Origin: Halopseudomonas phragmitis
Lineage (GTDB): Bacteria > Pseudomonadota > Gammaproteobacteria > Pseudomonadales > Pseudomonadaceae
NCBI RefSeq assembly: GCF_002056295.1
Contig: NZ_CP020100.1
Location: forward strand, 380,001 to 444,000
Reading direction: 5' to 3'
DNA length: 64,000 nucleotides
Shown here: in pieces, positions 1 through 64,000 of the stretch
Layout of the letters: each line of letters begins with the position of its first letter
Position numbering within the stretch: position 1 is the first letter of the stretch
Translations under genes and position numbers: made by a program
The notes under the pieces: model-generated
Told to the model about the DNA's origin: nothing
Seen by the model: only the letters and a program-made list of their open reading frames with translations
Databases searched by the model: none

Positions 1-439
<439 letters not shown>

Positions 440-584
440 AAATCAATTTGGGTTTTGAGAAAACCCTAAACTTGGCTCAGCCGTACAAATAAACTCATGA
501 ATTCACAGAGTTACTTGCTTAGGCTGATAATCATGCGATCATCAATCCACTCACAAGCACCCACACGAATTACTTGATTCCAAT

Positions 585-597
585 TTTTTAAAGAGCG
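585..597 (-). promoter_or_regulatory. rrn leader boxA antitermination site
   Basis: On the minus strand the leader reads CGCTCTTTAAAAA, a close match to the boxA core (TGCTCTTTAACAA) that recruits the Nus factors for ribosomal antitermination. It lies about 150 bases upstream of the mature 16S end and downstream of all four promoters, where boxA is expected. Confidence 0.75.
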
Positions 598-632
598 ATT
601 CGGCTTGCGTTTCCGCTTAACCAAGGCCGCGC

Positions 633-660
633 ATTTTACGCTAACCTTCTAATCTGTCAA
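633..660 (-). promoter_or_regulatory. rRNA promoter (proximal of four)
   Basis: Minus strand: TTGACA (655-660), a 16-base spacer, then TAAAAT (633-638), followed at once by a GC-rich discriminator GCGCGGCC. This is a strong sigma70-type promoter with the GC discriminator typical of ppGpp/DksA-controlled stable RNA promoters. Confidence 0.85.
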
Positions 661-753
661 GCATTTTTTTGAGCTTTCGTTGCGAGCAACACCACCTCAA
701 AAACCGCTTGAGCGACCCGGCCAGTCAGTGACTTTGCCGTGCCAGGGAGGCGC

Positions 754-781
754 ATTCTACAGCACTCAAAACCGCTGTCAA
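754..781 (-). promoter_or_regulatory. rRNA promoter (second)
   Basis: Minus strand: TTGACA (776-781), a 16-base spacer and TAGAAT (754-759), followed by the discriminator GCGCCTCC. Spacing and discriminator match the other three promoters in this leader. Confidence 0.85.
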
Positions 782-871
782 CACCTTCCGTCAAACTCGA
801 TTCGAAGCACAAATCCAACCCCGAATCAGCACCCGAAAGAACCAATCACTCCGCCCTTCCGAGGCCGGCGC

Positions 872-899
872 ATTCTACGCCGTTTCGCTGACCTGTCAA
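872..899 (-). promoter_or_regulatory. rRNA promoter (third)
   Basis: Minus strand: TTGACA (894-899), a 16-base spacer and TAGAAT (872-877), followed by the discriminator GCGCCGGC. Confidence 0.85.
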
Positions 900-980
900 C
901 CGGTTATTTCGCCTCGAGAGACCCGTAACCCATTGATCCTAAAGCACTTTAAACAAAGCACCGCGATCAGCGAGAGGCGC

Positions 981-1008
981 ATTATAGGCACTTTCAAAAC
1001 ACCGTCAA
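981..1008 (-). promoter_or_regulatory. rRNA promoter (distal)
   Basis: Minus strand: TTGACG (1003-1008), a 16-base spacer and a perfect TATAAT (981-986), followed by the discriminator GCGCCTCT. It is the farthest upstream of the four, about 540 bases before the 16S start. The whole interval 440-1036 holds only leader and promoters; I see no credible gene in it. Confidence 0.85.
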
Positions 1009-1036
1009 GACTTTTTCCAAAACTTTTACTGCACAA

Positions 1037-1069
1037 ATGCAAAGCCCCGCCAGAGGCGGGGCTTTGCAT
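1037..1069 (-). terminator. Hairpin terminator of pssA
   Basis: A perfect 15-base-pair inverted repeat (arms 1037-1051 and 1055-1069, core AAAGCCCCGCC/GGCGGGGCTTT) with a 3-base loop starts 18 bases after the pssA stop. The arm itself ends in a T run on either strand. It separates pssA from the rRNA promoters that point the same way. Confidence 0.8.
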
Positions 1070-1086
1070 GTAATAGAACTCAGCAC

Positions 1087-1917
1087 TCAGACACTGGCAT
1101 CGGTCTTCTGGCGCTGACGCCAGCGCCACAGCGCCTGCACCGGACCCGAGGCGCTATAGGCAATAAAGATCAGCCAGAGAATCCGTGACGGGTCGGTAGA
1201 GATCACCGCAAACACCAGTACGACCAACAGAATCACGAAGAACGGCACTCGACCACGGAAGTCCAGATCCTTGAAGCTGTAATAACGGATATTGCTGACC
1301 ATCAGCAGACCACCCAAGGCCGTCAGCACCCCGACCAGCAGAGCGATATCGCCGCCATCGACGCCAAAATCACTCAAGGCCCAGACCATACCGGCAACCA
1401 GGCCAGCTGCCGAAGGACTGGCCAGACCAGTAAAGTAACGCTTGTCCTGCGTACCGATATGGGTATTGAACCGCGCCAAACGCAAGGCGGCACCAGCGAC
1501 GTAGATAAAGGCAAAGACCCAGCCGACCTTGCCCAGATCGTGCAGCGCCCAGCTAAAGGCAACCAGAGCCGGGGCGACGCCGAAGGCCACCATATCCGAC
1601 AGAGAGTCATATTCGGCACCAAAGGCACTCTGGGTATTGGTCAGACGCGCTACCCGCCCGTCCAGCCCATCCAGCACCATGGCAACGAACACGGCAATGG
1701 CCGCATGGGCAAAATTCCCATCCATCGCACTAACGATGGCGTAGAACCCGGAGAACAAGGCCGCCGTCGTGAACAGGTTGGGCAGCAGGTAAATTCCCTT
1801 GTGCCGGACCTTTTTGCCATCCGGGCCATGCACTTCCTCGATATGCTCATCGATCGGCAACAGGGGATGGGTGTCATCACTTTCCAGCGGCTGTTCGTGT
1901 TCTTGCTTGTCAGTCAT
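1087..1917 (-). CDS. pssA: CDP-diacylglycerol--serine O-phosphatidyltransferase
   Basis: This integral membrane enzyme makes phosphatidylserine from CDP-diacylglycerol and L-serine, the first committed step to phosphatidylethanolamine. The 276-residue protein carries the CDP-alcohol phosphatidyltransferase signature DG-x2-R-x8-G-x3-D-x3-D at about residues 82-107 (DGLDGRVAR ... GAEYDSLSD), followed by several hydrophobic segments. A charged N-terminal region (about 35 residues) precedes the first membrane segment, as in the longer pseudomonad forms. It lies downstream of ilvC in the same direction but behind a strong hairpin, so it probably has its own transcript. The start ATG at 1917 is preceded by an AAGGTAAG-type ribosome site. 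Confidence 0.93.
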   Translation of the reverse strand: MTDKQEHEQPLESDDTHPLLPIDEHIEEVHGPDGKKVRHKGIYLLPNLFTTAALFSGFYAIVSAMDGNFAHAAIAVFVAMVLDGLDGRVARLTNTQSAFGAEYDSLSDMVAFGVAPALVAFSWALHDLGKVGWVFAFIYVAGAALRLARFNTHIGTQDKRYFTGLASPSAAGLVAGMVWALSDFGVDGGDIALLVGVLTALGGLLMVSNIRYYSFKDLDFRGRVPFFVILLVVLVFAVISTDPSRILWLIFIAYSASGPVQALWRWRQRQKTDASV

Positions 1918-1999
1918 CAGCTTACCTTGTTACGGCTGTCTAGCTGCACAGTTTGGCAACTTGCGGCCAACTTAGCCAGTAGCTTGCCCTCGCGCCCAC

Positions 2000-2027
2000 A
2001 AAAAACGCGGCCGAAGCCGCGTTTTTT
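2000..2027 (-). terminator. Rho-independent terminator of ilvC
   Basis: The inverted repeat AAAAAACGCGGC-CGAA-GCCGCGTTTTTT begins 17 bases after the ilvC stop. It has a tetraloop and T runs on both strands. It is a canonical intrinsic terminator, closing the ilvI-ilvH-ilvC unit. Confidence 0.9.
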
Positions 2028-2044
2028 AACAACCGAAGACAGGC

Positions 2045-3605
<1,561 letters not shown>

Positions 3606-3606
3606 G

Positions 3607-5331
3607 TCAGGTACGCTCCGTCTTGCTCAGCCACATGTCACGCATCGAGCCGTCCTTGATTTGCATCGGATAGACGTGCTCGGAGGTATCTACACAGATA
3701 TCCATGAACACCAACCGGTCGCGCAGAGCAAAGGCCTCTTCCATCGCCGGTTTGAGGTCGGCGAGCGTTTCTACCCGCATACCAACATGCCCGTAGGCTT
3801 CGGCCAGCTTGACGAAGTCCGGCAGCGATTCCATATAGGAGTGCGAATAGCGGCTGTTGTACTGCATGTCCTGCCATTGGCGTACCATGCCCAGCGCCTG
3901 GTTGTTCAGGTTGATGATCTTGACCGGCAGATCGTACTGCAGGCAGGTCGACATCTCCTGAATGTTCATCTGGATACTGCCCTCGCCGGTTACACAGGCG
4001 ACATCAGCCTCGGGGAAGTTCATCTTGACCCCCATGGCCGCCGGGAAACCAAACCCCATGGTGCCCAGACCACCGGAGTTGATCCAGCGATTGGGTTTGT
4101 CGAACCGATAGTACTGAGCAGCGAACATCTGGTGCTGACCAACGTCCGAGGTAACGAAGGCGTCGCCCTTGGTTACTTCCCACAAGGTTTCAATCACGGT
4201 CTGCGGCTTGATGATGGTGCCGTCGCCCTTGTCATAGGGGAACAGGCCGCGACTGCCACGCCATTCTTCGATCTGCTTCCACCAGCTGGCCAGCACGTCC
4301 TTGGCCGGACGCAAAGACTCGTCCTTGACGATGCTCAGCATCTCGCTCAACACGCTGTCGACCGGACCAACGATCGGCACATCGGCACGAATGGTCTTGG
4401 AAATCGAGGCCGGATCGATATCGACATGCACGACCTTGGCATTCGGGCAGAACTTTGCTGCACCGTTGATTACCCGGTCATCGAACCGCGCCCCAATGGC
4501 CACAATCACATCAGCATGATGCATGGCGACGTTGGCGGTGTAGCTGCCGTGCATGCCGAGCATGCCGAGGAACTGGCGATCAGTTCCCGGGTAAGCGCCC
4601 AACCCCATCAGGGTGTTGGTTACCGGCACACCGAGTTCCTTGGCCAGCTCGGTCAACTGTTTGGCCGCACCACCCATGATCACGCCACCACCAGCGTAGA
4701 TGATCGGCCGCTTGGCAGCGGCCACCAGCTCCATGGCCTTGCGGATCTGACCAGTATGCCCACGCAGTGCCGGGTTGTAGGAACGCAGCTTGACCTTCTT
4801 CGGATAGCTGTATTCGAACTTGTCGGCCGGATTGGTCATGTCCTTGGGAATATCCACAACGACTGGCCCCGGACGCCCGGTCTGAGCCAGGTAGAAGGCC
4901 TTCTTGATAACCTCGGGAATCTCACGCGGATCCTTGATGATGAAGCTGTGCTTCACGATCGGTCGCGAAATACCGACCATGTCGGTTTCCTGGAACGCAT
5001 CGGTCCCCACCAGGTTGCTCGGCACCTGGCCGGAAATGACCACCATCGGGATCGAGTCCATATAGGCGGTCGCAATCCCGGTCACGGTATTGGTCGCACC
5101 CGGACCAGACGTCACCAGCACCACGCCCGGCTTGCCGGTGGCGCGCGCGTAGCCGTCGGCCATATGCGCGGCCGCCTGCTCGTGACGCACCAGAATGTGG
5201 GTCACATCGTCCTGGCGAAAAATCGCATCGTAGATATGCAGCAGGGCACCACCCGGATACCCATAGATATATTTAACACCCTCGTCACGCAAAGAGCGGA
5301 CGACCATCTCAGCGCCGGATAAAAGCTCCAC
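3607..5331 (-). CDS. ilvI: Acetolactate synthase large (catalytic) subunit
   Basis: Thiamine-diphosphate enzyme that condenses pyruvate with pyruvate or 2-oxobutyrate, the first shared step of branched-chain amino acid synthesis. From the GTG at 5331 the protein has 574 residues, the usual length. It shows the N-terminal TPP-binding domain ([12 protein letters not shown], then [15 protein letters not shown] with the catalytic Glu), the central FAD-binding domain and the C-terminal TPP domain with GEGSIQMN-x-QE and NN. I chose GTG 5331 because AGGTGA lies 6-7 bases upstream and the protein then begins [11 protein letters not shown] like its relatives. An in-frame ATG at 5409 would add 26 unlikely residues. 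Confidence 0.96.
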
Positions 5332-5744
5332 TTTTGATTCACCTCTAGCTTGCCGTCCGCCAAGGGCGGGCAGCCGGATCCTGTTTACTGCTCGGCAGCG
5401 CAGTGACAACGGTAGTTGCCATGCATCAGCTTGACTACGTGCATTGGAGGCGGCATGCCATTGGGGTGCCGGTACCGCCTCACCCAGCGCGAGGTAGCGC
5501 GTGCGGGTGCCAGGCCAGGAGCTAGCGGGTCTCGCCTCCTGGATTGAGCAACAAAGCGCACCACATTAGTGCTTGTGGGCCCAGAACATGGCGCGCTTTT
5601 GAGAACCCCGAATTGTTTACACTCGCGGACGACAAGTCAAGTCAAGTGAGACAAAAGCACGAGGATCGGCACACTAACCGAGCCTTGCGCTGTGCACCGC
5701 AAACGGATTGGCTATAGTAGGGCCTTTGAACGCACAATTGAGGG
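5332..5744 (-). other. Structured leader and promoter region upstream of ilvI
   Basis: About 370 bases separate ilvI from the divergent DUF4124 gene. On the ilvI side the interval holds several inverted repeats: GAGGCGG/CCGCCTC (5447-5453 with 5475-5481), CCAGGAG/CTCCTGG (5515-5521 with 5536-5542), and a GC-rich stem at about 5350-5372. A TTGACTTGACTT stretch (5635-5646, minus strand) followed by TAAACA is a weak promoter candidate and would give a leader of roughly 280 bases. I see no leader peptide rich in Ile, Val or Leu codons, so classical attenuation is not supported. Confidence 0.35.
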
Positions 5745-5756
5745 ATGGATACCGGC

Positions 5757-6188
5757 ATGCGCAAATCGCTCTTCGCCATTGCCCTGAGCCTGCTCTGCAG
5801 CAGCGCCATGGCAACCCAAATGTATCGCTGGACCGACGACCGGGGACAGGTGCAGTTTGGCCAGCAACCGCCAGCCGACCGCGCCTATCAGCGGATCGAC
5901 ATCAAGTCCCCGCCGCCCCCGGGTGGCGAGCTGCGAACGCCAGCGCCCCCCGTCGCCACCGACCCGGAACTGGAACGCCAGCACAACGAGGACCAGCAGG
6001 CCGCACGCGCTCGCCAGGCTCAACGCGAACGCGAATGCGCCGAACTCAGAGACAACCTGCAGACCTTGCTGGATAACCCGCGACTGCGCCGCACCGACGC
6101 ATCGGGAGAACTGGTCAGAGTGACCGAGGAAGAGCGTCAGGCCGCTATCGAGCGGACTCGGAGCGACCTGCGCGAATACTGCAACTGA
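5757..6188 (+). CDS. DUF4124 domain-containing exported protein
   Basis: This 143-residue protein has a typical Sec signal peptide (MRKSLFAIALSLLCSSAMA, cleavage after AMA) directly followed by the DUF4124 core: a YRWTDDRGQVQFG-type segment in which a Trp, an Asp-rich turn and a Gly-Gln are conserved. Behind it come a Pro-rich linker (SPPPPGG) and a Glu/Arg-rich helical tail. The family is common in gammaproteobacterial envelopes; its biochemical role is unknown. Start ATG 5757 is preferred because it gives a clean signal peptide. ATG 5745, four codons earlier, is possible but sits directly against the GAGGG ribosome site. Confidence 0.8.
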   Translation: MRKSLFAIALSLLCSSAMATQMYRWTDDRGQVQFGQQPPADRAYQRIDIKSPPPPGGELRTPAPPVATDPELERQHNEDQQAARARQAQRERECAELRDNLQTLLDNPRLRRTDASGELVRVTEEERQAAIERTRSDLREYCN

Positions 6189-6196
6189 AACAGAGC

Positions 6197-6532
6197 TCAG
6201 TCTGCCAGGCGGGTCGCCAGCCGGTCGATCCGCGCCAACACCGTCAGCAGCGCCTGCTGACGGCCAGCCAGGTGAATGAAAGCCTCTTCACCCATGGGGG
6301 TGACATTGCAGCCTGGCGGCAGCCCCGCCCGCTGCTCCGCGATTACCCGCATGCGCGGAATGAACACCCACTGCAACCACTCTTCGAAAGCCAGGGTATC
6401 GACAAAGAACGGCGCTCGACTGTTCATCCGCTGCGGCTGCGGAGCTTGCTCTGACCACAGCGCCAATTCCCGCATGAGCCGCTCCAACTCAGCCAGAGAC
6501 TCGCTCAGCGCCTGCCAGTCGGCCTGACTCAC
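6197..6532 (-). CDS. yqcC: YqcC family protein (DUF446)
   Basis: A 111-residue soluble, mostly helical protein. Recognisable YqcC features are the N-terminal helix (SLAELERLMRELALW), the central PFFVDTLAFEEWLQWVFIPRM block and an acidic C-terminal helix. In other gammaproteobacteria yqcC sits beside the tRNA pseudouridine synthase truC and its role is unclear. Here its ATG overlaps the stop of the upstream TPR lipoprotein gene by four bases (ATGA), so the two are co-translated. Confidence 0.85.
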   Translation of the reverse strand: MSQADWQALSESLAELERLMRELALWSEQAPQPQRMNSRAPFFVDTLAFEEWLQWVFIPRMRVIAEQRAGLPPGCNVTPMGEEAFIHLAGRQQALLTVLARIDRLATRLAD

Positions 6533-7182
6533 AGCGTTACTCGGGCTCGCTGACGGGCCTCGGCCGCGCCTGCCGCATCACCCTGACGTTCACGCGCCTC
6601 GGCAACCAGCTCCCACAGCCCGGCCTGCAGCGTGGGACGACCGCCCGCATAGGACAGCCCGCGCCGAGCCAACTGCTCGGCCTGGGCGGCATCTCCCTGG
6701 GCCAGCCGGACCTGAGCCAAACGGTACAGCACTTGCGGCTCACGAGGCGCGATGCGCATAGCTCGTTCCAGGCTGGCGGAAGCACCATTGAGATCACCTC
6801 CACTTTCCTGCTGCCGAGCCGTTGTCAGCAACGCCAGCACCGGACCATCAAGCTGCTCGTCCTGCTGCAACCCACCTGGGGCCGGCTGCTGAGTACCGGT
6901 ACCGGGCACACTGCCCGACCCGGTCTGCAACGGCGGCTGCACATCCAGTGGGTAGGACTCCACCGCCCGTGAGCCACCCGCATCATCGGGCACCATCACC
7001 ACCACACCGCTGTCACGCGGGGTCGATGGCTGAACCTGGGGTTGGCGCCCCACACCGGAATGCCGGTCTTCACTGGAAACCTGACGGCCCGAGTCCACAA
7101 CCGGGATAGACCCACCGGAGCCGGCACAACCAGCCACCAGCAGGGCACACCCCATGATTAGCCACGTTCGTTTCATACCCAT
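6529..7182 (-). CDS. TPR-repeat lipoprotein next to PBP1B
   Basis: A 217-residue protein with a lipoprotein signal peptide (lipobox LVAGC, Cys about residue 19), a long low-complexity Ser/Gly/Pro/Gln linker (about residues 25-110) and two or three tetratricopeptide repeats (about 115-215: LLTTARQQESGG, ASLERAMRIAPREPQVLYRLA, QAEQLARRGLSYAG). This layout suggests an outer-membrane-anchored partner with a flexible arm. The gene follows mrcB by about 30 bases in the same direction. By analogy with the E. coli lipoprotein activator LpoB it could be a PBP1B accessory factor, but it has no LpoB-like domain; this is inference only. GGAGGAG precedes the start at 7182. Confidence 0.8.
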   Translation of the reverse strand: MGMKRTWLIMGCALLVAGCAGSGGSIPVVDSGRQVSSEDRHSGVGRQPQVQPSTPRDSGVVVMVPDDAGGSRAVESYPLDVQPPLQTGSGSVPGTGTQQPAPGGLQQDEQLDGPVLALLTTARQQESGGDLNGASASLERAMRIAPREPQVLYRLAQVRLAQGDAAQAEQLARRGLSYAGGRPTLQAGLWELVAEARERQGDAAGAAEARQRARVTL

Positions 7183-7212
7183 GTCAGTCTCCTCCAGATG
7201 CGACCGGCAAGC

Positions 7213-9540
7213 CTACCGCAACCAGCCACGAATCACATCCAGCACTTTATTTCCACCATCCTTGACCACCTCGACATCCAGCAGCGGTCGGCAGCCGGGT
7301 CCCGGTAGCGGCTGATAGCCAGCCCGGAATGGAACCTGAACCGTATCCGGACAGCTCGGATCACTGCCCTGCCCGGTTTCACGATCAATCCACGCCATCA
7401 CCACACCTTCCGGCGGCTGGCTAGACAGGCTGCGCGGATGTGCTTCACGCATGAAGGCACTCCACACCTGCAAGGCTCCGGTAGCCCCGGTCAGACGGGT
7501 ACGACCGTTGTCGTCACGACCAATCCAGGCGACCGCCACCAGATCATCGGAGAAGCCGGCAAACCAGCTATCGCGCAGATCATTGGTGGTCCCGGTCTTG
7601 CCCGCCAGCCGAATACTGGCCGGAACCTGATTATACGCCGATCGGCCAGTGCCTTCAGTCATTACCCGAGTCATAGCCTCCTGCATCAGGTAGATAGTGG
7701 CTGAGTCGAAACGCTGTTCCACCTCGAACGGGTAACGATGCAGTGGATCACCCTCCGCGGTCAGAACGTTGCGGATACCCCGCAACGGGGTGTTGAAGCC
7801 ACCGTTGGCGATGGTCTGATACATGTCAGCCACCTGCACCGGAGTCATCGCCCCCGAGCCCAGCAGCATCGACGGATACGCTGGCCAGCGGTGCGGCACG
7901 CCCATCCGCTCAACCGTCTTGAGTACCTGCGGCACCCCCAGATCCACACCCAGGCGGACAGCAGCCTGGTTATAGGAACGGCTCAAGGCATGATGCAGGG
8001 TTACCCAGCCATGACTCTGGCGATCATAGTTCTGCGGGCTCCAGGTCTTGCCTGGCTCGGCATCGAGAGTGATCGGCGAATCATCAATCAACGTCACCAG
8101 TGAATATTTCTGCGGCTGCTCCAGCGCGGTCAGATAGATTGCCGGTTTGATCAAGGAGCCAACCGGGCGCGACGCATCCAGAGCCCGGTTAAACCCTGAA
8201 AACCGCGGATTACGCCCGCCAACCAGGGCCAGCACCTCACCGGTCTGGGCTCCGGTCACGACCATCGAGCCTTCCAGTTCGATCTCACCGTCGGCCGGCC
8301 CTAGTCGCTTGAGCGTGGTTTCCACCGCCTTTTCGGCCTTGTTCTGCAACAACGGATCGAAGCTGGTGAAGATCCGCAAACCTTCGCTGGTCAAATCCTC
8401 GTCGCGGTAATCTTCGCGCAACTGGCGTCTGACCAGGTCCATGAAGGCCGGGTAGCTGGAGTCAGCCAGGCTGCCGCGGGTGGATGTGTCCAGAGGCTTG
8501 GCCCGGGCCTGCTCGGCCAGCTCCGGCGTAATCATGTTCTGCTCGGCCAGCATCTGGATGACCAGGTCGCGCCGGGCTTTGGCCCGCTCCGGCCGGCGGC
8601 GCGGGTTGTACAGCGAGGGCCCTTTGACCATCCCCACCAGCAGCGCCACCTGGTGCAACTCCAGTTCGTGCAACGGCTGGGCGAAATAGTACTGACTGGC
8701 CAGACCGAAGCCATGCACCGCGCGCCGGCCATCCTGACCGAGGAACACCTCATTGAGGTAGGCCTCGAGGATCTCCTCCTTGGGATAGTGCCGCTCCAGC
8801 AGCACCGCCATGATCGCTTCGGTCCCCTTGCGGACCAGGCTGCGATCACTGGTCAGGAAGAAGTTCTTGACCAACTGCTGGGTCAGGGTGCTGCCGCCCT
8901 GTACTACGCTACCGGCCGTCAGGTTGACGTACATCGCCCGGGCAATGCCTTTGGGTGACACGCCGAAGTGCTGGAAAAAGTCCCGATCTTCGACCGCAAT
9001 CAGCGCTTCGATCAGATAGGGCGGTGCCTGGTCCAGGCGAATCAGAATCCGGTCCTCGTTGTGGGCCGGATAGATGCCACCGATCATCAGCGGCTCCAGA
9101 CGAGCCATGACCACATCATTGCCACCCGACAGACTGGTCACCTGATTGCCAGAGAAACCCACACTCAGACGCTGGGCAGGCTCAATGCCTTCAAAGAACT
9201 GAAACCCCCGGGTATAGACATCCACCCGACTGCCCGATACCGCCATCTGCCCCGGCTGGCGCGCCGCACTGACGGTGCGGTAGCCCAGCGCGCCCAGCTC
9301 AGTCACGAAGTCATCGCGACTGAGCTGTTGCCCGGCATACAGTTCCAATGGCCGGGCAAACACCTGGGCAGGCACGGCCCAGCGCTTGCCGGAGAACTTC
9401 TCCTGAACCACTGCATCCAGATAAATGACCAGTCCGGCGAACAGCACCAGCCCCACCAGACCCAGTTTTATGGTCCAGCCCAGAATGCGGCGTCCCAGCC
9501 CCGGCTTGCCCTTCGACTTCGCTTTGCGCTTTTTAGCCAT
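7213..9540 (-). CDS. mrcB: Penicillin-binding protein 1B (bifunctional transglycosylase/transpeptidase)
   Basis: Bifunctional peptidoglycan synthase anchored in the inner membrane. The 775-residue protein has a Lys/Arg-rich cytoplasmic tail, one transmembrane segment (about 20-42) and a UB2H-like domain. The GT51 glycosyltransferase follows (VEDRDFFQHFG near 185 with the catalytic Glu, then GGSTLTQQLVKN). The transpeptidase has SxxK in GSLIKP near 460, SxN in SYNQAA and KTGTTND. Start ATG 9540 is preferred because AAGGGG lies just upstream. The in-frame GTG at 9564 has no ribosome site. Confidence 0.95.
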   Translation of the reverse strand: MAKKRKAKSKGKPGLGRRILGWTIKLGLVGLVLFAGLVIYLDAVVQEKFSGKRWAVPAQVFARPLELYAGQQLSRDDFVTELGALGYRTVSAARQPGQMAVSGSRVDVYTRGFQFFEGIEPAQRLSVGFSGNQVTSLSGGNDVVMARLEPLMIGGIYPAHNEDRILIRLDQAPPYLIEALIAVEDRDFFQHFGVSPKGIARAMYVNLTAGSVVQGGSTLTQQLVKNFFLTSDRSLVRKGTEAIMAVLLERHYPKEEILEAYLNEVFLGQDGRRAVHGFGLASQYYFAQPLHELELHQVALLVGMVKGPSLYNPRRRPERAKARRDLVIQMLAEQNMITPELAEQARAKPLDTSTRGSLADSSYPAFMDLVRRQLREDYRDEDLTSEGLRIFTSFDPLLQNKAEKAVETTLKRLGPADGEIELEGSMVVTGAQTGEVLALVGGRNPRFSGFNRALDASRPVGSLIKPAIYLTALEQPQKYSLVTLIDDSPITLDAEPGKTWSPQNYDRQSHGWVTLHHALSRSYNQAAVRLGVDLGVPQVLKTVERMGVPHRWPAYPSMLLGSGAMTPVQVADMYQTIANGGFNTPLRGIRNVLTAEGDPLHRYPFEVEQRFDSATIYLMQEAMTRVMTEGTGRSAYNQVPASIRLAGKTGTTNDLRDSWFAGFSDDLVAVAWIGRDDNGRTRLTGATGALQVWSAFMREAHPRSLSSQPPEGVVMAWIDRETGQGSDPSCPDTVQVPFRAGYQPLPGPGCRPLLDVEVVKDGGNKVLDVIRGWLR

Positions 9541-9663
9541 AATCCCCTTGAATAACCCCGTCACTGACTACCACTACGTGCCCGCTGGCACGGCAACCAA
9601 GGTTGGCCTTGGCCCGGCCAACCCGCATAATGCCCGTATCATTCGCCCACGCAAGGATCCATC

Positions 9664-11208
9664 GTGAGCCTGACACTACTCAATGCCCTGAAAAATCCAG
9701 CGCTGTATGACCATCCGGTTCAGGACTTTACCCTGATTGAGACCCATATTTCCTGGGTTTTACTGACCGGAGAGTACGTTTACAAGATAAAAAAACCGGT
9801 CAACTTTGGATTTCTCGACTACTCCACACTCGAGCGTCGGGCTCATTTTTGTGCCGAAGAAGTCCGTCTCAACCGACGCCTGGCACCACAACTCTATCTG
9901 GACGTCGTTGCCGTACGTGGCAGTGAAGACGACCCACGCCTGGACGGTGATGGCCCGGTTATCGAATACCTGGTCAAAACCCGCCAGTTCCGTCAACAGG
10001 ATCTGCTCAGCAACCTGCAAAAAGCCGGCGACCTGCAGCCCTGGCATATCGACCAGTTGGCGCTTAGCCTGGCCAGTTTTCACGAGCGGATCGAGCACGC
10101 CCCGCTGGACAGTGCCTGGGGCGAGCCCGAGCAGGTCCATGCCCCGGTGGCGCAAAACTTCGAGCAGATCCGTCCACTGCTCAGCGCATCAGCCCAGTTG
10201 CATCAGCTCGAGCAACTTGAACAGTGGGCACATACTACCTTCCAACGCCTCCAGCCCCAACTAGCGCAACGCAAAGCTGAAGGTTTCGTGCGTGAATGCC
10301 ATGGCGACATTTACCTGGACAACGTCACCCTGGTCGACGGACAAGTGACCCTGTTCGACTGCATTGAGTTCAATGACGCCTTCCGCTGGACCGACGTCAT
10401 GAGCGATGTGGCCTTCATGTCCATGGATCTGGAGGACCGGGGCCTGTACGCGCTGTCACACCGTTTCGTCAACGCCTACCTGGAACAGACCGGCGACTAC
10501 GCTGGCCTGGCCCTGCTCAACTACTACAAGGCCTACCGGGCCATGGTCCGAGCCAAGGTCGCACTGCTGCGCCTGACCCAACCAGTCGAAGACGCCGAAC
10601 GCCAGGAAGTACTGGCCCGGTATCAGAGCTACGCCGATCTGGCCGAGTCCTACACACTGATTCCGCAACGCTTCGGCCTGCTCACCCATGGTGTCTCGGG
10701 CTCGGGCAAAAGCACCGTGGCCATGGCTGCACTCGAAGCCCTGGGCGGCATCCGCATACGCTCGGACATCGAACGCAAGCGTTTGTTCGGCAAGCAACAG
10801 ACCGGGCGTCTGAATGACGGTCTGTACGCTCCCGAGCTCAGCGAACAGACCTATGCCCGACTGGCCAACCTGGCCAGTCAGATCCTGGCGGCCGGGTATT
10901 CGGTGATCGTCGACGCCACCCACCTCAAACAGCAGCAACGCGAACTGATCAGCCAAGCCATCGAACAGCAATGCGCCCCATGCCTGCTGATCCACTGTCA
11001 CGCCCCGCTTGAGCAGATAGCCGACTGGCTAGAACAGCGTCAACAACAGGCTATTGACCCCTCCGACGCCGATCTGGCTGTGGTTCAGCACCAGCTTGAA
11101 CAGCTCGAGCCACTCAGCGCTGATGAGCTACAGCATTGTCTGGCCGTCGACACCAGCCAACCCCAGGCTCTGGAGAAACTGCTGACGCAACTGCGCCAAC
11201 GGCTCTGA
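9664..11208 (+). CDS. Phosphotransferase/P-loop kinase fusion protein
   Basis: A 514-residue two-domain protein. Residues about 1-325 form an aminoglycoside-phosphotransferase-like kinase fold with the catalytic motif HGDIYLDN (about residue 214-221) and a downstream FDCIEFND metal site. Residues about 340-514 are a zeta-toxin/AAA-like P-loop kinase (GVSGSGKST, then VIVDATHLKQQQR). Such fusions are widespread in pseudomonads (COG2187 + COG0645); their substrate is unknown. The GTG start at 9664 is preceded by AAGGAT. The gene is divergent from mrcB with about 120 bases between them. Confidence 0.8.
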   Translation: MSLTLLNALKNPALYDHPVQDFTLIETHISWVLLTGEYVYKIKKPVNFGFLDYSTLERRAHFCAEEVRLNRRLAPQLYLDVVAVRGSEDDPRLDGDGPVIEYLVKTRQFRQQDLLSNLQKAGDLQPWHIDQLALSLASFHERIEHAPLDSAWGEPEQVHAPVAQNFEQIRPLLSASAQLHQLEQLEQWAHTTFQRLQPQLAQRKAEGFVRECHGDIYLDNVTLVDGQVTLFDCIEFNDAFRWTDVMSDVAFMSMDLEDRGLYALSHRFVNAYLEQTGDYAGLALLNYYKAYRAMVRAKVALLRLTQPVEDAERQEVLARYQSYADLAESYTLIPQRFGLLTHGVSGSGKSTVAMAALEALGGIRIRSDIERKRLFGKQQTGRLNDGLYAPELSEQTYARLANLASQILAAGYSVIVDATHLKQQQRELISQAIEQQCAPCLLIHCHAPLEQIADWLEQRQQQAIDPSDADLAVVQHQLEQLEPLSADELQHCLAVDTSQPQALEKLLTQLRQRL

Positions 11209-11419
11209 GCATGCCATGGTCCTAGGGTCTCCGCGCCGGCGCCTGGCTGTACGTATCATCCAGGGCCATCTACACTGCGTGTGGGACCCAATAACAAGAA
11301 GCCCGGACACATGCAGACAAGACAGATCGAAAAGCTGGTTTTGCAGCCAGTCAGCCACGCCTTGGGGGGCATCCCAGTAGTAAGGCTTATTCATAGCCTG
11401 ATGACACAGCGGGGTGACC

Positions 11420-11683
11420 ATGAGCAATGATGAACTCCTTGGCCTACGCAATCTCGGCAAAACCTCGGTGCAATGGCTCCACGCCACGGGCATCCATAGC
11501 CTGGCGGAACTGCGCAAGCGTGGCCCGGTGGATGCGTATTGCGCGGTAAGGGCACGCGGATTCAGAGCCTCCAAGGCCCTGTTGTTCGCCCTGGCTGGCG
11601 CCCTTGAGGATGTCCACTGGAATCAACTGGACCCGGAGTACAAAGCCCGCCTGCTAAAACAGTTGGAGCGTCAGCAGCTCTGA
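11420..11683 (+). CDS. TfoX/Sxy C-terminal domain protein
   Basis: An 87-residue protein that matches only the C-terminal domain of TfoX/Sxy competence regulators: LLGLRNLGKTSVQWLHATGI, SLAELRKRGPVDAY, then ALEDVHWNQLD. This helix-hairpin-helix-like fold stands alone here. The N-terminal TfoX domain is absent, as in many pseudomonad homologues, so a competence role should not be assumed. ATG 11420 is preferred over the in-frame GTG 11414 because GGGGTGA lies just upstream of the ATG. The preceding 211 bases hold no gene I can support. Confidence 0.75.
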   Translation: MSNDELLGLRNLGKTSVQWLHATGIHSLAELRKRGPVDAYCAVRARGFRASKALLFALAGALEDVHWNQLDPEYKARLLKQLERQQL

Positions 11684-11884
11684 GGGCCAACTGTCTCTTC
11701 CGGCATAAAAGCGAAATAGCTCACACTGCCGAGGGATAGCGGTTGCCAGTGCCAGTAACCGGCTTTTATGTTGGATGGACATGGGACCGCCAAGCGCGCA
11801 ACCAAATGCAGTAGCCACGCCGACTTGCCTGGCAGCAGGCCCGCGGGTTTTGGTTAATCAGGACCGATAAGAAGGAATGCAGCC

Positions 11885-12682
11885 ATGTACCTCATAGGTG
11901 ACCAGCCCCCCTACGCTGAAAAGCTGATCAGCACCCTGCAGAGCATCCCTGAGCAGTTGCTGGAAGGCCTGGAACCCTGCGCCGACCCTATCGCCCTGGA
12001 CGCGGTCAAGGATCTTTACCAGTCGATCGGCAACAACCGCCTGTACCTGCTCAAAAGCGGCCTGCTACATGCCCTGATCGACAACAAGCCACTGTTCTAT
12101 CTGCAGGAAGGTGACTTGCTGGGCCTGCGCCAAGGGCTGAATACCGCGCCCTGCACCTACCTCAGTGAAGAGCCGCTGGTGCTGATCCCCTACGATCGCG
12201 AAGCGCTGTTCCGGCATATCCATGAAAGCAATCAGCGTCAGGAACTGTTTACCCAGTACATTCTCGGCCAGGCCGCGCTGATGTCTGACGCACTGGCGCG
12301 CAGCAAGCCACCGGAAGTACGCCCGGTCACCGGATTTCAGCACTTTGCCCCCGGCGCGGAACTGATCCGCCAGGGCGACGAGGCTGATCACGTTTTCATC
12401 ATCACCGAAGGCCATGCCGAAGCTTTTGTCGAAGGCATCAAGGTCGGTGATGTGCAAAAGGATGAAATTTTCGGCGCCATGGCGCTGTTCACCCGGGAAA
12501 AGCGCTCGGCCACGGTGATCGCCAGTGTGCCAACGACCGTCATGATGATCCCTAAGGACCAGTTCCTGGCGCTGATGCAGAGCAACCCCCGGATTGCCCA
12601 CAGCCTGATCGAAAGCATGGCCCGACGTATCGACCTGATGAACAAGGAATTGACCCACTACAAGCAATTGGCAGGAAAATAA
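11885..12682 (+). CDS. cbpA: Cyclic nucleotide-binding domain protein (CbpA-like)
   Basis: A 265-residue protein with a C-terminal cyclic-nucleotide-binding beta roll (about residues 150-250: GAELIRQGDEADHVFIITEGHAE, then GDVQKDEIFGAMALFTREKRSATV). The Arg and Ser/Thr pair of the phosphate-binding cassette can be read in KRSATV. The N-terminal half is a degenerate relative of the same fold. There is no helix-turn-helix, so it is not a Crp-type regulator. In P. aeruginosa, CbpA is a Vfr-controlled cAMP-binding protein seen at the cell pole (literature recollection). Its position directly before prrF is also the PAO1 arrangement, which supports the name. Confidence 0.85.
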   Translation: MYLIGDQPPYAEKLISTLQSIPEQLLEGLEPCADPIALDAVKDLYQSIGNNRLYLLKSGLLHALIDNKPLFYLQEGDLLGLRQGLNTAPCTYLSEEPLVLIPYDREALFRHIHESNQRQELFTQYILGQAALMSDALARSKPPEVRPVTGFQHFAPGAELIRQGDEADHVFIITEGHAEAFVEGIKVGDVQKDEIFGAMALFTREKRSATVIASVPTTVMMIPKDQFLALMQSNPRIAHSLIESMARRIDLMNKELTHYKQLAGK

Positions 12683-12695
12683 GTTGCAAAAGGGG

Positions 12696-12724
12696 TTGAC
12701 TCTCAAATGATAACGATTATTATT
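12696..12724 (+). promoter_or_regulatory. prrF promoter with overlapping Fur box
   Basis: TTGACT (12696-12701), a 16-base spacer and TATTAT (12718-12723) form the promoter. The 19-mer AATGATAACGATTATTATT (12706-12724) is a good match to the Fur consensus and covers the spacer and the -10 element. Fur-Fe bound here would exclude RNA polymerase, giving expression only under iron limitation. Confidence 0.85.
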
Positions 12725-12729
12725 AACAC

Positions 12730-12876
12730 CAAGTCATCGCGAGATGGCTTGCGAAGACTCTAAAGCGCAGTCTCCTTCAGAGTTTTCTGGATAACAGCTT
12801 GTCGCAAGACAACGGTTATCTCCTCATCAGGCTAATCACGGATTTAAGCCCGCTCTCTGAGCGGGCTCTTTTTTTG
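12730..12876 (+). ncRNA. prrF: PrrF-type iron-responsive small RNA
   Basis: Small regulatory RNA of about 145 bases, the pseudomonad counterpart of RyhB, which base-pairs with mRNAs of iron-rich proteins when iron is scarce. Support: a Fur-box promoter, the PrrF antisense core GCGCAGTCTCCTTCAGAG (12766-12783), a second conserved block TCTCCTCATCAGGCTAATCA (12819-12838), an intrinsic terminator, and a place directly after cbpA. PAO1 has two tandem copies (prrF1, prrF2) plus the read-through PrrH; only one copy is here. The 5' end is inferred from the -10 position. Confidence 0.9.
12847..12876 (+). terminator. prrF intrinsic terminator
   Basis: A perfect 9-base-pair stem AGCCCGCTC-TCT-GAGCGGGCT (12847-12867) is followed by C and an uninterrupted T run. 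It defines the 3' end of PrrF and lies about 30 bases before the convergent folD stop. Confidence 0.93.
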
Positions 12877-12908
12877 CCTGTCTTTTTTGCGACTTATCTG
12901 CACATGCC

Positions 12909-13805
12909 TCACGCAGATGCTTCGGCCGCCTCCAGAGTGTTTTCCAGCAGGCAGGCGATGGTCATCGGCCCTACCCCGCCGGGCACCGGCGTAATCCAGG
13001 ACGCCCTGGCACTGGCTGTCTCAAACTGCACATCACCTGTCAGGCGACCATCAGCCAGACGGGTGATTCCAACATCCAGCACCACCGCTCCAGGCTTGAT
13101 CCAGTCACCGCGAATCAGCCCCGGCACACCCGTGGCCACCACCAGGATATCCGCCTGGCGCACCAGTTGCGGCAAATCGCAGGTTTGCTTGTGCGCTACC
13201 AGCACCGTAGCCTCGGCCTTGAGCAATTCCAGCGCCATAGGCCGGCCAACGATGGTCGACGCACCAACCACCACCGCCAGCTTGCCGCATGGATCGACTC
13301 CGGCGCTGGCCAGCAAGCGCATGCAGCCCTTGGGCGTACAGGGTCGCAAGCCCGGTACTCCGGCGGCCAGCCGACCAAGGTTTTCCGGGTGGAAGCCATC
13401 GACGTCCTTGCCCGGAGCAATCCGACCGATCACCCGGCGCACATCAATATGCGCTGGCAGTGGCAACTGGACCAGAATCCCATGGACTGCCGGGTCAGCG
13501 TTCAACTGCTCGATCAGCATCAGCAGCTCGGTTTCGCTGACGCCGGCCGACAGCCTGTGACTGAGCGAGCGCATCCCGACCTGCTCACAGGCGGCAATCT
13601 TGTGCCGAACATAAACCTGTGAAGCCGGATCCTCACCCACCAGTACCACCGCCAGGCCCGGGACACTGGCGCCAGCCGCGCAGCGTCGGGCCACCCTGGC
13701 GGCGACCTCGCTCCGTACCTGGGTCGCCAGCGTCCGCCCATCAAGCACCTGGCAAGCTGACGGCACCGCCCGCTCGAGCGGCGCCTGATCTACAAAAGCA
13801 CTCAC
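12909..13805 (-). CDS. folD: Bifunctional methylene-THF dehydrogenase/methenyl-THF cyclohydrolase
   Basis: Interconverts 5,10-methylene-THF, methenyl-THF and 10-formyl-THF. The 298-residue protein shows the FolD catalytic Lys region ([17 protein letters not shown]), the [10 protein letters not shown] block, the PCTPKG loop and the Rossmann signature [13 protein letters not shown], ending with [12 protein letters not shown]. The GTG at 13805 is the best start: it follows the mgsC stop after one base (TGA-A-GTG) and so is translationally coupled. An in-frame start at 13877 would overlap mgsC by 71 bases. As the last gene of the gmaS-mgsABC arm it is probably the pathway-dedicated copy, oxidising the one-carbon unit made by MgdABCD. 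Confidence 0.92.
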
Positions 13806-13806
13806 T

Positions 13807-15129
13807 TCAGTAACCCTGCCCCGGAATCCAGCTGGTGCCCGCCAGCGGCACCCTGGCCATGGCGGCCGCCTCGACACTCAGGGCCACCAGATCCTCGGGA
13901 TCGAGGTTGTGCAGGTGCGACTTGCCACAGGCGCGGGCCATGGTCTGAGCCTCCAGCACCAACACCCGCAGGTAGTTGGCCAGCCGCCGGCCACCCTCAA
14001 CCGGGTCCAGGCGTTTGGCCAGTTCCGGGTCCTGGGTGGTGATGCCAGCCGGGTCGCGACCATTCTGCCAATCGTCGTAATAGCCGGCAGCCGAACCCAG
14101 CTTGCGCAACTCGCTGTCCAGGCGCGGATGGTTGTCACCCAGGGCAATCAATGCGGCGGTACCGATCGCCACCGCATCAGCACCCAGCGCCATGGCCTTG
14201 GCCACGTCGGCGCCGGTGCGGATTCCGCCAGAGACAATCAGTTGCACCTGCCGGTGCATGCCCATTTCCTGCAGAGCCTGAACCGCCTGGGGAATGGCGC
14301 AGAGAATCGGGATGCCGACATGCTCGATGAACACTTCCTGAGTAGCCGCCGTTCCCCCTTGCATACCGTCGAGCACAATCACATCGGCACCGGCTTTGAC
14401 CGCCAGCTTGACGTCGTAATATGGGCGGCTGGCGCCGATCTTCACATAGATAGGTTTTTCCCAGTCGGTGATCTCGCGCAGTTCGGCAATCTTGATCGCC
14501 AGATCATCCGGGCCAGTCCAGTCCGGATGCCGACAGGCGCTGCGCTGATCGACGCCAACCGGCAAGGTGCGCATGCCGGCGACCCGCTCAGTCACCTTCA
14601 TGCCTAGCAACATTCCGCCGCCACCAGGCTTGGCGCCCTGGCCCAATACGATTTCAATGGCGTCGGCCTTGCGCAGATCGTCCGGGTTCATGCCGTAACG
14701 CGACGGCAGATACTGATAGACCAGATGCCTGGACTGACCGCGCTCTTCCGGGGTCATGCCGCCGTCCCCGGTGGTGGTACTGGTGCCGGCGATACTCGCA
14801 CCACGACCCAAAGCCTCCTTGGCCTGGGCCGACAACGCACCAAAACTCATACCCGCGATGGTTACCGGGATATCCAGGTGGATCGGCTTTTTGGCGAAGC
14901 GGGTGCCGAGCACCACATCGGTCCCACATTTTTCCCGATAGCCTTCCAGCGGATAACGGGAAATGCTCGCTCCCAGCAACAATAGGTCATCGAAATGCGG
15001 CACCTTTCGCTTGGTCCCACCACCACGAATGTCATAGATGCCGGTCTCGGCGGCTCGCTGTATTTCCTGAATGGTCAGGCGGTCGAAGGTGGCGGACTCG
15101 CGCAGTACCGGCTCATGGGTGTCGTTCAT
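13807..15129 (-). CDS. mgsC: N-methylglutamate synthase subunit C (FMN glutamate-synthase-like)
   Basis: A 440-residue protein homologous to the FMN-binding synthase domain of glutamate synthase (GltB), also annotated GlxD. Recognisable segments are the FMN-barrel strands [30 protein letters not shown], then [36 protein letters not shown]. In N-methylglutamate synthase it transfers the methylamine group of gamma-glutamylmethylamide to 2-oxoglutarate or glutamate carbon, with MgsA (amidotransferase) and MgsB (GXGXG). ATG 15129 sits six bases behind GAGAGGA. The context (gmaS and mgdABCD) is the main reason to prefer this name to a generic glutamate synthase. Confidence 0.82.
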
Positions 15130-15162
15130 ATGCATTCCTCTCAATCAGTCAGACCGAACGGC

Positions 15163-15846
15163 TCAGTAGGCCGCTGCGTTATCCACCTTGAAGCTGTACA
15201 GTTGCCGGGCCGAGCCATAGCGTTTGAAGCTGGCCGGGTCCTCGTCGAAGCCGGCACGGTTAAGCAATTCCGTCAGTTCCTCCAGATGCTCTGCGCGCAT
15301 GGCTTTCTCAATGCAGTCAGAACCCAGCGACTTGACCGAGCCCTTGACGTAAATGCGGGTCTCGTACAGCGAGTCGCCCAACGCATCGCCTGCATCACCG
15401 CAGACCACCAGACGCCCGGCCTGGCCCATAAAACAGCTCATATGGCCAACGCTGCCGCCAACCACGATATCGGCGCCTTTCAGCGAGATCCCGCAGCGTG
15501 CCCCGGCATCGCCGTCAATGATCAGCAAGCCGCCATGGGCCGTGGCTCCGGCCGACTGCGAGGCACTGCCCTTGACGTGCACCAGCCCAGACATCATGTT
15601 TTCAGCCACGCCGACCCCGGCATTGCCATGTATGGTGATCGTGGCTTTCTGGTTCATGCCGGCGCAGTAGTAGCCGCTGTGGCCTTGAATATCGACCGAG
15701 ACCGCCTCGTTCAGGCCAACCGCCAGGTTGTGCTTGCCATCGGGATGGGTCACCAGCCACTCGCGTTCGGTGACAGCGCCGGCCTGCACATGCAGCGCCT
15801 GATTGAGTTCACGCACCGGAGTGCTGGACAGATCAATGGTTTTCAT
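15163..15846 (-). CDS. mgsB: N-methylglutamate synthase subunit B (GXGXG domain)
   Basis: A 227-residue protein made of the GXGXG right-handed beta-helix found at the C terminus of glutamate synthase and in formylmethanofuran dehydrogenase subunit C (also annotated GlxC). The repeat is visible as successive Gly-rich turns (HGNAGVGVAENMMSG, VKGSASQSAGATAHGG, GDAGARCGISLKGAD, GSVGHMSCFMGQAG). It is a structural subunit of the three-part synthase. The ATG at 15846 follows GAGGAG; the preceding in-frame GTG is too close to that site. Confidence 0.82.
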   Translation of the reverse strand: MKTIDLSSTPVRELNQALHVQAGAVTEREWLVTHPDGKHNLAVGLNEAVSVDIQGHSGYYCAGMNQKATITIHGNAGVGVAENMMSGLVHVKGSASQSAGATAHGGLLIIDGDAGARCGISLKGADIVVGGSVGHMSCFMGQAGRLVVCGDAGDALGDSLYETRIYVKGSVKSLGSDCIEKAMRAEHLEELTELLNRAGFDEDPASFKRYGSARQLYSFKVDNAAAY

Positions 15847-15857
15847 CACGTTGCTCC

Positions 15858-16763
15858 TCAGGCGCTCTTGCGTTCCCAGATGTACATGGTGGCGGGCTCC
15901 GGTTCCCAGACCCGGGCCTGATCGATCCCCGGTAGCCCAGCCAAAGCCTGGTATTCCGAGGCCATGGCCACGTAATCCTCGGTTTCGGCCAACACCGCCG
16001 GCTTGCAGGCGATCGGATCACGAATCACCGCAAAACCTTCACGGGTGCCAATGGCGAAAGTGAAGAAGCCATCCAGATCGTTCAGGGCATGATCCAGCGC
16101 CTGTTTGAGCGAGTCGCCTTCACGCAGGCGCCAAGTCAGGTAGGCGGCGGCCACCTCGGTGTCGTTTTCGGTTTCGAACTGCAAGCCACGGCGCTTGAGC
16201 TCCTGACGCAGGCGGCTGTGATTGGACAGCGAACCGTTGTGCACCAGGCACAGGTCATTACCCGTGGAGAACGGGTGGCTGCCTTCCATGGTTACCGCGC
16301 TTTCAGTGGCCATGCGGGTATGGCCGATGATATGGCTGCCTTTCATGGCGCTGAGTGAGAAACGCTCGGCAATCGCCGCCGGCAAGCCCATGCCCTTGAG
16401 AATCTCGATGCTCTGACCGATGCTCATCACCCGCACCTCGGGCGCCAGCTCGGTCAGCGCGGCGCGCGCCTGATGCTCATCGGCATTGAGTTTGAGCACA
16501 ACCGCATCAGCATTGCTGAACCAGTCCAGCGAGCAACCCAGACGCCCTTCCAGCGCGCCCATCAGGCTGCTCCAGTCATAGTCTGCCGTGGTGCTTTGCA
16601 GCGTCAGCTTGATCCAGCCATCGACCACTTCATCGCCGTAGATGGCGAAGCCAGCACTGTCCGGTCCGCGATCGGTCATCGCCAGCAGCATCGGCTCGAA
16701 CAGGGCACCAAGCTGCGATTCCAGTTCAGGGTTCTTCAGATACAACCCGACAATTCCACACAT
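15858..16763 (-). CDS. mgsA: N-methylglutamate synthase subunit A (class II glutamine amidotransferase)
   Basis: A 301-residue class II (Ntn) amidotransferase, also annotated GlxB. Starting at ATG 16763 the protein begins MCGIVGLY, putting the catalytic Cys directly after Met, as required for removal of Met and exposure of the N-terminal nucleophile. Further motifs are TDRGPDSAG, GHTRMATES and HNGSLSNH. The role is to cleave gamma-glutamylmethylamide and hand methylamine to MgsC. Eleven bases separate it from mgsB. The alternative GTG at 16769 would bury the Cys, so it is rejected. Confidence 0.83.
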   Translation of the reverse strand: MCGIVGLYLKNPELESQLGALFEPMLLAMTDRGPDSAGFAIYGDEVVDGWIKLTLQSTTADYDWSSLMGALEGRLGCSLDWFSNADAVVLKLNADEHQARAALTELAPEVRVMSIGQSIEILKGMGLPAAIAERFSLSAMKGSHIIGHTRMATESAVTMEGSHPFSTGNDLCLVHNGSLSNHSRLRQELKRRGLQFETENDTEVAAAYLTWRLREGDSLKQALDHALNDLDGFFTFAIGTREGFAVIRDPIACKPAVLAETEDYVAMASEYQALAGLPGIDQARVWEPEPATMYIWERKSA

Positions 16764-16814
16764 AAACACATCCTCACTACGTTCGGGAGCCTGAGGCCCA
16801 GGCCTCGGGCGGCT

Positions 16815-18149
16815 TCAAAAGAATTCGGTATACCGCTGTACTTCCCAGTCACTGACATGGCGGCTGTATTCCACCCACTCCATGCGCTTGAGCTTGATGA
16901 ACTCATCGACAATTTCCGATCCCAGCACTTCGCGGAACAGCGGATCGGCTTCCAGCGCCAGACAGGCTTCATTGAGATTCTGTGGCAGAGTCTTGATCCC
17001 GCGTGCGGTGATATCCTCCAGACTCAAGTTGTAGAGGTTCTCGTTGCAGGGCTGGCCCGGCTCCAATTGACGGTCGATACCGTCCAGACCGGCGGCGATG
17101 ATCGCGGCGGTGACCAGATAGGGATTGCAGCCAGCATCAGGCAGGCGGAACTCGATCCGGCCATAGGGAATGCGCACCATCGCCGAGCGGTTATTCTCGC
17201 CATAGGCGATAAAAGCTGGCGCCCAGGTCGCCCCTGACAACGAGCGCCCCACCACCAGGCGCTTGTAGGAATTGACCGTCGGCGCGGCAAAGGCACACAA
17301 CGCCGGTCCATGGGCCAACAGCCCGGCGGCGAAGTGATAGGCCATCTTCGATAACCCCATACCAGAGGGGTCTGCCGGGTCGTGGAACAGGTTGGAGCAG
17401 TCCTTGCTGGCCAGCGAAATATGAAAGTGCATGCCGTTGCCCGAGCGGCGCGGGTCCGGCTTGGGCATGAACGAGCAGATCATGCCCAGTTCATTGGCAA
17501 TCTCGCCGGCAGCCATGCGAAAGAAGGTGAAGCGATCGGCCGAGGTCATGGCGTCGCTGTAGGTATAGTTGATCTCGAACTGGCCGTTGGCATCCTCATG
17601 ATCGATCTGGTAGATGTCGAAATCGACCTGCTGCAGCGCTTCGGTCAGGCGCTCGAGAAACTCCCGAGAACGTGACAAGCCCTTGTAGTCGTAGCAGGGC
17701 TTATCCAGAGTGTCGCTGGCATCAACCAGTTGCAACTGTCCTCGTTCATCACGGCGGAACAGGCTGAACTCCGGCTCCAGGCCGGTATTCATGGTCCAGC
17801 CCCGGTCTGTCAGTCGTTCGATCTGGCGCTGCAACACATAGCGGGTGTCATAGGGGTGCGGCTGGCCGTTGACATGACCGATACACAGCAGCCGGCCGTA
17901 GCCCGGCTGCCAAGGCACCGGGGTCAGAGTCGACAGATCGCCCCTGGCCATGAAGTCCGGCCCATGAGGCTCCATGCCCATGCCACAAATGGCGAAGCCG
18001 GCAAACCCGGCACCTTCCTCGGCTACAGCCTGGAGGCCACTGACCGGTACCGACTTGGTTTTGGCAGCACCATGAATATCGACAAACTGCGCCAGCACGT
18101 ACTTGATACCGTACTGTTCAATGATTTGCTGTGTCTCGCTGGGCAACAT
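16815..18149 (-). CDS. gmaS: Gamma-glutamylmethylamide synthetase (type III glutamine-synthetase family)
   Basis: A 444-residue glutamine-synthetase-like ligase (GlnT/GlnA-III group). Predicted reaction: glutamate + methylamine + ATP to gamma-glutamylmethylamide. Visible GS features are the beta-Grasp N-domain ([17 protein letters not shown]), GLEPEFSLF with a metal Glu, [22 protein letters not shown], and the Arg-rich active-site block ([20 protein letters not shown]). Length and the absence of an adenylylation-type Tyr loop separate it from housekeeping GlnA. Head position in a gmaS-mgsABC-folD unit opposite a mgdABCD operon makes the methylamide function likely. A pure glutamine synthetase role cannot be excluded from sequence alone. 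AAGGAG precedes the ATG. Confidence 0.82.
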
Positions 18150-18181
18150 GGGATAGCTCCTTTCGGCAAATTATTCCACAC

Positions 18182-18203
18182 AGGAATTTTAATTTCACCA
18201 TAA
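18182..18203. promoter_or_regulatory. Candidate operator of the XRE/cupin regulator, gmaS side
   Basis: The 235-base gmaS/regulator intergenic region contains AGGAATTTTAATTTC (18182-18196), a near-dyad around GAATTTTAATT, followed without gap by TCACCATAA (overlapping from 18195). A 13/15 version of the first block and an exact copy of TCACCATAA recur in front of purU (21681-21715). Shared motifs upstream of both arms suggest one regulator, most simply the adjacent XRE/cupin protein. This is inference from pattern only. Confidence 0.4.
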
Positions 18204-18384
18204 GAAATGCAATCCGCTTGCCAAGTCCTCCAGATGCGAGAAAAGCCTGTCAAAATGCCGCGTAATGGGTATATCTATGGAAAAATGCCCCTGCCCCGGA
18301 TGCGCTGGTTGTTGTCATGACGATGCGTTTGCGCACATTCTTGGTGCTAAATTTAATTTACCGATCTGAAAGCGTGCATACTCA

Positions 18385-18984
18385 ATGGCCAAATCAAGCG
18401 ACACCCAACCACGCCTCAAGCTGGAGCAATATCTGGGCATGCAGATTCGCCGTCAACGTCAGGCCCAAGGGCTGAAGATCACCGACGTGGCGCGCATTGC
18501 CGGCATCAGTCAGGGCATGCTGAGCAAAATAGAAAACGCCCAGGTGTCTACCAGTCTGGATACCCTGACACGCCTGTGCGATGTGCTGGGCCTGCCAATG
18601 TCGAAACTGTTCAGTCAGTATGATCAGCAAGGTGGAGGCGCATTGCTGGTCCACAGTGGTGAGGGGCTGGAAGTGGTGCGCCGCGGCACCGAGAAAGGCC
18701 ACACCTATCAGTTGCTCAACCACACCCGTGGGCCGAAAAAGAGCTTCGAGGCCTACATGATCAGCATGGATGATGCTGCCGAAGAGTTTCCAACCTTCTC
18801 CCACCCCGGCACTGAGTTCATTCACCTGCTCGAAGGCCGGCTGGTTTATCGGCATGGCAACCAGCTTTACCCCATGGGTCCTGGTGACAGCCTGACCTTC
18901 GACGCCGAAGTGCCCCACGGCCCGGAAACCCTGGTTGAGGTGCCCATCCGCCTGCTGTCGGTAATGAATTACGACCAGAACTGA
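18385..18984 (+). CDS. XRE-family regulator with C-terminal cupin
   Basis: A 199-residue transcription factor: an N-terminal HTH of the Cro/C1 type (about residues 17-72: RRQRQAQGLKITDVARIAG, ISQGMLSKIENAQVSTSLDTL) and a C-terminal cupin_2 barrel (about 125-190: FPTFSHPGTEFIHLLEGRL, then MGPGDSLTFDAEVPHGPE). The His and Glu metal or ligand positions of a cupin are visible. It is divergent from gmaS, and this class of regulator commonly controls the neighbouring catabolic operon in response to a small metabolite. The likely ligand is methylamine-derived (gamma-glutamylmethylamide or N-methylglutamate), which is inference. Confidence 0.88.
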   Translation: MAKSSDTQPRLKLEQYLGMQIRRQRQAQGLKITDVARIAGISQGMLSKIENAQVSTSLDTLTRLCDVLGLPMSKLFSQYDQQGGGALLVHSGEGLEVVRRGTEKGHTYQLLNHTRGPKKSFEAYMISMDDAAEEFPTFSHPGTEFIHLLEGRLVYRHGNQLYPMGPGDSLTFDAEVPHGPETLVEVPIRLLSVMNYDQN

Positions 18985-19195
18985 GCACTCGGCGGCCGCA
19001 GCCTGCTGCGGCCGACATCCCGCCCCCAATATGCGCTGATCCCCACCCCTGCGGCCTGCTGCCAATTCTGCCATTGGCACAGCCCTTGCTTTTGCCCCTG
19101 ATAACCAGATTACAAAAACATCAGCATCCCGCTTGCCGGTCTGCCACCGGCTGATCAGCCAGGAGGCGGCACTTGCCGCCCGAACAGGTGCCGTT

Positions 19196-19864
19196 ATGCT
19201 CAGTCCGATTTTTCAGCTCTACACCCCTTCATCGCTAGGCCTCAAGGCCAGCGCGTTTACCGTTCATGGCCTGCGCAACCACAGTTGGACGCCAATCCTG
19301 CTGGCTCGCCTGCACGAATTGCGTCAGAGCGTCGACGTCCAGGCCAGCATGCGCTGGGTCGATAGTTTCAACCGCCTGCGCCAACGCCAGGGCCGCTCAG
19401 CCAAACGCTTTCCTGCCTCACCCTGCGCACTGCTGGATCAACTGTTGCGTCTGGGCGAATTGCGCCGCATCTCACCGGTGGTCGATCTGTACAACCACTG
19501 GTCGCTGAGTACCGGTCTGTCGATCGGGGCTCATGATCTACGTCATATCGCCCTGCCGGTTCGGTTGGATATCAGCCGGGGGCACGAACACTTTCACCCG
19601 CTGGGGGCCGAACAGAACATGACGCTAGCCGAAGGCGAATACGCCTATTTCGACGCCAATCAGCAGGTGATCTGCCGGATGGACTATCGCCAGTGCGCGG
19701 TCAGCGCCCTGCAGGCCGAAAGCCAGGAAGCCCTGTTCATCGTCCAGGGCCATCCGGATACCAGTACCGCCGAGCTGCAACAGTGCGTGCACGGCCTGAA
19801 AGCCGATCTGACCCGGCTGTGCAGCAACCTCAACCCCACCCAGACTGCCTGTTCACAGGATTAA
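19196..19864 (+). CDS. B3/B4 tRNA-synthetase-beta-domain protein
   Basis: A 222-residue soluble protein with the B3/B4 domain of phenylalanyl-tRNA synthetase beta chains (hallmarks PVVDLYNHWSLSTGLSIGAHDL and LAEGEYAYFDANQQVICRMDYRQ). Stand-alone B3/B4 proteins are thought to act on or bind amino-acid-like ligands or mischarged tRNAs; the exact role here is unknown. ATG 19196 has AGGTG upstream; a TTG at 19133 would add 21 poor residues. The following chemoreceptor-like gene starts nine bases after the stop, so the pair is likely co-transcribed. Confidence 0.75.
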   Translation: MLSPIFQLYTPSSLGLKASAFTVHGLRNHSWTPILLARLHELRQSVDVQASMRWVDSFNRLRQRQGRSAKRFPASPCALLDQLLRLGELRRISPVVDLYNHWSLSTGLSIGAHDLRHIALPVRLDISRGHEHFHPLGAEQNMTLAEGEYAYFDANQQVICRMDYRQCAVSALQAESQEALFIVQGHPDTSTAELQQCVHGLKADLTRLCSNLNPTQTACSQD

Positions 19865-19873
19865 GGAGTCATC

Positions 19874-21667
19874 ATGCGCTGGCTGAAACCGGACTCACCG
19901 CACCACCTGCCACTGCACGACTGGCAACAGTCCCTGCTCGCGGGCGACTGGGAGCGAGCCCTGGTGCTTGAGTCCGGGCGCATGCCGACCGCGCTGCGCG
20001 AACAACTGCAGCGGCTGCCGGCGGTCGACAACCAGCCTGGCATGCACGCCCTGCTCGAGCGTCTTGAGGCGCTCAACCGGCATACCCTGCAGGCGATCGA
20101 TCAGGTCGAGGGCAGCCTGGCCGAGATTTCCGCACGCAGTGGCGAGCAACTGACATTCCTGAATCAGACCCGTGGCTTTCTTGGTGACAGCAGTCACAGC
20201 GCCGAGCAGCTGCGTACCGAAATGGATCTGGAACTGCAGGCTACCCAAGGCTTTTTCAGCCAGCAGTTCGCCGAACTGGTCGAGGCCATTGAGGCGCGCA
20301 GCCAGGGTTCACACGGAGTCATCGACGCCATCGACAATATTGGTCGCACGGTACAGTTGCTATCGATCAATGCCGCCATCGAAGCCGCTCACGCCGGTGA
20401 GTCCGGTCGGGGCTTCGCCGTGGTCGCCCAGGAAATCCGTGAACTGGCACTGCGCACCCAGGACAATGTCCAGAAAGCCTATGAACAGATCGACCTCAGC
20501 CCACTGGCCGGACAACTGGAAGAGATGCTTAAAACGGCCGAAACCCAACTGGCCATGCTCGGTCAGCGCGTCAGCGAATCGCTGCAAACCCTGCACGGCC
20601 TGCTCGACCGCATGGCCGAACATCTGGGCCAGATCGAAACCAACAACCGGGTAATCGCCGCAGGCGTGACCATTGGCGAGGCCGGCGATCAGCATCTGCG
20701 CAGCCGGACCAACTGGAGCCTGGACCTGCTGCACGATCTGCAGGATATCCAGCGCAGCGATGGCGCGCAGAACATGCAGCGCCTGCTCAACGAGGAAAAG
20801 CTGCAACTGCAGCACGACTACGACCGTCTGGCCGACATCCGCCAGCGCGGCGAAGTACGCATCGCCATCGAGCCACATTTCAAAGGGCTGTCATTTCGCA
20901 CCGCCCCCGGTGCCGCTCTGGTCGGTCTGGACGCCGACCTGGCCCGCGCCTTCGCTAACTGGCTGGGGGTCAAGTGCCAGTTCGTCGAATACCCCTGGGA
21001 CCGCTGCCTGCAGTTGCTTGAGGCCGGCCCCCAGCGCCGCGAACGCGAGGCCGACCTGGTCTGGAGCGCTTTGCCACCAATGCCCGAATACCAGCAGGTA
21101 GCCTTTTCCAATCCCTATGTGTTCCTGCCCTATATCCTCGCCAAGCGGGCCGGTGACATACGGATACGCGGGATTGATGACCTGCAGGACAAGGTACTGG
21201 GGTGTATCAACGACCCAGCCGCGCTCGAAACCCTGGCCGCGCGCGGATTACGCTGGCAAGCCAACCGGCAACAAGCCGGTGGCCGCATTGCGCTGGCCAA
21301 TCTGCTGGCCTACAACGACCAGAGCCAGATTCATGACTGCCTGGCCGATGGCGTGGTCGATGCCTTTGCCGTCGACCTGCCGATTTATCACTGGGCCTGT
21401 CACGGCCCGGACAGCCCCTGGCGCGGCAAGCTGGAAATCCTGCCGGGCAATCTCAGCCCCCAATTGTGGTTCTACAGCGCGGCTGTGGCCAACCAGCCTG
21501 GCAGTACCAGCCTGCTCAAAGCCATCAACCAGTTCATTGACGAGTTCCGACCCAGCGCCAGCTACCGTGAATTGATCACTCGTTGGCTGGGTCATGGGTA
21601 CGACGATCCCAACTGGCACTTCAGCCCCGGCGTTCAGAGCCTGAGCACCCTGGAAGACAGTCTGTAG
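19874..21667 (+). CDS. Soluble chemoreceptor signalling domain fused to a type 3 periplasmic-binding fold
   Basis: A 597-residue protein with no signal peptide and no transmembrane segment. Residues about 55-290 are a coiled-coil methyl-accepting signalling domain whose hairpin tip is clear ([34 protein letters not shown], read in two parts, about 155-195). Residues about 320-570 are a solute-binding-protein family 3 fold ([66 protein letters not shown]). The sensor domain is C-terminal and apparently cytoplasmic, the reverse of normal chemoreceptors. No HAMP domain or CheR-tethering pentapeptide is visible. It lies inside the methylamine module, so its ligand may be a pathway intermediate; that is inference. 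Confidence 0.8.
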
Positions 21668-21680
21668 GCTGGCCAATACC

Positions 21681-21715
21681 TCACCATAAAAATTCCTCTC
21701 AGGATTTTTATTTTC
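21681..21715. promoter_or_regulatory. Candidate operator upstream of purU-mgdABCD
   Basis: TCACCATAA (21681-21689) and AGGATTTTTATTTTC (21701-21715) repeat the two blocks found upstream of gmaS, in swapped order. They lie at the head of a 197-base AT-rich intergenic region before purU. No other gene start in the window shows both blocks. Confidence 0.4.
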
Positions 21716-21864
21716 CTAACAGTATTGACTGAAAAACCGCGCTTCGCTTATAAAAAACACATAGTGAATATTTTATTCCTGGCAGTTAAATTTCTTCACA
21801 AGTGAATTGAATGTTTACCCATGAAGACGCCAGGCAGGTTTCAAATACTGAGAGGGGGCTTGCC

Positions 21865-22731
21865 ATGCCCAGCGCGTCACAGCACTACACCATCAAGATC
21901 AGTTGCCCGGCCACCTCCGGCATCGTCGCCGCGGTTACCAGCTACTTGGCCGGCCAGGGTTGCTACATCAGTGAAATGTCGCAGTTCGACGACGAGTTCC
22001 AGGACATGTTTTTCATGCGCGCGGTGTTTCGCTTCAACACCGGAGTGAATGCCGATCTCGCCAACCTGCGTGCAGGCTTCGATGATGTCGCCCAGCGTTT
22101 CGACATGCGCTGGGAACTGTTCGACAACAGCCGGCCGATGCCGGTCTTGCTGATGGTCAGCAAGTACGACCACTGCCTGACCGACCTGTTGTACCGCCAC
22201 CACAAGGGCGAGCTGGACATGCGGATCACCGCGATCGTCTCCAACCACCTTGATCTGCGGCCAATGGCCGAGCGCGAAGGCATCCGCTTCATCTATTTGC
22301 CGGTGAACAAGGACAACAAGGCCCAGCAGGAAGCCGAGTTGCTGAAGATCGTCGAGGAAACCGGCACCGAACTGGTGGTGCTGGCCCGCTACATGCAGAT
22401 TCTCTCTGATGAGTTGTGCGACAAGCTGGCCGGCCGGGCGATCAACATCCATCACTCGTTCCTGCCCGGTTTCAAGGGCGCCAAACCCTATCACCAGGCC
22501 TGGGAGCGCGGCGTCAAGCTGATTGGCGCCACTGCCCACTATGTCACCGCCGACCTCGACGAAGGCCCGATCATCGAACAGCAGGTCCAGCGGGTCGATC
22601 ACACCTATCTGCCCGAAGATCTGGTTGCCATCGGCCGCGATACCGAAACCGTGGCCCTGTCCAAGGCGGTCAAGTACCACCTCGAACACCGGGTGTTTCT
22701 CAACAATGAGCGCACAGTGATTTTTCGTTAA
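21865..22731 (+). CDS. purU: Formyltetrahydrofolate deformylase
   Basis: Hydrolyses 10-formyl-THF to formate and free THF. The 288-residue protein has an N-terminal ACT domain (KISCPATSGIVAAVTSYLA) and the C-terminal formyltransferase-like hydrolase domain, with RYMQILSD and the catalytic block INIHHSFLPGFKGAKPYHQA (Asn, His) and a later Asp (TADLDEGPI). ATG 21865 follows GAGAGGGGG; an upstream ATG at 21811 lacks a ribosome site. As the first gene before mgdABCD it closes the route C1-THF to formate and recycles THF, as purU2 does in pseudomonad sarcosine operons. Confidence 0.93.
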   Translation: MPSASQHYTIKISCPATSGIVAAVTSYLAGQGCYISEMSQFDDEFQDMFFMRAVFRFNTGVNADLANLRAGFDDVAQRFDMRWELFDNSRPMPVLLMVSKYDHCLTDLLYRHHKGELDMRITAIVSNHLDLRPMAEREGIRFIYLPVNKDNKAQQEAELLKIVEETGTELVVLARYMQILSDELCDKLAGRAINIHHSFLPGFKGAKPYHQAWERGVKLIGATAHYVTADLDEGPIIEQQVQRVDHTYLPEDLVAIGRDTETVALSKAVKYHLEHRVFLNNERTVIFR

Positions 22732-22748
22732 ACACGCACGGACTAAAT

Positions 22749-22859
22749 AGCTCGGTTGGTGCTGAGCTGTTCTGGACCGTTAGATGCCAGGGATGGCATC
22801 TACGAGCGTACAGGGATGTATTTACAGCGTGTCCAGAACAGCTCAGCACCAACCGGGCT
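22749..22859. repeat. Long intergenic inverted repeat with structured loop
   Basis: Two 29-base arms (22749-22777 and 22831-22859) are inverted copies with a single mismatch (AGCTCGG versus AGCCCGG when aligned); the common core is GGTTGGTGCTGAGCTGTTCT. The 53-base loop has its own small hairpin (GATGCCA-GGGA-TGGCATC, 22783-22800). It fills most of the gap between purU and mgdA and has no T run. The loop text resembles dispersed intergenic palindromes that I recall from pseudomonad and Marinobacter genomes, so it is likely a repeat-family element that also folds in the transcript. No second copy occurs in this window. Confidence 0.8.
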
Positions 22860-22897
22860 GACATCGAAATTACCCGGCAGCATGCCCAGGAGGCCCC

Positions 22898-24139
22898 ATG
22901 CCGTTCAGTCTGTTGAAATACGGCCTGTCGTCCGACTACCCGGTCGAGGTCGATTTGCCCGCACCAACCGAGCTCAAGCCGAGCTATGACGTGGTGATCA
23001 TCGGCGGCGGAGGCCACGGTCTGGCAATCGCCTACTACCTGGCCAAATACCACGGCATCACCAATGTCGCGGTGCTGGAAAAATCCTACCTGGGTAGCGG
23101 CAACACTGCGCGCAACACAGCGGTGATCCGTTCCAACTACCTGACCAGCGAGGGCGTGCGGTTCTATACCGAGTCGGTGCGCCTGTTCAAGGAACTGTCG
23201 AACGAATTTGACTTCAACATCATGTACTCAGAGCGCGGCCAATTGACTCTGGCGCACACCGACGCCACGGTGCGCGCCTTTCGCCAACGCGCCGAAGTCA
23301 ACAAGCACTTCGGTGGCCGCACCGAGATGATCGACCGCCAGCAGATCCGCGAACTGGTGCCGAGCCTGAACCTGGACCCCGGGCATCTACCGGTACTGGC
23401 CGGGCTCTGGCATATCGACGGCGCCACTGCCCGCCACGATGCGGTGGCCTGGGGCTACGCCAAGCAGGCGGCCAAACGCGGCGTGGAAATTCATCAGTTG
23501 ACCGAAGCCCAGGACTTTGTGCTCGACGGCGACCGGGTCAGCGCCATCAAGACCAACCGTGGCACCGTGCGCTGCGGCTGCGTGGTGCAGGCCATTGCCG
23601 GGCACAGCTCGCTGCTGCTGAACAAGCTGGGCATCCGCGCACCGATTCACAGCTACCCGCTACAAGCCATGGTCACCCAACCATTCAAGCCCTTCCTTGA
23701 CCCCTTGGTCAGCTCTTCGGCCCTGCACTGCTACGTCCAGCAGACCAGCCGCGGCGAGGTGGTGTTTGGTGGTGGCTCGGATCCCTACCCGCTGTACAAC
23801 ACACGCTCGACCCTGGAACTGAAAGAAAGCCTGCTGGCCCATGCCATCGAGATGTTCCCGTTTCTGGCCCAGGCCAAGCTGATGCGCCAGTGGGCCGGCA
23901 TCACCGACATGACCCCGGACTACAGCCCGATCATGGGCCTGTCGCCGCTGGACAACTACTACCTGGACGCCGGCTGGGGTACCTGGGGCTTCAAGGCCAC
24001 CCCGATCTGCGGCAAGACCATGGCCGAACTGGTAGCCAGCGGCGGACAGGTACCGGAGCTGATCCAGCCCTTTGCCCTGGAGCGTTTCTCACGCTTCGAG
24101 CAGGTCAACGAAATGGGCGCCACCGCCGCCAGCCATTGA
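22898..24139 (+). CDS. mgdA: N-methylglutamate dehydrogenase subunit A (sarcosine oxidase beta-like)
   Basis: A 413-residue flavoprotein of the D-amino-acid-oxidase superfamily, the oxidising subunit of a heterotetrameric N-methyl amino acid dehydrogenase. An N-terminal FAD site is clear (YDVVIIGGGGHGLAIAYYLA, about 29-48). Further segments are YLGSGNTARNTAVIRSNY (covalent flavin His region in this family), GGGSDPYPLYNTRS and the C-terminal GWGTWGFKATPICGK. It is close to SoxB of sarcosine oxidase. I prefer MgdA because the complete gmaS-mgsABC set lies next door. AGGAGG lies seven bases before the ATG. Confidence 0.85.
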   Translation: MPFSLLKYGLSSDYPVEVDLPAPTELKPSYDVVIIGGGGHGLAIAYYLAKYHGITNVAVLEKSYLGSGNTARNTAVIRSNYLTSEGVRFYTESVRLFKELSNEFDFNIMYSERGQLTLAHTDATVRAFRQRAEVNKHFGGRTEMIDRQQIRELVPSLNLDPGHLPVLAGLWHIDGATARHDAVAWGYAKQAAKRGVEIHQLTEAQDFVLDGDRVSAIKTNRGTVRCGCVVQAIAGHSSLLLNKLGIRAPIHSYPLQAMVTQPFKPFLDPLVSSSALHCYVQQTSRGEVVFGGGSDPYPLYNTRSTLELKESLLAHAIEMFPFLAQAKLMRQWAGITDMTPDYSPIMGLSPLDNYYLDAGWGTWGFKATPICGKTMAELVASGGQVPELIQPFALERFSRFEQVNEMGATAASH

Positions 24140-24149
24140 GGATGCAATC

Positions 24150-24461
24150 ATGAAAATCATGCCCTGCCCGCTCAACGGGCCGCGCAACATCAGCGAATTC
24201 ACCTATGGCGGCGAATTCAAACTCATGCCCGACCCCAACACCTGCTCGGATGCCGAATGGGCCGACTATGTGTTCAACAGCAACAACCTCGCCGGAGTAG
24301 TCACCGAGTGGTGGATGCACACGGCCAGCAGCTACTGGTTTCTGGCCGAGCGTCACACCGTTACTGACCAGATTATTCGTACCTACGACCCCAGCGAGCG
24401 CTTCAGCCAACGGGTCGAATTCAACCTGCCGGCCAGCCGTGAAGAGGAAGTCAGCGCATGA
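24150..24461 (+). CDS. mgdB: N-methylglutamate dehydrogenase subunit B (sarcosine oxidase delta-like)
   Basis: A 103-residue small subunit of the SoxD/delta family. It begins MKIMPCPLNGPRNISEFTYGG and contains EWADYVFNSNN and the EWWMHTASSYWFLAERHT block. In SoxD the equivalent Cys and His residues bind zinc; here Cys7 and the later His residues are present. The next gene overlaps its stop by ATGA. The ATG follows GAGGATG. Confidence 0.87.
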   Translation: MKIMPCPLNGPRNISEFTYGGEFKLMPDPNTCSDAEWADYVFNSNNLAGVVTEWWMHTASSYWFLAERHTVTDQIIRTYDPSERFSQRVEFNLPASREEEVSA

Positions 24462-27364
24462 ACAGCCCTGAGCGCCTGCCCGCCCCGATGGGCCTGCTGA
24501 TCGATCGCAGCAAGCCTATGCCGTTTCGTTTTGATGGCCGCGACTACCAGGGTCTGGCCGGTGACAGCATCGCCAGCGCACTGCTCGCCAACGGCCAGTG
24601 GCTGCTGTCACGCTCGTTCAAGTACCACCGCCCCCGCGGGCCGCTGACCCTGGCTGGCGAAGATGCCAATACACTGGTGCAACTGGCCCAGCAACCCAAT
24701 GCGCTGGCCGACCGCCAGAGTCTTAGCGAAGGCCTGGAGGTCTGGGCCCAGAACGTCAGCGGCTCACTGACGCGTGACCGCGACGCCTACCTGGGCAAAT
24801 TCTCACGCTTCATGCCGGTCGGCTTCTATTACCGCAGTTTCTACAAGCCCAAGGGCGTGTGGAAATACTGGGAGCCCTTGATCCGCAAGAAAGCCGGGCT
24901 CGGTGTGCTGGATCTCGACGCCCGTGGCGGTTATCACGACAAGGCCTTTGTGTTTACCGACGTCGCGGTGATTGGCGCAGGCCCTGCCGGCTTGCAGGCA
25001 GCCCTGAGTGCCGCCGACGCCGGCGCCCAGGTATTGCTGGTCGAGCAGCAAGCCTACCTGGGCGGAGCTCTGGCCTGGAGCCGCTTCGCTGCCGACGCTG
25101 GCGCGGCGGATCGGCTGCGGCGCAACCTGATCGACAGGGTCGAGCAGCACCCCAATATCCGGGTCATGACCGACGCGACCTGCAACGCCTGGTTCAGCGA
25201 CAACTTCCTGCCGGTGATCCAGCGGCAACGGCTGTACAAGGTCCGGGCCAAACAGTGCATTCTCGCCAGCGGCGCTTTTGATCAGCCGGTGGTGTTTCAC
25301 AACAACGACCTGCCCGGCATCCTGCTGACCAGCGCCGTCCAGCGGCTGATGAAGCTCTATGCAGTCAAACCCGGGAAACGGGCCGTGGTATTGACCGGCA
25401 ATGATCACGGCTACCTGGCCGCCCTCGACCTGCATCAGCAAGGCGTTGAGGTCGCCGCACTGGTTGATCTGCGTGCACAGCCGCACGACCCGCTGCTGTT
25501 GACCCAGGTGCAAACCTGCGGCATTGCCTGCCACCTGGGCAGTACCGTGTACGCGGCCCGCACCGGGCGCAGCGGCCTGCACCTGGGCGGCGTCGAAATC
25601 CGCCGGATCAGCGGGCGGGGTAAGGTCCAGAACGGTGGTACAGAACTGGACTGTGACCTGCTATGCATGTCCTCAGGCTACATGCCGGTCTATCAACTGG
25701 CCTGTCAGGCCGGCGCCAGGCTCAGCTACGATGACGCCAGTGCCAGCTTCCGTCTCAGCGGGCTGCCGGACAACCTGCTGCTGGCCGGCTCGGTCAACGG
25801 CTGGCAGCAACTCGACAACGTGCTTGCCGACGCCCGCCGCGCCGCGCACCAGGCGCTGCACGGCCTGGCCCTGGAGCCGCAGGATCAGGCGGGCATGCTG
25901 CAGCCGGAACCCAGCGCTAATGCCGACTGGCCGCTGTTCGCCCACCCCAAGGGCAAGGAGTTCGTCGACTTCGACGAAGACCTGCAGATCGCCGATATCG
26001 TCAACGCCACCCGTCACGGCTACCGCGACGTGCAACTGGTCAAACGTTTCTCCACCGTAGGGATGGGACCCTCTCAGGGGCGCCACTCGGCCCTGCCGAC
26101 CGCCCGCCTGGTCGCTGCCGCAACCCAGCGCACGGTCAGCGAAACCGGTGTGACCACCGCCCGCCCGCCGTTCGTCGCGGAAAGCCTGGCGCATATCGCC
26201 GGACGCGGCTTCGACCCGTATCGCCAGACGCCGATGCATCAGCGCCACCTGCAGGCCGGAGCACAACTGATGCCGGCCGGCAACTGGCAGCGACCGGCCT
26301 ATTACGGCCCGGCTGATCAACGTGATGCCTGTATCCAGGCCGAAGCCCTGAACGTGCGCAACAACGTTGGGCTGATCGATGTGTCGACTCTTGGCGGGCT
26401 GGATCTGCGCGGTCCGGATGCGGCCGAATTACTCAACCGGCTGTATACCTTCGCCTTCGTCAAACAGCCGATAGGTCGCTCGCGCTACGCGCTGATGACC
26501 AACGAACAGGGCGTGGTGATCGACGATGGTGTCTGCGCCCGGTTTGCCGAACAGCACTTCTACGTCACCGCCACCACCAGCGGTGTCGAGCGCATCTACC
26601 AACAGATGCTCAAGTGGAACGCCCAGTGGCGGCTGAACGTCGATATCACCAACCTGACCACCGCACTGGCCGCAGTCAATCTGGCCGGACCACTGGCGCG
26701 TCAGGTACTGGCCAAGCTGTGTACTGACGTTGATCTGTCCGCCGAAGGCTTTCCCTATCTGGGCGTGCGTACCGGTACTGTAGCCGGGGTACCGGCGCGT
26801 CTGCTGCGGGTCGGTTTTGTCGGTGAACTGGGTTATGAAATCCATGTTCCGGCGCGCTATGGCGAGTACCTGTGGGATGCCTTGATGCAGGCCGGGGCCG
26901 AGTTTGGCATCCGGGCGTTCGGGGTCGAGGCCCAGCGCCTGCTGCGCCTGGAAAAAGGCCATGTGATCATCGGCCAGGACACCGATGGCATGACCCGTAT
27001 CGACGAGATCGACATGACCTGGGCGATTGCCCGCAAGAAGCCGTTCTTCGTCGGCAAACGCTCAGTGGAAATTCTCGAAGCCCAGCCGCTCAAGCGCAAA
27101 CTGGTTGGATTCCGCCTGCCGGCAGACTCACCCAGACCGCTGGAAGGTCATCTGGTATTAAACGGCGCACAGATCAGCGGCAACATCACGTCCTGTGAGT
27201 ACTCGCCCACGCTGAACGCAATCATCGGCATGGCCTATGCCGGTGCCGATCAGGGCAGCCCTGGCCAACACCTGCCGATCCGTGTCGAAGGCGGCCAGAT
27301 GGTCCATGCCGAGGTAGTCGAGCTGCCGTTCTACGATCCCGAAACCCGTCGCCAGGAGCTGTGA
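24458..27364 (+). CDS. mgdC: N-methylglutamate dehydrogenase subunit C (sarcosine oxidase alpha-like)
   Basis: A 968-residue multidomain subunit that passes the methylene group to tetrahydrofolate. Residues about 15-95 are a ferredoxin-like Fer2_4 domain (RFDGRDYQGLAGDSIASAL) without visible cluster Cys set. About 165-480 is an NAD/FAD-binding domain (VIGAGPAGLQAALSAADAG). About 530-590 is a SoxA_A3-like linker. About 600-968 are GCV-T aminomethyltransferase folds that bind folate (NNVGLIDVSTLGGLDLRG, GYEIHVPARYGEYLWDAL, RLEKGHVIIGQDTDG). The order equals SoxA of sarcosine oxidase. Tetrahydrofolate coupling explains folD and purU nearby. Confidence 0.88.
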   Translation: MNSPERLPAPMGLLIDRSKPMPFRFDGRDYQGLAGDSIASALLANGQWLLSRSFKYHRPRGPLTLAGEDANTLVQLAQQPNALADRQSLSEGLEVWAQNVSGSLTRDRDAYLGKFSRFMPVGFYYRSFYKPKGVWKYWEPLIRKKAGLGVLDLDARGGYHDKAFVFTDVAVIGAGPAGLQAALSAADAGAQVLLVEQQAYLGGALAWSRFAADAGAADRLRRNLIDRVEQHPNIRVMTDATCNAWFSDNFLPVIQRQRLYKVRAKQCILASGAFDQPVVFHNNDLPGILLTSAVQRLMKLYAVKPGKRAVVLTGNDHGYLAALDLHQQGVEVAALVDLRAQPHDPLLLTQVQTCGIACHLGSTVYAARTGRSGLHLGGVEIRRISGRGKVQNGGTELDCDLLCMSSGYMPVYQLACQAGARLSYDDASASFRLSGLPDNLLLAGSVNGWQQLDNVLADARRAAHQALHGLALEPQDQAGMLQPEPSANADWPLFAHPKGKEFVDFDEDLQIADIVNATRHGYRDVQLVKRFSTVGMGPSQGRHSALPTARLVAAATQRTVSETGVTTARPPFVAESLAHIAGRGFDPYRQTPMHQRHLQAGAQLMPAGNWQRPAYYGPADQRDACIQAEALNVRNNVGLIDVSTLGGLDLRGPDAAELLNRLYTFAFVKQPIGRSRYALMTNEQGVVIDDGVCARFAEQHFYVTATTSGVERIYQQMLKWNAQWRLNVDITNLTTALAAVNLAGPLARQVLAKLCTDVDLSAEGFPYLGVRTGTVAGVPARLLRVGFVGELGYEIHVPARYGEYLWDALMQAGAEFGIRAFGVEAQRLLRLEKGHVIIGQDTDGMTRIDEIDMTWAIARKKPFFVGKRSVEILEAQPLKRKLVGFRLPADSPRPLEGHLVLNGAQISGNITSCEYSPTLNAIIGMAYAGADQGSPGQHLPIRVEGGQMVHAEVVELPFYDPETRRQEL

Positions 27365-27366
27365 TC

Positions 27367-28038
27367 ATGATCAGTCCCACCCAATACCCCACCCGCAGCC
27401 CGCTGTATCACTTGCAGGCCAATGCCCAACTGAGCAGGCTGGGCGATAGCCTGACGGTCGCCCGCTACAGCAGCGGTGAAACAGAAGCAGCCAGGCGCTG
27501 CGCGCTGGTCGATCTGTGCAATCTGGCCCGGGTCGGCTTTCGGGGCGCAGGCAGCGCCCACTACCTTCAGGCCCAGGGTTTCGAGCTACCCCCGGCCCCC
27601 AACCTGGCCCTGCGCCAGACCGACGGTAGTCTGGTGGCGCGTCTGTCGCGCACCGAGTACTTGCTGTTGGGCAGTCTGGGCGACCAGGGTCAACGCCTGC
27701 AGCGCCTGGAAAATGGCTGGCAGCAGGACGCCACGGCCAACTACCTGCTGCCCCGTATCGACAGCCATGCCTGGCTGAGGCTGTGCGGGCAGCATTGTGC
27801 CGAGGTCATGGCCAAGCTCTGTGCGGTCGACCTGCGCCCTCAGAGCTTCCCGCCACTGGCGGTAGCGCAGACCTCGGCGGCGAGGATCAATGTCATCGTG
27901 ATCAACGCCGGCACGCCGCTCCAGCCTTGCCTTGAGTTGCTGTGCGACCGCGCCGCTGCCGAATACTTCTGGGGCGCGCTGCTGGATGCCATGGGCGAGT
28001 TCGACGGTTGCGCCGTGGGGATAGAAGCCCTGATTTGA
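27367..28038 (+). CDS. mgdD: N-methylglutamate dehydrogenase subunit D (sarcosine oxidase gamma-like)
   Basis: A 223-residue SoxG/gamma-family subunit. It has a degenerate GCV-T-like fold (CALVDLCNLARVGFRGAGS, LPRIDSHAWLRLCG, MAKLCAVDLRPQSFPPLAVAQTS). ATG 27367 is preferred because AGGAG of the upstream coding end lies eight bases before it; an in-frame GTG at 27361 is the alternative. It is the last structural gene of the tetramer operon purU-mgdABCD. Confidence 0.85.
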   Translation: MISPTQYPTRSPLYHLQANAQLSRLGDSLTVARYSSGETEAARRCALVDLCNLARVGFRGAGSAHYLQAQGFELPPAPNLALRQTDGSLVARLSRTEYLLLGSLGDQGQRLQRLENGWQQDATANYLLPRIDSHAWLRLCGQHCAEVMAKLCAVDLRPQSFPPLAVAQTSAARINVIVINAGTPLQPCLELLCDRAAAEYFWGALLDAMGEFDGCAVGIEALI

Positions 28039-28047
28039 GCTGCCGAG

Positions 28048-28809
28048 ATGATGGAGAAAAACGACTATCGGGTACCTTCGTTGCAGCGCGGACTTGAGAT
28101 TCTGCAACTGTTCCATGCCGGGCAACGCAGTCTGAGCATGAACGCGATGGCCGAAGCGCTGGAGGTTAGCGTGTCGGCGCTGTACCGCATCGTCCAGACC
28201 CTTAGCGACATGGGCTATCTGCACAAGATCGGCACCAACAGCTACGAACTGGGGCCGGCGGTGGTCAGTGACGGTTTCCGCTACCTGGCCAGTCGCGATA
28301 TCGTCGAGGTGGCCATGCCCCACCTCAACCACCTGCGTGATCGCACCTCGCTGTCCTGCCACCTGAGCATCCGCGAACAGACCGACAGCCTGTACCTGTA
28401 TCGGGCGTTTGCCGGCCAACGCCTGTCGGTCAACATTCCGATCGGCAGTCGCATCGCCTGTCACCGCAGCGCCATGGGCCGGGTCCTGCTGTGTGATTTG
28501 ACCGATAGCGAACTGGAACAGCTCTACCGCTACTGTCGCCTGGACGACCATCCGCCACCCGGCCCGCGCAGCCTGCCGGAGCTGCGGCATCAGGTAGAGA
28601 GCGATCGAGAACGCGGCTGGGTACTGAGCCGCTCCGATTATTCAACGGCAATCGCCTGCGCGATCCGTGACCACCGCCAGCGAATCATTGCCGCAATCAA
28701 CCTGTCGGGGCCCGAAGCCTTGCTGGAGGACGAGCAGACCCAGGCCAGCTACCGCCAGGAACTGCTGGCCGTGGCCGCACGGATTTCCCGCCAGATGGGT
28801 GCGGTTTAA
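28048..28809 (+). CDS. IclR-family transcriptional regulator
   Basis: A 253-residue regulator with an N-terminal winged HTH (about 10-70: RGLEILQLFHAGQRSLSMNA, ALEVSVSALYRIVQTLSDMG) and the C-terminal IclR effector domain (AFAGQRLSVNIPIGSRIACHRSAMGRVLL, WVLSRSDYSTAIACAIRD). It begins nine bases after mgdD and is probably co-transcribed, giving the module a second regulator besides the XRE/cupin protein. The stop overlaps the convergent ttgC stop by four bases. Confidence 0.9.
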   Translation: MMEKNDYRVPSLQRGLEILQLFHAGQRSLSMNAMAEALEVSVSALYRIVQTLSDMGYLHKIGTNSYELGPAVVSDGFRYLASRDIVEVAMPHLNHLRDRTSLSCHLSIREQTDSLYLYRAFAGQRLSVNIPIGSRIACHRSAMGRVLLCDLTDSELEQLYRYCRLDDHPPPGPRSLPELRHQVESDRERGWVLSRSDYSTAIACAIRDHRQRIIAAINLSGPEALLEDEQTQASYRQELLAVAARISRQMGAV

Positions 28810-30224
28810 CCCGCACCCTCTTGCGCGTTAGTGGTTTCAAGCCAGCCACCACCGAGCGCCCGGAACAGATCGACCTCGCTGCTGAGCAGCGCCAGTTGCT
28901 CGCTCAACCACTGCTGGCGGGCATTGAACAGTTCGCGCTGGGCATCGAGCAGAGTCAGATGGCTCTCGACTCCGCCACGATAACGTTGCTCGGCCAGCCG
29001 GTAATACTGCTCGTTGGCCTCAACCAGCGCCTGACGGGCCTGCAGTTGGGCGCCGTAACCCTCACGTGCCGCCAGTGCATCGGCTACCTCACGGAACGCC
29101 TCCTGCAAGGTAGCTTCATACTCGGCCACCCGAGTGTCACGACTGAGCTCGGCATAGTCGAGGTTGGCCTGCAGCCGTCCAGCATTGAAGATCGGCAGCG
29201 CGATCGACGGCGCGAAGTTCCAGTAACCCGAGCCACCATCGAACAGCCCGGATAGCTCGTTGCTGGCGGTACCCGCGGCCCCGGTCAAGCGAATGCTCGG
29301 AAAGAATGCCGCCCGCGCCGCACCGATACTGGCATTAGCCGCCAGCAGCCGGTGTTCGGCCTGACGCACATCCGGGCGCTGCAGCAATACCTCGGAAGAC
29401 AGGTCGGCCGGCAACGCCGGCAGCGCCACCGCCTCCAGAGTGCGCGATTCCAATGGTGCCAGCGCCTGCTCCTGGCCAACCAGGCGCGCCAGGGCATTGC
29501 GATCCTGGGCCACCAGCCGCTGATACTGGGCCACCGCAGCCCGGGCAGATTCCAGCGCTGCTCGTGACTGCGCCAGTTCCAGTGTCGAAGCAATCCCTTC
29601 ACGCTGACTCAAGGTGATCAGGTCATAACTCTGCTGATAATTGGCCATGGTTTCCTCGGCCAGTTGCAACAGGTTCTGATCCGCCTGCCAGGTCAGGTAG
29701 GCCCTCGCTACACTGGCCACCAGGGCCGTATGCACTCCGCGCCGGGCCTGTTCAGTAGCCAGATACTCTTCCAACGCCTGCTCCGACAGGCTGGCGATCC
29801 GGCCGAACAGATCCAGCTCCCAGGCCACATCCAGGGTGGCGCTGTATTGACTGCTGATCATGGCCTGGTCGCCGGCGCTGAGACTGGCCGGCAGCCGGGT
29901 CCGGGCACCGCTGCCGGAGGCCGACAGCTCCGGCAAGCGCTCAGCCCGCTGGACCCGGTACAGAGCCCGATAGGCCTCGACATTCAGCGCCGCCACCCGC
30001 AAGTCACGATTGTGTTCCAGCGCACTGGCGATCAGGGTCTGCAACTGCGGATCCTGGAAGTAGTCACGCCAGCCAGCCAGGCTCAACTGCGCCTCACCAG
30101 GCAAGTCGTTGGCCGCCTGCCAATCCATCGGTACCGGCGCCGGCGGGCGCTGGTACTCGGGTATCAGTGAACAGCCGGTCAGTCCCAGCATCGCCACCAT
30201 CATCAACGAAGCCTTGAAGTTCAT
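28806..30224 (-). CDS. ttgC: RND efflux outer membrane lipoprotein (OprM/TtgC family)
   Basis: A 472-residue TolC-like channel of the NodT/OprM type. It has a lipoprotein signal peptide with lipobox LTGC (Cys about residue 18), then two outer-membrane efflux protein domains with the repeated helical hairpins ([103 protein letters not shown]). It overlaps the pump gene stop by four bases, so the tripartite system is one operon. Confidence 0.9.
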
Positions 30225-33200
30225 GGGCGCACCTCCGCAGCCGGTGCATCCGCTTCAGGTTCAGGCTTGCGCGAGAACAGCGAAGAGATCAGCACGAAGA
30301 ACAGCGGCACCCAGAAGATCACCAGCACCGTAGCCGCAGCCATGCCACCCAGCAGACCGGTACCGATCGAATGTGCACTACCGGCCCCGGCACCGCTGGA
30401 AATGGCCAGCGGCAACACCCCCATGCTGAATGCCAGCGAGGTCATGATGATCGGCCGCAAGCGCATCCGGCAGGCCTCGACCGCCGCATCGATCAACGAC
30501 AGTCCCTGCAAGTGCAAGCTCTTGGCAAACTCGACGATCAGAATCGCGTTACGGGCCGTCAGACCAATGGTGGTCAGCAGACCGACCTGGAAGAACACAT
30601 CGTTGGACAGTCCGCGACCCATGGTCGCCAGCACCGCGCCGATGATCCCCAGCGGCACCACCAGCATCACGGCCAGCGGAATCGACCAGCTTTCATACAG
30701 CGCCGCCAGACACAGGAACACGATGATCAGTGACAGGGCATAAAGTGCCGGCGCCTGGTTGCCGGACAGCCGCTCTTCATAGGACAGCCCGGTCCAGGAG
30801 TAACCCACCCCCGGTGGCAACTGGGCGGCAATCTCCTCGACTGCCCGCATAGCATCCCCCGAGCTGTAGCCCGGCGCCGCTTCACCCAGGATCTCGACCG
30901 CCGACACACCGTTGTAACGCGCCAGCTTCGGCGGTCCATAGGTCCATTCGCCCGAGCTGAAGGCGCTGAACGGCACCATATCGCCGGCGGCATTGCGCAC
31001 ATACCACTGATTGAAGTCTTCCGGGTTCATCCGCGAGCTGGCTTCGCCTTGCAAGTAGACCCGCTTGACCCGGCCACGGTCGATAAAGTCGTTGACATAC
31101 CCCGAGCCCCAGGCAATCGACAGCGTACTGTTGATATCTGTCAGCGACACGCCGAGCACCCGGGCCTTTTCATCATCGATCGTCAGTTGATATTGCGGCT
31201 CGTCATCCAGGCCGTTGGGGCGCACCGCCATCAGCATCGGATGTTCATTGGCCATACCGAGGAACTGGTTGCGGGCCTGCATCAGTACTTCATGTCCAAC
31301 TCCGGCGTTATCCTGCAGGAACAGGTTGAAGCCAGTAGCGTTACCCAGTTCCATCACCGCCGGCGGGGCGAAGGCGAACACCTGGGCATCCAGCAATTCG
31401 CCAAATTTCTCCTGGGCCCGGCCCGCCAGGGCGAACACGCTTTGCTCCGGCCGAGTACGCTCTTCCCAGGGCTTGAGCATGATGAAGGCGATACCCGAGT
31501 TCTGGCCGCGGCCGGCAAAGTTGAAGCCGCTAACGGTGAACACCGAACTGACGATGTCGCTCTCGTCTTCCAGCAGGTAACGGCGCACTTCGTCGATACT
31601 GGCCTGGGTCCGCTCGGTGGTCGAACCCACCGGGGCAGTGATCTGGGCAAACAGCACGCCCTGATCCTCATCCGGCAGGAAGGCGGTGGGCAGACGCAGG
31701 AACAGGAACACCATGATCACCCCGATCAGCAGATACAGCGCCAGGTAGGGCGTCTTGTTGCGCAGAATACCGGCTACGCTGCGCTGATAGCTGTCCACAC
31801 CGCGATTGAAGGTCCGGTTGAACCAGCCGAAGAACCCACGCTTTTCATGGTGATGCCCGGCCTTGACCGGCTTGAGCAGGGTGGCACACAGCGCCGGGGT
31901 AAAGATCAACGCCACCAGTACCGACAGCACCATGGCCGAGACGATAGTGATCGAGAACTGCCGGTAGATGACCCCGGTCGAACCGCCAAAGAACGCCATC
32001 GGAATAAACACCGCCGACAGCACCATGCCGATACCGACCAACGCGCCCTGGATCTGGCCCATCGACTTGCGGGTTGCCTCACGCGGCGGCAGGCCTTCTT
32101 CGCTCATCACCCGTTCGACGTTCTCCACCACCACGATCGCATCGTCCACCAGCAAACCAATAGCCAGCACCATGGCGAACATGGTCAGCACGTTGATGCT
32201 GAAACCGAAGGCCGACATGACACCGAAGGTGCCCAGAATAACCACCGGGATTGCCAGGGTTGGAATCAGGGTGGCGCGCCAGTTCTGCAAGAACAGGAAC
32301 ATCACCAGGAAAACCAGCACTACGGCCTCAATCAGGGTATGCACCACGTTGGTGATCGACGCCGAAACCACCGGCGCAGTCTCGTACGGATAGACCACAT
32401 CGACCCCGTCGGGAAAGAACGGCCTGAGCCGTTCAACGGTATCCTTGACCGCCTTGGTGGTATCCAGCGCATTGGCGCCGGTGGCCAGATTGATGGCGAT
32501 CCCCGTGGCTGGCTGACCATTGTACTGAGCATTGGTACTGGCGTTCTGGGCGCCCAGCTCAACCCGGGCGACATCACCCAGGCGTACCTGGGAACCATCG
32601 CGGTTGACCTTGAGCAGAATGTCGCGGAACTGCTCGGGGGTCTGCAGACGAGTTTTGCCGATGATGGTCGCGGTCAGTTGCTGTTCTTCGACCGAGGGCA
32701 TGCCGCCCAATTGACCGGAAGCAATCTGAACGTTCTGCTCCTGAATCGCGCTGCGTACATCACTGGGGGTCAGACTGAAATTGTTCAGCCGTGCCGGGTC
32801 CAGCCAGATCCGCATGGCATAGGGCGCGCCAAAGACCTGAAAGTCGCCAACCCCGGGGGTACGCGACAGCGGGTCCTGCAGGTTGGACGTGATGTAGTCG
32901 GCCAGGTCCGGACCAGTCAGGCTGCCGTCGGTGGACACCAGGCCAATCACCATCAGGAAGTTGACCGTGGACTTGGTGACCCTGATCCCCTGCTGCTGTA
33001 CTTCCTGGGGCAGCATTGGAGTCGCCAGTTGCAGCTTGTTCTGCACCTGAACCTGGGCGATATCCGGGTCGATCCCTTGCTCGAAGGTCAGGGTGATGCT
33101 CATGCTGCCGTCGGCATTGGTCGACGAGGACATGTAACGCAAGCCATCGATACCGTTCATCTGCTGTTCGATGACCTGAACCACTGTGTCCTGCACGGTC

Positions 33201-33364
33201 TGGGCTGAGGCCCCAGGATAGCTTACGGAAATCCCTACGGCCGGAGCGGCGATGCTGGGGTACTGGTTGACCGGCAGACTAAGTACTGACAACCCGCCAG
33301 CCAGCATGATCACCAAGGCGATCACCCAGGCGAAAATAGGTCGATCAATAAAAAATTTCGACAT
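30221..33364 (-). CDS. ttgB: RND multidrug efflux inner membrane pump (MexB/TtgB family)
   Basis: A 1047-residue proton-driven multidrug exporter of the HAE1 group. It has 12 membrane segments, two large periplasmic loops and the family landmarks: [20 protein letters not shown] at the N terminus, the TM4 acidic pair in [17 protein letters not shown], and GxNxxR-type conserved segments in TM10-12. Length equals MexB and AcrB. It lies 15 bases behind the adaptor gene. The C-terminal tail is Lys/Arg/Pro-rich. Confidence 0.95.
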
Positions 33365-33379
33365 GCGTCAGATTCCTTT

Positions 33380-34522
33380 TCAGCCTTCTACCGGCTCGGC
33401 GCCGGGAAGGCTGGCGGTTTTGACATTGCTGGCCGGCACCACTTCAACCTCGTCACCGGCACGGATAAACTGCAGTCCTTCGGTGATCAACTGGTCTCCG
33501 GCTTGCAGGCCGGCGCTGACCAGCCAGCGGTCGCCCACAGTGCGCTCGGCGCTCAGTACCCGCTGCTCGACCTGGCCCTGACCGTTGACCACCATGGCCA
33601 CCGGCTCACCACGCGGGTTACGGGTCACACCTTGCTGCGGCGCCAGGATCGCTTCAGCCTTCTGCCCAGACACCAGTTGCGCCCGCACGAACATACCCGG
33701 CAACAACAGCCGCTCCGGGTTGGGGAACACCGCCCGCAGCGTCACCGAACCGGTACTGGCATCCACCGACACTTCGGAGAATTCGAGCTGCCCTGCATGC
33801 TCGTACTGACTGCCATCTTCCAGAGTCAGAGTGACCCGCGCGGCATCGTCACCAGCCATCTGCAATTGCCCGGCGTCCATCTCACGGCGCAGATTCAGCA
33901 TTTCCCGGGCAGAACGCACCACATCGACATAGATCGGATCAATCTGCTGGATGGTCGCCAGCTCATTGGCCTGGCCACTGGTGACCAGAGCACCTTCACT
34001 GGCCGCCGAACGGCCGATACGTCCAGAGATTGGCGCCAGCACCCTGGTGTAGCGCAGGTCGATCTCGGCCTGCTTCAACACAGCATCGGCCTGCAGGCTG
34101 GCGGCCCGGGCTTCGTCATACTGCTGGCGACTGACCGCCTCCTGCTTGACCAGAGTGGCATAGCGCTCGGCCAGTGAACGGCTCGACAATACCCCGGCGC
34201 GAGCGCTCTGCAGGTTGGCTTCGTAGACTGACGGATCGATCTGGTAGAGCTGATCGCCCTCCTTGACCTCGCTGCCCTCAGCAAACAGACGCTTCTGGAT
34301 AATGCCGCTGACCTGCGGACGTACCTCGGCGACCCGATAGGCCGCGGTACGGCCCGGCAATTCACTGATCAGTTCAAAGGGCTCTGTCTGCAACACCACG
34401 ACACCGACTTTCGGCTTGGCTTGAGCGGGCACGGCAGTATCTGCGGAGGGCTGGCAGGCGCTGAGCAACAGCGCAGAAACCAGTAAGGGAGCAACTAGAA
34501 TGCGGCCTGGCATGGCGGGCAT
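33380..34522 (-). CDS. ttgA: RND efflux periplasmic adaptor lipoprotein (MexA/TtgA family)
   Basis: A 380-residue membrane fusion protein. It has a lipoprotein signal peptide with lipobox LSAC (about residue 20), a lipoyl/biotinyl hybrid domain (RPQVSGIIQKRLFAEGSEVKEGDQLYQID), an alpha-helical hairpin (about 100-160), then beta-barrel and membrane-proximal domains (ILAPQQGVTRNPRGEPVAMVV). ATG 34522 has GAGAGG five bases upstream and gives a proper signal peptide; the in-frame codon at 34627 would add 35 residues through the operator region. Confidence 0.92.
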   Translation of the reverse strand: MPAMPGRILVAPLLVSALLLSACQPSADTAVPAQAKPKVGVVVLQTEPFELISELPGRTAAYRVAEVRPQVSGIIQKRLFAEGSEVKEGDQLYQIDPSVYEANLQSARAGVLSSRSLAERYATLVKQEAVSRQQYDEARAASLQADAVLKQAEIDLRYTRVLAPISGRIGRSAASEGALVTSGQANELATIQQIDPIYVDVVRSAREMLNLRREMDAGQLQMAGDDAARVTLTLEDGSQYEHAGQLEFSEVSVDASTGSVTLRAVFPNPERLLLPGMFVRAQLVSGQKAEAILAPQQGVTRNPRGEPVAMVVNGQGQVEQRVLSAERTVGDRWLVSAGLQAGDQLITEGLQFIRAGDEVEVVPASNVKTASLPGAEPVEG

Positions 34523-34585
34523 GGGGAACCTCTCGTGGGTCGAAGCAGGGAGTGCAAACAGAATAGCTTGGTTTGAATGGCAGCG

Positions 34586-34616
34586 AGTATACTTACATTC
34601 ATGAATGTTTGTAAAC
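34586..34616. promoter_or_regulatory. TtgR/AcrR-type operator
   Basis: The ttgA/ttgR intergenic region carries a perfect 14-base palindrome ACATTCATGAATGT (34595-34608) inside TTACATTCATGAATGTTTGTAA. It is very close to the P. putida TtgR site as I recall it (TTACAAAC...CATGAATGTAAGTATA on the complement). It lies between both divergent start codons and so can control both the pump and its regulator. Confidence 0.8.
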
Positions 34617-34692
34617 GGAAATTGCATTGGTTAATATAGCGGCCAGCCCACCCTTGGGTGGCTGTTGATACCCGACTTCCAGAGAGCAGGCC

Positions 34693-35346
34693 ATGGTCCG
34701 TAGAACAAAAGAAGAGGCCATGGAAACCCGGTTCAGTATCCTTGATGCGGCTGAGCAGTGTTTCCATGAGAAAGGCATATCCAGCACCACACTGAGCGAT
34801 GTAGCGAAAGCCGCCGGGGTAACCCGTGGCGCCATCTATTGGCACTTTCAGGACAAGTCGGACCTGCTCGATGCACTGCTCGAACGCATGATCACACCGC
34901 TCGACCCACTTGGTGAAACAACCCGCAGCGCTGACGAGCCCGACCCCCTGGGTCGCATGCAGGAGCTGATCAGCCAGATATTCCAGCGCGTGGAAAAGGA
35001 CCCGTCCAACCGGCGCGTTCATGAAATTCTGTTTCTGCGTTGCGAGCAAAGCCAGCAGAACAATGAACTCTATCGGCGCCTGCAAACCATGTACGAAACC
35101 CATCTCGAGCACTGCAGCCTGGCGCTGCTCAATGCGGTAAGCAAAGGCCAGTTACCCAAGACACTGGATATTCCAAGCGCCAGTCTTACCCTCAGCGGAT
35201 TCATAAGTGGCATCATCTATCACTGGCTGATGACCCCCAACCAGTTGAGTCTGGCCGCACGCGCCGACGCGCTGGCCTGCGCCTGCATCGACATGCTCAG
35301 ACTCAGCCCGGCACTGCTCACAACTCAGGAAATCCCGGCGCAGTAG
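34693..35346 (+). CDS. ttgR: TetR-family repressor of the RND pump (TtgR/AcrR-like)
   Basis: A 217-residue repressor. The N-terminal HTH is typical (about 10-60: RFSILDAAEQCFHEKGISST, LSDVAKAAGVTRGAIYWHF, KSDLLDALLERM), and the rest is the helical ligand-binding domain of the AcrR/TtgR C-terminal family. It is divergent from ttgABC with the operator between them. Drug binding is expected to release it. Its 3' end overlaps the convergent phuW gene by 22 bases. Confidence 0.9.
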   Translation: MVRRTKEEAMETRFSILDAAEQCFHEKGISSTTLSDVAKAAGVTRGAIYWHFQDKSDLLDALLERMITPLDPLGETTRSADEPDPLGRMQELISQIFQRVEKDPSNRRVHEILFLRCEQSQQNNELYRRLQTMYETHLEHCSLALLNAVSKGQLPKTLDIPSASLTLSGFISGIIYHWLMTPNQLSLAARADALACACIDMLRLSPALLTTQEIPAQ

Positions 35347-36182
35347 TCCTGCTCTTCGGTCGCCGGGGTCAGCCACACATAGTCGGCCTGAGCTTCGTCC
35401 GGCAGAGCGCTCCCGGCCTCCACCAGCATCAGCACCCGCGGCGCGGTAGCCCCAGCCCAGTGCAGCGGCACCCCCAGATCTTTGCGTACGTGATAGCCAC
35501 CAGCCAGGAGCAGAGCCGGGGTCGGTGCCGCCTGCAACACCTCGGCCATACGTTGGTCACGGCCCTGCTGGATCGCCAGCATGGCCGGTACCTGAGTTTC
35601 CGGCAGCTTGTGGCAATGCGACTCGCGCATGATCTGCGCCAGCGTCTCACGAGTCTCGCCCCGGTAAACCTCGGACAACGGCTGTGGCTGACGATACAGA
35701 GCACTCATCTCATCACGGCCGAGGTTAGCCGCCAACAGACGCTGCGGCACAGCCAACCCCCAGCGCACCAACGGGCCATAGTGCTGCCAGTCCCAGCCAG
35801 GGTTCCAGTCCAACGCCTGCACCAGTGCCGCATCCTCCGGCAACATCCGTCCTTGCTGCTCATCAACCGCTGCCTGTTGCTGCGGGCCAAGCATCTCCAT
35901 TACCAGTGCCCCCTGCGGCCGGCGGGCCTGCAACTGCTCCAGCAGCCAGAGCTGCACGGCATGATGATCTGGATTGTCATGTTTCTCGCCGACCAGCACA
36001 TACGGAGCCTCCAGTAGCCGCTCCAGCAACTGCCCGGGCGCCAGCCACTCACCCGTCGCGGTATCCAGCACCTGGCCCAGATGCGGATCCTCCAGCCCAC
36101 GCGGTGCCTGCCAGTCCGGCAGTGCGGCCTGCACCGTGACCGTCAGCAACCACAGGGCAAACACAGTAAACAATGCTTTCAT
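35325..36182 (-). CDS. phuW: ChaN/PhuW-family haem-uptake accessory protein
   Basis: A 285-residue exported protein of the ChaN/DUF399 family. It has a Sec signal peptide (MKALFTVFALWLLTVTVQA) but no lipobox Cys, unlike the lipoprotein ChaN members. Family motifs are VLVGEKHDNPDHHAVQLWLL, ALVMEMLGPQQQ and GGYHVRKDLGVPLH. Some ChaN proteins bind haem between two monomers. It is the last gene of the phu operon, starting directly at the phuV stop. Among GTG 36188, ATG 36185 and ATG 36182, the last has the best spacing from GAGG. Confidence 0.83.
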   Translation of the reverse strand: MKALFTVFALWLLTVTVQAALPDWQAPRGLEDPHLGQVLDTATGEWLAPGQLLERLLEAPYVLVGEKHDNPDHHAVQLWLLEQLQARRPQGALVMEMLGPQQQAAVDEQQGRMLPEDAALVQALDWNPGWDWQHYGPLVRWGLAVPQRLLAANLGRDEMSALYRQPQPLSEVYRGETRETLAQIMRESHCHKLPETQVPAMLAIQQGRDQRMAEVLQAAPTPALLLAGGYHVRKDLGVPLHWAGATAPRVLMLVEAGSALPDEAQADYVWLTPATEEQDYCAGIS

Positions 36183-36189
36183 CATCACC

Positions 36190-36954
36190 TCAGATAATCA
36201 GCAACGGGCAGTTCTGCTGCGGATGCGGCTGCACCAGTACCTCGACCCCGAACACCGTGCGAATCCGCTCGGCCTCCAGCACCTCCCAGGGACTGCCCAG
36301 CGCCAGCATGCGACCACGATCCAGCAACAGGATACGGTCGGCAAAGCGGGCCGCCAGATTCAGGTCGTGCAAAATCACCAGCACGGCGCCGCCACGCTCG
36401 GCAACGCCACGCGCCTGAGCCAGGGTCAGTTGCTGATGGGCCAGATCCAGAGAAGCGGTCGGCTCGTCCAGCAGCAGACAGGCGCCTTCGGTCTCCCAAA
36501 TCTGGGCCAGCACCCGGGCCAGATGCACGCGCTGGCGCTCGCCGCCAGACAGGGTCAGGTAATTGCGCCCACGCAGATGGGCGACATCAGCCGCCTGCAT
36601 GGCCTGCTCGATGATCTGCCGATCGCGCTCCAGGCCACTGTGGTGCGGCAGCCGGCCCATGGCGACTACTTCCTCGGCGCTGAATGGAAACGCCAGGGTC
36701 GAGGATTGCGGCAACACCGCCAGGGCCTGGGCCCGTTTGCTCGCCGGCCAGTCAGCCAGGGGCCGACCAGCCAGCTCGACCCGGCCAGCAGCGATCGGCA
36801 GCTCACCGGTCAAGGTTGCCATCAAGGTGCTTTTGCCCGCCCCGTTGGTACCCAGTACTGCTACTACTTCGCCGGCAGCCAGGGTGAAGTCGATCCCCTC
36901 GAGAATCCGACAGCCTCCCCGGGCACAGGCCAGTTGCGAAGCCTTCAACATCAC
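36190..36954 (-). CDS. phuV: Haem ABC transporter ATP-binding protein
   Basis: A 254-residue ATPase of the FepC/HmuV class that powers haem import across the inner membrane. Walker A is GTNGAGKST (about 35-43), the signature is LSGGERQRVHLARVLAQ, Walker B is CLLLDEPTASLD, and the switch His is in LVILHDLNLAARFADRI. Start overlaps the phuU stop (ATGA). Also named HmuV in other genera. Confidence 0.95.
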   Translation of the reverse strand: MMLKASQLACARGGCRILEGIDFTLAAGEVVAVLGTNGAGKSTLMATLTGELPIAAGRVELAGRPLADWPASKRAQALAVLPQSSTLAFPFSAEEVVAMGRLPHHSGLERDRQIIEQAMQAADVAHLRGRNYLTLSGGERQRVHLARVLAQIWETEGACLLLDEPTASLDLAHQQLTLAQARGVAERGGAVLVILHDLNLAARFADRILLLDRGRMLALGSPWEVLEAERIRTVFGVEVLVQPHPQQNCPLLII

Positions 36955-37997
36955 AGCCCTCCCCGGCGCTGAGCGCGCATCAACAGCATCAGGAAGAACG
37001 GCGCGCCCAATAGCGCAGTCAGGATCCCAATCGGCAGCTCGGCCGGCGCTACCACCAGCCGGGCCACCACATCGGCCAGCAACAGCAAGCCTCCACCCAG
37101 CAACATCGAGGCCGGAATGACCCGCCGATGATCAGCCCCCAGCATCAATCGCACCAGGTGTGGCACCACCAGGCCAACGAAACCGATCAGCCCGGCGGCG
37201 GCGACACAGGCCCCGACCCCCAGCGCCGTCAACAGGATCAGTTCACGCTTGACCCGCTCGACATCGACACCCAGATGTCGGGCTTCCGACTCACCCAGCA
37301 GCAGCGCATTGAGCGCCTTGGCCTGACGCGGCAAGCGCCACCAGACCAGCGCGCAGCACAGTGCCAGCACCCCTACCCGCTCAAAGTTGGCGCCGCCCAG
37401 ACTGCCCATGTTCCAGAAAGTCAGAGTCCGCAGCATGGTGTCGTCGGCGATGTAGCTGAGCAACCCAATGAAGGCGCCGCTGATCGCGGCAATCGCGATA
37501 CCGGCCAGCAGCATGCTGGCCACCGATGTGCCCTGAGCGGTCTGCCCCAGGCGATAGACCAGCAAGGTGGTAATCACCCCGCCAATGAAGGCGCCGCCGA
37601 CCGTGGCATAGGGCATCCAACTGGCCGGCAGGCTGGCCAGCAGCCAACTGCCAAGCACGATGACCAGTGCCGCACCGAGCGCCGCACCACTGGAAACCCC
37701 AATCAATCCCGGATCAGCCAGTGGGTTGCGGAACAACCCCTGCATCACCGCACCGGTCAGGGCCAGGGTCGCGCCCACCAGCAATCCCATCAGAGTCCGT
37801 GGCAGGCGAATGTGCTCGATGATCAGCGCGGTCTCCGGCGCAACCTGACTGAGGCCAAGCATACGGCCCAGCGCGCGCACGGTGTCGAGTGGGTGAATCG
37901 CCACCGCACCGAGTGCCAGGGACAACAAAAACGCCAACAGCAGCAAAGCTGTCAGCAACAGCATAATGACCGGCCGCAGCCGGTGGGCGGAATCCAT
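36951..37997 (-). CDS. phuU: Haem ABC transporter permease
   Basis: A 348-residue FecCD-family permease with about ten membrane segments. Landmarks are the RLPRTLMGLLVGATLALTGAVMQGLFRNPLADPGLIGVSSGAA region (cited as RLPRTLMGLL and NPLADPGLIGVSSG) and the C-terminal GLIGFVGLVVPHLVR coupling segment. It lies nine bases behind phuT. It pairs with PhuV and PhuT. Confidence 0.95.
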   Translation of the reverse strand: MDSAHRLRPVIMLLLTALLLLAFLLSLALGAVAIHPLDTVRALGRMLGLSQVAPETALIIEHIRLPRTLMGLLVGATLALTGAVMQGLFRNPLADPGLIGVSSGAALGAALVIVLGSWLLASLPASWMPYATVGGAFIGGVITTLLVYRLGQTAQGTSVASMLLAGIAIAAISGAFIGLLSYIADDTMLRTLTFWNMGSLGGANFERVGVLALCCALVWWRLPRQAKALNALLLGESEARHLGVDVERVKRELILLTALGVGACVAAAGLIGFVGLVVPHLVRLMLGADHRRVIPASMLLGGGLLLLADVVARLVVAPAELPIGILTALLGAPFFLMLLMRAQRRGGL

Positions 37998-38006
37998 GAA
38001 ACGTCC

Positions 38007-38873
38007 TTAGTCGACCCGGGCCTGACGACGCGGCTCGACGCTCAGCGCCGCTTGCCGCAATTGCAACAAGGTATCAGCAATGGCCGGACTGAAACCACCC
38101 ACCATCTGCGCTCCATCCACTCCCAACACCTGACCCAGGCGGCCGGCCGGAGTGGCTCGCAGGGTTGGCTGCAAGGCCAGCAGCCCATCGACACCGCCCG
38201 CCATCTCGAGACTCTGCGAGGTAGTCAGCAGCCAGACCGGCGCCAAGCCGATAAAGGCCTCGGCCGACAGCGCCCGATACTGGGAGAACTGGCTGGCCAT
38301 CGGGTTGTGCATGCCGCCCAGCCGTACCAGGCTGTCACCAGCCGTGCGTGAACCAGCCACCAGCAGGCTGCCGGCCGAGTGGCTGAGCAGAAACAGTGCC
38401 TGCGGTTGCGGCTCAGGCACCTGCGGCAAGGATGCCAGTTGCGACTCCAGATCTCGCCGCAAACGCGCGGCCTGAGCTTCGCGATCGAAACGCTGCCCCA
38501 GCGCGGTGATATTGGCCAACAGCGTTTCCAGGCTGGGCTCGGCCGACAGCACCAGCACTTCAACCCCGGCCGAGCGCAACTGAGCCAATACTGCCGGCGG
38601 GCCCATTTCCTCGCTGCCAATCAGCACATCAGGATTGAGCGAAAGCAGCCCTTCGGCGCTAATCTGCCGTGGATAGCCGATATTCGCCGGCGCCTGATCG
38701 CCCAGCAATGGCAGGCTGGTGCTGTCGACCCCGACCAATTGCGGCATCAGCTCCAGCGCCTGAAAAATCGCGGTAATACTGGCGCCGGCACTGATCAGCC
38801 GCGGACTCCGGGATTCAGCCAGCAACGGCCAGGCCAACAGCCAGAGGCAGGCCCCCACTAAAATTTTATTCAT
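38007..38873 (-). CDS. phuT: Periplasmic haem-binding protein
   Basis: A 288-residue cluster-A-type substrate-binding protein. It has a signal peptide (MNKILVGACLWLLAWPLLA, cleavage near AES) and two lobes joined by a long helix (SPRLISAGASITAIFQALEL, VGVDSTSLPL, IGYPRQISAEGLLSLNPDVLIG, then GGMHNPMASQFSQYRALSAE). The axial Tyr that binds haem in ShuT and PhuT should lie in the FSQYRALS segment or near GYPRQ. Its start overlaps exbD by eight bases. Confidence 0.92.
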   Translation of the reverse strand: MNKILVGACLWLLAWPLLAESRSPRLISAGASITAIFQALELMPQLVGVDSTSLPLLGDQAPANIGYPRQISAEGLLSLNPDVLIGSEEMGPPAVLAQLRSAGVEVLVLSAEPSLETLLANITALGQRFDREAQAARLRRDLESQLASLPQVPEPQPQALFLLSHSAGSLLVAGSRTAGDSLVRLGGMHNPMASQFSQYRALSAEAFIGLAPVWLLTTSQSLEMAGGVDGLLALQPTLRATPAGRLGQVLGVDGAQMVGGFSPAIADTLLQLRQAALSVEPRRQARVD

Positions 38874-39273
38874 CGGCAGATTCCATCAACAAACGGGTAT
38901 CGGTGATGCCCTGGGCACTCAGCCAGGCCAGCAGACGCAACAGGTCATCGGCCATGGCGCTACGCTCGACGGCGATATCCAGCGCCTCAAGCGTTTGCAG
39001 CGCTGGCGCCTCACGCAGGCTTGGCCAATCGGGATAACGCTGCTCGGCCAATTGCCAGGCGCCATCGGCAAACAGAGCCAGTTGCTGACGCTGGGCGCTG
39101 TCAGCGGCAGCGGGACTAGCGTCCTGGCTGTCCGGTAGTTGCAGCGGCACCTGCAGCAGCGGCGCCTGCGCCGTCAGCAGAAAGAACACCAGAACAATGA
39201 AAATCACATCCAGCAAAGGTGTCAGGTCAGCCAACAGGCTGCTCTGGGCTGGTGGCTCGGGCAAGCGGATCAT
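38866..39273 (-). CDS. exbD: Biopolymer transport protein ExbD
   Basis: A 135-residue protein with the ExbD layout: short cytoplasmic N terminus, one transmembrane helix carrying the essential Asp (LTPLLDVIFIVLVFFLLTAQ, Asp about residue 21) and a periplasmic domain. With ExbB it converts proton-motive force into TonB movement. Start overlaps the exbB stop (ATGA). Confidence 0.92.
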   Translation of the reverse strand: MIRLPEPPAQSSLLADLTPLLDVIFIVLVFFLLTAQAPLLQVPLQLPDSQDASPAAADSAQRQQLALFADGAWQLAEQRYPDWPSLREAPALQTLEALDIAVERSAMADDLLRLLAWLSAQGITDTRLLMESADE

Positions 39274-39935
39274 GCGTTCACCAGCTGCGACCCGGACAGC
39301 GGACTGGCACCAACCACCGCATCCGGCTCCAGTCCATCCATGGCCAGCATGCAGCGATTGAGCAACTGTTGCAGTCGTTCAACATAGCTGCTGCTCCACA
39401 ACCCCAAAGCCTGGCCGCCGCCCAGTGCCGGCAACGCAATCAGCAACCCCCAGGCAGTGCTGTACAGCGCTTGGAACAGGCCATCAGCCAACACCCCCGG
39501 CGTGACCGGACCGCCATCACCGGCAATCGCCTGAAACATGCCGAGCATGCCCAGCACGGTACCCAATAGCCCAAGCATCGGACTGAGTACCCCGATCAAC
39601 TGCAGCAAGCGCAAGCGCCGCTGCAGCCGCTGCTGCACATGTACCAGCCAGACGCCCAGCAACTCTTCACGTTGCCCCCTGGGCAGGTGGGAATGTACGC
39701 GCAGCAGGCAGACGCCATGCCGCCAACCCAACCGCGCAGCGTCCGGCTCGTTACTGCTGCAATCCCGGCATTGACGCGCCGCCTCACGGCAGTCGCGCTC
39801 GCCCAGGCCCGGCATGCCGGCCAGGGTGACCACCCGCTCCAGCAGCAGGGCCAGGGTCAGGATTGAGCACATCAGCAACGGCCAGGCCACTGCGCCCTGG
39901 GCCAGGAACCAGCTCGGCAATTCAAGCGGCCACAT
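39270..39935 (-). CDS. exbB: Biopolymer transport protein ExbB
   Basis: A 221-residue MotA/TolQ/ExbB-family proton-channel protein. It has three membrane segments, the last two in LLQLIGVLSPMLGLLGTVLGM and FQALYSTAWGLLIALPAL, which carry the conserved pore Thr and Ser. Start ATG 39935 is preferred over an in-frame start at 39995; it lies inside the end of phuS (14-base overlap). Confidence 0.88.
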   Translation of the reverse strand: MWPLELPSWFLAQGAVAWPLLMCSILTLALLLERVVTLAGMPGLGERDCREAARQCRDCSSNEPDAARLGWRHGVCLLRVHSHLPRGQREELLGVWLVHVQQRLQRRLRLLQLIGVLSPMLGLLGTVLGMLGMFQAIAGDGGPVTPGVLADGLFQALYSTAWGLLIALPALGGGQALGLWSSSYVERLQQLLNRCMLAMDGLEPDAVVGASPLSGSQLVNA

Positions 39936-40995
39936 GGCTTTCCACCAGTTCGCGCCAGGCTGACAGTTCCGGTTTGCCCGGCTTGCGCGCACCAAACAGC
40001 TGCACGATCAACTCACCCTGGCTGTCGTAGGCCTCCAGCGAACTCACTATGCCGTCCGCCGTCGGCTTGCGAACCCGCCACAACTCGCTGATGGCACCAT
40101 CGCGCAGGTGCAGGTTGAAGGCCGGATCCAGCACGTTGAACCACTCGCCGGTGCGCACCAGACGCTTGACCGGGCCGGTATGGATCTGGATACAGCCCGG
40201 GTTGCCGACGAACACCATGATTTCCAGACCGGTTTCGGCCGCCCGTTCCAGACTCTCGACCAGTGCGCCTGGCGCCAGCCGTTCAGCCCACTCGCTGCCA
40301 GCCAGGCGCAGAGCTTGAGTCCGGGTAAGCTGGTGCTTGCGCAGCATGGCGAAGAAATGATGGGTGTCCTTGAGCGCAGCCCAGTCACTGGCCAGCGCTG
40401 GCTGGTCGACCTCAGCGTCGGCGCGCGGCAACTGCGGCAGCGGCCGCTGTTCAATAGCCAGCGCCTCGGTACTGTCATCACGCAACTGCTCGGTCAGACG
40501 CACCCAGCCCAGCAGGTCGGAGGCATCGGTCAGGTAGATCTTGTGCACAGCCTGACCGTACCTGTCGAACACCTGCAGGCTGCGCCGCCACTTGCCGTCG
40601 GCCAGCGGCTCACTGACCGCGAACAGGCTGCTCCAATCGGTCATGAACAGACGCAGATCGATGTCCGGATTGACCACCAGGCCCATCTGGCCGTTGCGGC
40701 TGAGATTAATGTTGTCGTAGCGCCCGTGGCGCTCATGTACGCAGTAATCATTACGAGTCAGGGCCATCAACTCGCCCATACCCGGCAAGGCCTCCATCAG
40801 CGCCGTCCAATCGGGCTTGAGGCGTACCACCCGCTCGCCTTGCGAGGCATACAGCAGCTCAGCCTCACTGACATTCAGATGGACCGCCGCCTCACGAATG
40901 CGCAGGCGCGGCTGGCTTTCGCGCAGTTGCTGCCAGGCATCAAGCAGGTCTTGTCCGGCGAAGGCCGGTGTTGCCTGTTGCGTCATCATGTTCAT
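39922..40995 (-). CDS. phuS: Cytoplasmic haem-binding/trafficking protein (PhuS/HmuS family)
   Basis: A 357-residue soluble protein made of two tandem HemS-type domains (about 10-180 and 190-355), each ending in a WRVRKPTADG-like or RRSLQVFDRYG-like strand. The second carries DTHHFFAMLRKH, whose His corresponds to the haem ligand His209 of PhuS. It accepts haem from the ABC importer and, in P. aeruginosa, delivers it to HemO. Start ATG 40995 follows AAGGGGAAG; an in-frame upstream ATG at 41112 would overlap tonB. No haem oxygenase gene is in this window. Confidence 0.93.
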   Translation of the reverse strand: MNMMTQQATPAFAGQDLLDAWQQLRESQPRLRIREAAVHLNVSEAELLYASQGERVVRLKPDWTALMEALPGMGELMALTRNDYCVHERHGRYDNINLSRNGQMGLVVNPDIDLRLFMTDWSSLFAVSEPLADGKWRRSLQVFDRYGQAVHKIYLTDASDLLGWVRLTEQLRDDSTEALAIEQRPLPQLPRADAEVDQPALASDWAALKDTHHFFAMLRKHQLTRTQALRLAGSEWAERLAPGALVESLERAAETGLEIMVFVGNPGCIQIHTGPVKRLVRTGEWFNVLDPAFNLHLRDGAISELWRVRKPTADGIVSSLEAYDSQGELIVQLFGARKPGKPELSAWRELVESHVAA

Positions 40996-41030
40996 TTTCT
41001 TCCCCTTGAAACGTGCGCCAGCCGACATGG

Positions 41031-41714
41031 CTAGCGCAATGCAAACTGCACTGGAATCCGCACCCGGGTGGCTACCGGCCGCCCATTGCGCTGCTCCGGA
41101 ACGAAGCGCCACTGGCGGGCTACCTCAAGTGCAGCCTTGTCCAACAATTCAAATCCAGATGAGCGCAACAGCACCGGCTCGGCACTACGCCCCTCAGGTC
41201 CGACCTCGATCTCCAGCCAGACCTCACCCTGCCAGCCCCGGCGCCGGGCCAGTGCCGGGTAGGTCGGGCGGGCCGGAGGCTCGGCATAGCGCGGCGACTG
41301 GGTAATCACCGGCTCGCTCTGCGCGGGCTCGACTCGCGCCGGCGGATTTGCCGCGGCCGGCGCAGGCGCCGATGGCGCACTGGCGACTGCCGATGCCTGC
41401 GGTGGCGCTGCTGGCTCGGCCCGAGCCACCGGCGACGTGGCCACCGGGTCTGGTGGCTTGGTTGCTGGCTTGGGCGGGCTCGGCGGCGTGGCCACTCGCG
41501 CCGGCTCAACTGGTGCAGGCTCAAGCCTGGTCTCAGGTTCAGGAGCCGGTCGGGGTTGCTGAGCAAGCCCCAGACTCAGCACTGTGGGCGCCGGAGCCGG
41601 CAGCGCCGACAACCCCGACTCTCGACTGCCGAGCAACCACAGGCCATGCACCAACAGCGACACCAGCACCCAGACGCCCCAGTGCCTCAGTACCCGGCCA
41701 TACGTTAGGCTCAT
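41031..41714 (-). CDS. tonB: TonB energy-transducing protein dedicated to haem uptake
   Basis: A 227-residue TonB: a single N-terminal membrane anchor (HWGVWVLVSLLVHGLWLLG), a Pro/Ala-rich periplasmic spacer (about 45-145) and the C-terminal globular domain (YPALARRRGWQGEVWLEIEV, GFELLDKAALEVARQWRFVPE). It is the first gene of the minus-strand unit tonB-phuS-exbB-exbD-phuTUV-phuW, so the energy module is embedded in the transporter operon. Its start lies 11 bases from the nearest Fur box. Confidence 0.92.
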   Translation of the reverse strand: MSLTYGRVLRHWGVWVLVSLLVHGLWLLGSRESGLSALPAPAPTVLSLGLAQQPRPAPEPETRLEPAPVEPARVATPPSPPKPATKPPDPVATSPVARAEPAAPPQASAVASAPSAPAPAAANPPARVEPAQSEPVITQSPRYAEPPARPTYPALARRRGWQGEVWLEIEVGPEGRSAEPVLLRSSGFELLDKAALEVARQWRFVPEQRNGRPVATRVRIPVQFALR

Positions 41715-41724
41715 CTCTCTACCA

Positions 41725-41743
41725 AATAATAATCATTTGCATT
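41725..41743. promoter_or_regulatory. Fur box (tonB side)
   Basis: AATAATAATCATTTGCATT matches the 19-base Fur consensus in its left half and centre (AATCATT). It lies between the divergent tonB and phuR genes and fits iron repression of the tonB-phu operon. Confidence 0.75.
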
Positions 41744-41744
41744 T

Positions 41745-41764
41745 AGATAAAGATTATTATTCAA
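41745..41764. promoter_or_regulatory. Fur box (phuR side)
   Basis: AGATAAAGATTATTATTCAA is a second Fur-like 19-20 mer, one base from the first. The tandem arrangement suits cooperative repression of both divergent units. Confidence 0.65.
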
Positions 41765-41820
41765 TTCTGACCGTTTTGCCAACCCCCATAACATCTGCAA
41801 GCGACAACAAGGAGTACGCC

Positions 41821-44031
41821 ATGCCCCCCTATCCGCACAAACCGCTGGCTCGCCAACTTTGGGCCCTGCTGGCTTTGCCCCTGTGCCTGCCAGCTCTGGC
41901 TGACACCCCGACCCCAAGCGCGGCACGCCAGTTCGACACCATGACCGTCACCGCCACCCGCCAGGAAGAGCGCCTGGGCGACGTAGCCGGCAGCGTCAGC
42001 GTGGTCGACCAGCAACAGATCGATCGGGAGAACATCAAGGACATTCAGGGCTTGGTGCGCTTTGAACCAGGCGTCTCGGTCAGCGGTACCGGTAGTCGCT
42101 TCGGCCTGTCCGGCTTCAGCATTCGCGGGATCGGCGGCAACCGGGTCCTGACCCAGGTCGATGGCATTGGGGTGCCGGACGCCTTCGACTTCGGCGGCTT
42201 CCTCAGTGCCCGACGCAACTATGTGGATCTGGATACGGTCAAGCGGGTGGAAATCATTCGCGGCCCGGCTTCCTCGCTCTATGGCAGCGATGCCATTGGT
42301 GGTGCCGTCAGCTTCCTGACCAAGGACGCCGGCGACTACCTGAGCGCAGGGGATGACAGCTATGGCCGGCTCAAGACGGGCTACGACAGCTCCGACAGCA
42401 GTTGGCTGCGCAGCGCCACCCTGGCTGGACGCCGTGGACAGTGGGACGCCTTGCTGCATCTGGGCCGACGCACCGGCGATGAGACAGCTACCTACGGCGG
42501 CCGCGGCGGCATTGGCAGCGAACGGGAAAAGGCCAACCCGGTCGACTACACCACCGACAACCTGCTGAGCAAACTGGGCTGGGATTACGGCGAGAACGGT
42601 CGCTTGCAACTAACCTACGAAAAATTCCGCGACACCACCGACACCCGGGTACTCAGCGAGTACAGCGACACCGCCACCATTCGCAGCTCGGACGCCAGGG
42701 ACCGGGTTGATCGTGAACGCTTCAGCCTGCAGCACAACCTGGATCTGGGCCTGGGCTTTGCCGACCGCCTGAGCTGGCAGCTCAGTCATCAGGACAGCCA
42801 GACCCGCCAACAGACCTTCCAGGACCGGGTGGTCGGCGGCCAGCCCACCTTCCGCAGCCGCGACTCCTATTACGAAGAAAAGCTCTGGGCCTTCAACACC
42901 CAGCTTGAACGAGACTTCACCTGGGCCGATAGCAACCACCGGCTGATCTACGGCGCCGATCTCAAACGTCTGAAGAGCGCCGATCTGCGCAAGGGCCAGG
43001 AAACCGTGCTGGCGACCGGCATCAGCACCCCGATCGCACCGACCAGCGACTTCCCCGATCCAACCGTCTGGGAATACGCCCTGTTCGCCCAGGACACCAT
43101 CAGCCTCGGTCGCTGGACCCTGACCCCTGGGGTGCGTTACGACCGCTACGAGATGAAGCCGCACGTCACCCAGCAGTATCTCAACAGCGCCGCCACTGAC
43201 CCCAACCCGCCGCGCTACAAGGACTCGGCACTGTCACCCAAGTTAGGCATCATCTACGCCGTGGATGACGCCCACAGCGTCTATGCCCAGTACGCCGCCG
43301 GGTTCCGCGCCCCGCAACCGGTGAACATCTTCGGCGAGTTCGAAAACCCGGGCATGTACCGCACTATCGCCAACCCCAAGCTCAAGGCCGAAACCAGCGA
43401 CAGCTATGAACTGGGGCTGCGCGGGGAGTACGCCCAGGGCAGCTTCGGCCTGGCACTGTTCTACAACCGTTACGACGACTTCATCGAACAGGTACGCCGC
43501 GACTCCAGTGTCCCCGGCTTCCCGTTCGGCGAATTCCAGTACGTCAACCTCGACAAGGTCACCATCTACGGCGCCGAGGCACGCGGCGAGCTGTACCTGG
43601 ACCATCTTGGCCTGCCGCTTGGCAGCCGCACACGCGCCAGCATGGCCTGGGCCCGTGGCAAGGATGATTCCAGTGGTCAGCCGCTCAACAGCATCGATCC
43701 ACTCAAGGCGGTGGTCGGGCTCGGTTACGATGAACCCAATGGCCGTTACGGCGCCGAGCTGATCCTCACTGCCGTCGCCGCCAAGTCGCGGATCGACGAA
43801 ACCCAAACCAACGGCAATCCGTTCAAAACCCAGGGCTACGGCCTGCTGGATCTGATCGGCTATTGGCAGGTAACCGACGCCGTCGCCGTCAACGCCGGGG
43901 TCTACAACCTGACCGACAAGCAATACTGGCACTGGAGCGATGTGCGCAGTCTGTCTGACAGCACACCCGGCCTGGCTCGCTACACCCAGCCGGGTCGGCA
44001 TGCCGCAGTCAACCTGATCTGGGAGTTCTAA
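41821..44031 (+). CDS. phuR: TonB-dependent haem receptor
   Basis: A 736-residue outer-membrane receptor. It has a signal peptide (cleavage after LPALA near residue 27), a TonB box-like MTVTATR, a plug domain (about 45-160, IRGIGGNRVLTQVDGI) and a 22-strand barrel ending in an aromatic residue (NLIWEF). The haem-receptor motif YAAGFRAP (about 490-497) and NPKL (about 518) are present. No His lies between them; a Tyr does (GMYRTIANP), compatible with His/Tyr haem ligation as described for PhuR. The start ATG is preceded by AAGGAG. It is divergent from tonB behind two Fur boxes. Confidence 0.93.
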   Translation: MPPYPHKPLARQLWALLALPLCLPALADTPTPSAARQFDTMTVTATRQEERLGDVAGSVSVVDQQQIDRENIKDIQGLVRFEPGVSVSGTGSRFGLSGFSIRGIGGNRVLTQVDGIGVPDAFDFGGFLSARRNYVDLDTVKRVEIIRGPASSLYGSDAIGGAVSFLTKDAGDYLSAGDDSYGRLKTGYDSSDSSWLRSATLAGRRGQWDALLHLGRRTGDETATYGGRGGIGSEREKANPVDYTTDNLLSKLGWDYGENGRLQLTYEKFRDTTDTRVLSEYSDTATIRSSDARDRVDRERFSLQHNLDLGLGFADRLSWQLSHQDSQTRQQTFQDRVVGGQPTFRSRDSYYEEKLWAFNTQLERDFTWADSNHRLIYGADLKRLKSADLRKGQETVLATGISTPIAPTSDFPDPTVWEYALFAQDTISLGRWTLTPGVRYDRYEMKPHVTQQYLNSAATDPNPPRYKDSALSPKLGIIYAVDDAHSVYAQYAAGFRAPQPVNIFGEFENPGMYRTIANPKLKAETSDSYELGLRGEYAQGSFGLALFYNRYDDFIEQVRRDSSVPGFPFGEFQYVNLDKVTIYGAEARGELYLDHLGLPLGSRTRASMAWARGKDDSSGQPLNSIDPLKAVVGLGYDEPNGRYGAELILTAVAAKSRIDETQTNGNPFKTQGYGLLDLIGYWQVTDAVAVNAGVYNLTDKQYWHWSDVRSLSDSTPGLARYTQPGRHAAVNLIWEF

Positions 44032-44070
44032 GGGCTAGCCAGGTGCTGGGGTGGCAGGGATAATTGGCGC

Positions 44071-44424
44071 ATGACCAATAATGCCCACGCCCCTGCCACC
44101 CCGCTGTGCCACCTGGACCAGTTACCCGACCCGGGTAGCAAGGGCCTGATGCATGAGGGTCAGGCCCTGTTCGCAGTGCGCCAGGGCCAGCAGGTGTTCG
44201 TTTACGAAAACCGCTGCCCACACCGCGGCATCCCACTGGAATGGACTCCGGACAGTTTTCTCGACCACTCCGGCCGACTGATCCAGTGCGCCACCCATGG
44301 CGCGCTGTTTCTGCCGGAAACCGGCGAATGTGTCGCTGGCCCCTGCAGCGGCCAGTTTCTGCGCCAGTTGCCGTGCCGTATCAACGGTGGGCAGGTATGG
44401 CTGATCGAAGCAAACACCGATTAG
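44071..44424 (+). CDS. Rieske [2Fe-2S] ferredoxin-type protein
   Basis: A 117-residue soluble protein with one Rieske domain: first ligand pair CPHRG (C-x-H), second pair CATHGALF (C-x2-H), and the usual strands around them (VFVYENRCPHRGIPLEW, GECVAGPCSGQFLRQLP). It starts 39 bases after phuR in the same direction and may be read with it. Partner oxygenase or reductase is not evident, so its function is unknown. Confidence 0.88.
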   Translation: MTNNAHAPATPLCHLDQLPDPGSKGLMHEGQALFAVRQGQQVFVYENRCPHRGIPLEWTPDSFLDHSGRLIQCATHGALFLPETGECVAGPCSGQFLRQLPCRINGGQVWLIEANTD

Positions 44425-44428
44425 TAGC

Positions 44429-45136
44429 TTAAAGCTCAACCGGCAGAGCTCCCGCCACGCGCAGGCCTTCCGGACCTGGGATCACTGACCAGGCCACAAC
44501 TTCGACACCCGCCTGCACCGCCTCACGCAGCAACTGCCCATAAACCGGATCGATCTCATCGGCCGGCCGCACCCGCTCAATGCCTGAGTGCATGACGCAG
44601 AACAGCAGACAGGCCCGGCGACCACTGGCCAGCACCTCAACCAGCTCACTCAGGTGTTTCTGCCCACGCAGACTGACGGCATCGGGAAAGGCACCCACGC
44701 CCTCGCCGACTGCCAGGGTCACGCTTTTGACCTCAACCACGCACTCACCCGCCCCGCTCAACAGAAAGTCGAAACGACTGTTGCTGCCGGGCAAGCGCAC
44801 CTCCCGGCGCCACTGCGGATAATCGGCCAGCGGTGTGATCAGCCCGGCCTGCAAGCCAGCTTCGATCACTTTGTTAGCCCGGGCACTGTGAATGCAGGCC
44901 AGTACTCCTGGCGCGGTTTCCACCAGTTCCCAGGTGCCCGGTAACTTGCGCCCTGGACGCGGCTGCACGCTGCCCCAGATTCGGCTGCCCGGCTCACCAC
45001 AATTGAGCATGGAGCCGGTATTGGGGCAGTGCAGGGTCAGCTCACGCCCGTCGTCAAGGCGCACATCAGCAAAAAACCGCTTGTACCGGCGCAACAGCAC
45101 CCCGCCCAGCAGCGGCGGATCGAACGCAATCAGCAT
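44429..45136 (-). CDS. sfsA: SfsA-family DNA-binding protein/nuclease
   Basis: A 235-residue protein with the SfsA pattern: N-terminal OB-like part (FDPPLLGGVLLRRYKRFFADVRL, HCPNTGSML) and a C-terminal PD-(D/E)XK-like nuclease core (RFDFLLSG, ECVVEVKSVTL, GQKHLSELVEVLASGRRACLLF). E. coli SfsA was described first as a sugar-fermentation stimulator and later as a DNA/RNA nuclease. It overlaps the upstream aminotransferase gene by seven bases. Confidence 0.92.
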   Translation of the reverse strand: MLIAFDPPLLGGVLLRRYKRFFADVRLDDGRELTLHCPNTGSMLNCGEPGSRIWGSVQPRPGRKLPGTWELVETAPGVLACIHSARANKVIEAGLQAGLITPLADYPQWRREVRLPGSNSRFDFLLSGAGECVVEVKSVTLAVGEGVGAFPDAVSLRGQKHLSELVEVLASGRRACLLFCVMHSGIERVRPADEIDPVYGQLLREAVQAGVEVVAWSVIPGPEGLRVAGALPVEL

Positions 45137-46308
45137 CCCGGCCAGTTCCCGAGCCCGCGCGCCAGCCGCTCCACCGCCTGCTCCAGCCGCGCCACCGAGG
45201 TGGTATAGGCAAAGCGCACATGCTCACTGGCACGATACTGACCAAAATCCAGACCTGGGGTGATCGCCAGATGCTCGGTTTCGATCAGATGCCGGCACAG
45301 GGCATCACTGTCGCCACCCAGCCGGCGCATATCGGCATACAGATAGAAGGCCCCGTCCGGGGTCAGTGGAATATCAAAGCCCAACTCACGCAGGGCCGGC
45401 AGCAGGAAGTCGCGGCGCTGGCGAAAAGCTTCACGGCGCTGCTCGCAGATGGTCAGACTGTCTTCGCCAAAGGCCGCCAAGGCGGCTTGCTGGGCCATGT
45501 GCGGCGCACAGATATAGAGGTTCTGCGCCAGCTTTTCCAACTCCGGCACCGCGGCCTCCGGCGCCACCAGCCAGCCCAGCCGCCAACCGGTCATGCCGAA
45601 ATATTTGGAGAAACTGTTGAGCACAAAGGCGTCATCGGCTACTTCAAGCACCGAACTGGCCTCGCAGCCATAGGTCAGACCGTGATAGATCTCATCGACA
45701 ATCAGGGTCCCACCCAGCCGTCTGGTGGTCTGCGCCAACGCCGCCAACTGCGCGCGGCTGAGCAGGGTGCCAGTCGGGTTGGCTGGAGATGCAGCCAGAA
45801 CCGCCCGACAATCAGCATCCCAATGTTGCTCAACCAGTTCCGGAGTCAGTTGGTAAGCGGTTTGCGGGCCGGTCGGAATCAACCGCGCACGGCCCTCGAC
45901 CAGACGCAGGAAATGCCGGTTGCAAGGATAGGCCGGATCGGCCATCAGCACCTGCTGACCCGGTTCGACCAGCAGCGCACTGACCAACAGCAAAGCAGCC
46001 GAGCCACCTGGAGTAATGATCACCCGGCGCGGGTCCAGATCGATACCGTGACGCCGGGCATACAGCCCAGCCACGGCTTCACGCAGCGCCGGCAAGCCCA
46101 GCGCCGGGGTGTAGCCGGTATGCCCAGCGGCCAGCGCATTCTGGCCGGCACGGATAATCGGCTCCGGGGTAGTAAAGTCCGGCTCGCCGATTTCCATGTG
46201 GATCACGTCGCAGCCCTGAGCCTCCAAATACTTGGCCCGGGCCAGCACCGCCATCACATGAAATGGCTGAATATCCTGGACCCGCCGCGCCCAGTTATGC
46301 TGCTGCAT
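45130..46308 (-). CDS. Pyridoxal-phosphate aminotransferase, class I/II
   Basis: A 392-residue fold-type I aminotransferase of the aspartate-aminotransferase group. Visible are the N-terminal [32 protein letters not shown], the PLP-Asn region [11 protein letters not shown], the [10 protein letters not shown] strand with the PLP-binding Asp/Tyr, and the Schiff-base Lys in [16 protein letters not shown] (about residue 234). Substrate is not clear. ATG 46308 with GGAG six bases upstream is preferred to ATG 46323. A PAO1 homologue lies beside dksA in the same order, by my recollection. Confidence 0.88.
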
Positions 46309-46507
46309 GTTGTTCTCCGCCATCAGACAGGGTAAAACCCGAATGATACCCGCCACGCACCAGTCAAACCATCTGGCGGCAAACAGTAGCGCGGGGGCAC
46401 AGGTTCTGGTAGCTTTGCCCGCTTGCAGCCAGTGGCCGCAACCCCCGCAGGCGCCCAGAACAAGGCGCCTGGCACAGGACGATCGAGCAAAAAGTGAGGC
46501 GGTTCTC

Positions 46508-46951
46508 ATGCCCAGTAATGCCAAACAGAAGAACTCTATGTTGATCCGTGGTTTCGTACCCTACAAGGAAGAAAAGGGTGAGGAATACATGAACGAGCGG
46601 CAGCTTGCGCATTTCGCTGACATTCTCAACAACTGGAAACAGGAGTTGATGGAAGAAGTTGACCGCACCGTGCATCACATGCAGGACGAAGCCGCCAACT
46701 TCCCCGACCCGGCCGACCGCGCCAGCCAGGAAGAAGAGTTCAGCCTGGAACTGCGTGCCCGTGACCGTGAGCGCAAGCTGATCAAGAAAATCGATCAGAC
46801 CCTGCAGCGCATTGAGGAAGACGACTACGGCTACTGCGATTCCTGCGGTGTTGAAATCGGTATTCGTCGCCTGGAAGCACGTCCCACCGCGACGCTGTGC
46901 ATCGATTGCAAGACCCTGGCAGAAATCAAGGAAAAGCAGATCGGCGGCTAA
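46508..46951 (+). CDS. dksA: RNA polymerase-binding transcription factor DksA
   Basis: A 147-residue DksA. It has an N-terminal segment ([19 protein letters not shown]), a coiled coil with the acidic tip (about 60-95, [25 protein letters not shown] read in parts) and a four-Cys zinc finger (CDSC at about 111-114, CIDC at about 132-135). DksA with ppGpp acts at rRNA promoters such as the four at the left of this window. ATG 46508 follows GAGGCGG. Confidence 0.96.
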
Positions 46952-47022
46952 GCCAGCCCACCGCGCCACACCGATGAGCCCACTTGCCGGCTCATCGGTA
47001 AACTTTTTCTCGCGGCTCAGTA

Positions 47023-47913
47023 ATGCCGAACACCCCCGCTTATATCGGTCGTTTCGCCCCCACCCCCAGCGGCCAACTGCACTTTGGCTCGCTGCTGGCG
47101 GCCTTGGCCAGTTATCTGGATGCCCGCCAGGCCGGCGGCCAGTGGCTGGTGCGCATCGAGGATCTCGACCTGCCCCGCAACCTGCCCGGGGCGGCCGATC
47201 AGATTCTGCAGACCTTGGACACCTACGGCCTGCACTGGGATGCCACGGTACTCTGGCAAAGCCAGCGCACGGACTACTACCAGCAACTAATCGACCAACT
47301 GCTCGCTGCCGGCCAGGCGTTCTACTGCGACTGTTCACGGCGTGAACTGCAGGTTCATGCGGGCATCTATCCAGGCACCTGTCGCCAGCGGCAGCTATCC
47401 GCTGCTGCCGACCGGGCCATTCGTGTTCAGGTCGATGACCACCCGCTCAGTTTCATCGATCGCCTGCAGGGCCTCTTTACCCAGCGCCTGCAAACCGAGG
47501 TCGGCGACTTCATCATTCGCCGCCGCGACGGCATCATCGCCTACCAACTGGCCGTGGTCGCCGACGATATCGCCCAGCAGGTCAGCGATGTTGTGCGCGG
47601 TGCCGACCTGCTCGACTCGACCCCTCGCCAGCTCTGGCTGTACCAGTTACTAGGCGCCCGCCCGCCACGCCACCTGCATATTCCGCTAGCAATGCGCCGG
47701 GACGGTGAAAAACTCAGCAAGCGCCTTACCTCGACGCCGCTGGCCGCCGAACAGGCGCCGGCCACCCTGTTCCGTGCGCTCCAGGTGCTGGCCCAGGAGC
47801 CGCCAGCCGAACTGGCCAGGGCCGATATCAACGAACTGCTCGGCTGGGCTACCGTCCACTGGCAGCCTGAACGTCTCCCGGCCCTCCAGCAATTGCCCGA
47901 CCTCAGCGAGTAA
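47023..47913 (+). CDS. gluQ: Glutamyl-Q tRNA(Asp) synthetase
   Basis: A 296-residue truncated glutamyl-tRNA synthetase paralogue that glutamylates queuosine in the tRNA(Asp) anticodon. It has the HIGH-like motif in RFAPTPSGQLHFGSLLAALA (HFGS), the Cys-rich zinc segment FYCDCSRRELQVHAGIYPGTCR read as CDC ... C, and the KMSKS-like KLSKR (about 229-233). The anticodon-binding domain is missing, as is normal for GluQ-RS. It follows dksA by 71 bases, the common pseudomonad and enterobacterial order. Confidence 0.95.
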   Translation: MPNTPAYIGRFAPTPSGQLHFGSLLAALASYLDARQAGGQWLVRIEDLDLPRNLPGAADQILQTLDTYGLHWDATVLWQSQRTDYYQQLIDQLLAAGQAFYCDCSRRELQVHAGIYPGTCRQRQLSAAADRAIRVQVDDHPLSFIDRLQGLFTQRLQTEVGDFIIRRRDGIIAYQLAVVADDIAQQVSDVVRGADLLDSTPRQLWLYQLLGARPPRHLHIPLAMRRDGEKLSKRLTSTPLAAEQAPATLFRALQVLAQEPPAELARADINELLGWATVHWQPERLPALQQLPDLSE

Positions 47914-47976
47914 TGCCCTTGGCAAGCCGGTGCCGGCTGATTACCATCATCACCTCACCCATGGCGCGCTGACCCT

Positions 47977-48153
47977 ATGTATATTTATCGGCTGGTACTG
48001 CTGCTGGTCATTGGCATCTACCTGTTCTCACCGGCCATCATGGACTGGTGGATAGAACCCCAGGGCGCCTGGTACCGCCCCTATGTGCTGTGGCTGATCC
48101 TGATCATTGCCGGCATGTTGCTGCAGAGCCCCAAAGATGCCGACGAGCTTTGA
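47977..48153 (+). CDS. cbrX: Small membrane protein CbrX upstream of cbrA
   Basis: A 58-residue very hydrophobic protein with two membrane segments (YRLVLLLVIGIYLFSPAIM and YVLWLILIIAGMLL) separated by WWIEPQGAWYRP. Its stop lies 17 bases inside cbrA in another frame. The location, size and overlap match CbrX described upstream of cbrA in pseudomonads. It probably helps couple cbrA translation; its own function is open. No strong ribosome site is visible before the ATG. Confidence 0.82.
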   Translation: MYIYRLVLLLVIGIYLFSPAIMDWWIEPQGAWYRPYVLWLILIIAGMLLQSPKDADEL

Positions 48154-51088
48154 TCTCAGCCTGCTGATTCTGATCAGCGTTGTTTACCTGCTAGCCCTGT
48201 TTGGCGTCGCCTGGATTACCGAACGCGGGTTGCTGCCGCGCGGGCTGATGCGTCATCCCGCGATCTACACCCTGTCACTGGGGGTCTATGCCAGCGCCTG
48301 GGCCTTCTACGGCACAGTCGGGCTGGCCTATCAGTACGGTTACGGCTTTCTGACCTATTACCTGGGCATTTGTGGCGCCTTTCTGCTGGCACCGGTGCTG
48401 CTTAATCCGATCCTGCGCATCACCCGCACCTATCAGTTGTCATCGCTGGCTGACCTGTTCGCCTTCCGCTTTCGCAGCACCTGGGCCGGTACTCTGACGA
48501 CCCTGCTGATGCTGATTGGCGTACTGCCGCTGCTGGCCCTGCAGATCCAGGCGGTGGCCGACTCTGTGCTGATACTGACCCACGATCCGGGCCAGGACTC
48601 GGTGGCCTTTGGCTTCTGCCTGTTGATTACCCTGTTCGCCATTCTGTTCGGCGCCCGCCACATCTCGGCGCGGGAAAAACATGAAGGACTGGTCTTCGCC
48701 ATCGCCTTCGAGTCGCTGGTTAAGTTGATCGCCCTCGGCACGGTCGGCCTGTTCGCCCTGTATGCGGTGTTCGGTGGCCCGAGTGGGCTGGAGGAGTGGC
48801 TCAGCCATAACCAGCAGGCCCTGCGTACCCTCCATTCGCCGTTGCAGGAAGGCCCCTGGCGCACCCTGCTGCTGGTGTTCTTCGCCGCCGCCATCGTCAT
48901 GCCGCACATGTACCACATGGCCTTTACCGAAAACCTCAACCCCCGCGCTCTGGGCACGGCCAGTTGGGGTCTGCCACTGTTTCTGCTGCTGATGAGCCTG
49001 GCGGTGCCGCCGATCCTGTGGGCCGGCCTGCATCTGGACGTGCCAACCAACCCGGAATACTTCACCCTGGGCCTGGGCGTGGCCGCCGGCGCCGACTGGC
49101 TGAGTCTGCTGGCATTCGTCGGTGGCCTGTCAGCCGCCAGCGGGCTGATCATCGTGGTGACCCTGGCACTGTCCGGCATGGTCCTCAACCATCTGGTGCT
49201 ACCGGTCTATCAACCCAGCGCCGACAACAACATCTACCGCTGGCTACTGTGGACCCGACGCAGCCTGATCGCCGCCATCATTATGGGTAGCTACGGGTTC
49301 TACCGCCTGCTGGGCGCTGAACAGGACCTGGCCAACCTCGGCATAGCCTCGTTCGTTGCCACTGTGCAGTTTCTGCCCGGCGCCCTGTCGGTCCTGTACT
49401 GGCCACAGGCCAACCGCCGCGGCTTCATCGGAGGGCTGGTCGCCGGCATGCTGGTCTGGTCGGTCACCCTGCTACTGCCGTTGATCAGCGAGCTGTCCGG
49501 GATCCGGCTACTGGGCCTGAACCTGAGCTTCAACCCTGACACATGGCACATTGCGGCCATTACCTCACTGACCGTCAACATCGTGGTGTTCACCCTGGTC
49601 TCGCTGTTCACCCAACGTTCGGCTGAAGAGCAGAGCGCCGCCGAGGCCTGTTCGGTGGACAACGTCAGCCGCCCGCAACGTATGGAGCTGGTCGCCAGCT
49701 CACCACAGGAATTCGCTCAGCAACTGGCCAAGCCACTGGGCAACAAGACCGCCCAGCAGGAAGTAGAACAGGCTCTGCGCGACCTCAAGCTACCGTTCGA
49801 TGAGCGCCGTCCCTATGCCCTGCGGCGCTTGCGCGACCGGCTCGAAGCCAACCTCTCGGGCCTGATGGGCCCGGCCGTGGCGCAGGACATCATCGAGACC
49901 TTCCTGCCATTCAAGATGGCCCGGGGCGGTTACGTGACCGAGGATATCCACTTCATCGAAAGCCGGCTGGAGGACTATCACACCCGCCTGACCGGCCTGG
50001 CCGCCGAACTCGACGCCCTGCGCCGTTACCACCGCCAGACCCTGCAGGACCTGCCGATGGGAGTCTGCTCGCTGGCCAAGGACAATGAGGTACTGATGTG
50101 GAACCGGGCCATGCAGACCCTGACCGGGATCAGCGCCGACAGCGTGGTCGGCTCCCGGCTGGAAAGCCTGCCAGCGCCTTGGAATCAGGTACTGCAGCGC
50201 TTTGTCGAGGACCAATCGGCGCATGTCCACAAACAGAAACTGGTACTCAATGGTCAGACCCAGTGGCTCAACCTGCACAAGGCTGCCATCGACGAACCGG
50301 GTAATATCGGCAACAGCGGGCTGGTGCTGCTGATCGAGGACCAGACCGAAACCCAGATGCTCGAAGACGAGCTGATGCATTCTGAACGCCTGGCTTCTAT
50401 CGGTCGCCTGGCCGCCGGGGTGGCCCACGAGATCGGCAACCCGATCACCGGGATCGCCTGCCTGGCGCAGAACCTGCGTGAAGAACCGGATCTGGAGGAG
50501 GCTCGGGTCGCCGCCGAGCAGATCATCGAGCAGACCCGCCGGGTCTCGCGGATCGTCCAGTCGCTGGTCAACTTCGCCCACGTCGGCAGCCGCCACAACA
50601 ACGCCAACGAAGAAGTCGATCTGGCGGCCTGTTGTAACGAGGCCATCCACCTCCTGTCACTCAACCGTAAGGGTCCCGAGGTCATTTATGTTAACCTGTG
50701 CAATCCGGAGCACAGGGTCGTCGGCGATAGCCAGCACCTGGTTCAGGTTCTGATCAATCTGCTGGGCAATGCCCGCGACGCCAGCCGGGATGGTGATCGC
50801 ATCACCATTCAGACCCAACACAATGAACATCAAGTGCTGCTCATGGTGGAAGACCAGGGCAGCGGAATCGACAAGGCGATCATGGATCGCATGTTCGAGC
50901 CCTTCTTCACCACCAAGGACCCAGGGACAGGAACCGGGCTCGGATTGGCACTGGTCTACTCGATTGTCGAAGAGCATTATGGTCAGATCACGGTCGAAAG
51001 CCCGGCTGACTCGGTAACACAGCGCGGCACCCGATTCATCATCACCCTGCCGCGTTACAGTGTTTTAAGTAACGGTGTCATCACCTGA
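48137..51088 (+). CDS. cbrA: Sensor histidine kinase CbrA with transporter-like membrane domain
   Basis: A 983-residue hybrid. Residues about 1-500 are a sodium/solute-symporter (SSSF) domain with about 13 membrane helices. Then come a linker, a PAS domain (about 630-740: LQDLPMGVCSLAKDNEVLMWNRAMQTLTG region), HisKA with the phospho-acceptor His in AAGVAHEIGNPITG (about residue 764) and a HATPase with MVEDQGSGI and GTGTGLGLALVYSIVEEH. CbrA with CbrB governs carbon/nitrogen balance and histidine, proline and arginine use. ATG 48137 lies inside cbrX. Confidence 0.95.
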   Translation: MPTSFDLSLLILISVVYLLALFGVAWITERGLLPRGLMRHPAIYTLSLGVYASAWAFYGTVGLAYQYGYGFLTYYLGICGAFLLAPVLLNPILRITRTYQLSSLADLFAFRFRSTWAGTLTTLLMLIGVLPLLALQIQAVADSVLILTHDPGQDSVAFGFCLLITLFAILFGARHISAREKHEGLVFAIAFESLVKLIALGTVGLFALYAVFGGPSGLEEWLSHNQQALRTLHSPLQEGPWRTLLLVFFAAAIVMPHMYHMAFTENLNPRALGTASWGLPLFLLLMSLAVPPILWAGLHLDVPTNPEYFTLGLGVAAGADWLSLLAFVGGLSAASGLIIVVTLALSGMVLNHLVLPVYQPSADNNIYRWLLWTRRSLIAAIIMGSYGFYRLLGAEQDLANLGIASFVATVQFLPGALSVLYWPQANRRGFIGGLVAGMLVWSVTLLLPLISELSGIRLLGLNLSFNPDTWHIAAITSLTVNIVVFTLVSLFTQRSAEEQSAAEACSVDNVSRPQRMELVASSPQEFAQQLAKPLGNKTAQQEVEQALRDLKLPFDERRPYALRRLRDRLEANLSGLMGPAVAQDIIETFLPFKMARGGYVTEDIHFIESRLEDYHTRLTGLAAELDALRRYHRQTLQDLPMGVCSLAKDNEVLMWNRAMQTLTGISADSVVGSRLESLPAPWNQVLQRFVEDQSAHVHKQKLVLNGQTQWLNLHKAAIDEPGNIGNSGLVLLIEDQTETQMLEDELMHSERLASIGRLAAGVAHEIGNPITGIACLAQNLREEPDLEEARVAAEQIIEQTRRVSRIVQSLVNFAHVGSRHNNANEEVDLAACCNEAIHLLSLNRKGPEVIYVNLCNPEHRVVGDSQHLVQVLINLLGNARDASRDGDRITIQTQHNEHQVLLMVEDQGSGIDKAIMDRMFEPFFTTKDPGTGTGLGLALVYSIVEEHYGQITVESPADSVTQRGTRFIITLPRYSVLSNGVIT

Positions 51089-51122
51089 GGGGGGTTGGGT
51101 GAGCACCGCGCATGAGGTAGCT

Positions 51123-52541
51123 ATGTCACATATTCTGGTTGTTGAAGACGAAACCATCATCCGCTCCGCCCTGCGACGGCTGCTGGAACGCCACCACTAC
51201 CAGGTCAGCGAAGCCGGCTCGGTCCACGAGGCCGTGGAACGTTTTTCCCTAGACAGCTTCGATCTAATTGTCAGTGACCTGCGCCTGCCCGGCGAGCCAG
51301 GCACCGAACTGATTCGCAAAGCCCCCAATACGCCGGTGCTGATCATGACCAGTTACGCCAGCCTGCGCTCGGCGGTCGACTCCATGAAACTCGGTGCGGT
51401 CGACTATATTGCCAAGCCCTTCGACCATGACGAAATGCTCCAGGCCGTCGCCCGGATCATCGAGGACGCCAGCCAGCGCCGCAATCAGCCTGCTGCCGAG
51501 CCCGCCAGCAACGAGCCAACCAGCGAGGGCTCGGTCAAGAGTGGCAAGGAGCTGGGCATCATCGGCTCCTGTGCCGCCATGCAGACACTGTTCAAGCGCA
51601 TCAGCAAGGTCGCGCCAACCGATTCCACGGTACTGATCCAGGGGGAGTCCGGAACCGGCAAGGAACTGGTGGCACGCGCCCTGCACGAAAACTCCAAGCG
51701 AGCCAAGGCGCCACTGATTTCGGTCAACTGTGCAGCGATCCCGGAAACCCTGATTGAGTCGGAGCTGTTCGGCCATGAGAAGGGTGCCTTCACCGGCGCT
51801 ACCGCTGGCCGCACCGGTCTGGTCGAGGCCGCCGATGGCGGCACCCTGTTCCTCGATGAAATCGGCGAGCTGCCGCTGGAAGCTCAGGCTCGACTGCTGC
51901 GGGTGCTGCAGGAAGGCGAAATCCGCCGGGTCGGCTCGGTACAATCCAACAAGGTTGATGTGCGCCTGGTCGCCGCGACCCACCGCGACCTCAAGACCCT
52001 GGCCCGTCAGGGGCTGTTCCGCGAAGACCTGTATTACCGGCTGAATGTGATCGAGCTGCGCCTGCCGCCACTGCGTGAACGCGGCGATGACGTGATGCTG
52101 ATTGCCGAAGCGCTGCTGGCCCGGGCCGCCCGTAACATGAACATGGAAGGCTTGCATTTCGGCAAAGAGGCCGCTGATGCAATCCGCCGCTATTCCTGGC
52201 CGGGTAACGTGCGCGAGCTGGAGAATGCTATCGAGCGCGCCGCCATCCTCTGCGATGATGCGGAAATTTCCACTGACCTGCTCGGCATCGAGCTGGATCT
52301 GGAGCATGAGCGTGCTTCGCAGGCGGCCAACGCACTGGAAACCATGCGCCACCCGGACAGCCCCAGTCAGGAGCCAACCGAGGACCTGTCATTGGAAGAC
52401 TACTTCCAACACTTTGTCCTGGAGCACCAGGAACACATGACCGAAACCGAGCTGGCCAACAAGCTCGGCATCAGCCGCAAATGCCTGTGGGAGCGACGCC
52501 AGCGCCTGGGCATCCCACGCAAGAAAACCGCCAGCTCCTGA
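51123..52541 (+). CDS. cbrB: NtrC-family response regulator CbrB
   Basis: A 472-residue sigma54 activator. The receiver domain has the acidic pocket in VVEDET and phospho-Asp in [10 protein letters not shown] (about residue 54). The AAA+ domain shows Walker A GESGTGKE, the sigma54 contact loop GAFTGAT and Walker [16 protein letters not shown]-terminal Fis-type HTH ends [23 protein letters not shown] 51123 is preceded by GAGGTAG; an earlier in-frame codon at 51075 overlaps cbrA. Its main target is crcZ downstream. Confidence 0.96.
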
Positions 52542-52575
52542 TACTAAGGCGTTGTTCAGAGTCTCCTTAAATATC

Positions 52576-52604
52576 CGGTTCGCGGCCTGACTGGTCGCGA
52601 ACCG
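52576..52604 (+). terminator. Hairpin after cbrB
   Basis: CGGTTCGCG (52576-52584) and CGCGAACCG (52596-52604) form a perfect nine-base-pair stem with an 11-base loop, 35 bases after the cbrB stop. No T run follows, so termination is not certain. Confidence 0.45.
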
Positions 52605-52647
52605 ACAGCACCTGCCCCACCACATCGCCCCCGAGTAACCCGACAAG

Positions 52648-52731
52648 TGTTACCTGTTACCCCGTTCTCCTCCCATCGAACTGTTACCCCCTACTAAAGT
52701 CCCGTAACACTTCTCCGGGGTGTTCGGTAAC
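52648..52731. promoter_or_regulatory. CbrB enhancer sites upstream of crcZ
   Basis: Repeated TGTTAC elements and their complements GTAAC(A) cluster here: TGTTAC at 52648, 52655 and 52682, GTAACA at 52704, GTAAC at 52727. The pair TGTTAC-16 bases-GTAACA (52682-52709) is a dyad of the type reported for CbrB. They lie about 100-185 bases before the predicted start, as expected for a sigma54 enhancer. Confidence 0.75.
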
Positions 52732-52805
52732 GAATCCCGCGCACGCCCGGTCACGCGCTCAGGCGAAAAAATACTAAATAATTGATTTATATGGAAATTC
52801 AAAAG

Positions 52806-52822
52806 TTGGCACGGCTTCTGCT
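52806..52822 (+). promoter_or_regulatory. Sigma54 promoter of crcZ
   Basis: TTGGCACGGCTTCTGCT fits the sigma54 consensus (TTGGCACG-n4-TTGC) with GG at -24 and GC at -12, twelve bases apart; one T of TTGC is replaced by C. The predicted transcription start is about 52833. Confidence 0.85.
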
Positions 52823-52832
52823 TTATATCTGG

Positions 52833-53195
52833 CACAACAACAATAAAAACCAGATAACTCATAACAAAAATAATATTCGGCTCCACACACAATAAAAATA
52901 AAACGTGCGCGGCCAAGCAAACTGATTTTTTTGGAGAATGGGTACTCACCCTGCGGACAGGATGTCCGGCTGGAACCAGAGAAGAATAAAAGTTGCTCAA
53001 GCAACCCGCCAGTCCAGAGCCGAAGATAGGCCTTGAGTATTGACCTAAGCTTCCAAAGCAATCCGTTTGTTTTGAAACCCGGGATGGGTTGGCTGAATAG
53101 GCGACACTGTCGCCTCTGCCTACAAAAACAAGAATAGCTCAGAAGAAGAAGAACAAGAATCCATTAAGGGGAGCCATGGCTCCCCTTGAGCTTTC
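52833..53195 (+). ncRNA. crcZ: CrcZ catabolite-repression small RNA
   Basis: Non-coding RNA of about 360 bases that sequesters Hfq/Crc and so relieves catabolite repression. It lies downstream of cbrB behind a sigma54 promoter with CbrB-type enhancer sites. It carries six clusters of the Hfq/Crc motif AANAANAA: 52836-52849, 52863-52873, 52891-52902, 52982-52989, 53124-53134 and 53143-53159. It ends in a GC-rich hairpin. No supportable gene exists on either strand. The 3' end is approximate. From 53196 to pcnB (about 225 bases) I see only a weak promoter candidate (TAGAAT at 53242-53247). Confidence 0.92.
53166..53187 (+). terminator. crcZ terminator hairpin
   Basis: AAGGGGAGCC-AT-GGCTCCCCTT is a perfect stem, immediately downstream of the last AANAANAA cluster. 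A pyrimidine-rich tail (CTTTCCTCTC) follows instead of a pure T run. Confidence 0.8.
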
Positions 53196-53421
53196 CTCTC
53201 TCAATACCGCTCATCTCATTCAAATCCCCCGTTATTCAAGCTAGAATGCCCGACTGTTGATACAGGCAGTCTGCCCGTTCGCCCAGCACAAGCGCCACGA
53301 CCAACCCGTCATCATGCCTTTGGTCCGGCTGAAAGCGGCATTCCAGACCCTGCCATACTTAATTGAAACGATTCAGCCCCAGGCATGAGGGTCAGGATAC
53401 GCTGGTGGACTACCCGCACCC

Positions 53422-54786
53422 ATGATACGAAAGCTGTTGCAGAAACTACCCAACCCCTTCGGCCACCCGGTCCGGCATCGCACTACGCCCGCCGTTATCC
53501 CCGCCAGCCAGCACAACCTGCGCCGCGAGCGCATCAGCCGGCATGCGGTCAATGTGGTTGAGCGGCTGCAACAGGCTGGCTACCAGGCCTTCGTAGTCGG
53601 CGGCTGCGTGCGCGATCTGCTGCTGGATCTCGACCCCAAGGATTTCGACGTCGCTACCAGCGCCACCCCCGAGCAGGTCCGGGCCACTTTCCGCAACGCT
53701 CGCCTGATCGGCCGCCGCTTCAAGCTGGTGCATGTGCATTTCGGTCGCGAGATCATCGAAGTGGCGACCTTCCGCGCCGGCCATGATGAAGACAATGGCG
53801 ACGAGCAGTCCCGCCAGAGCGACTCCGGCCGCCTTCTGCGAGACAATGTCTATGGCACCCTGGAGCAGGACGCCCAGCGGCGCGATTTCACCATCAACGC
53901 GCTGTACTACAACGTCAGCACCGGCCATATTCATGACTACGCCAATGGCCTGCATGACATTCGCAACCGCCAAGTGCGCCTGATTGGTAACCCGGTACAA
54001 CGCTACCAGGAAGACCCGGTACGAATGCTGCGGGCAGTACGCTTTGCCGCCAAACTGAACTTCGACATCGAGCCGCACAGCGCCGCGCCGATTATCGAGC
54101 TGGCCGATCTGCTGCACGACATTCCCGCGGCCCGGCTGTTCGATGAGGTTCTCAAGCTGTTGATGAGCGGCCAGGGGGAAAAGACCTTTGCCTTGCTGCT
54201 CAAGTACGACCTGTTCGCCCCGCTGTTTCCAGACACCGATGAGGCTATCCAGGCCAACCCTGACTACACCCTCAAGCTGGTCCACCAGGCCCTGCGCAAC
54301 ACCGATCAGCGCATCGCTCAGGACCGCCCGGTAACCCCGGCCTTCCTCTACGCCGCCTTGCTCTGGCCGGCCCTGCCGCCACGGATCAAAGCCTTGGAGG
54401 CACGCGGCATCCCCAGCATTCCGGCCCACCAGCAGGCCGCTCAGGAATTGCTGGCAGAACAGTGCCGGCATACCACGGTACCGAAGCGCTTCACTATTCC
54501 GCTGCGCGAGATCTGGGACCTGCAGCCGCGCCTGGAACGACGCAGCGGCCGCCGCGCCGACCAAATGCTCGAACATCCACGCTTTCGCGCCGCCTACGAC
54601 TTTCTGCTGCTGCGTGAAAGCGCTGGCGAGCAGACTGACGGCCTGGGTGACTGGTGGACTCGCTATCAGGATGCCAGCGAAGACAAGCGCCGGCAGATGG
54701 TCCGCGAGCTGGCCGACAAACCCGCAGCCAAGCGCCAGCGCAGCCGGCGCAAACGCAAGCCACGCAGTCCGCAGGCCAACCCATGA
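53422..54786 (+). CDS. pcnB: Poly(A) polymerase I
   Basis: A 454-residue nucleotidyltransferase that adds 3' poly(A) tails for RNA decay. The class II nucleotidyltransferase head shows FVVGGCVRDLLLDL (about 57-70) and the catalytic DFDVAT (about 74-79). RRDFTINALYYN follows, then the RNA-binding domain (DPVRMLRAVRFAAKLNF). The C-terminal tail is very Arg/Lys-rich (KRQRSRRKRKPR), typical of PcnB rather than CCA-adding enzyme. It overlaps folK by four bases. Confidence 0.95.
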   Translation: MIRKLLQKLPNPFGHPVRHRTTPAVIPASQHNLRRERISRHAVNVVERLQQAGYQAFVVGGCVRDLLLDLDPKDFDVATSATPEQVRATFRNARLIGRRFKLVHVHFGREIIEVATFRAGHDEDNGDEQSRQSDSGRLLRDNVYGTLEQDAQRRDFTINALYYNVSTGHIHDYANGLHDIRNRQVRLIGNPVQRYQEDPVRMLRAVRFAAKLNFDIEPHSAAPIIELADLLHDIPAARLFDEVLKLLMSGQGEKTFALLLKYDLFAPLFPDTDEAIQANPDYTLKLVHQALRNTDQRIAQDRPVTPAFLYAALLWPALPPRIKALEARGIPSIPAHQQAAQELLAEQCRHTTVPKRFTIPLREIWDLQPRLERRSGRRADQMLEHPRFRAAYDFLLLRESAGEQTDGLGDWWTRYQDASEDKRRQMVRELADKPAAKRQRSRRKRKPRSPQANP

Positions 54787-55283
54787 GCAGCATCTGCTAC
54801 ATTGGCCTGGGCAGCAATCAGGCCGACCCCATCGGCCAAGTGCTGAAAGCCTGCGAGGCATTGGGGCAGGTGCCGCGAACTCGCCTGGCTCGTCGCTCGT
54901 CGCTGTATCGCAGCGCCCCGCTCGGGCCCCAGGATCAACCCTCCTATATCAACGCCGTGGCCGAGCTCGACACCGAACTGACCCCACTGGAGCTGCTCGA
55001 CCAACTGCAGCGTATCGAGCTCGATCAGGGACGTGAGCGCAAGGCTGAACGCTGGGGACCCCGGACTCTGGATCTGGATATGCTGCTGTTCGGTGAACAG
55101 GTCATCGACAGCCCTCGACTGCAAGTACCGCACTACCACATGCAGACCCGCGCCTTCGTTCTTTACCCTCTGGCCGAGCTGGCCGCCGATCTGATCCTGC
55201 CAGATGGTACCCGGCTCAGCCAGTTGCTGGACACCTGTCCAGCCGATGGACTTGAGCGTCTCGACGCCCCGGCCCAAGGATGA
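54783..55283 (+). CDS. folK: Hydroxymethyldihydropterin pyrophosphokinase
   Basis: A 166-residue HPPK of folate synthesis that transfers pyrophosphate from ATP to 6-hydroxymethyl-dihydropterin. Motifs are YIGLGSNQAD at the N terminus, SSLYRSAPLGPQDQPSYINAV and the signature RWGPRTLDLDMLLFG with the metal-binding Asp pair. The ATG overlaps the pcnB stop (ATGA). Behind it come 208 bases without a convincing gene before panB. Confidence 0.95.
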   Translation: MSSICYIGLGSNQADPIGQVLKACEALGQVPRTRLARRSSLYRSAPLGPQDQPSYINAVAELDTELTPLELLDQLQRIELDQGRERKAERWGPRTLDLDMLLFGEQVIDSPRLQVPHYHMQTRAFVLYPLAELAADLILPDGTRLSQLLDTCPADGLERLDAPAQG

Positions 55284-55491
55284 GCCATGCACCCGACTGC
55301 CTCGCCGTGCCTGTCATCACCCCGTCTGCAGCCCCTGAGCCGCAGCAGGGCGGCGATTGACCGGCGGACAGAGCAAGACCACTATAGTCATCAGGTTGAT
55401 ACCATCCTGAGCATCCAGAACACCGTTCCCCATGATGGGGCCCGGCGTCTCATGATCCTGCCCCTGCGGGGCTGAACCACTGGAATCTGCC

Positions 55492-56286
55492 ATGCCTGAA
55501 GTAACCCTGACTACGCTCAACAAGCTCAAGCAATCTGGCGAGAAAATTGTCAGTCTGACCGCCTATGACGCCCTGTTCGCTCACCTCGAAAGCACTGCCG
55601 GGGTTGAAGTGATTCTGATCGGCGATTCGCTCGGCATGGTATTGCAAGGCCATGACAGCACTCTGCCGGTCACTGTCCAAGACATGGCCTACCACACCCG
55701 TGCGGTAAAGCGCGGTAATCAGGGCGCGCTAATCATGGCTGACCTGCCGTTCATGGCCTATGCTACGGTGGAGCAGGCACTGAACAACAGCGCCGTGCTG
55801 ATGCAGGCCGGGGCCCATGTGGTCAAGCTTGAGGGCGCCGGCTGGCTGGCCGAGACCATCACCGCGCTGGTCCAGCGTGGCGTGCCGGTCTGTGCCCACA
55901 TGGGCCTGACCCCGCAAACCGTCAATGTGCTTGGCGGCTACAAGGTCCAGGGCAAGGAGGAAGCCCAGGCCAAGGCTATGTTGGCTGACGCCCTGGCCCT
56001 CGAAGCCGCAGGCGCCAGCATGCTGTTGCTCGAATGTGTACCCAGTGCCCTGGCCGCGGAAATTTCACGCAGCGTGCAAATTCCGGTCATCGGTATCGGT
56101 GCCGGCTCAGGCACCGACGGCCAGGTTCTGGTGGTTCATGATATGCTCGGGCTGTCGATCAGCGGCCGGCTGCCACGCTTCGTAAAGAACTTTATGAACG
56201 GCCAGCCCGACGTGCCAGCGGCGATCCGCGCCTATGTCGAGGCGGTCAAACGCGTTGAATTCCCGGCAGCCGAGCACGAGTTCTGA
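55492..56286 (+). CDS. panB: 3-methyl-2-oxobutanoate hydroxymethyltransferase
   Basis: A 264-residue TIM-barrel enzyme of pantothenate synthesis. It adds the hydroxymethyl group of methylene-THF to 2-oxoisovalerate, an intermediate of the ilv pathway. Signatures are [33 protein letters not shown] (metal Asp, Ser), VKLEGAG and [22 protein letters not shown]. panC follows after four bases. Confidence 0.96.
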
Positions 56287-56290
56287 CACC

Positions 56291-57142
56291 ATGAATACGC
56301 TACACAGCATCGCCCAAGTCCGCGCCGCCATCAGCCATGCCCGCAAGGATGGCAAACGTATCGGTCTGGTGCCGACCATGGGCAACCTGCATGCCGGACA
56401 CATCGCCCTGGTGGAAAAAGCTCGGCAACGCACCGATTACGTGGTGGTCAGCATCTTCGTCAACCCGTTGCAGTTCGGCCCCAGCGAAGACCTGGATAGT
56501 TATCCGCGGACCCTGGCCGATGATCAGGCCAAGCTGCTGGATGCCGGTGCCCATATGGTGTTCGCCCCCAGCGTCAATGACATGTACCCCGAAGGTATGG
56601 ACGGCCACACCATCGTCAATGTTCCGGTCGTCTCCGAAGGACTGTGCGGCGCCAGTCGTCCAGGCCACTTCAACGGCGTCGCTACTGTGGTCAGCAAGCT
56701 GTTCAATATTGTCCAACCTGATCTGGCGGTGTTCGGCGAGAAGGACTATCAGCAACTGGCGGTCATTCGCAAGATGACCCAGGACCTGTGCCTGCCGACC
56801 CAGATCATGGGCGAGCCGACCGTTCGCGCCGAGGACGGTCTGGCGCTGTCCTCGCGCAACGGCTACCTGAGCCCGAGCGAACGGGAGGTTGCTCCGCTAC
56901 TGTTTGCCACCCTCAAACAAGTAGCGGCCAACCTGCAAAGCGGGCGCCGCGACTTTGCCCAGGTAATTGAGGAGGCGCGGATGGTACTCGAATCCAGCGG
57001 CCTGCATCCCGACTACCTAGACCTGCGTGACGCCCTGACCCTGAACCCGATCAGCGACACCACCGAAGAAGCCGTCGCTCTGGCCGCCGCCTTTCTCGGC
57101 AAGACCCGACTGATCGACAACCTGCGCTTCAAGCTGAACTGA
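56291..57142 (+). CDS. panC: Pantothenate synthetase
   Basis: A 283-residue ATP-dependent ligase joining pantoate and beta-alanine. The adenylylation motif MGNLHAGH (about 30-37, class I HxGH), [23 protein letters not shown] and the KMSKS-like [10 protein letters not shown] are all present. The panD gene that follows panC in several pseudomonads is absent here: a terminator comes next. Confidence 0.96.
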
Positions 57143-57150
57143 GCCAGCCC

Positions 57151-57170
57151 GCCCCGCCATTCGGCGGGGC
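57151..57170 (+). terminator. Terminator after panC
   Basis: GCCCCGCC-ATTC-GGCGGGGC forms a perfect eight-base-pair stem eight bases after the panC stop, followed by TCATCTTT. Confidence 0.8.
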
Positions 57171-57281
57171 TCATCTTTGCCGTTCAATACCCCTAACCTC
57201 CCCGGACTAGACCAAAGAAGGGTTGAATTAACCGCTTCGATGGCTGAGGCTGTATAGCCTATACGGCAGTATCACGCCGAT

Positions 57282-57289
57282 AAAAACAA
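57282..57289 (+). promoter_or_regulatory. Hfq/Crc catabolite-repression motif in the acs leader
   Basis: AAAAACAA matches AANAANAA and runs directly into the ribosome site AGAGGGAG, 14 bases before the acs ATG. Hfq/Crc bound here would block initiation; CrcZ would release it. Confidence 0.65.
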
Positions 57290-57302
57290 GAGGGAGCCGT
57301 TC

Positions 57303-59243
<1,941 letters not shown>

Positions 59244-59405
59244 GCTGGCTCCATCCCTTGCGGCTGCGAACCGAGTTCGCAGCCGCCGCCTCCCCCCGTG
59301 CAATCAACGTGCGCCAGTCGCACGTATTGCGCTGCGCCCGGTTGTCGATCGTGACTGACAAGTCTATCCTAGTCACCCCTGAGAACCGGTCATGAGGAGT
59401 CGTTC

Positions 59406-60587
59406 ATGCAAGAGGTCGTCATCGTCGCCGCTACCCGTACCGCCATCGGCAGCTTCGGCGGGCAGTTCGCCAACATTCCCGCCCACGAGTTGGGCGCCAC
59501 CGTCATTCGCGCCCTGCTTGAACAAACCGCCATCGACCCCGCCAGTGTCGACGAGGTGATCCTGGGCCAGGTACTAACGGCAGGCTGCGGCCAGAACCCG
59601 GCGCGCCAGGCCGCGATCCACGCCGGACTGCCGCACAGCGTGCCGGCCCTGACCCTGAACAAGGTCTGCGGCTCCGGGCTCAAGGCCCTGCACCTGGCAG
59701 CCCAGGCTATCCGTTGCGGCGATGCCGAGATCATGATCGCCGGCGGCCAGGAATCCATGAGCCTATCCCCTCACCTGCTGCCGACCTCGCGCAGCGGTCA
59801 ACGCATGGGCCATGGTCAGATCATCGACAGCATGATCCATGACGGTTTGTGGGATGCCTTCAACGACTACCACATGGGGATTACCGCCGAGAACCTGGTC
59901 GACAAGTACGGCATCAGCCGGGAAGAGCAGGATGCCTTTGCTGCCGCCTCGCAACAAAAAGCCGTCGCCGCGCAGCAAGCCGGCCGCTTTGACGCCGAGA
60001 TAACCCCGGTCAGCGTCCCCCAGCGCAAGGGCGAAGCCCTGCTGATCAACCAGGATGAGCAACCGCGCCCAGGCACCACAGCCGAGTCACTGGGCAAACT
60101 GCGCCCGGCGTTCAAGAAGGACGGCAGTGTCAGTGCCGGCAACGCCTCCAGCCTCAACGATGGCGCCGCCGCAGTCATGCTGATGAGCGCCAGCAAGGCC
60201 GCCGAACTGGGTCTGCCGGTACTGGCCAAGGTAGCGGCCTATGCCAATGCCGGGGTCGATCCGGCGATCATGGGCATTGGCCCGGTCTCCGCCACCCAGC
60301 GCTGCCTGAGCAAGGCCGGCTGGCAGGTACAGGATCTGGATCTGATCGAAGCCAACGAAGCTTTCGCGGCCCAGGCTCTGGCGGTTGGCAAGGAACTGCA
60401 GTGGGATGCCAGCAAGGTCAACGTCAATGGCGGCGCCATTGCCCTCGGTCACCCGATCGGAGCCTCCGGCTGCCGGGTGCTGGTCACCCTGCTGCATGAA
60501 ATGCTCAAGCGCGACGCCAAAAAAGGTCTGGCGACGCTGTGCATCGGCGGTGGCCAGGGCGTGGCGCTGGCACTGCAACGCGACTGA
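59406..60587 (+). CDS. atoB: Acetyl-CoA acetyltransferase (thiolase)
   Basis: A 393-residue biosynthetic/degradative thiolase. It has the acyl-binding Cys in [11 protein letters not shown] (about residue 88), the His of [16 protein letters not shown] (about 349) and the second Cys in [10 protein letters not shown] (about 379). Likely roles are acetoacetyl-CoA use or polyhydroxyalkanoate synthesis. It is close behind acs (163 bases) but has its own GAGGAG ribosome site. phaB or phaC genes are not in the window. Confidence 0.92.
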
Positions 60588-60617
60588 GCCGACCACAGGG
60601 GCGGCATCATGCCGTCC

Positions 60618-61016
60618 CTAGCGCCTGAGCGGCGGGTAGCGCCACCAGACCGCCAGCACCAGCAGCGCAAACAGGCTGTAAATCAGGATAAAGACCCAGT
60701 CAGGGGCCTCGTAATAGAGCAGGCGCTGCAACCAGTACTGAATGAAGCTACCGGCATAAACCCGGCTGCCGGCCTGCTCACGCAGCCACATCTCCAGCGT
60801 GGTCAACGGACATACCAGCCCCAGCCAAGCCTCGGCCACCACCACCAGAATCGTGGCCAGGTGCGCCAGCCGAAACCACAGACGATTGACCCAGCGCCAG
60901 CCCCAGGCGTTACCCAGCACAATCAGCACCACCCCCAGGATCACGAACAGTACGATGGCCACATGCACGGCCAGCACCAGGTCAGCCAGCCATTGCCAAT
61001 AGGCAGGCGCGTTCAT
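60618..61016 (-). CDS. DUF2784 membrane protein
   Basis: A 132-residue protein with three to four membrane segments ([68 protein letters not shown]; each cited in part) and the DUF2784 hallmark [15 protein letters not shown]. Function unknown. ATG 61016 comes four bases after the stop of the MOSC gene and is preferred to a start at 61073 inside it. Confidence 0.85.
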
Positions 61017-61020
61017 CTGC

Positions 61021-61698
61021 TCAGATTCCCGGCAGCGGTGCGGTCCCTGCCTCCAGCTCGACCAGCCACTCATCCAGCTCGCGCCGCATCCGCAGCGCTA
61101 TCGGTGATGCCAGCGCTCGCCGCACGAAAGCCTCTGAACGGGTTTTGCCCAGCCAGTAGCGGAAGGTTTCCTCGATACCCGGCCACTCAGCAGCGCCCCG
61201 CATTTCCAACTGGCAAGGCATCCCGGCCTCCAGTATCCCCGGCTCCAGCACTCGCACATAAGCCCCGCTTCGGGCAGCCCGGGCAAAAGTCTTGGCAAAG
61301 GTTGGCTCACCCGCCCGCGCCGCCAGGGTCGAGCAAGGAATCCGTGGCCCGGTCAGCTCCAGCAGTACCTCGCCAATACGCAGGCGATCACCGATACGCG
61401 GCAGCTCCCACCAATCGCTCAGAGTCAGGTTCTCACCGAAGAAGCCCGGCATCAGCTCGCGCTCAAGCTGGCCTGACCACCAGTCGATGTCAGCCTGGCT
61501 GTACAGGTACAGCGCCTGATCCGGCCCACCGTGGTGCTTGCCATCAGCGATGAAGTCGCCCACCAGCCCATCCGGGCCAACCGGCACGGGAGCACTCACA
61601 GGCCGTTTGAAATGCCCGGTGCGGGCCCGGCGCTTACCAATATCCAGCCATTCGGGCTGCGCTCGGTTGATCGCAATCAGATCAATATCCTGAGTCAT
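61021..61698 (-). CDS. MOSC-domain protein (YiiM-like)
   Basis: A 225-residue protein with a beta-strand MOSC domain: GDFIADGKHHGGPDQALYLY, GFFGENLTL, GDRLRIGEVLLELTGPRIPC with the conserved Cys. MOSC proteins of the YiiM type reduce N-hydroxylated compounds with molybdenum cofactor. ATG 61698 follows GAGGGAG. Likely an operon with the DUF2784 gene. Confidence 0.87.
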   Translation of the reverse strand: MTQDIDLIAINRAQPEWLDIGKRRARTGHFKRPVSAPVPVGPDGLVGDFIADGKHHGGPDQALYLYSQADIDWWSGQLERELMPGFFGENLTLSDWWELPRIGDRLRIGEVLLELTGPRIPCSTLAARAGEPTFAKTFARAARSGAYVRVLEPGILEAGMPCQLEMRGAAEWPGIEETFRYWLGKTRSEAFVRRALASPIALRMRRELDEWLVELEAGTAPLPGI

Positions 61699-61788
61699 GA
61701 CTCCCTCACAGTATGCATTGCCACTCCAACGACCAGTCTGCCACGAAACCTCAGGCGCGTCCTTCAAGCGATCCCAACGATGGCCGGT

Positions 61789-62328
61789 CTACTCCTCAAC
61801 GCACGGATAACGCCCCAGCACCCGATAGCTGGCGCCCTGCTCGCTCAGGTCACTGAGAAACAGACTGACGTGCTCGACCCGAAAACACGGACCTCGCAGG
61901 TCTTTGTGGCGCTGCACGTAGTCCTCAGGCCCTGGTTGCGGCCCATGCAGCCGAGCCAGGGTGATATGCGGCTTGTAGCCCTGTCGGTCGGGGCCAATTC
62001 CGGCCTCGGCCAGCAGGTGATCGAGCTGCTGCTTGAGCCGGCGCAGAGGTGCTTGCGGACTGACTCCGGCCCACAAGGCCAGGGGCCGGCGCGGAGGCCC
62101 GAACCAGCCCATCCCTTTTACCGTCAGGGTAAAGTCCCTAAAACGCAGGCTGGTCAGTGCCGCTATCACCTGCTCGACCTGCCCGGCGGCAACTTCGCCG
62201 ACAAACCTCAGAGTCAGATGCAACTGCTCGGCTGACTGCCAACGTGCGCCCGGCATCGGCTCGGCAAGCTGCAGCAAGGCTTGTTTAACGGGCTCTGGCA
62301 ACTCCAGGGCAATAAACAAACGCGGCAT
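61789..62328 (-). CDS. thpR: RNA 2',3'-cyclic phosphodiesterase (LigT/ThpR)
   Basis: A 179-residue 2H phosphoesterase. The two catalytic motifs are HLTLRFV (about residue 36-42) and HITLARL (about 127-133), and the N terminus MPRLFIALELPEPVKQALLQL is typical. It is 90 bases from the MOSC gene in the same direction. Confidence 0.92.
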   Translation of the reverse strand: MPRLFIALELPEPVKQALLQLAEPMPGARWQSAEQLHLTLRFVGEVAAGQVEQVIAALTSLRFRDFTLTVKGMGWFGPPRRPLALWAGVSPQAPLRRLKQQLDHLLAEAGIGPDRQGYKPHITLARLHGPQPGPEDYVQRHKDLRGPCFRVEHVSLFLSDLSEQGASYRVLGRYPCVEE

Positions 62329-62435
62329 GCGCGGCCCTCCTTAACATTGGACTACCACAACCCGCCAGCCTGACCTAGGCTGGGTAGAGTGCCGGTTCTG
62401 CCCGACACCCCTTTCCCTACTTCATGGAGGTCAGT

Positions 62436-63035
62436 ATGGCCAAGATTCTGGTGCTGTATTACTCAATGTACGGACATATCGAAACCATGGCCAATGCCGT
62501 GGCTGATGGGGCTCGCCAGGTGCCTGGAGCCGAGGTCAGCGTCAAGCGGGTGGCCGAAACCATGCCCGCCGAGGCGTTCAAGAATGCCGGCGGCAAGCTG
62601 GACCAGGCCGCCGAAGTGGCCTCCCCGGCCGAGCTACCTGACTACGATGCAATCATCTTCGGTACCCCGACCCGATTCGGCAACATGAGCGGCCAGATGC
62701 GCACGTTCCTCGACCAGACTGGCGGGCTCTGGGCCAAGGGCGCGCTGCGCGGCAAGGTCGCCAGTGTATTCACCTCGACCGGCACCGGCGGTGGCCAGGA
62801 GACCACGGTGATAACTACCTGGACCACCCTGGCCCATCACGGCATGATCATCGTGCCGCTGGGCTATGGCGCCAGCGAGTTGTTCGACATTTCCACTACC
62901 CGCGGCGGCAGCCCCTATGGCGCGGCGACCATTGCCGGCGGCGACGGCTCGCGTCAGCCCTCGGACGCCGAGCTGTCCATTGCCCGACATCAGGGCGAGC
63001 TGGTGGCAGGCATCGCGGTGAGGCTGGCTGGCTGA
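62436..63035 (+). CDS. wrbA: NAD(P)H:quinone oxidoreductase WrbA
   Basis: A 199-residue flavodoxin-like enzyme. It has the FMN phosphate loop [16 protein letters not shown], then [24 protein letters not shown] and [15 protein letters not shown]. It protects against quinone redox cycling. GGAGG precedes ATG 62436; an ATG at 62424 in the same frame is less likely. Confidence 0.95.
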
Positions 63036-63059
63036 ACCTGTGCGCCCGAGGCCCCAGGA

Positions 63060-63965
63060 CTAACGGCGCAAACGCGCCTCGGGCGCATTGAGCATGCGTA
63101 CCAGCGGATTGGCCGCCTCGACCCGGTCCTGCAGCGCCAGACCGGCCAGCAGGCCAAAGGCGAATCCACCCAGATGCGCAGCGTAGGCGACATTGGTTTC
63201 GCCAACCATCATGCCGAAGATGTTCATGCCGCTCCAGATCAGAAAAAACCAGTGCGGTGCCAGTTTCTTCTGCCAAACCACGAACATGAAACTCAGGCTG
63301 GAATAGCGGAACCAGATCAGATACAGGCCAAACAGCGTGGCGATAGAACCACTGGCGCCGACCAGCAGCAGGTCACGCCCGCCCAGCCAGGAGGTCACCA
63401 GCAGCTCGGCCAATGCCGCTATCACCCCACCCAGCAGATACAGCCCCAGATAGCGCCAGGGGCCCAGCACATCCTCGATGTTGTCGCCAATGATCCAGAG
63501 AAAATACATATTGCCCAGCAGGTGCATCCAGCCGCCATGCACGAACTGGTAACTCAACAGTTGCCAAAGCATGGGGGGCTGCCCAACCAGATCGGACTGC
63601 ACACCCAGTAGCAGCATCAGCACCACCTCCATCTGAGCGCTACTCTGACCCAGCAGAAACACCAGTGCGCACAACCCGATCAGGCTATAGGTTACCCAGG
63701 GTGTGCGCCGGGTCTTGATGTTGAATTCGACCGGCATCCGGGTCATGAATTCGAAAAGCCAGGAGCGCCAATTGAGCGTAGCGTTGAGCATCTGCATGGC
63801 GTCCTTGAGCTTGGGTGAATGCATAACTTGATCGACCTCGTCATGGTCGAGCCAGACGCCGTCACAGCTCGCACAGCGGTCAATCTCGACCTGATAGTCC
63901 GGTAACAGGTGGTAATGCTCCATCGGCGCCTGACAGTGCCAGCAGACCCGCTGGCTAGCCCCCAA
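63060..63965 (-). CDS. Rhomboid intramembrane protease with N-terminal zinc ribbon (5' end uncertain)
   Basis: Residues about 5-50 form a TFIIB-type zinc ribbon with two Cys pairs (CWHC, CASC, then DGVWLD). Residues about 85-290 are a rhomboid membrane domain with HGGWMHLLGNMYFLW, the catalytic Ser in GASGSI (about 204) and the catalytic His in YAAHLGGFAFG (about 262). It should cleave substrates inside the membrane. The start shown is a TTG at 63965 and no upstream stop occurs before position 64000: the frame stays open, so the real start may lie beyond the window. Confidence 0.85.
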   Translation of the reverse strand: MGASQRVCWHCQAPMEHYHLLPDYQVEIDRCASCDGVWLDHDEVDQVMHSPKLKDAMQMLNATLNWRSWLFEFMTRMPVEFNIKTRRTPWVTYSLIGLCALVFLLGQSSAQMEVVLMLLLGVQSDLVGQPPMLWQLLSYQFVHGGWMHLLGNMYFLWIIGDNIEDVLGPWRYLGLYLLGGVIAALAELLVTSWLGGRDLLLVGASGSIATLFGLYLIWFRYSSLSFMFVVWQKKLAPHWFFLIWSGMNIFGMMVGETNVAYAAHLGGFAFGLLAGLALQDRVEAANPLVRMLNAPEARLRR

Positions 63966-64000
63966 ATGCTCGCCCAGGTGGCTGACATGGCAGTGCTGAT

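Follow-up and report, generated by a model that had tools for sequence, protein, structure and literature searches.

The 64-kb stretch of DNA analysed here (the window) contains, at 12909-28809, what is almost certainly a complete N-methylglutamate (NMG) pathway for methylamine. The core pathway itself is ordinary and its enzymes are already known. The same interval contains two further genes, absent from the preliminary description of the locus, which encode a B3/4-domain protein and a fusion of MCP-signal and SBP_bac_3 domains and form a two-gene unit between the XRE-cupin regulator gene and purU. The overall explanation that we consider highly probable is a nitrogen-controlled NMG module with an added sigma-54-type B3/4-receptor unit. 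In at least two classes of Pseudomonadota, the receptor appears to be a partner of the NMG pathway that has gone unrecognised.

The genes form two divergent arms, as the preliminary description had it, with gmaS and the XRE-cupin gene diverging from the region 18150-18384. All the genes named there (gmaS, mgsABC, mgdABCD, folD, purU and the XRE/cupin and IclR regulators) were recovered at their reported places as open frames with family matches. The minus-strand arm comprises gmaS, the gamma-glutamylmethylamide synthetase gene (16815-18149; TIGR03105, 678.7 bits with a cut-off of 469.6; PDB 9QUR, 667.6 bits; tree); mgsA, a class II amidotransferase-type subunit (15858-16769; Pfam GATase_6 / GATase_7 and synteny); mgsB, a GXGXG-domain subunit (15163-15849; Pfam GXGXG and synteny); mgsC, the FMN-dependent N-methylglutamate synthase subunit (13807-15144 with a likely ATG start near 15135; Pfam Glu_synthase, 310 bits); and folD, methylene-THF dehydrogenase/cyclohydrolase (12909-13814; NF008058, 422.6 bits with a cut-off of 355; Pfam THF_DHG_CYH and _C). 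This last gene is a member of the mgs arm, where it overlaps mgsC at the end of that gene; the open frame of folD extends to 13877, the likely start being at about 13814. On the plus strand, a PuuR-like XRE-family regulator with a cupin domain (18385-18984; Pfam HTH_3, Cupin_2) is followed, after the two additional genes, by purU, formyl-THF deformylase (21811-22731; TIGR00655, 320.5 bits with a cut-off of 286), the N-methylglutamate dehydrogenase genes mgdA (22898-24139), mgdB (24150-24461), mgdC (24458-27364) and mgdD (27361-28038), and a gene encoding an IclR-family regulator (28048-28809; Pfam IclR_C, HTH_IclR). Relatives of the XRE-cupin regulator are present in most NMG loci fetched, and those of the IclR regulator in seven other NMG loci among those compared. 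Scans of generic sigma-70 promoters and terminators gave nothing above chance. The window also contains Rfam matches to CrcZ and PrrF, and the host genome is of the Pseudomonas type.

One possibility is that these enzymes are a housekeeping glutamine synthetase, a glutamate-synthase-like protein and a sarcosine oxidase. Indeed, the names in the libraries are generic, and the SoxA/B/D/G-type domains are common to both readings. Moreover, no other SoxA was found in the genome at E <= 1e-20, and thus MgdC could be the only sarcosine oxidase of the host. However, this reading, which we regard as very improbable, is contradicted by the trees of GmaS and MgdC, by the loss of cysteines in MgdB, by scores lying under all four sarcosine-oxidase cut-offs, and by the presence of gmaS and mgsABC alongside these genes in other genomes.

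In the GmaS tree, the window protein clusters with mgs-linked GmaS and with PDB 9QUR, annotated as 'glutamate--methylamine ligase', apart from the other glutamine-synthetase-type proteins of the genome. The catalytic residues are not discriminating, as Asp177, Glu186 and Arg312 of RhGmaS are conserved both in the window GmaS and in its paralogue. Nor is TIGR03105 alone sufficient as a test, since it is also passed, with 577.8 bits, by a paralogue encoded next to a urea-type ABC transporter protein. The mgsABC genes adjoin gmaS in all 23 genomes with GmaS among 390 Pseudomonadales, and copies of mgsC with 93-95% identity occur near gmaS in other Pseudomonadaceae genomes.

The mgdA, mgdB, mgdC and mgdD products match the SoxB, SoxD, SoxA and SoxG models, respectively, all four below the NCBIfam cut-offs. 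MgdA, assigned also by synteny, has 456 bits with TIGR01373 (cut-off 529), and MgdC 873 bits with TIGR01372 (cut-off 1164); the Pfam scores are 103 bits for MgdB (SoxD) and 38.9 and 26.5 bits for MgdD (GCV_T and SoxG). In the MgdC tree, the window protein lies in a clade of 26 rows (25 with an NMG-linked label), which a 100/100 branch separates from the SoxA of PDB 2GAG and the unlinked Pseudomonadaceae copies; two of the labels rest on draft contigs without gmaS (L193, L195) and two on genes about 20 kb from gmaS (L197, L202). The exceptions are L170 and L210, whose side of the branch contradicts their label. The window MgdB has neither the CPxCG motif nor the later GC cysteines of SoxD. Both marks of sarcosine oxidase (SoxBDAG), scores above the cut-offs and the SoxD cysteine pairs, are thus missing. 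Of 23 NMG-linked MgdB rows, 22 have lost the same cysteines, whereas all nine unlinked SoxD rows keep them. The preliminary description had preferred the methylamine pathway over the housekeeping names and had put forward trees, including those of GmaS and MgdC, among its tests; these two trees, as well as the MgdB cysteines, support it.

By homology and by analogy with the known pathway, GmaS would convert methylamine and glutamate to gamma-glutamylmethylamide, from which MgsABC, using 2-oxoglutarate, would form N-methylglutamate. MgdABCD would then restore glutamate, with the methyl group leaving as methylene-THF, and FolD and PurU would release the C1 unit as formate, ammonium being the gain. 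Such clusters had been considered less expected in Pseudomonas. This holds only in part: NMG-type GmaS is found in the above 23 of 390 Pseudomonadales genomes, four of them in the host's family, and passages of the review PMC8292978 describe Pseudomonas sp. C5pp as having NMG enzymes and using methylamine as the sole nitrogen source (Kamini et al. 2018). According to the same passages, C5pp resembles the host in having gmaS-mgsABC and purU-folD-mgdABCD in a pseudomonad with the indirect route, its two operons being 37.7 kb apart with amt in the gmaS operon. The host, on the other hand, has both arms at a single locus, from which they diverge, with folD placed after mgsC. Its cluster includes no gene recognised as amt and has in addition the genes for the B3/4 protein and the receptor, neither of which is mentioned in those passages for C5pp.

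The upstream region of gmaS contains a candidate sigma-54-type promoter TGGCAAGCGGATTGCA (18208-18223, minus strand) and an NtrC-like box GCAC-N7-GTGC (18333-18347). Sites with at most one mismatch to TGGCACRNNNNTTGCW precede gmaS in all eight Pseudomonadaceae loci compared, the window and a near twin being counted among them. Such a site is found in 19 of 34 NMG loci, and in 0.3% of shuffled regions. The NtrC-like box is present in the same eight loci and in 9 of 34 NMG loci (1.0% in shuffled regions). A good sigma-54 site is absent from the other 15 NMG loci, including all seven outside Pseudomonadales. The sigma-54 and NtrC consensus patterns used here are general background knowledge. Counted over the whole window, both patterns are no more frequent than expected by chance, so that it is their position and conservation that carry the argument. 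Since the promoter and the box are conserved, nitrogen limitation should switch gmaS on, and nitrogen control is very likely. The earlier idea that the module supplies nitrogen gains support from these signals. In Ruegeria, the gmaS-mgs and mgd operons are controlled by the AraC-family activator TmaR, as stated in parts of PMC13390433, whereas the host has XRE-cupin and IclR regulators and an apparent sigma-54/NtrC promoter instead. As a possible operator for the XRE-cupin regulator, we considered an AT-rich palindrome TAAATTTAATTTA (18348-18360), of which the window contains one copy; it was rejected because, of the other loci among the eight, only the near twin retains it.

A second candidate sigma-54-type promoter, TGGCACAGCCCTTGCT (19075-19090, plus strand), is a perfect consensus upstream of the B3/4 gene and has no mismatches in any of the six genomes with this gene. 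In the host lineage, this promoter would head a second sigma-54-type unit, made up of the genes for a B3/4 protein resembling CtdA and for a chemoreceptor that is predicted to be soluble and has a solute-binding domain as its sensor.

The second gene of this unit (19874-21667, plus strand) encodes a chemoreceptor-type protein in which an MCP hairpin precedes a type-3 solute-binding domain at the C-terminus (Pfam MCPsignal and SBP_bac_3), the sensor domain spanning residues 315-575 approximately. The signalling hairpin, by which the protein is recognised as a chemoreceptor, scores 74 bits with MCPsignal, and positions G178, G180, F181, V183, V184, A185 and E187 are invariant over 23 aligned sequences. 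The maximum hydropathy over 19 residues is 1.09, with no stretch resembling a membrane span, and the structure model (pLDDT 82.3) has amino-acid-binding proteins as the best PDB folds. The receptor is thus predicted to be soluble with a C-terminal solute-binding sensor. Cytoplasmic chemoreceptors as a class have the MCP hairpin without a membrane span; the host receptor is similar in both respects and differs by its type-3 solute-binding sensor. No literature on a receptor with such a C-terminal sensor was found among open-licence papers. The nearest named relative found is from Pseudomonas sp. WN033, with 98% identity over the fusion protein. A pattern match in a Lachnospiraceae contig (L056) covered the MCP part only.

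In the three genome samples searched, all receptor carriers have GmaS: 12 of 12 in the sample of 390 Pseudomonadales genomes (GmaS in 23), 7 of 7 among 398 Pseudomonadota genomes (GmaS in 50) and 4 of 4 among 93 genomes of another order (GmaS in 16), these being raw counts, uncorrected for phylogeny, from overlapping samples with 18 distinct carriers (three of the seven are already in the first sample and two of the four already known). The reverse does not hold, as the receptor is absent from 11 of 23, 43 of 50 and 12 of 16 GmaS genomes, respectively. In most carriers the receptor gene is not linked to the NMG locus, and the neighbours of unlinked Pseudomonadales receptor genes have no family in common (loci L173-L176, from another class, were left out). 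The receptor gene adjoins gmaS in one case, G871, a genome from a different class. A draft genome (G028) has the receptor gene and MgdC, but no match to NMG-type gmaS. No relatives were found on plasmids at E <= 1e-50. In three loci of family f37, the unlinked receptor gene is preceded by a sigma-54-type site and an NtrC-like box; outside the host genus, a sigma-54-type site with at most one mismatch was found upstream of only 3 of 17 receptor genes. The best sigma-28 sites before the receptor gene have at least three mismatches to the consensus.

In amino-acid-binding type-3 solute-binding proteins, an arginine binds the alpha-carboxylate and an aspartate the amino group. In the receptor sensor, the arginine position is not kept, and aspartate D501 is invariant in the 23 sequences, so that the full pair of an amino-acid-binding protein is not present. 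As the carboxylate-binding arginine is lacking, an amino-acid intermediate is not the favoured candidate for the ligand. Amine receptors of the dCache_1AM type arose from amino-acid receptors, and an archaeal domain of this type binds methylamine, as described in sections of PMC10104139; there the domains are mostly extracellular in transmembrane proteins, whereas the host receptor is predicted to be soluble with a C-terminal solute-binding-protein domain.

The receptor could sense a methylamine-pathway compound, and we lean slightly towards its being tied to the sensing of methylated amines. That a dedicated cytoplasmic receptor common to methylamine users reads methylamine or an NMG compound inside the cell is an evenly balanced proposition. 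Another possibility is that it senses a different compound of the same lifestyle, such as di- or trimethylamine, or the general nitrogen status, and that its link with GmaS is ecological. The lack of linkage in most carriers agrees with this, and the loss of the arginine together with the retained aspartate would suit small amines in general. However, the receptor gene is physically linked to the NMG locus twice, in different classes, and we consider the ecological account a serious but minority possibility.

The first gene of the unit likely starts with TTG at 19172, after AGGAGG, or with an ATG further in, and extends to 19864 (open frame from 19133, plus strand); nine bases separate it from the receptor gene in the window. 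Its product (Pfam B3_4, 64.1 bits) is, by sequence comparison, a distant relative of the canavanyl-tRNA(Arg) deacylase CtdA. It is a standalone B3/4 domain with the PVVDLYN core, as in the CtdA and trans-editing family, and its closest solved relatives are PDB 9MKL (43.3 bits) and the CtdA structure 9F7E (42.4 bits). The AlphaFold model, with pLDDT 40, was left unused. In the canavanine system, as reported in portions of PMC10018355, the B3/4 gene lies ahead of the canavanine-use operon and protects the proteome. The host protein resembles this CtdA (PDB 9F7E) in being standalone, in the PVVDLYN core and in the position of its gene before catabolic genes; it differs in the pathway and in having about 25% identity to CtdA-like proteins. 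A true CtdA acting against canavanine and present at the NMG locus by chance would explain the closest solved relatives and the PVVDLYN motif shared with CtdA. However, comparison with the CtdA-like proteins that three other genomes of Pseudomonadaceae encode gives only 24-26% identity, and the gene adjoins the receptor gene in an NMG-type locus in all six genomes, which makes this origin quite unlikely. No guanidine riboswitch was found in the window at the gathering threshold.

Of 80 genomes searched, six have a strong-scoring B3/4 protein, and all six belong to one genus. At E <= 1e-6, no match was found in the 26 NMG genomes searched outside the host genus, and thus the protein does not answer a general need of the pathway. 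The plasmid relatives are distant, all 53 being below 60% identity and mostly from Pantoea. Within the genus, 6 of 37 genomes have the B3/4 gene, and the same six have the receptor gene; NMG-type gmaS is present in five of them and MgdC in the sixth. All six keep the order xreC-B3/4-receptor, and the genes downstream vary (in G028 the contig ends there).

The confinement to one genus could mean that the cluster is an ordinary NMG cluster, in which B3/4 and the receptor are encoded by passenger genes that entered the locus in one clade and have unrelated functions. Indeed, genes of DUF3360 (G029, G025) and TM_HPP (G029) also lie between the receptor gene and purU. On the other hand, the gene order is kept in six of six genomes while the following genes differ, the sigma-54 consensus before B3/4 is perfect in all six, the receptor tracks GmaS without exception in three samples, mostly without linkage, and its gene adjoins gmaS in a different class. 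Passenger status thus seems rather improbable. As to the role of B3/4 in the nitrogen-controlled module, it could clear tRNA mischarged with gamma-glutamylmethylamide. That it edits tRNA mischarged by some pathway intermediate is a tentative suggestion, and a trans-editing deacylase of the sigma-54 unit specifically removing N5-methylglutamine (gamma-glutamylmethylamide) is likewise possible but doubtful. That both roles, the internal receptor of methylamine or an NMG compound and the N5-methylglutamine deacylase, hold together is unlikely.

If the proposed internal-receptor role is true, methylamine users would be guided in their movement by the state of their own nitrogen metabolism, and the receptor would give a handle on the signal connecting methylamine use to motility. 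The B3/4 protein raises the question whether a pathway with a glutamine analogue among its intermediates obliges the cell to protect its tRNA charging.

The gene set of the N-methylglutamate (NMG) pathway, claimed in the preliminary description to be complete and to form two divergent arms at 12909-28809, is real and complete. The minus strand carries gmaS (16815-18149), mgsA (15858-16769), mgsB (15163-15849), mgsC (13807-15144) and folD (about 12909-13814). The plus strand carries the XRE-cupin regulator gene xreC (18385-18984), purU (21811-22731), mgdA (22898-24139), mgdB (24150-24461), mgdC (24458-27364), mgdD (27361-28038) and iclR (28048-28809). Two further genes in this interval, absent from that description, lie on the plus strand nine bases apart. 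The first encodes a B3/4-domain protein (likely 19172-19864), and the second (19874-21667) a predicted receptor of 597 residues, in which an MCP signalling domain precedes a type-3 solute-binding domain. The iron-responsive small RNA PrrF is at 12696-12875, just past the 3' end of folD; its presence and that of CrcZ RNA in the window mark the genome (a single contig of 4.04 Mb; nearest named relative found, Pseudomonas sp. WN033) as that of a pseudomonad. The adjoining region 28806-33364 contains a gene for a NodT-family outer membrane efflux protein and, beside it, a 1047-residue open frame, perhaps of an RND pump.

Among solved proteins, the window GmaS is best matched by the glutamate-methylamine ligase 9QUR (667.6 bits), ahead of Rhodovulum GmaS 7CQL (325.8 bits). 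A 73-row tree places it in a clade of 34 (96/92), which besides 9QUR and 30 mgs-linked copies contains only three that are unlinked, and the other glutamine-synthetase-type proteins of the genome, several of them long-branched, fall outside; the proposed distinction from these proteins is thus upheld. Judging by sequence, the NMG pathway uses two or more kinds of GmaS, since 7CQL groups with four mgs-linked GmaS from genomes outside the class. TIGR03105 is not decisive for gmaS, as it is also passed by a second protein of the genome. The gene of the latter, outside the window (G000:C1:592903-594231; L002, L180), is type III glutamine-synthetase-like, 46% identical to GmaS, and neighbours a gene for a putative urea-type ABC transporter substrate-binding protein. 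Annotation of gmaS by TIGR03105 alone can mislead.

A 100/100 branch divides the clade that contains the window MgdC from unlinked copies and from PDB 2GAG SoxA, in agreement with the preliminary assignment. Of the 26 rows in this clade, 25 are labelled as NMG-linked, the label being assumed for L193 and L195, whose contigs contain no gmaS; in L197 and L202 gmaS is approximately 20 kb away. There are two exceptions: L170, NMG-linked and from another class, is on the SoxA side, and L210, an unlinked copy, is on the Mgd side. The cysteine pairs of SoxD (CPxCG and a later GC) are kept in all nine unlinked SoxD rows. Of the 23 linked MgdB rows, 22 lack them, and L170 is once more the one that differs. 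L168 is visible only from the second cysteine position onward. The genome has no second SoxA at E <= 1e-20. A divergent mgdABC type, linked to gmaS-mgsABC, was observed in several Pseudomonadales (L115-L119, L133); its mgdC is 43-47% identical to that of the window, and no accompanying mgdD was detected by tblastn.

The NMG locus is widespread: among 390 Pseudomonadales genomes, including that of the window, one gmaS adjoins mgsABC in all 23 that carry GmaS. Additional, more distant gmaS copies stand alone within the fetched stretch in G089, G274 and G402, and near the main locus in G367. The core pathway is already known in kind, as Pseudomonas sp. C5pp has gmaS-mgsABC-amt and purU-folD-mgdABCD, uses methylamine as the sole nitrogen source and has higher expression with methylamine (according to the review PMC8292978). 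As far as sequence allows, the window locus is established as the NMG pathway, and its core is ordinary. Among relatives of the window's genus, a DUF3360 protein (L057, 14560-16023; L058, 15346-16827) and, in L057, also TM_HPP are encoded between the receptor gene and purU; possibly, these are transporters replacing amt.

Two blocks are conserved in all eight Pseudomonadaceae loci whose gmaS-xreC intergenic regions were aligned (those of the window and its near twin G018, three further members of the genus and three other members of the family): a candidate sigma-54-type site of gmaS, TGGCAAGCGGATTGCA (18208-18223, minus strand), with one mismatch to the consensus used, and GCACATTCTTGGTGC (18333-18347, between the gmaS and XRE genes), which has the form of an NtrC box. 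Both names follow the usual sigma-54 and NtrC consensus sequences. In 19 of 34 NMG loci, a sequence that differs from the sigma-54 consensus at one position at most occurs within 400 bases of gmaS (0.3% in mononucleotide-shuffled regions); good sites are absent from all seven loci that do not belong to Pseudomonadales. The site counts upstream of other genes are 0/34 for mgsA, 1/32 for xreC, 3/24 for purU, 1/26 for mgdA and 0/5 for the receptor. The NtrC-like box is found in nine of 34 loci (1.0% in mononucleotide-shuffled regions). Neither pattern is commoner than chance in the whole window, and thus the prediction of nitrogen control rests on place and conservation. TGGCA-N6-TTGCW has two perfect matches in the 64-kb window, the gmaS site and TGGCACAGCCCTTGCT (19075-19090) before the B3/4 gene; a perfect sigma-54 consensus precedes the latter in all six genomes having this gene.

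The solved relatives of the B3/4 protein are 9MKL and 9F7E (canavanyl-tRNA deacylase CtdA), with which it shares the PVVDLYN core. By analogy, its substrate would be tRNA mischarged with the glutamine analogue gamma-glutamylmethylamide. In both Rhizobium leguminosarum and P. canavaninivorans, CtdA is encoded ahead of a canavanine-use operon; without CtdA, canavanine enters proteins (PMC10018355). In 80 genomes searched, strong matches were found only in six of the window's genus, and weak ones in four more, all without GmaS. Nor did the search of 26 NMG genomes from other genera give a match; these findings argue against a general role in the pathway.

Relatives of the receptor (E <= 1e-40) track GmaS in the three genome samples searched. 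In Pseudomonadales they were found in 12 of 390 genomes, each of which is one of the 23 that have GmaS at E <= 1e-150 (Fisher p 6e-17; this and the following p-values ignore phylogeny, and the three samples overlap). In Pseudomonadota there are seven carriers in 398 genomes, and each of them belongs to the 50 genomes that have a GmaS-type match at E <= 1e-80 (p 3e-7); three had been counted in the first sample, and in the four new ones gmaS adjoins mgsABC. In the order of G650, all four carriers in 93 genomes (G650 and G754, already known; G854 and G871, new) are among the 16 with a GmaS-type match (p 6e-4). One genus of this order has three genomes with receptor and GmaS and three with neither; another has one and five, respectively. 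The receptor is lacking in 11/23, 43/50 and 12/16 GmaS genomes of the three samples. Among 37 genomes of the window's genus, six carry the receptor gene, and the same six carry the B3/4 gene. NMG-type gmaS is present in five of them; the other one, the draft G028, has a receptor contig of 4.2 kb and also has MgdC. In G871 the receptor gene is about 100 bases from gmaS, on a 13.9-kb contig with xreC, folD, purU and mgdABC, which lacks mgsABC; in G227 the distance is about 19 kb. Pseudomonadales receptor genes outside the window's genus are solitary, with no shared neighbours. Those in L110-L112 (family f37) are preceded by an NtrC-like box and by a sigma-54-type site that has one mismatch at most; the other 14 of 17 receptor genes outside the genus lack such a site (shuffled regions, 8/2200). 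Tandem pairs of receptor genes were observed in G754 (L175, 7786-11562) and G854 (L253). Overall, there is good genomic evidence that the receptor is associated with GmaS.

In proteins binding amino acids, an arginine holds the carboxylate and an aspartate the amino group. An alignment of 23 receptor sequences has 67 invariant columns, 47 of them within the sensor region (319-573) and the other 20 within the MCP hairpin. D501, which corresponds to this aspartate, is invariant, and the arginine is not kept. Arginine-, ornithine- and glutamine-binding proteins are among the best matches of the receptor model (pLDDT 82.3). These features would make a small amine without a carboxylate the likelier ligand, methylamine being the simplest candidate. 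The window receptor has no membrane span by hydropathy (maximum 1.09 over 19 residues; at most 1.4 in 22 of 23 aligned sequences, 1.68 in L173), and therefore sensing would occur inside the cell. A parallel is found among dCache receptors, in which amine sensors evolved from sensors of amino acids; methylamine caused thermal shifts of one archaeal domain (PMC10104139). As far as a limited search of open-licence papers shows, the candidate nitrogen-control elements at the NMG locus and, above all, the association of the receptor with the pathway appear to be new observations.
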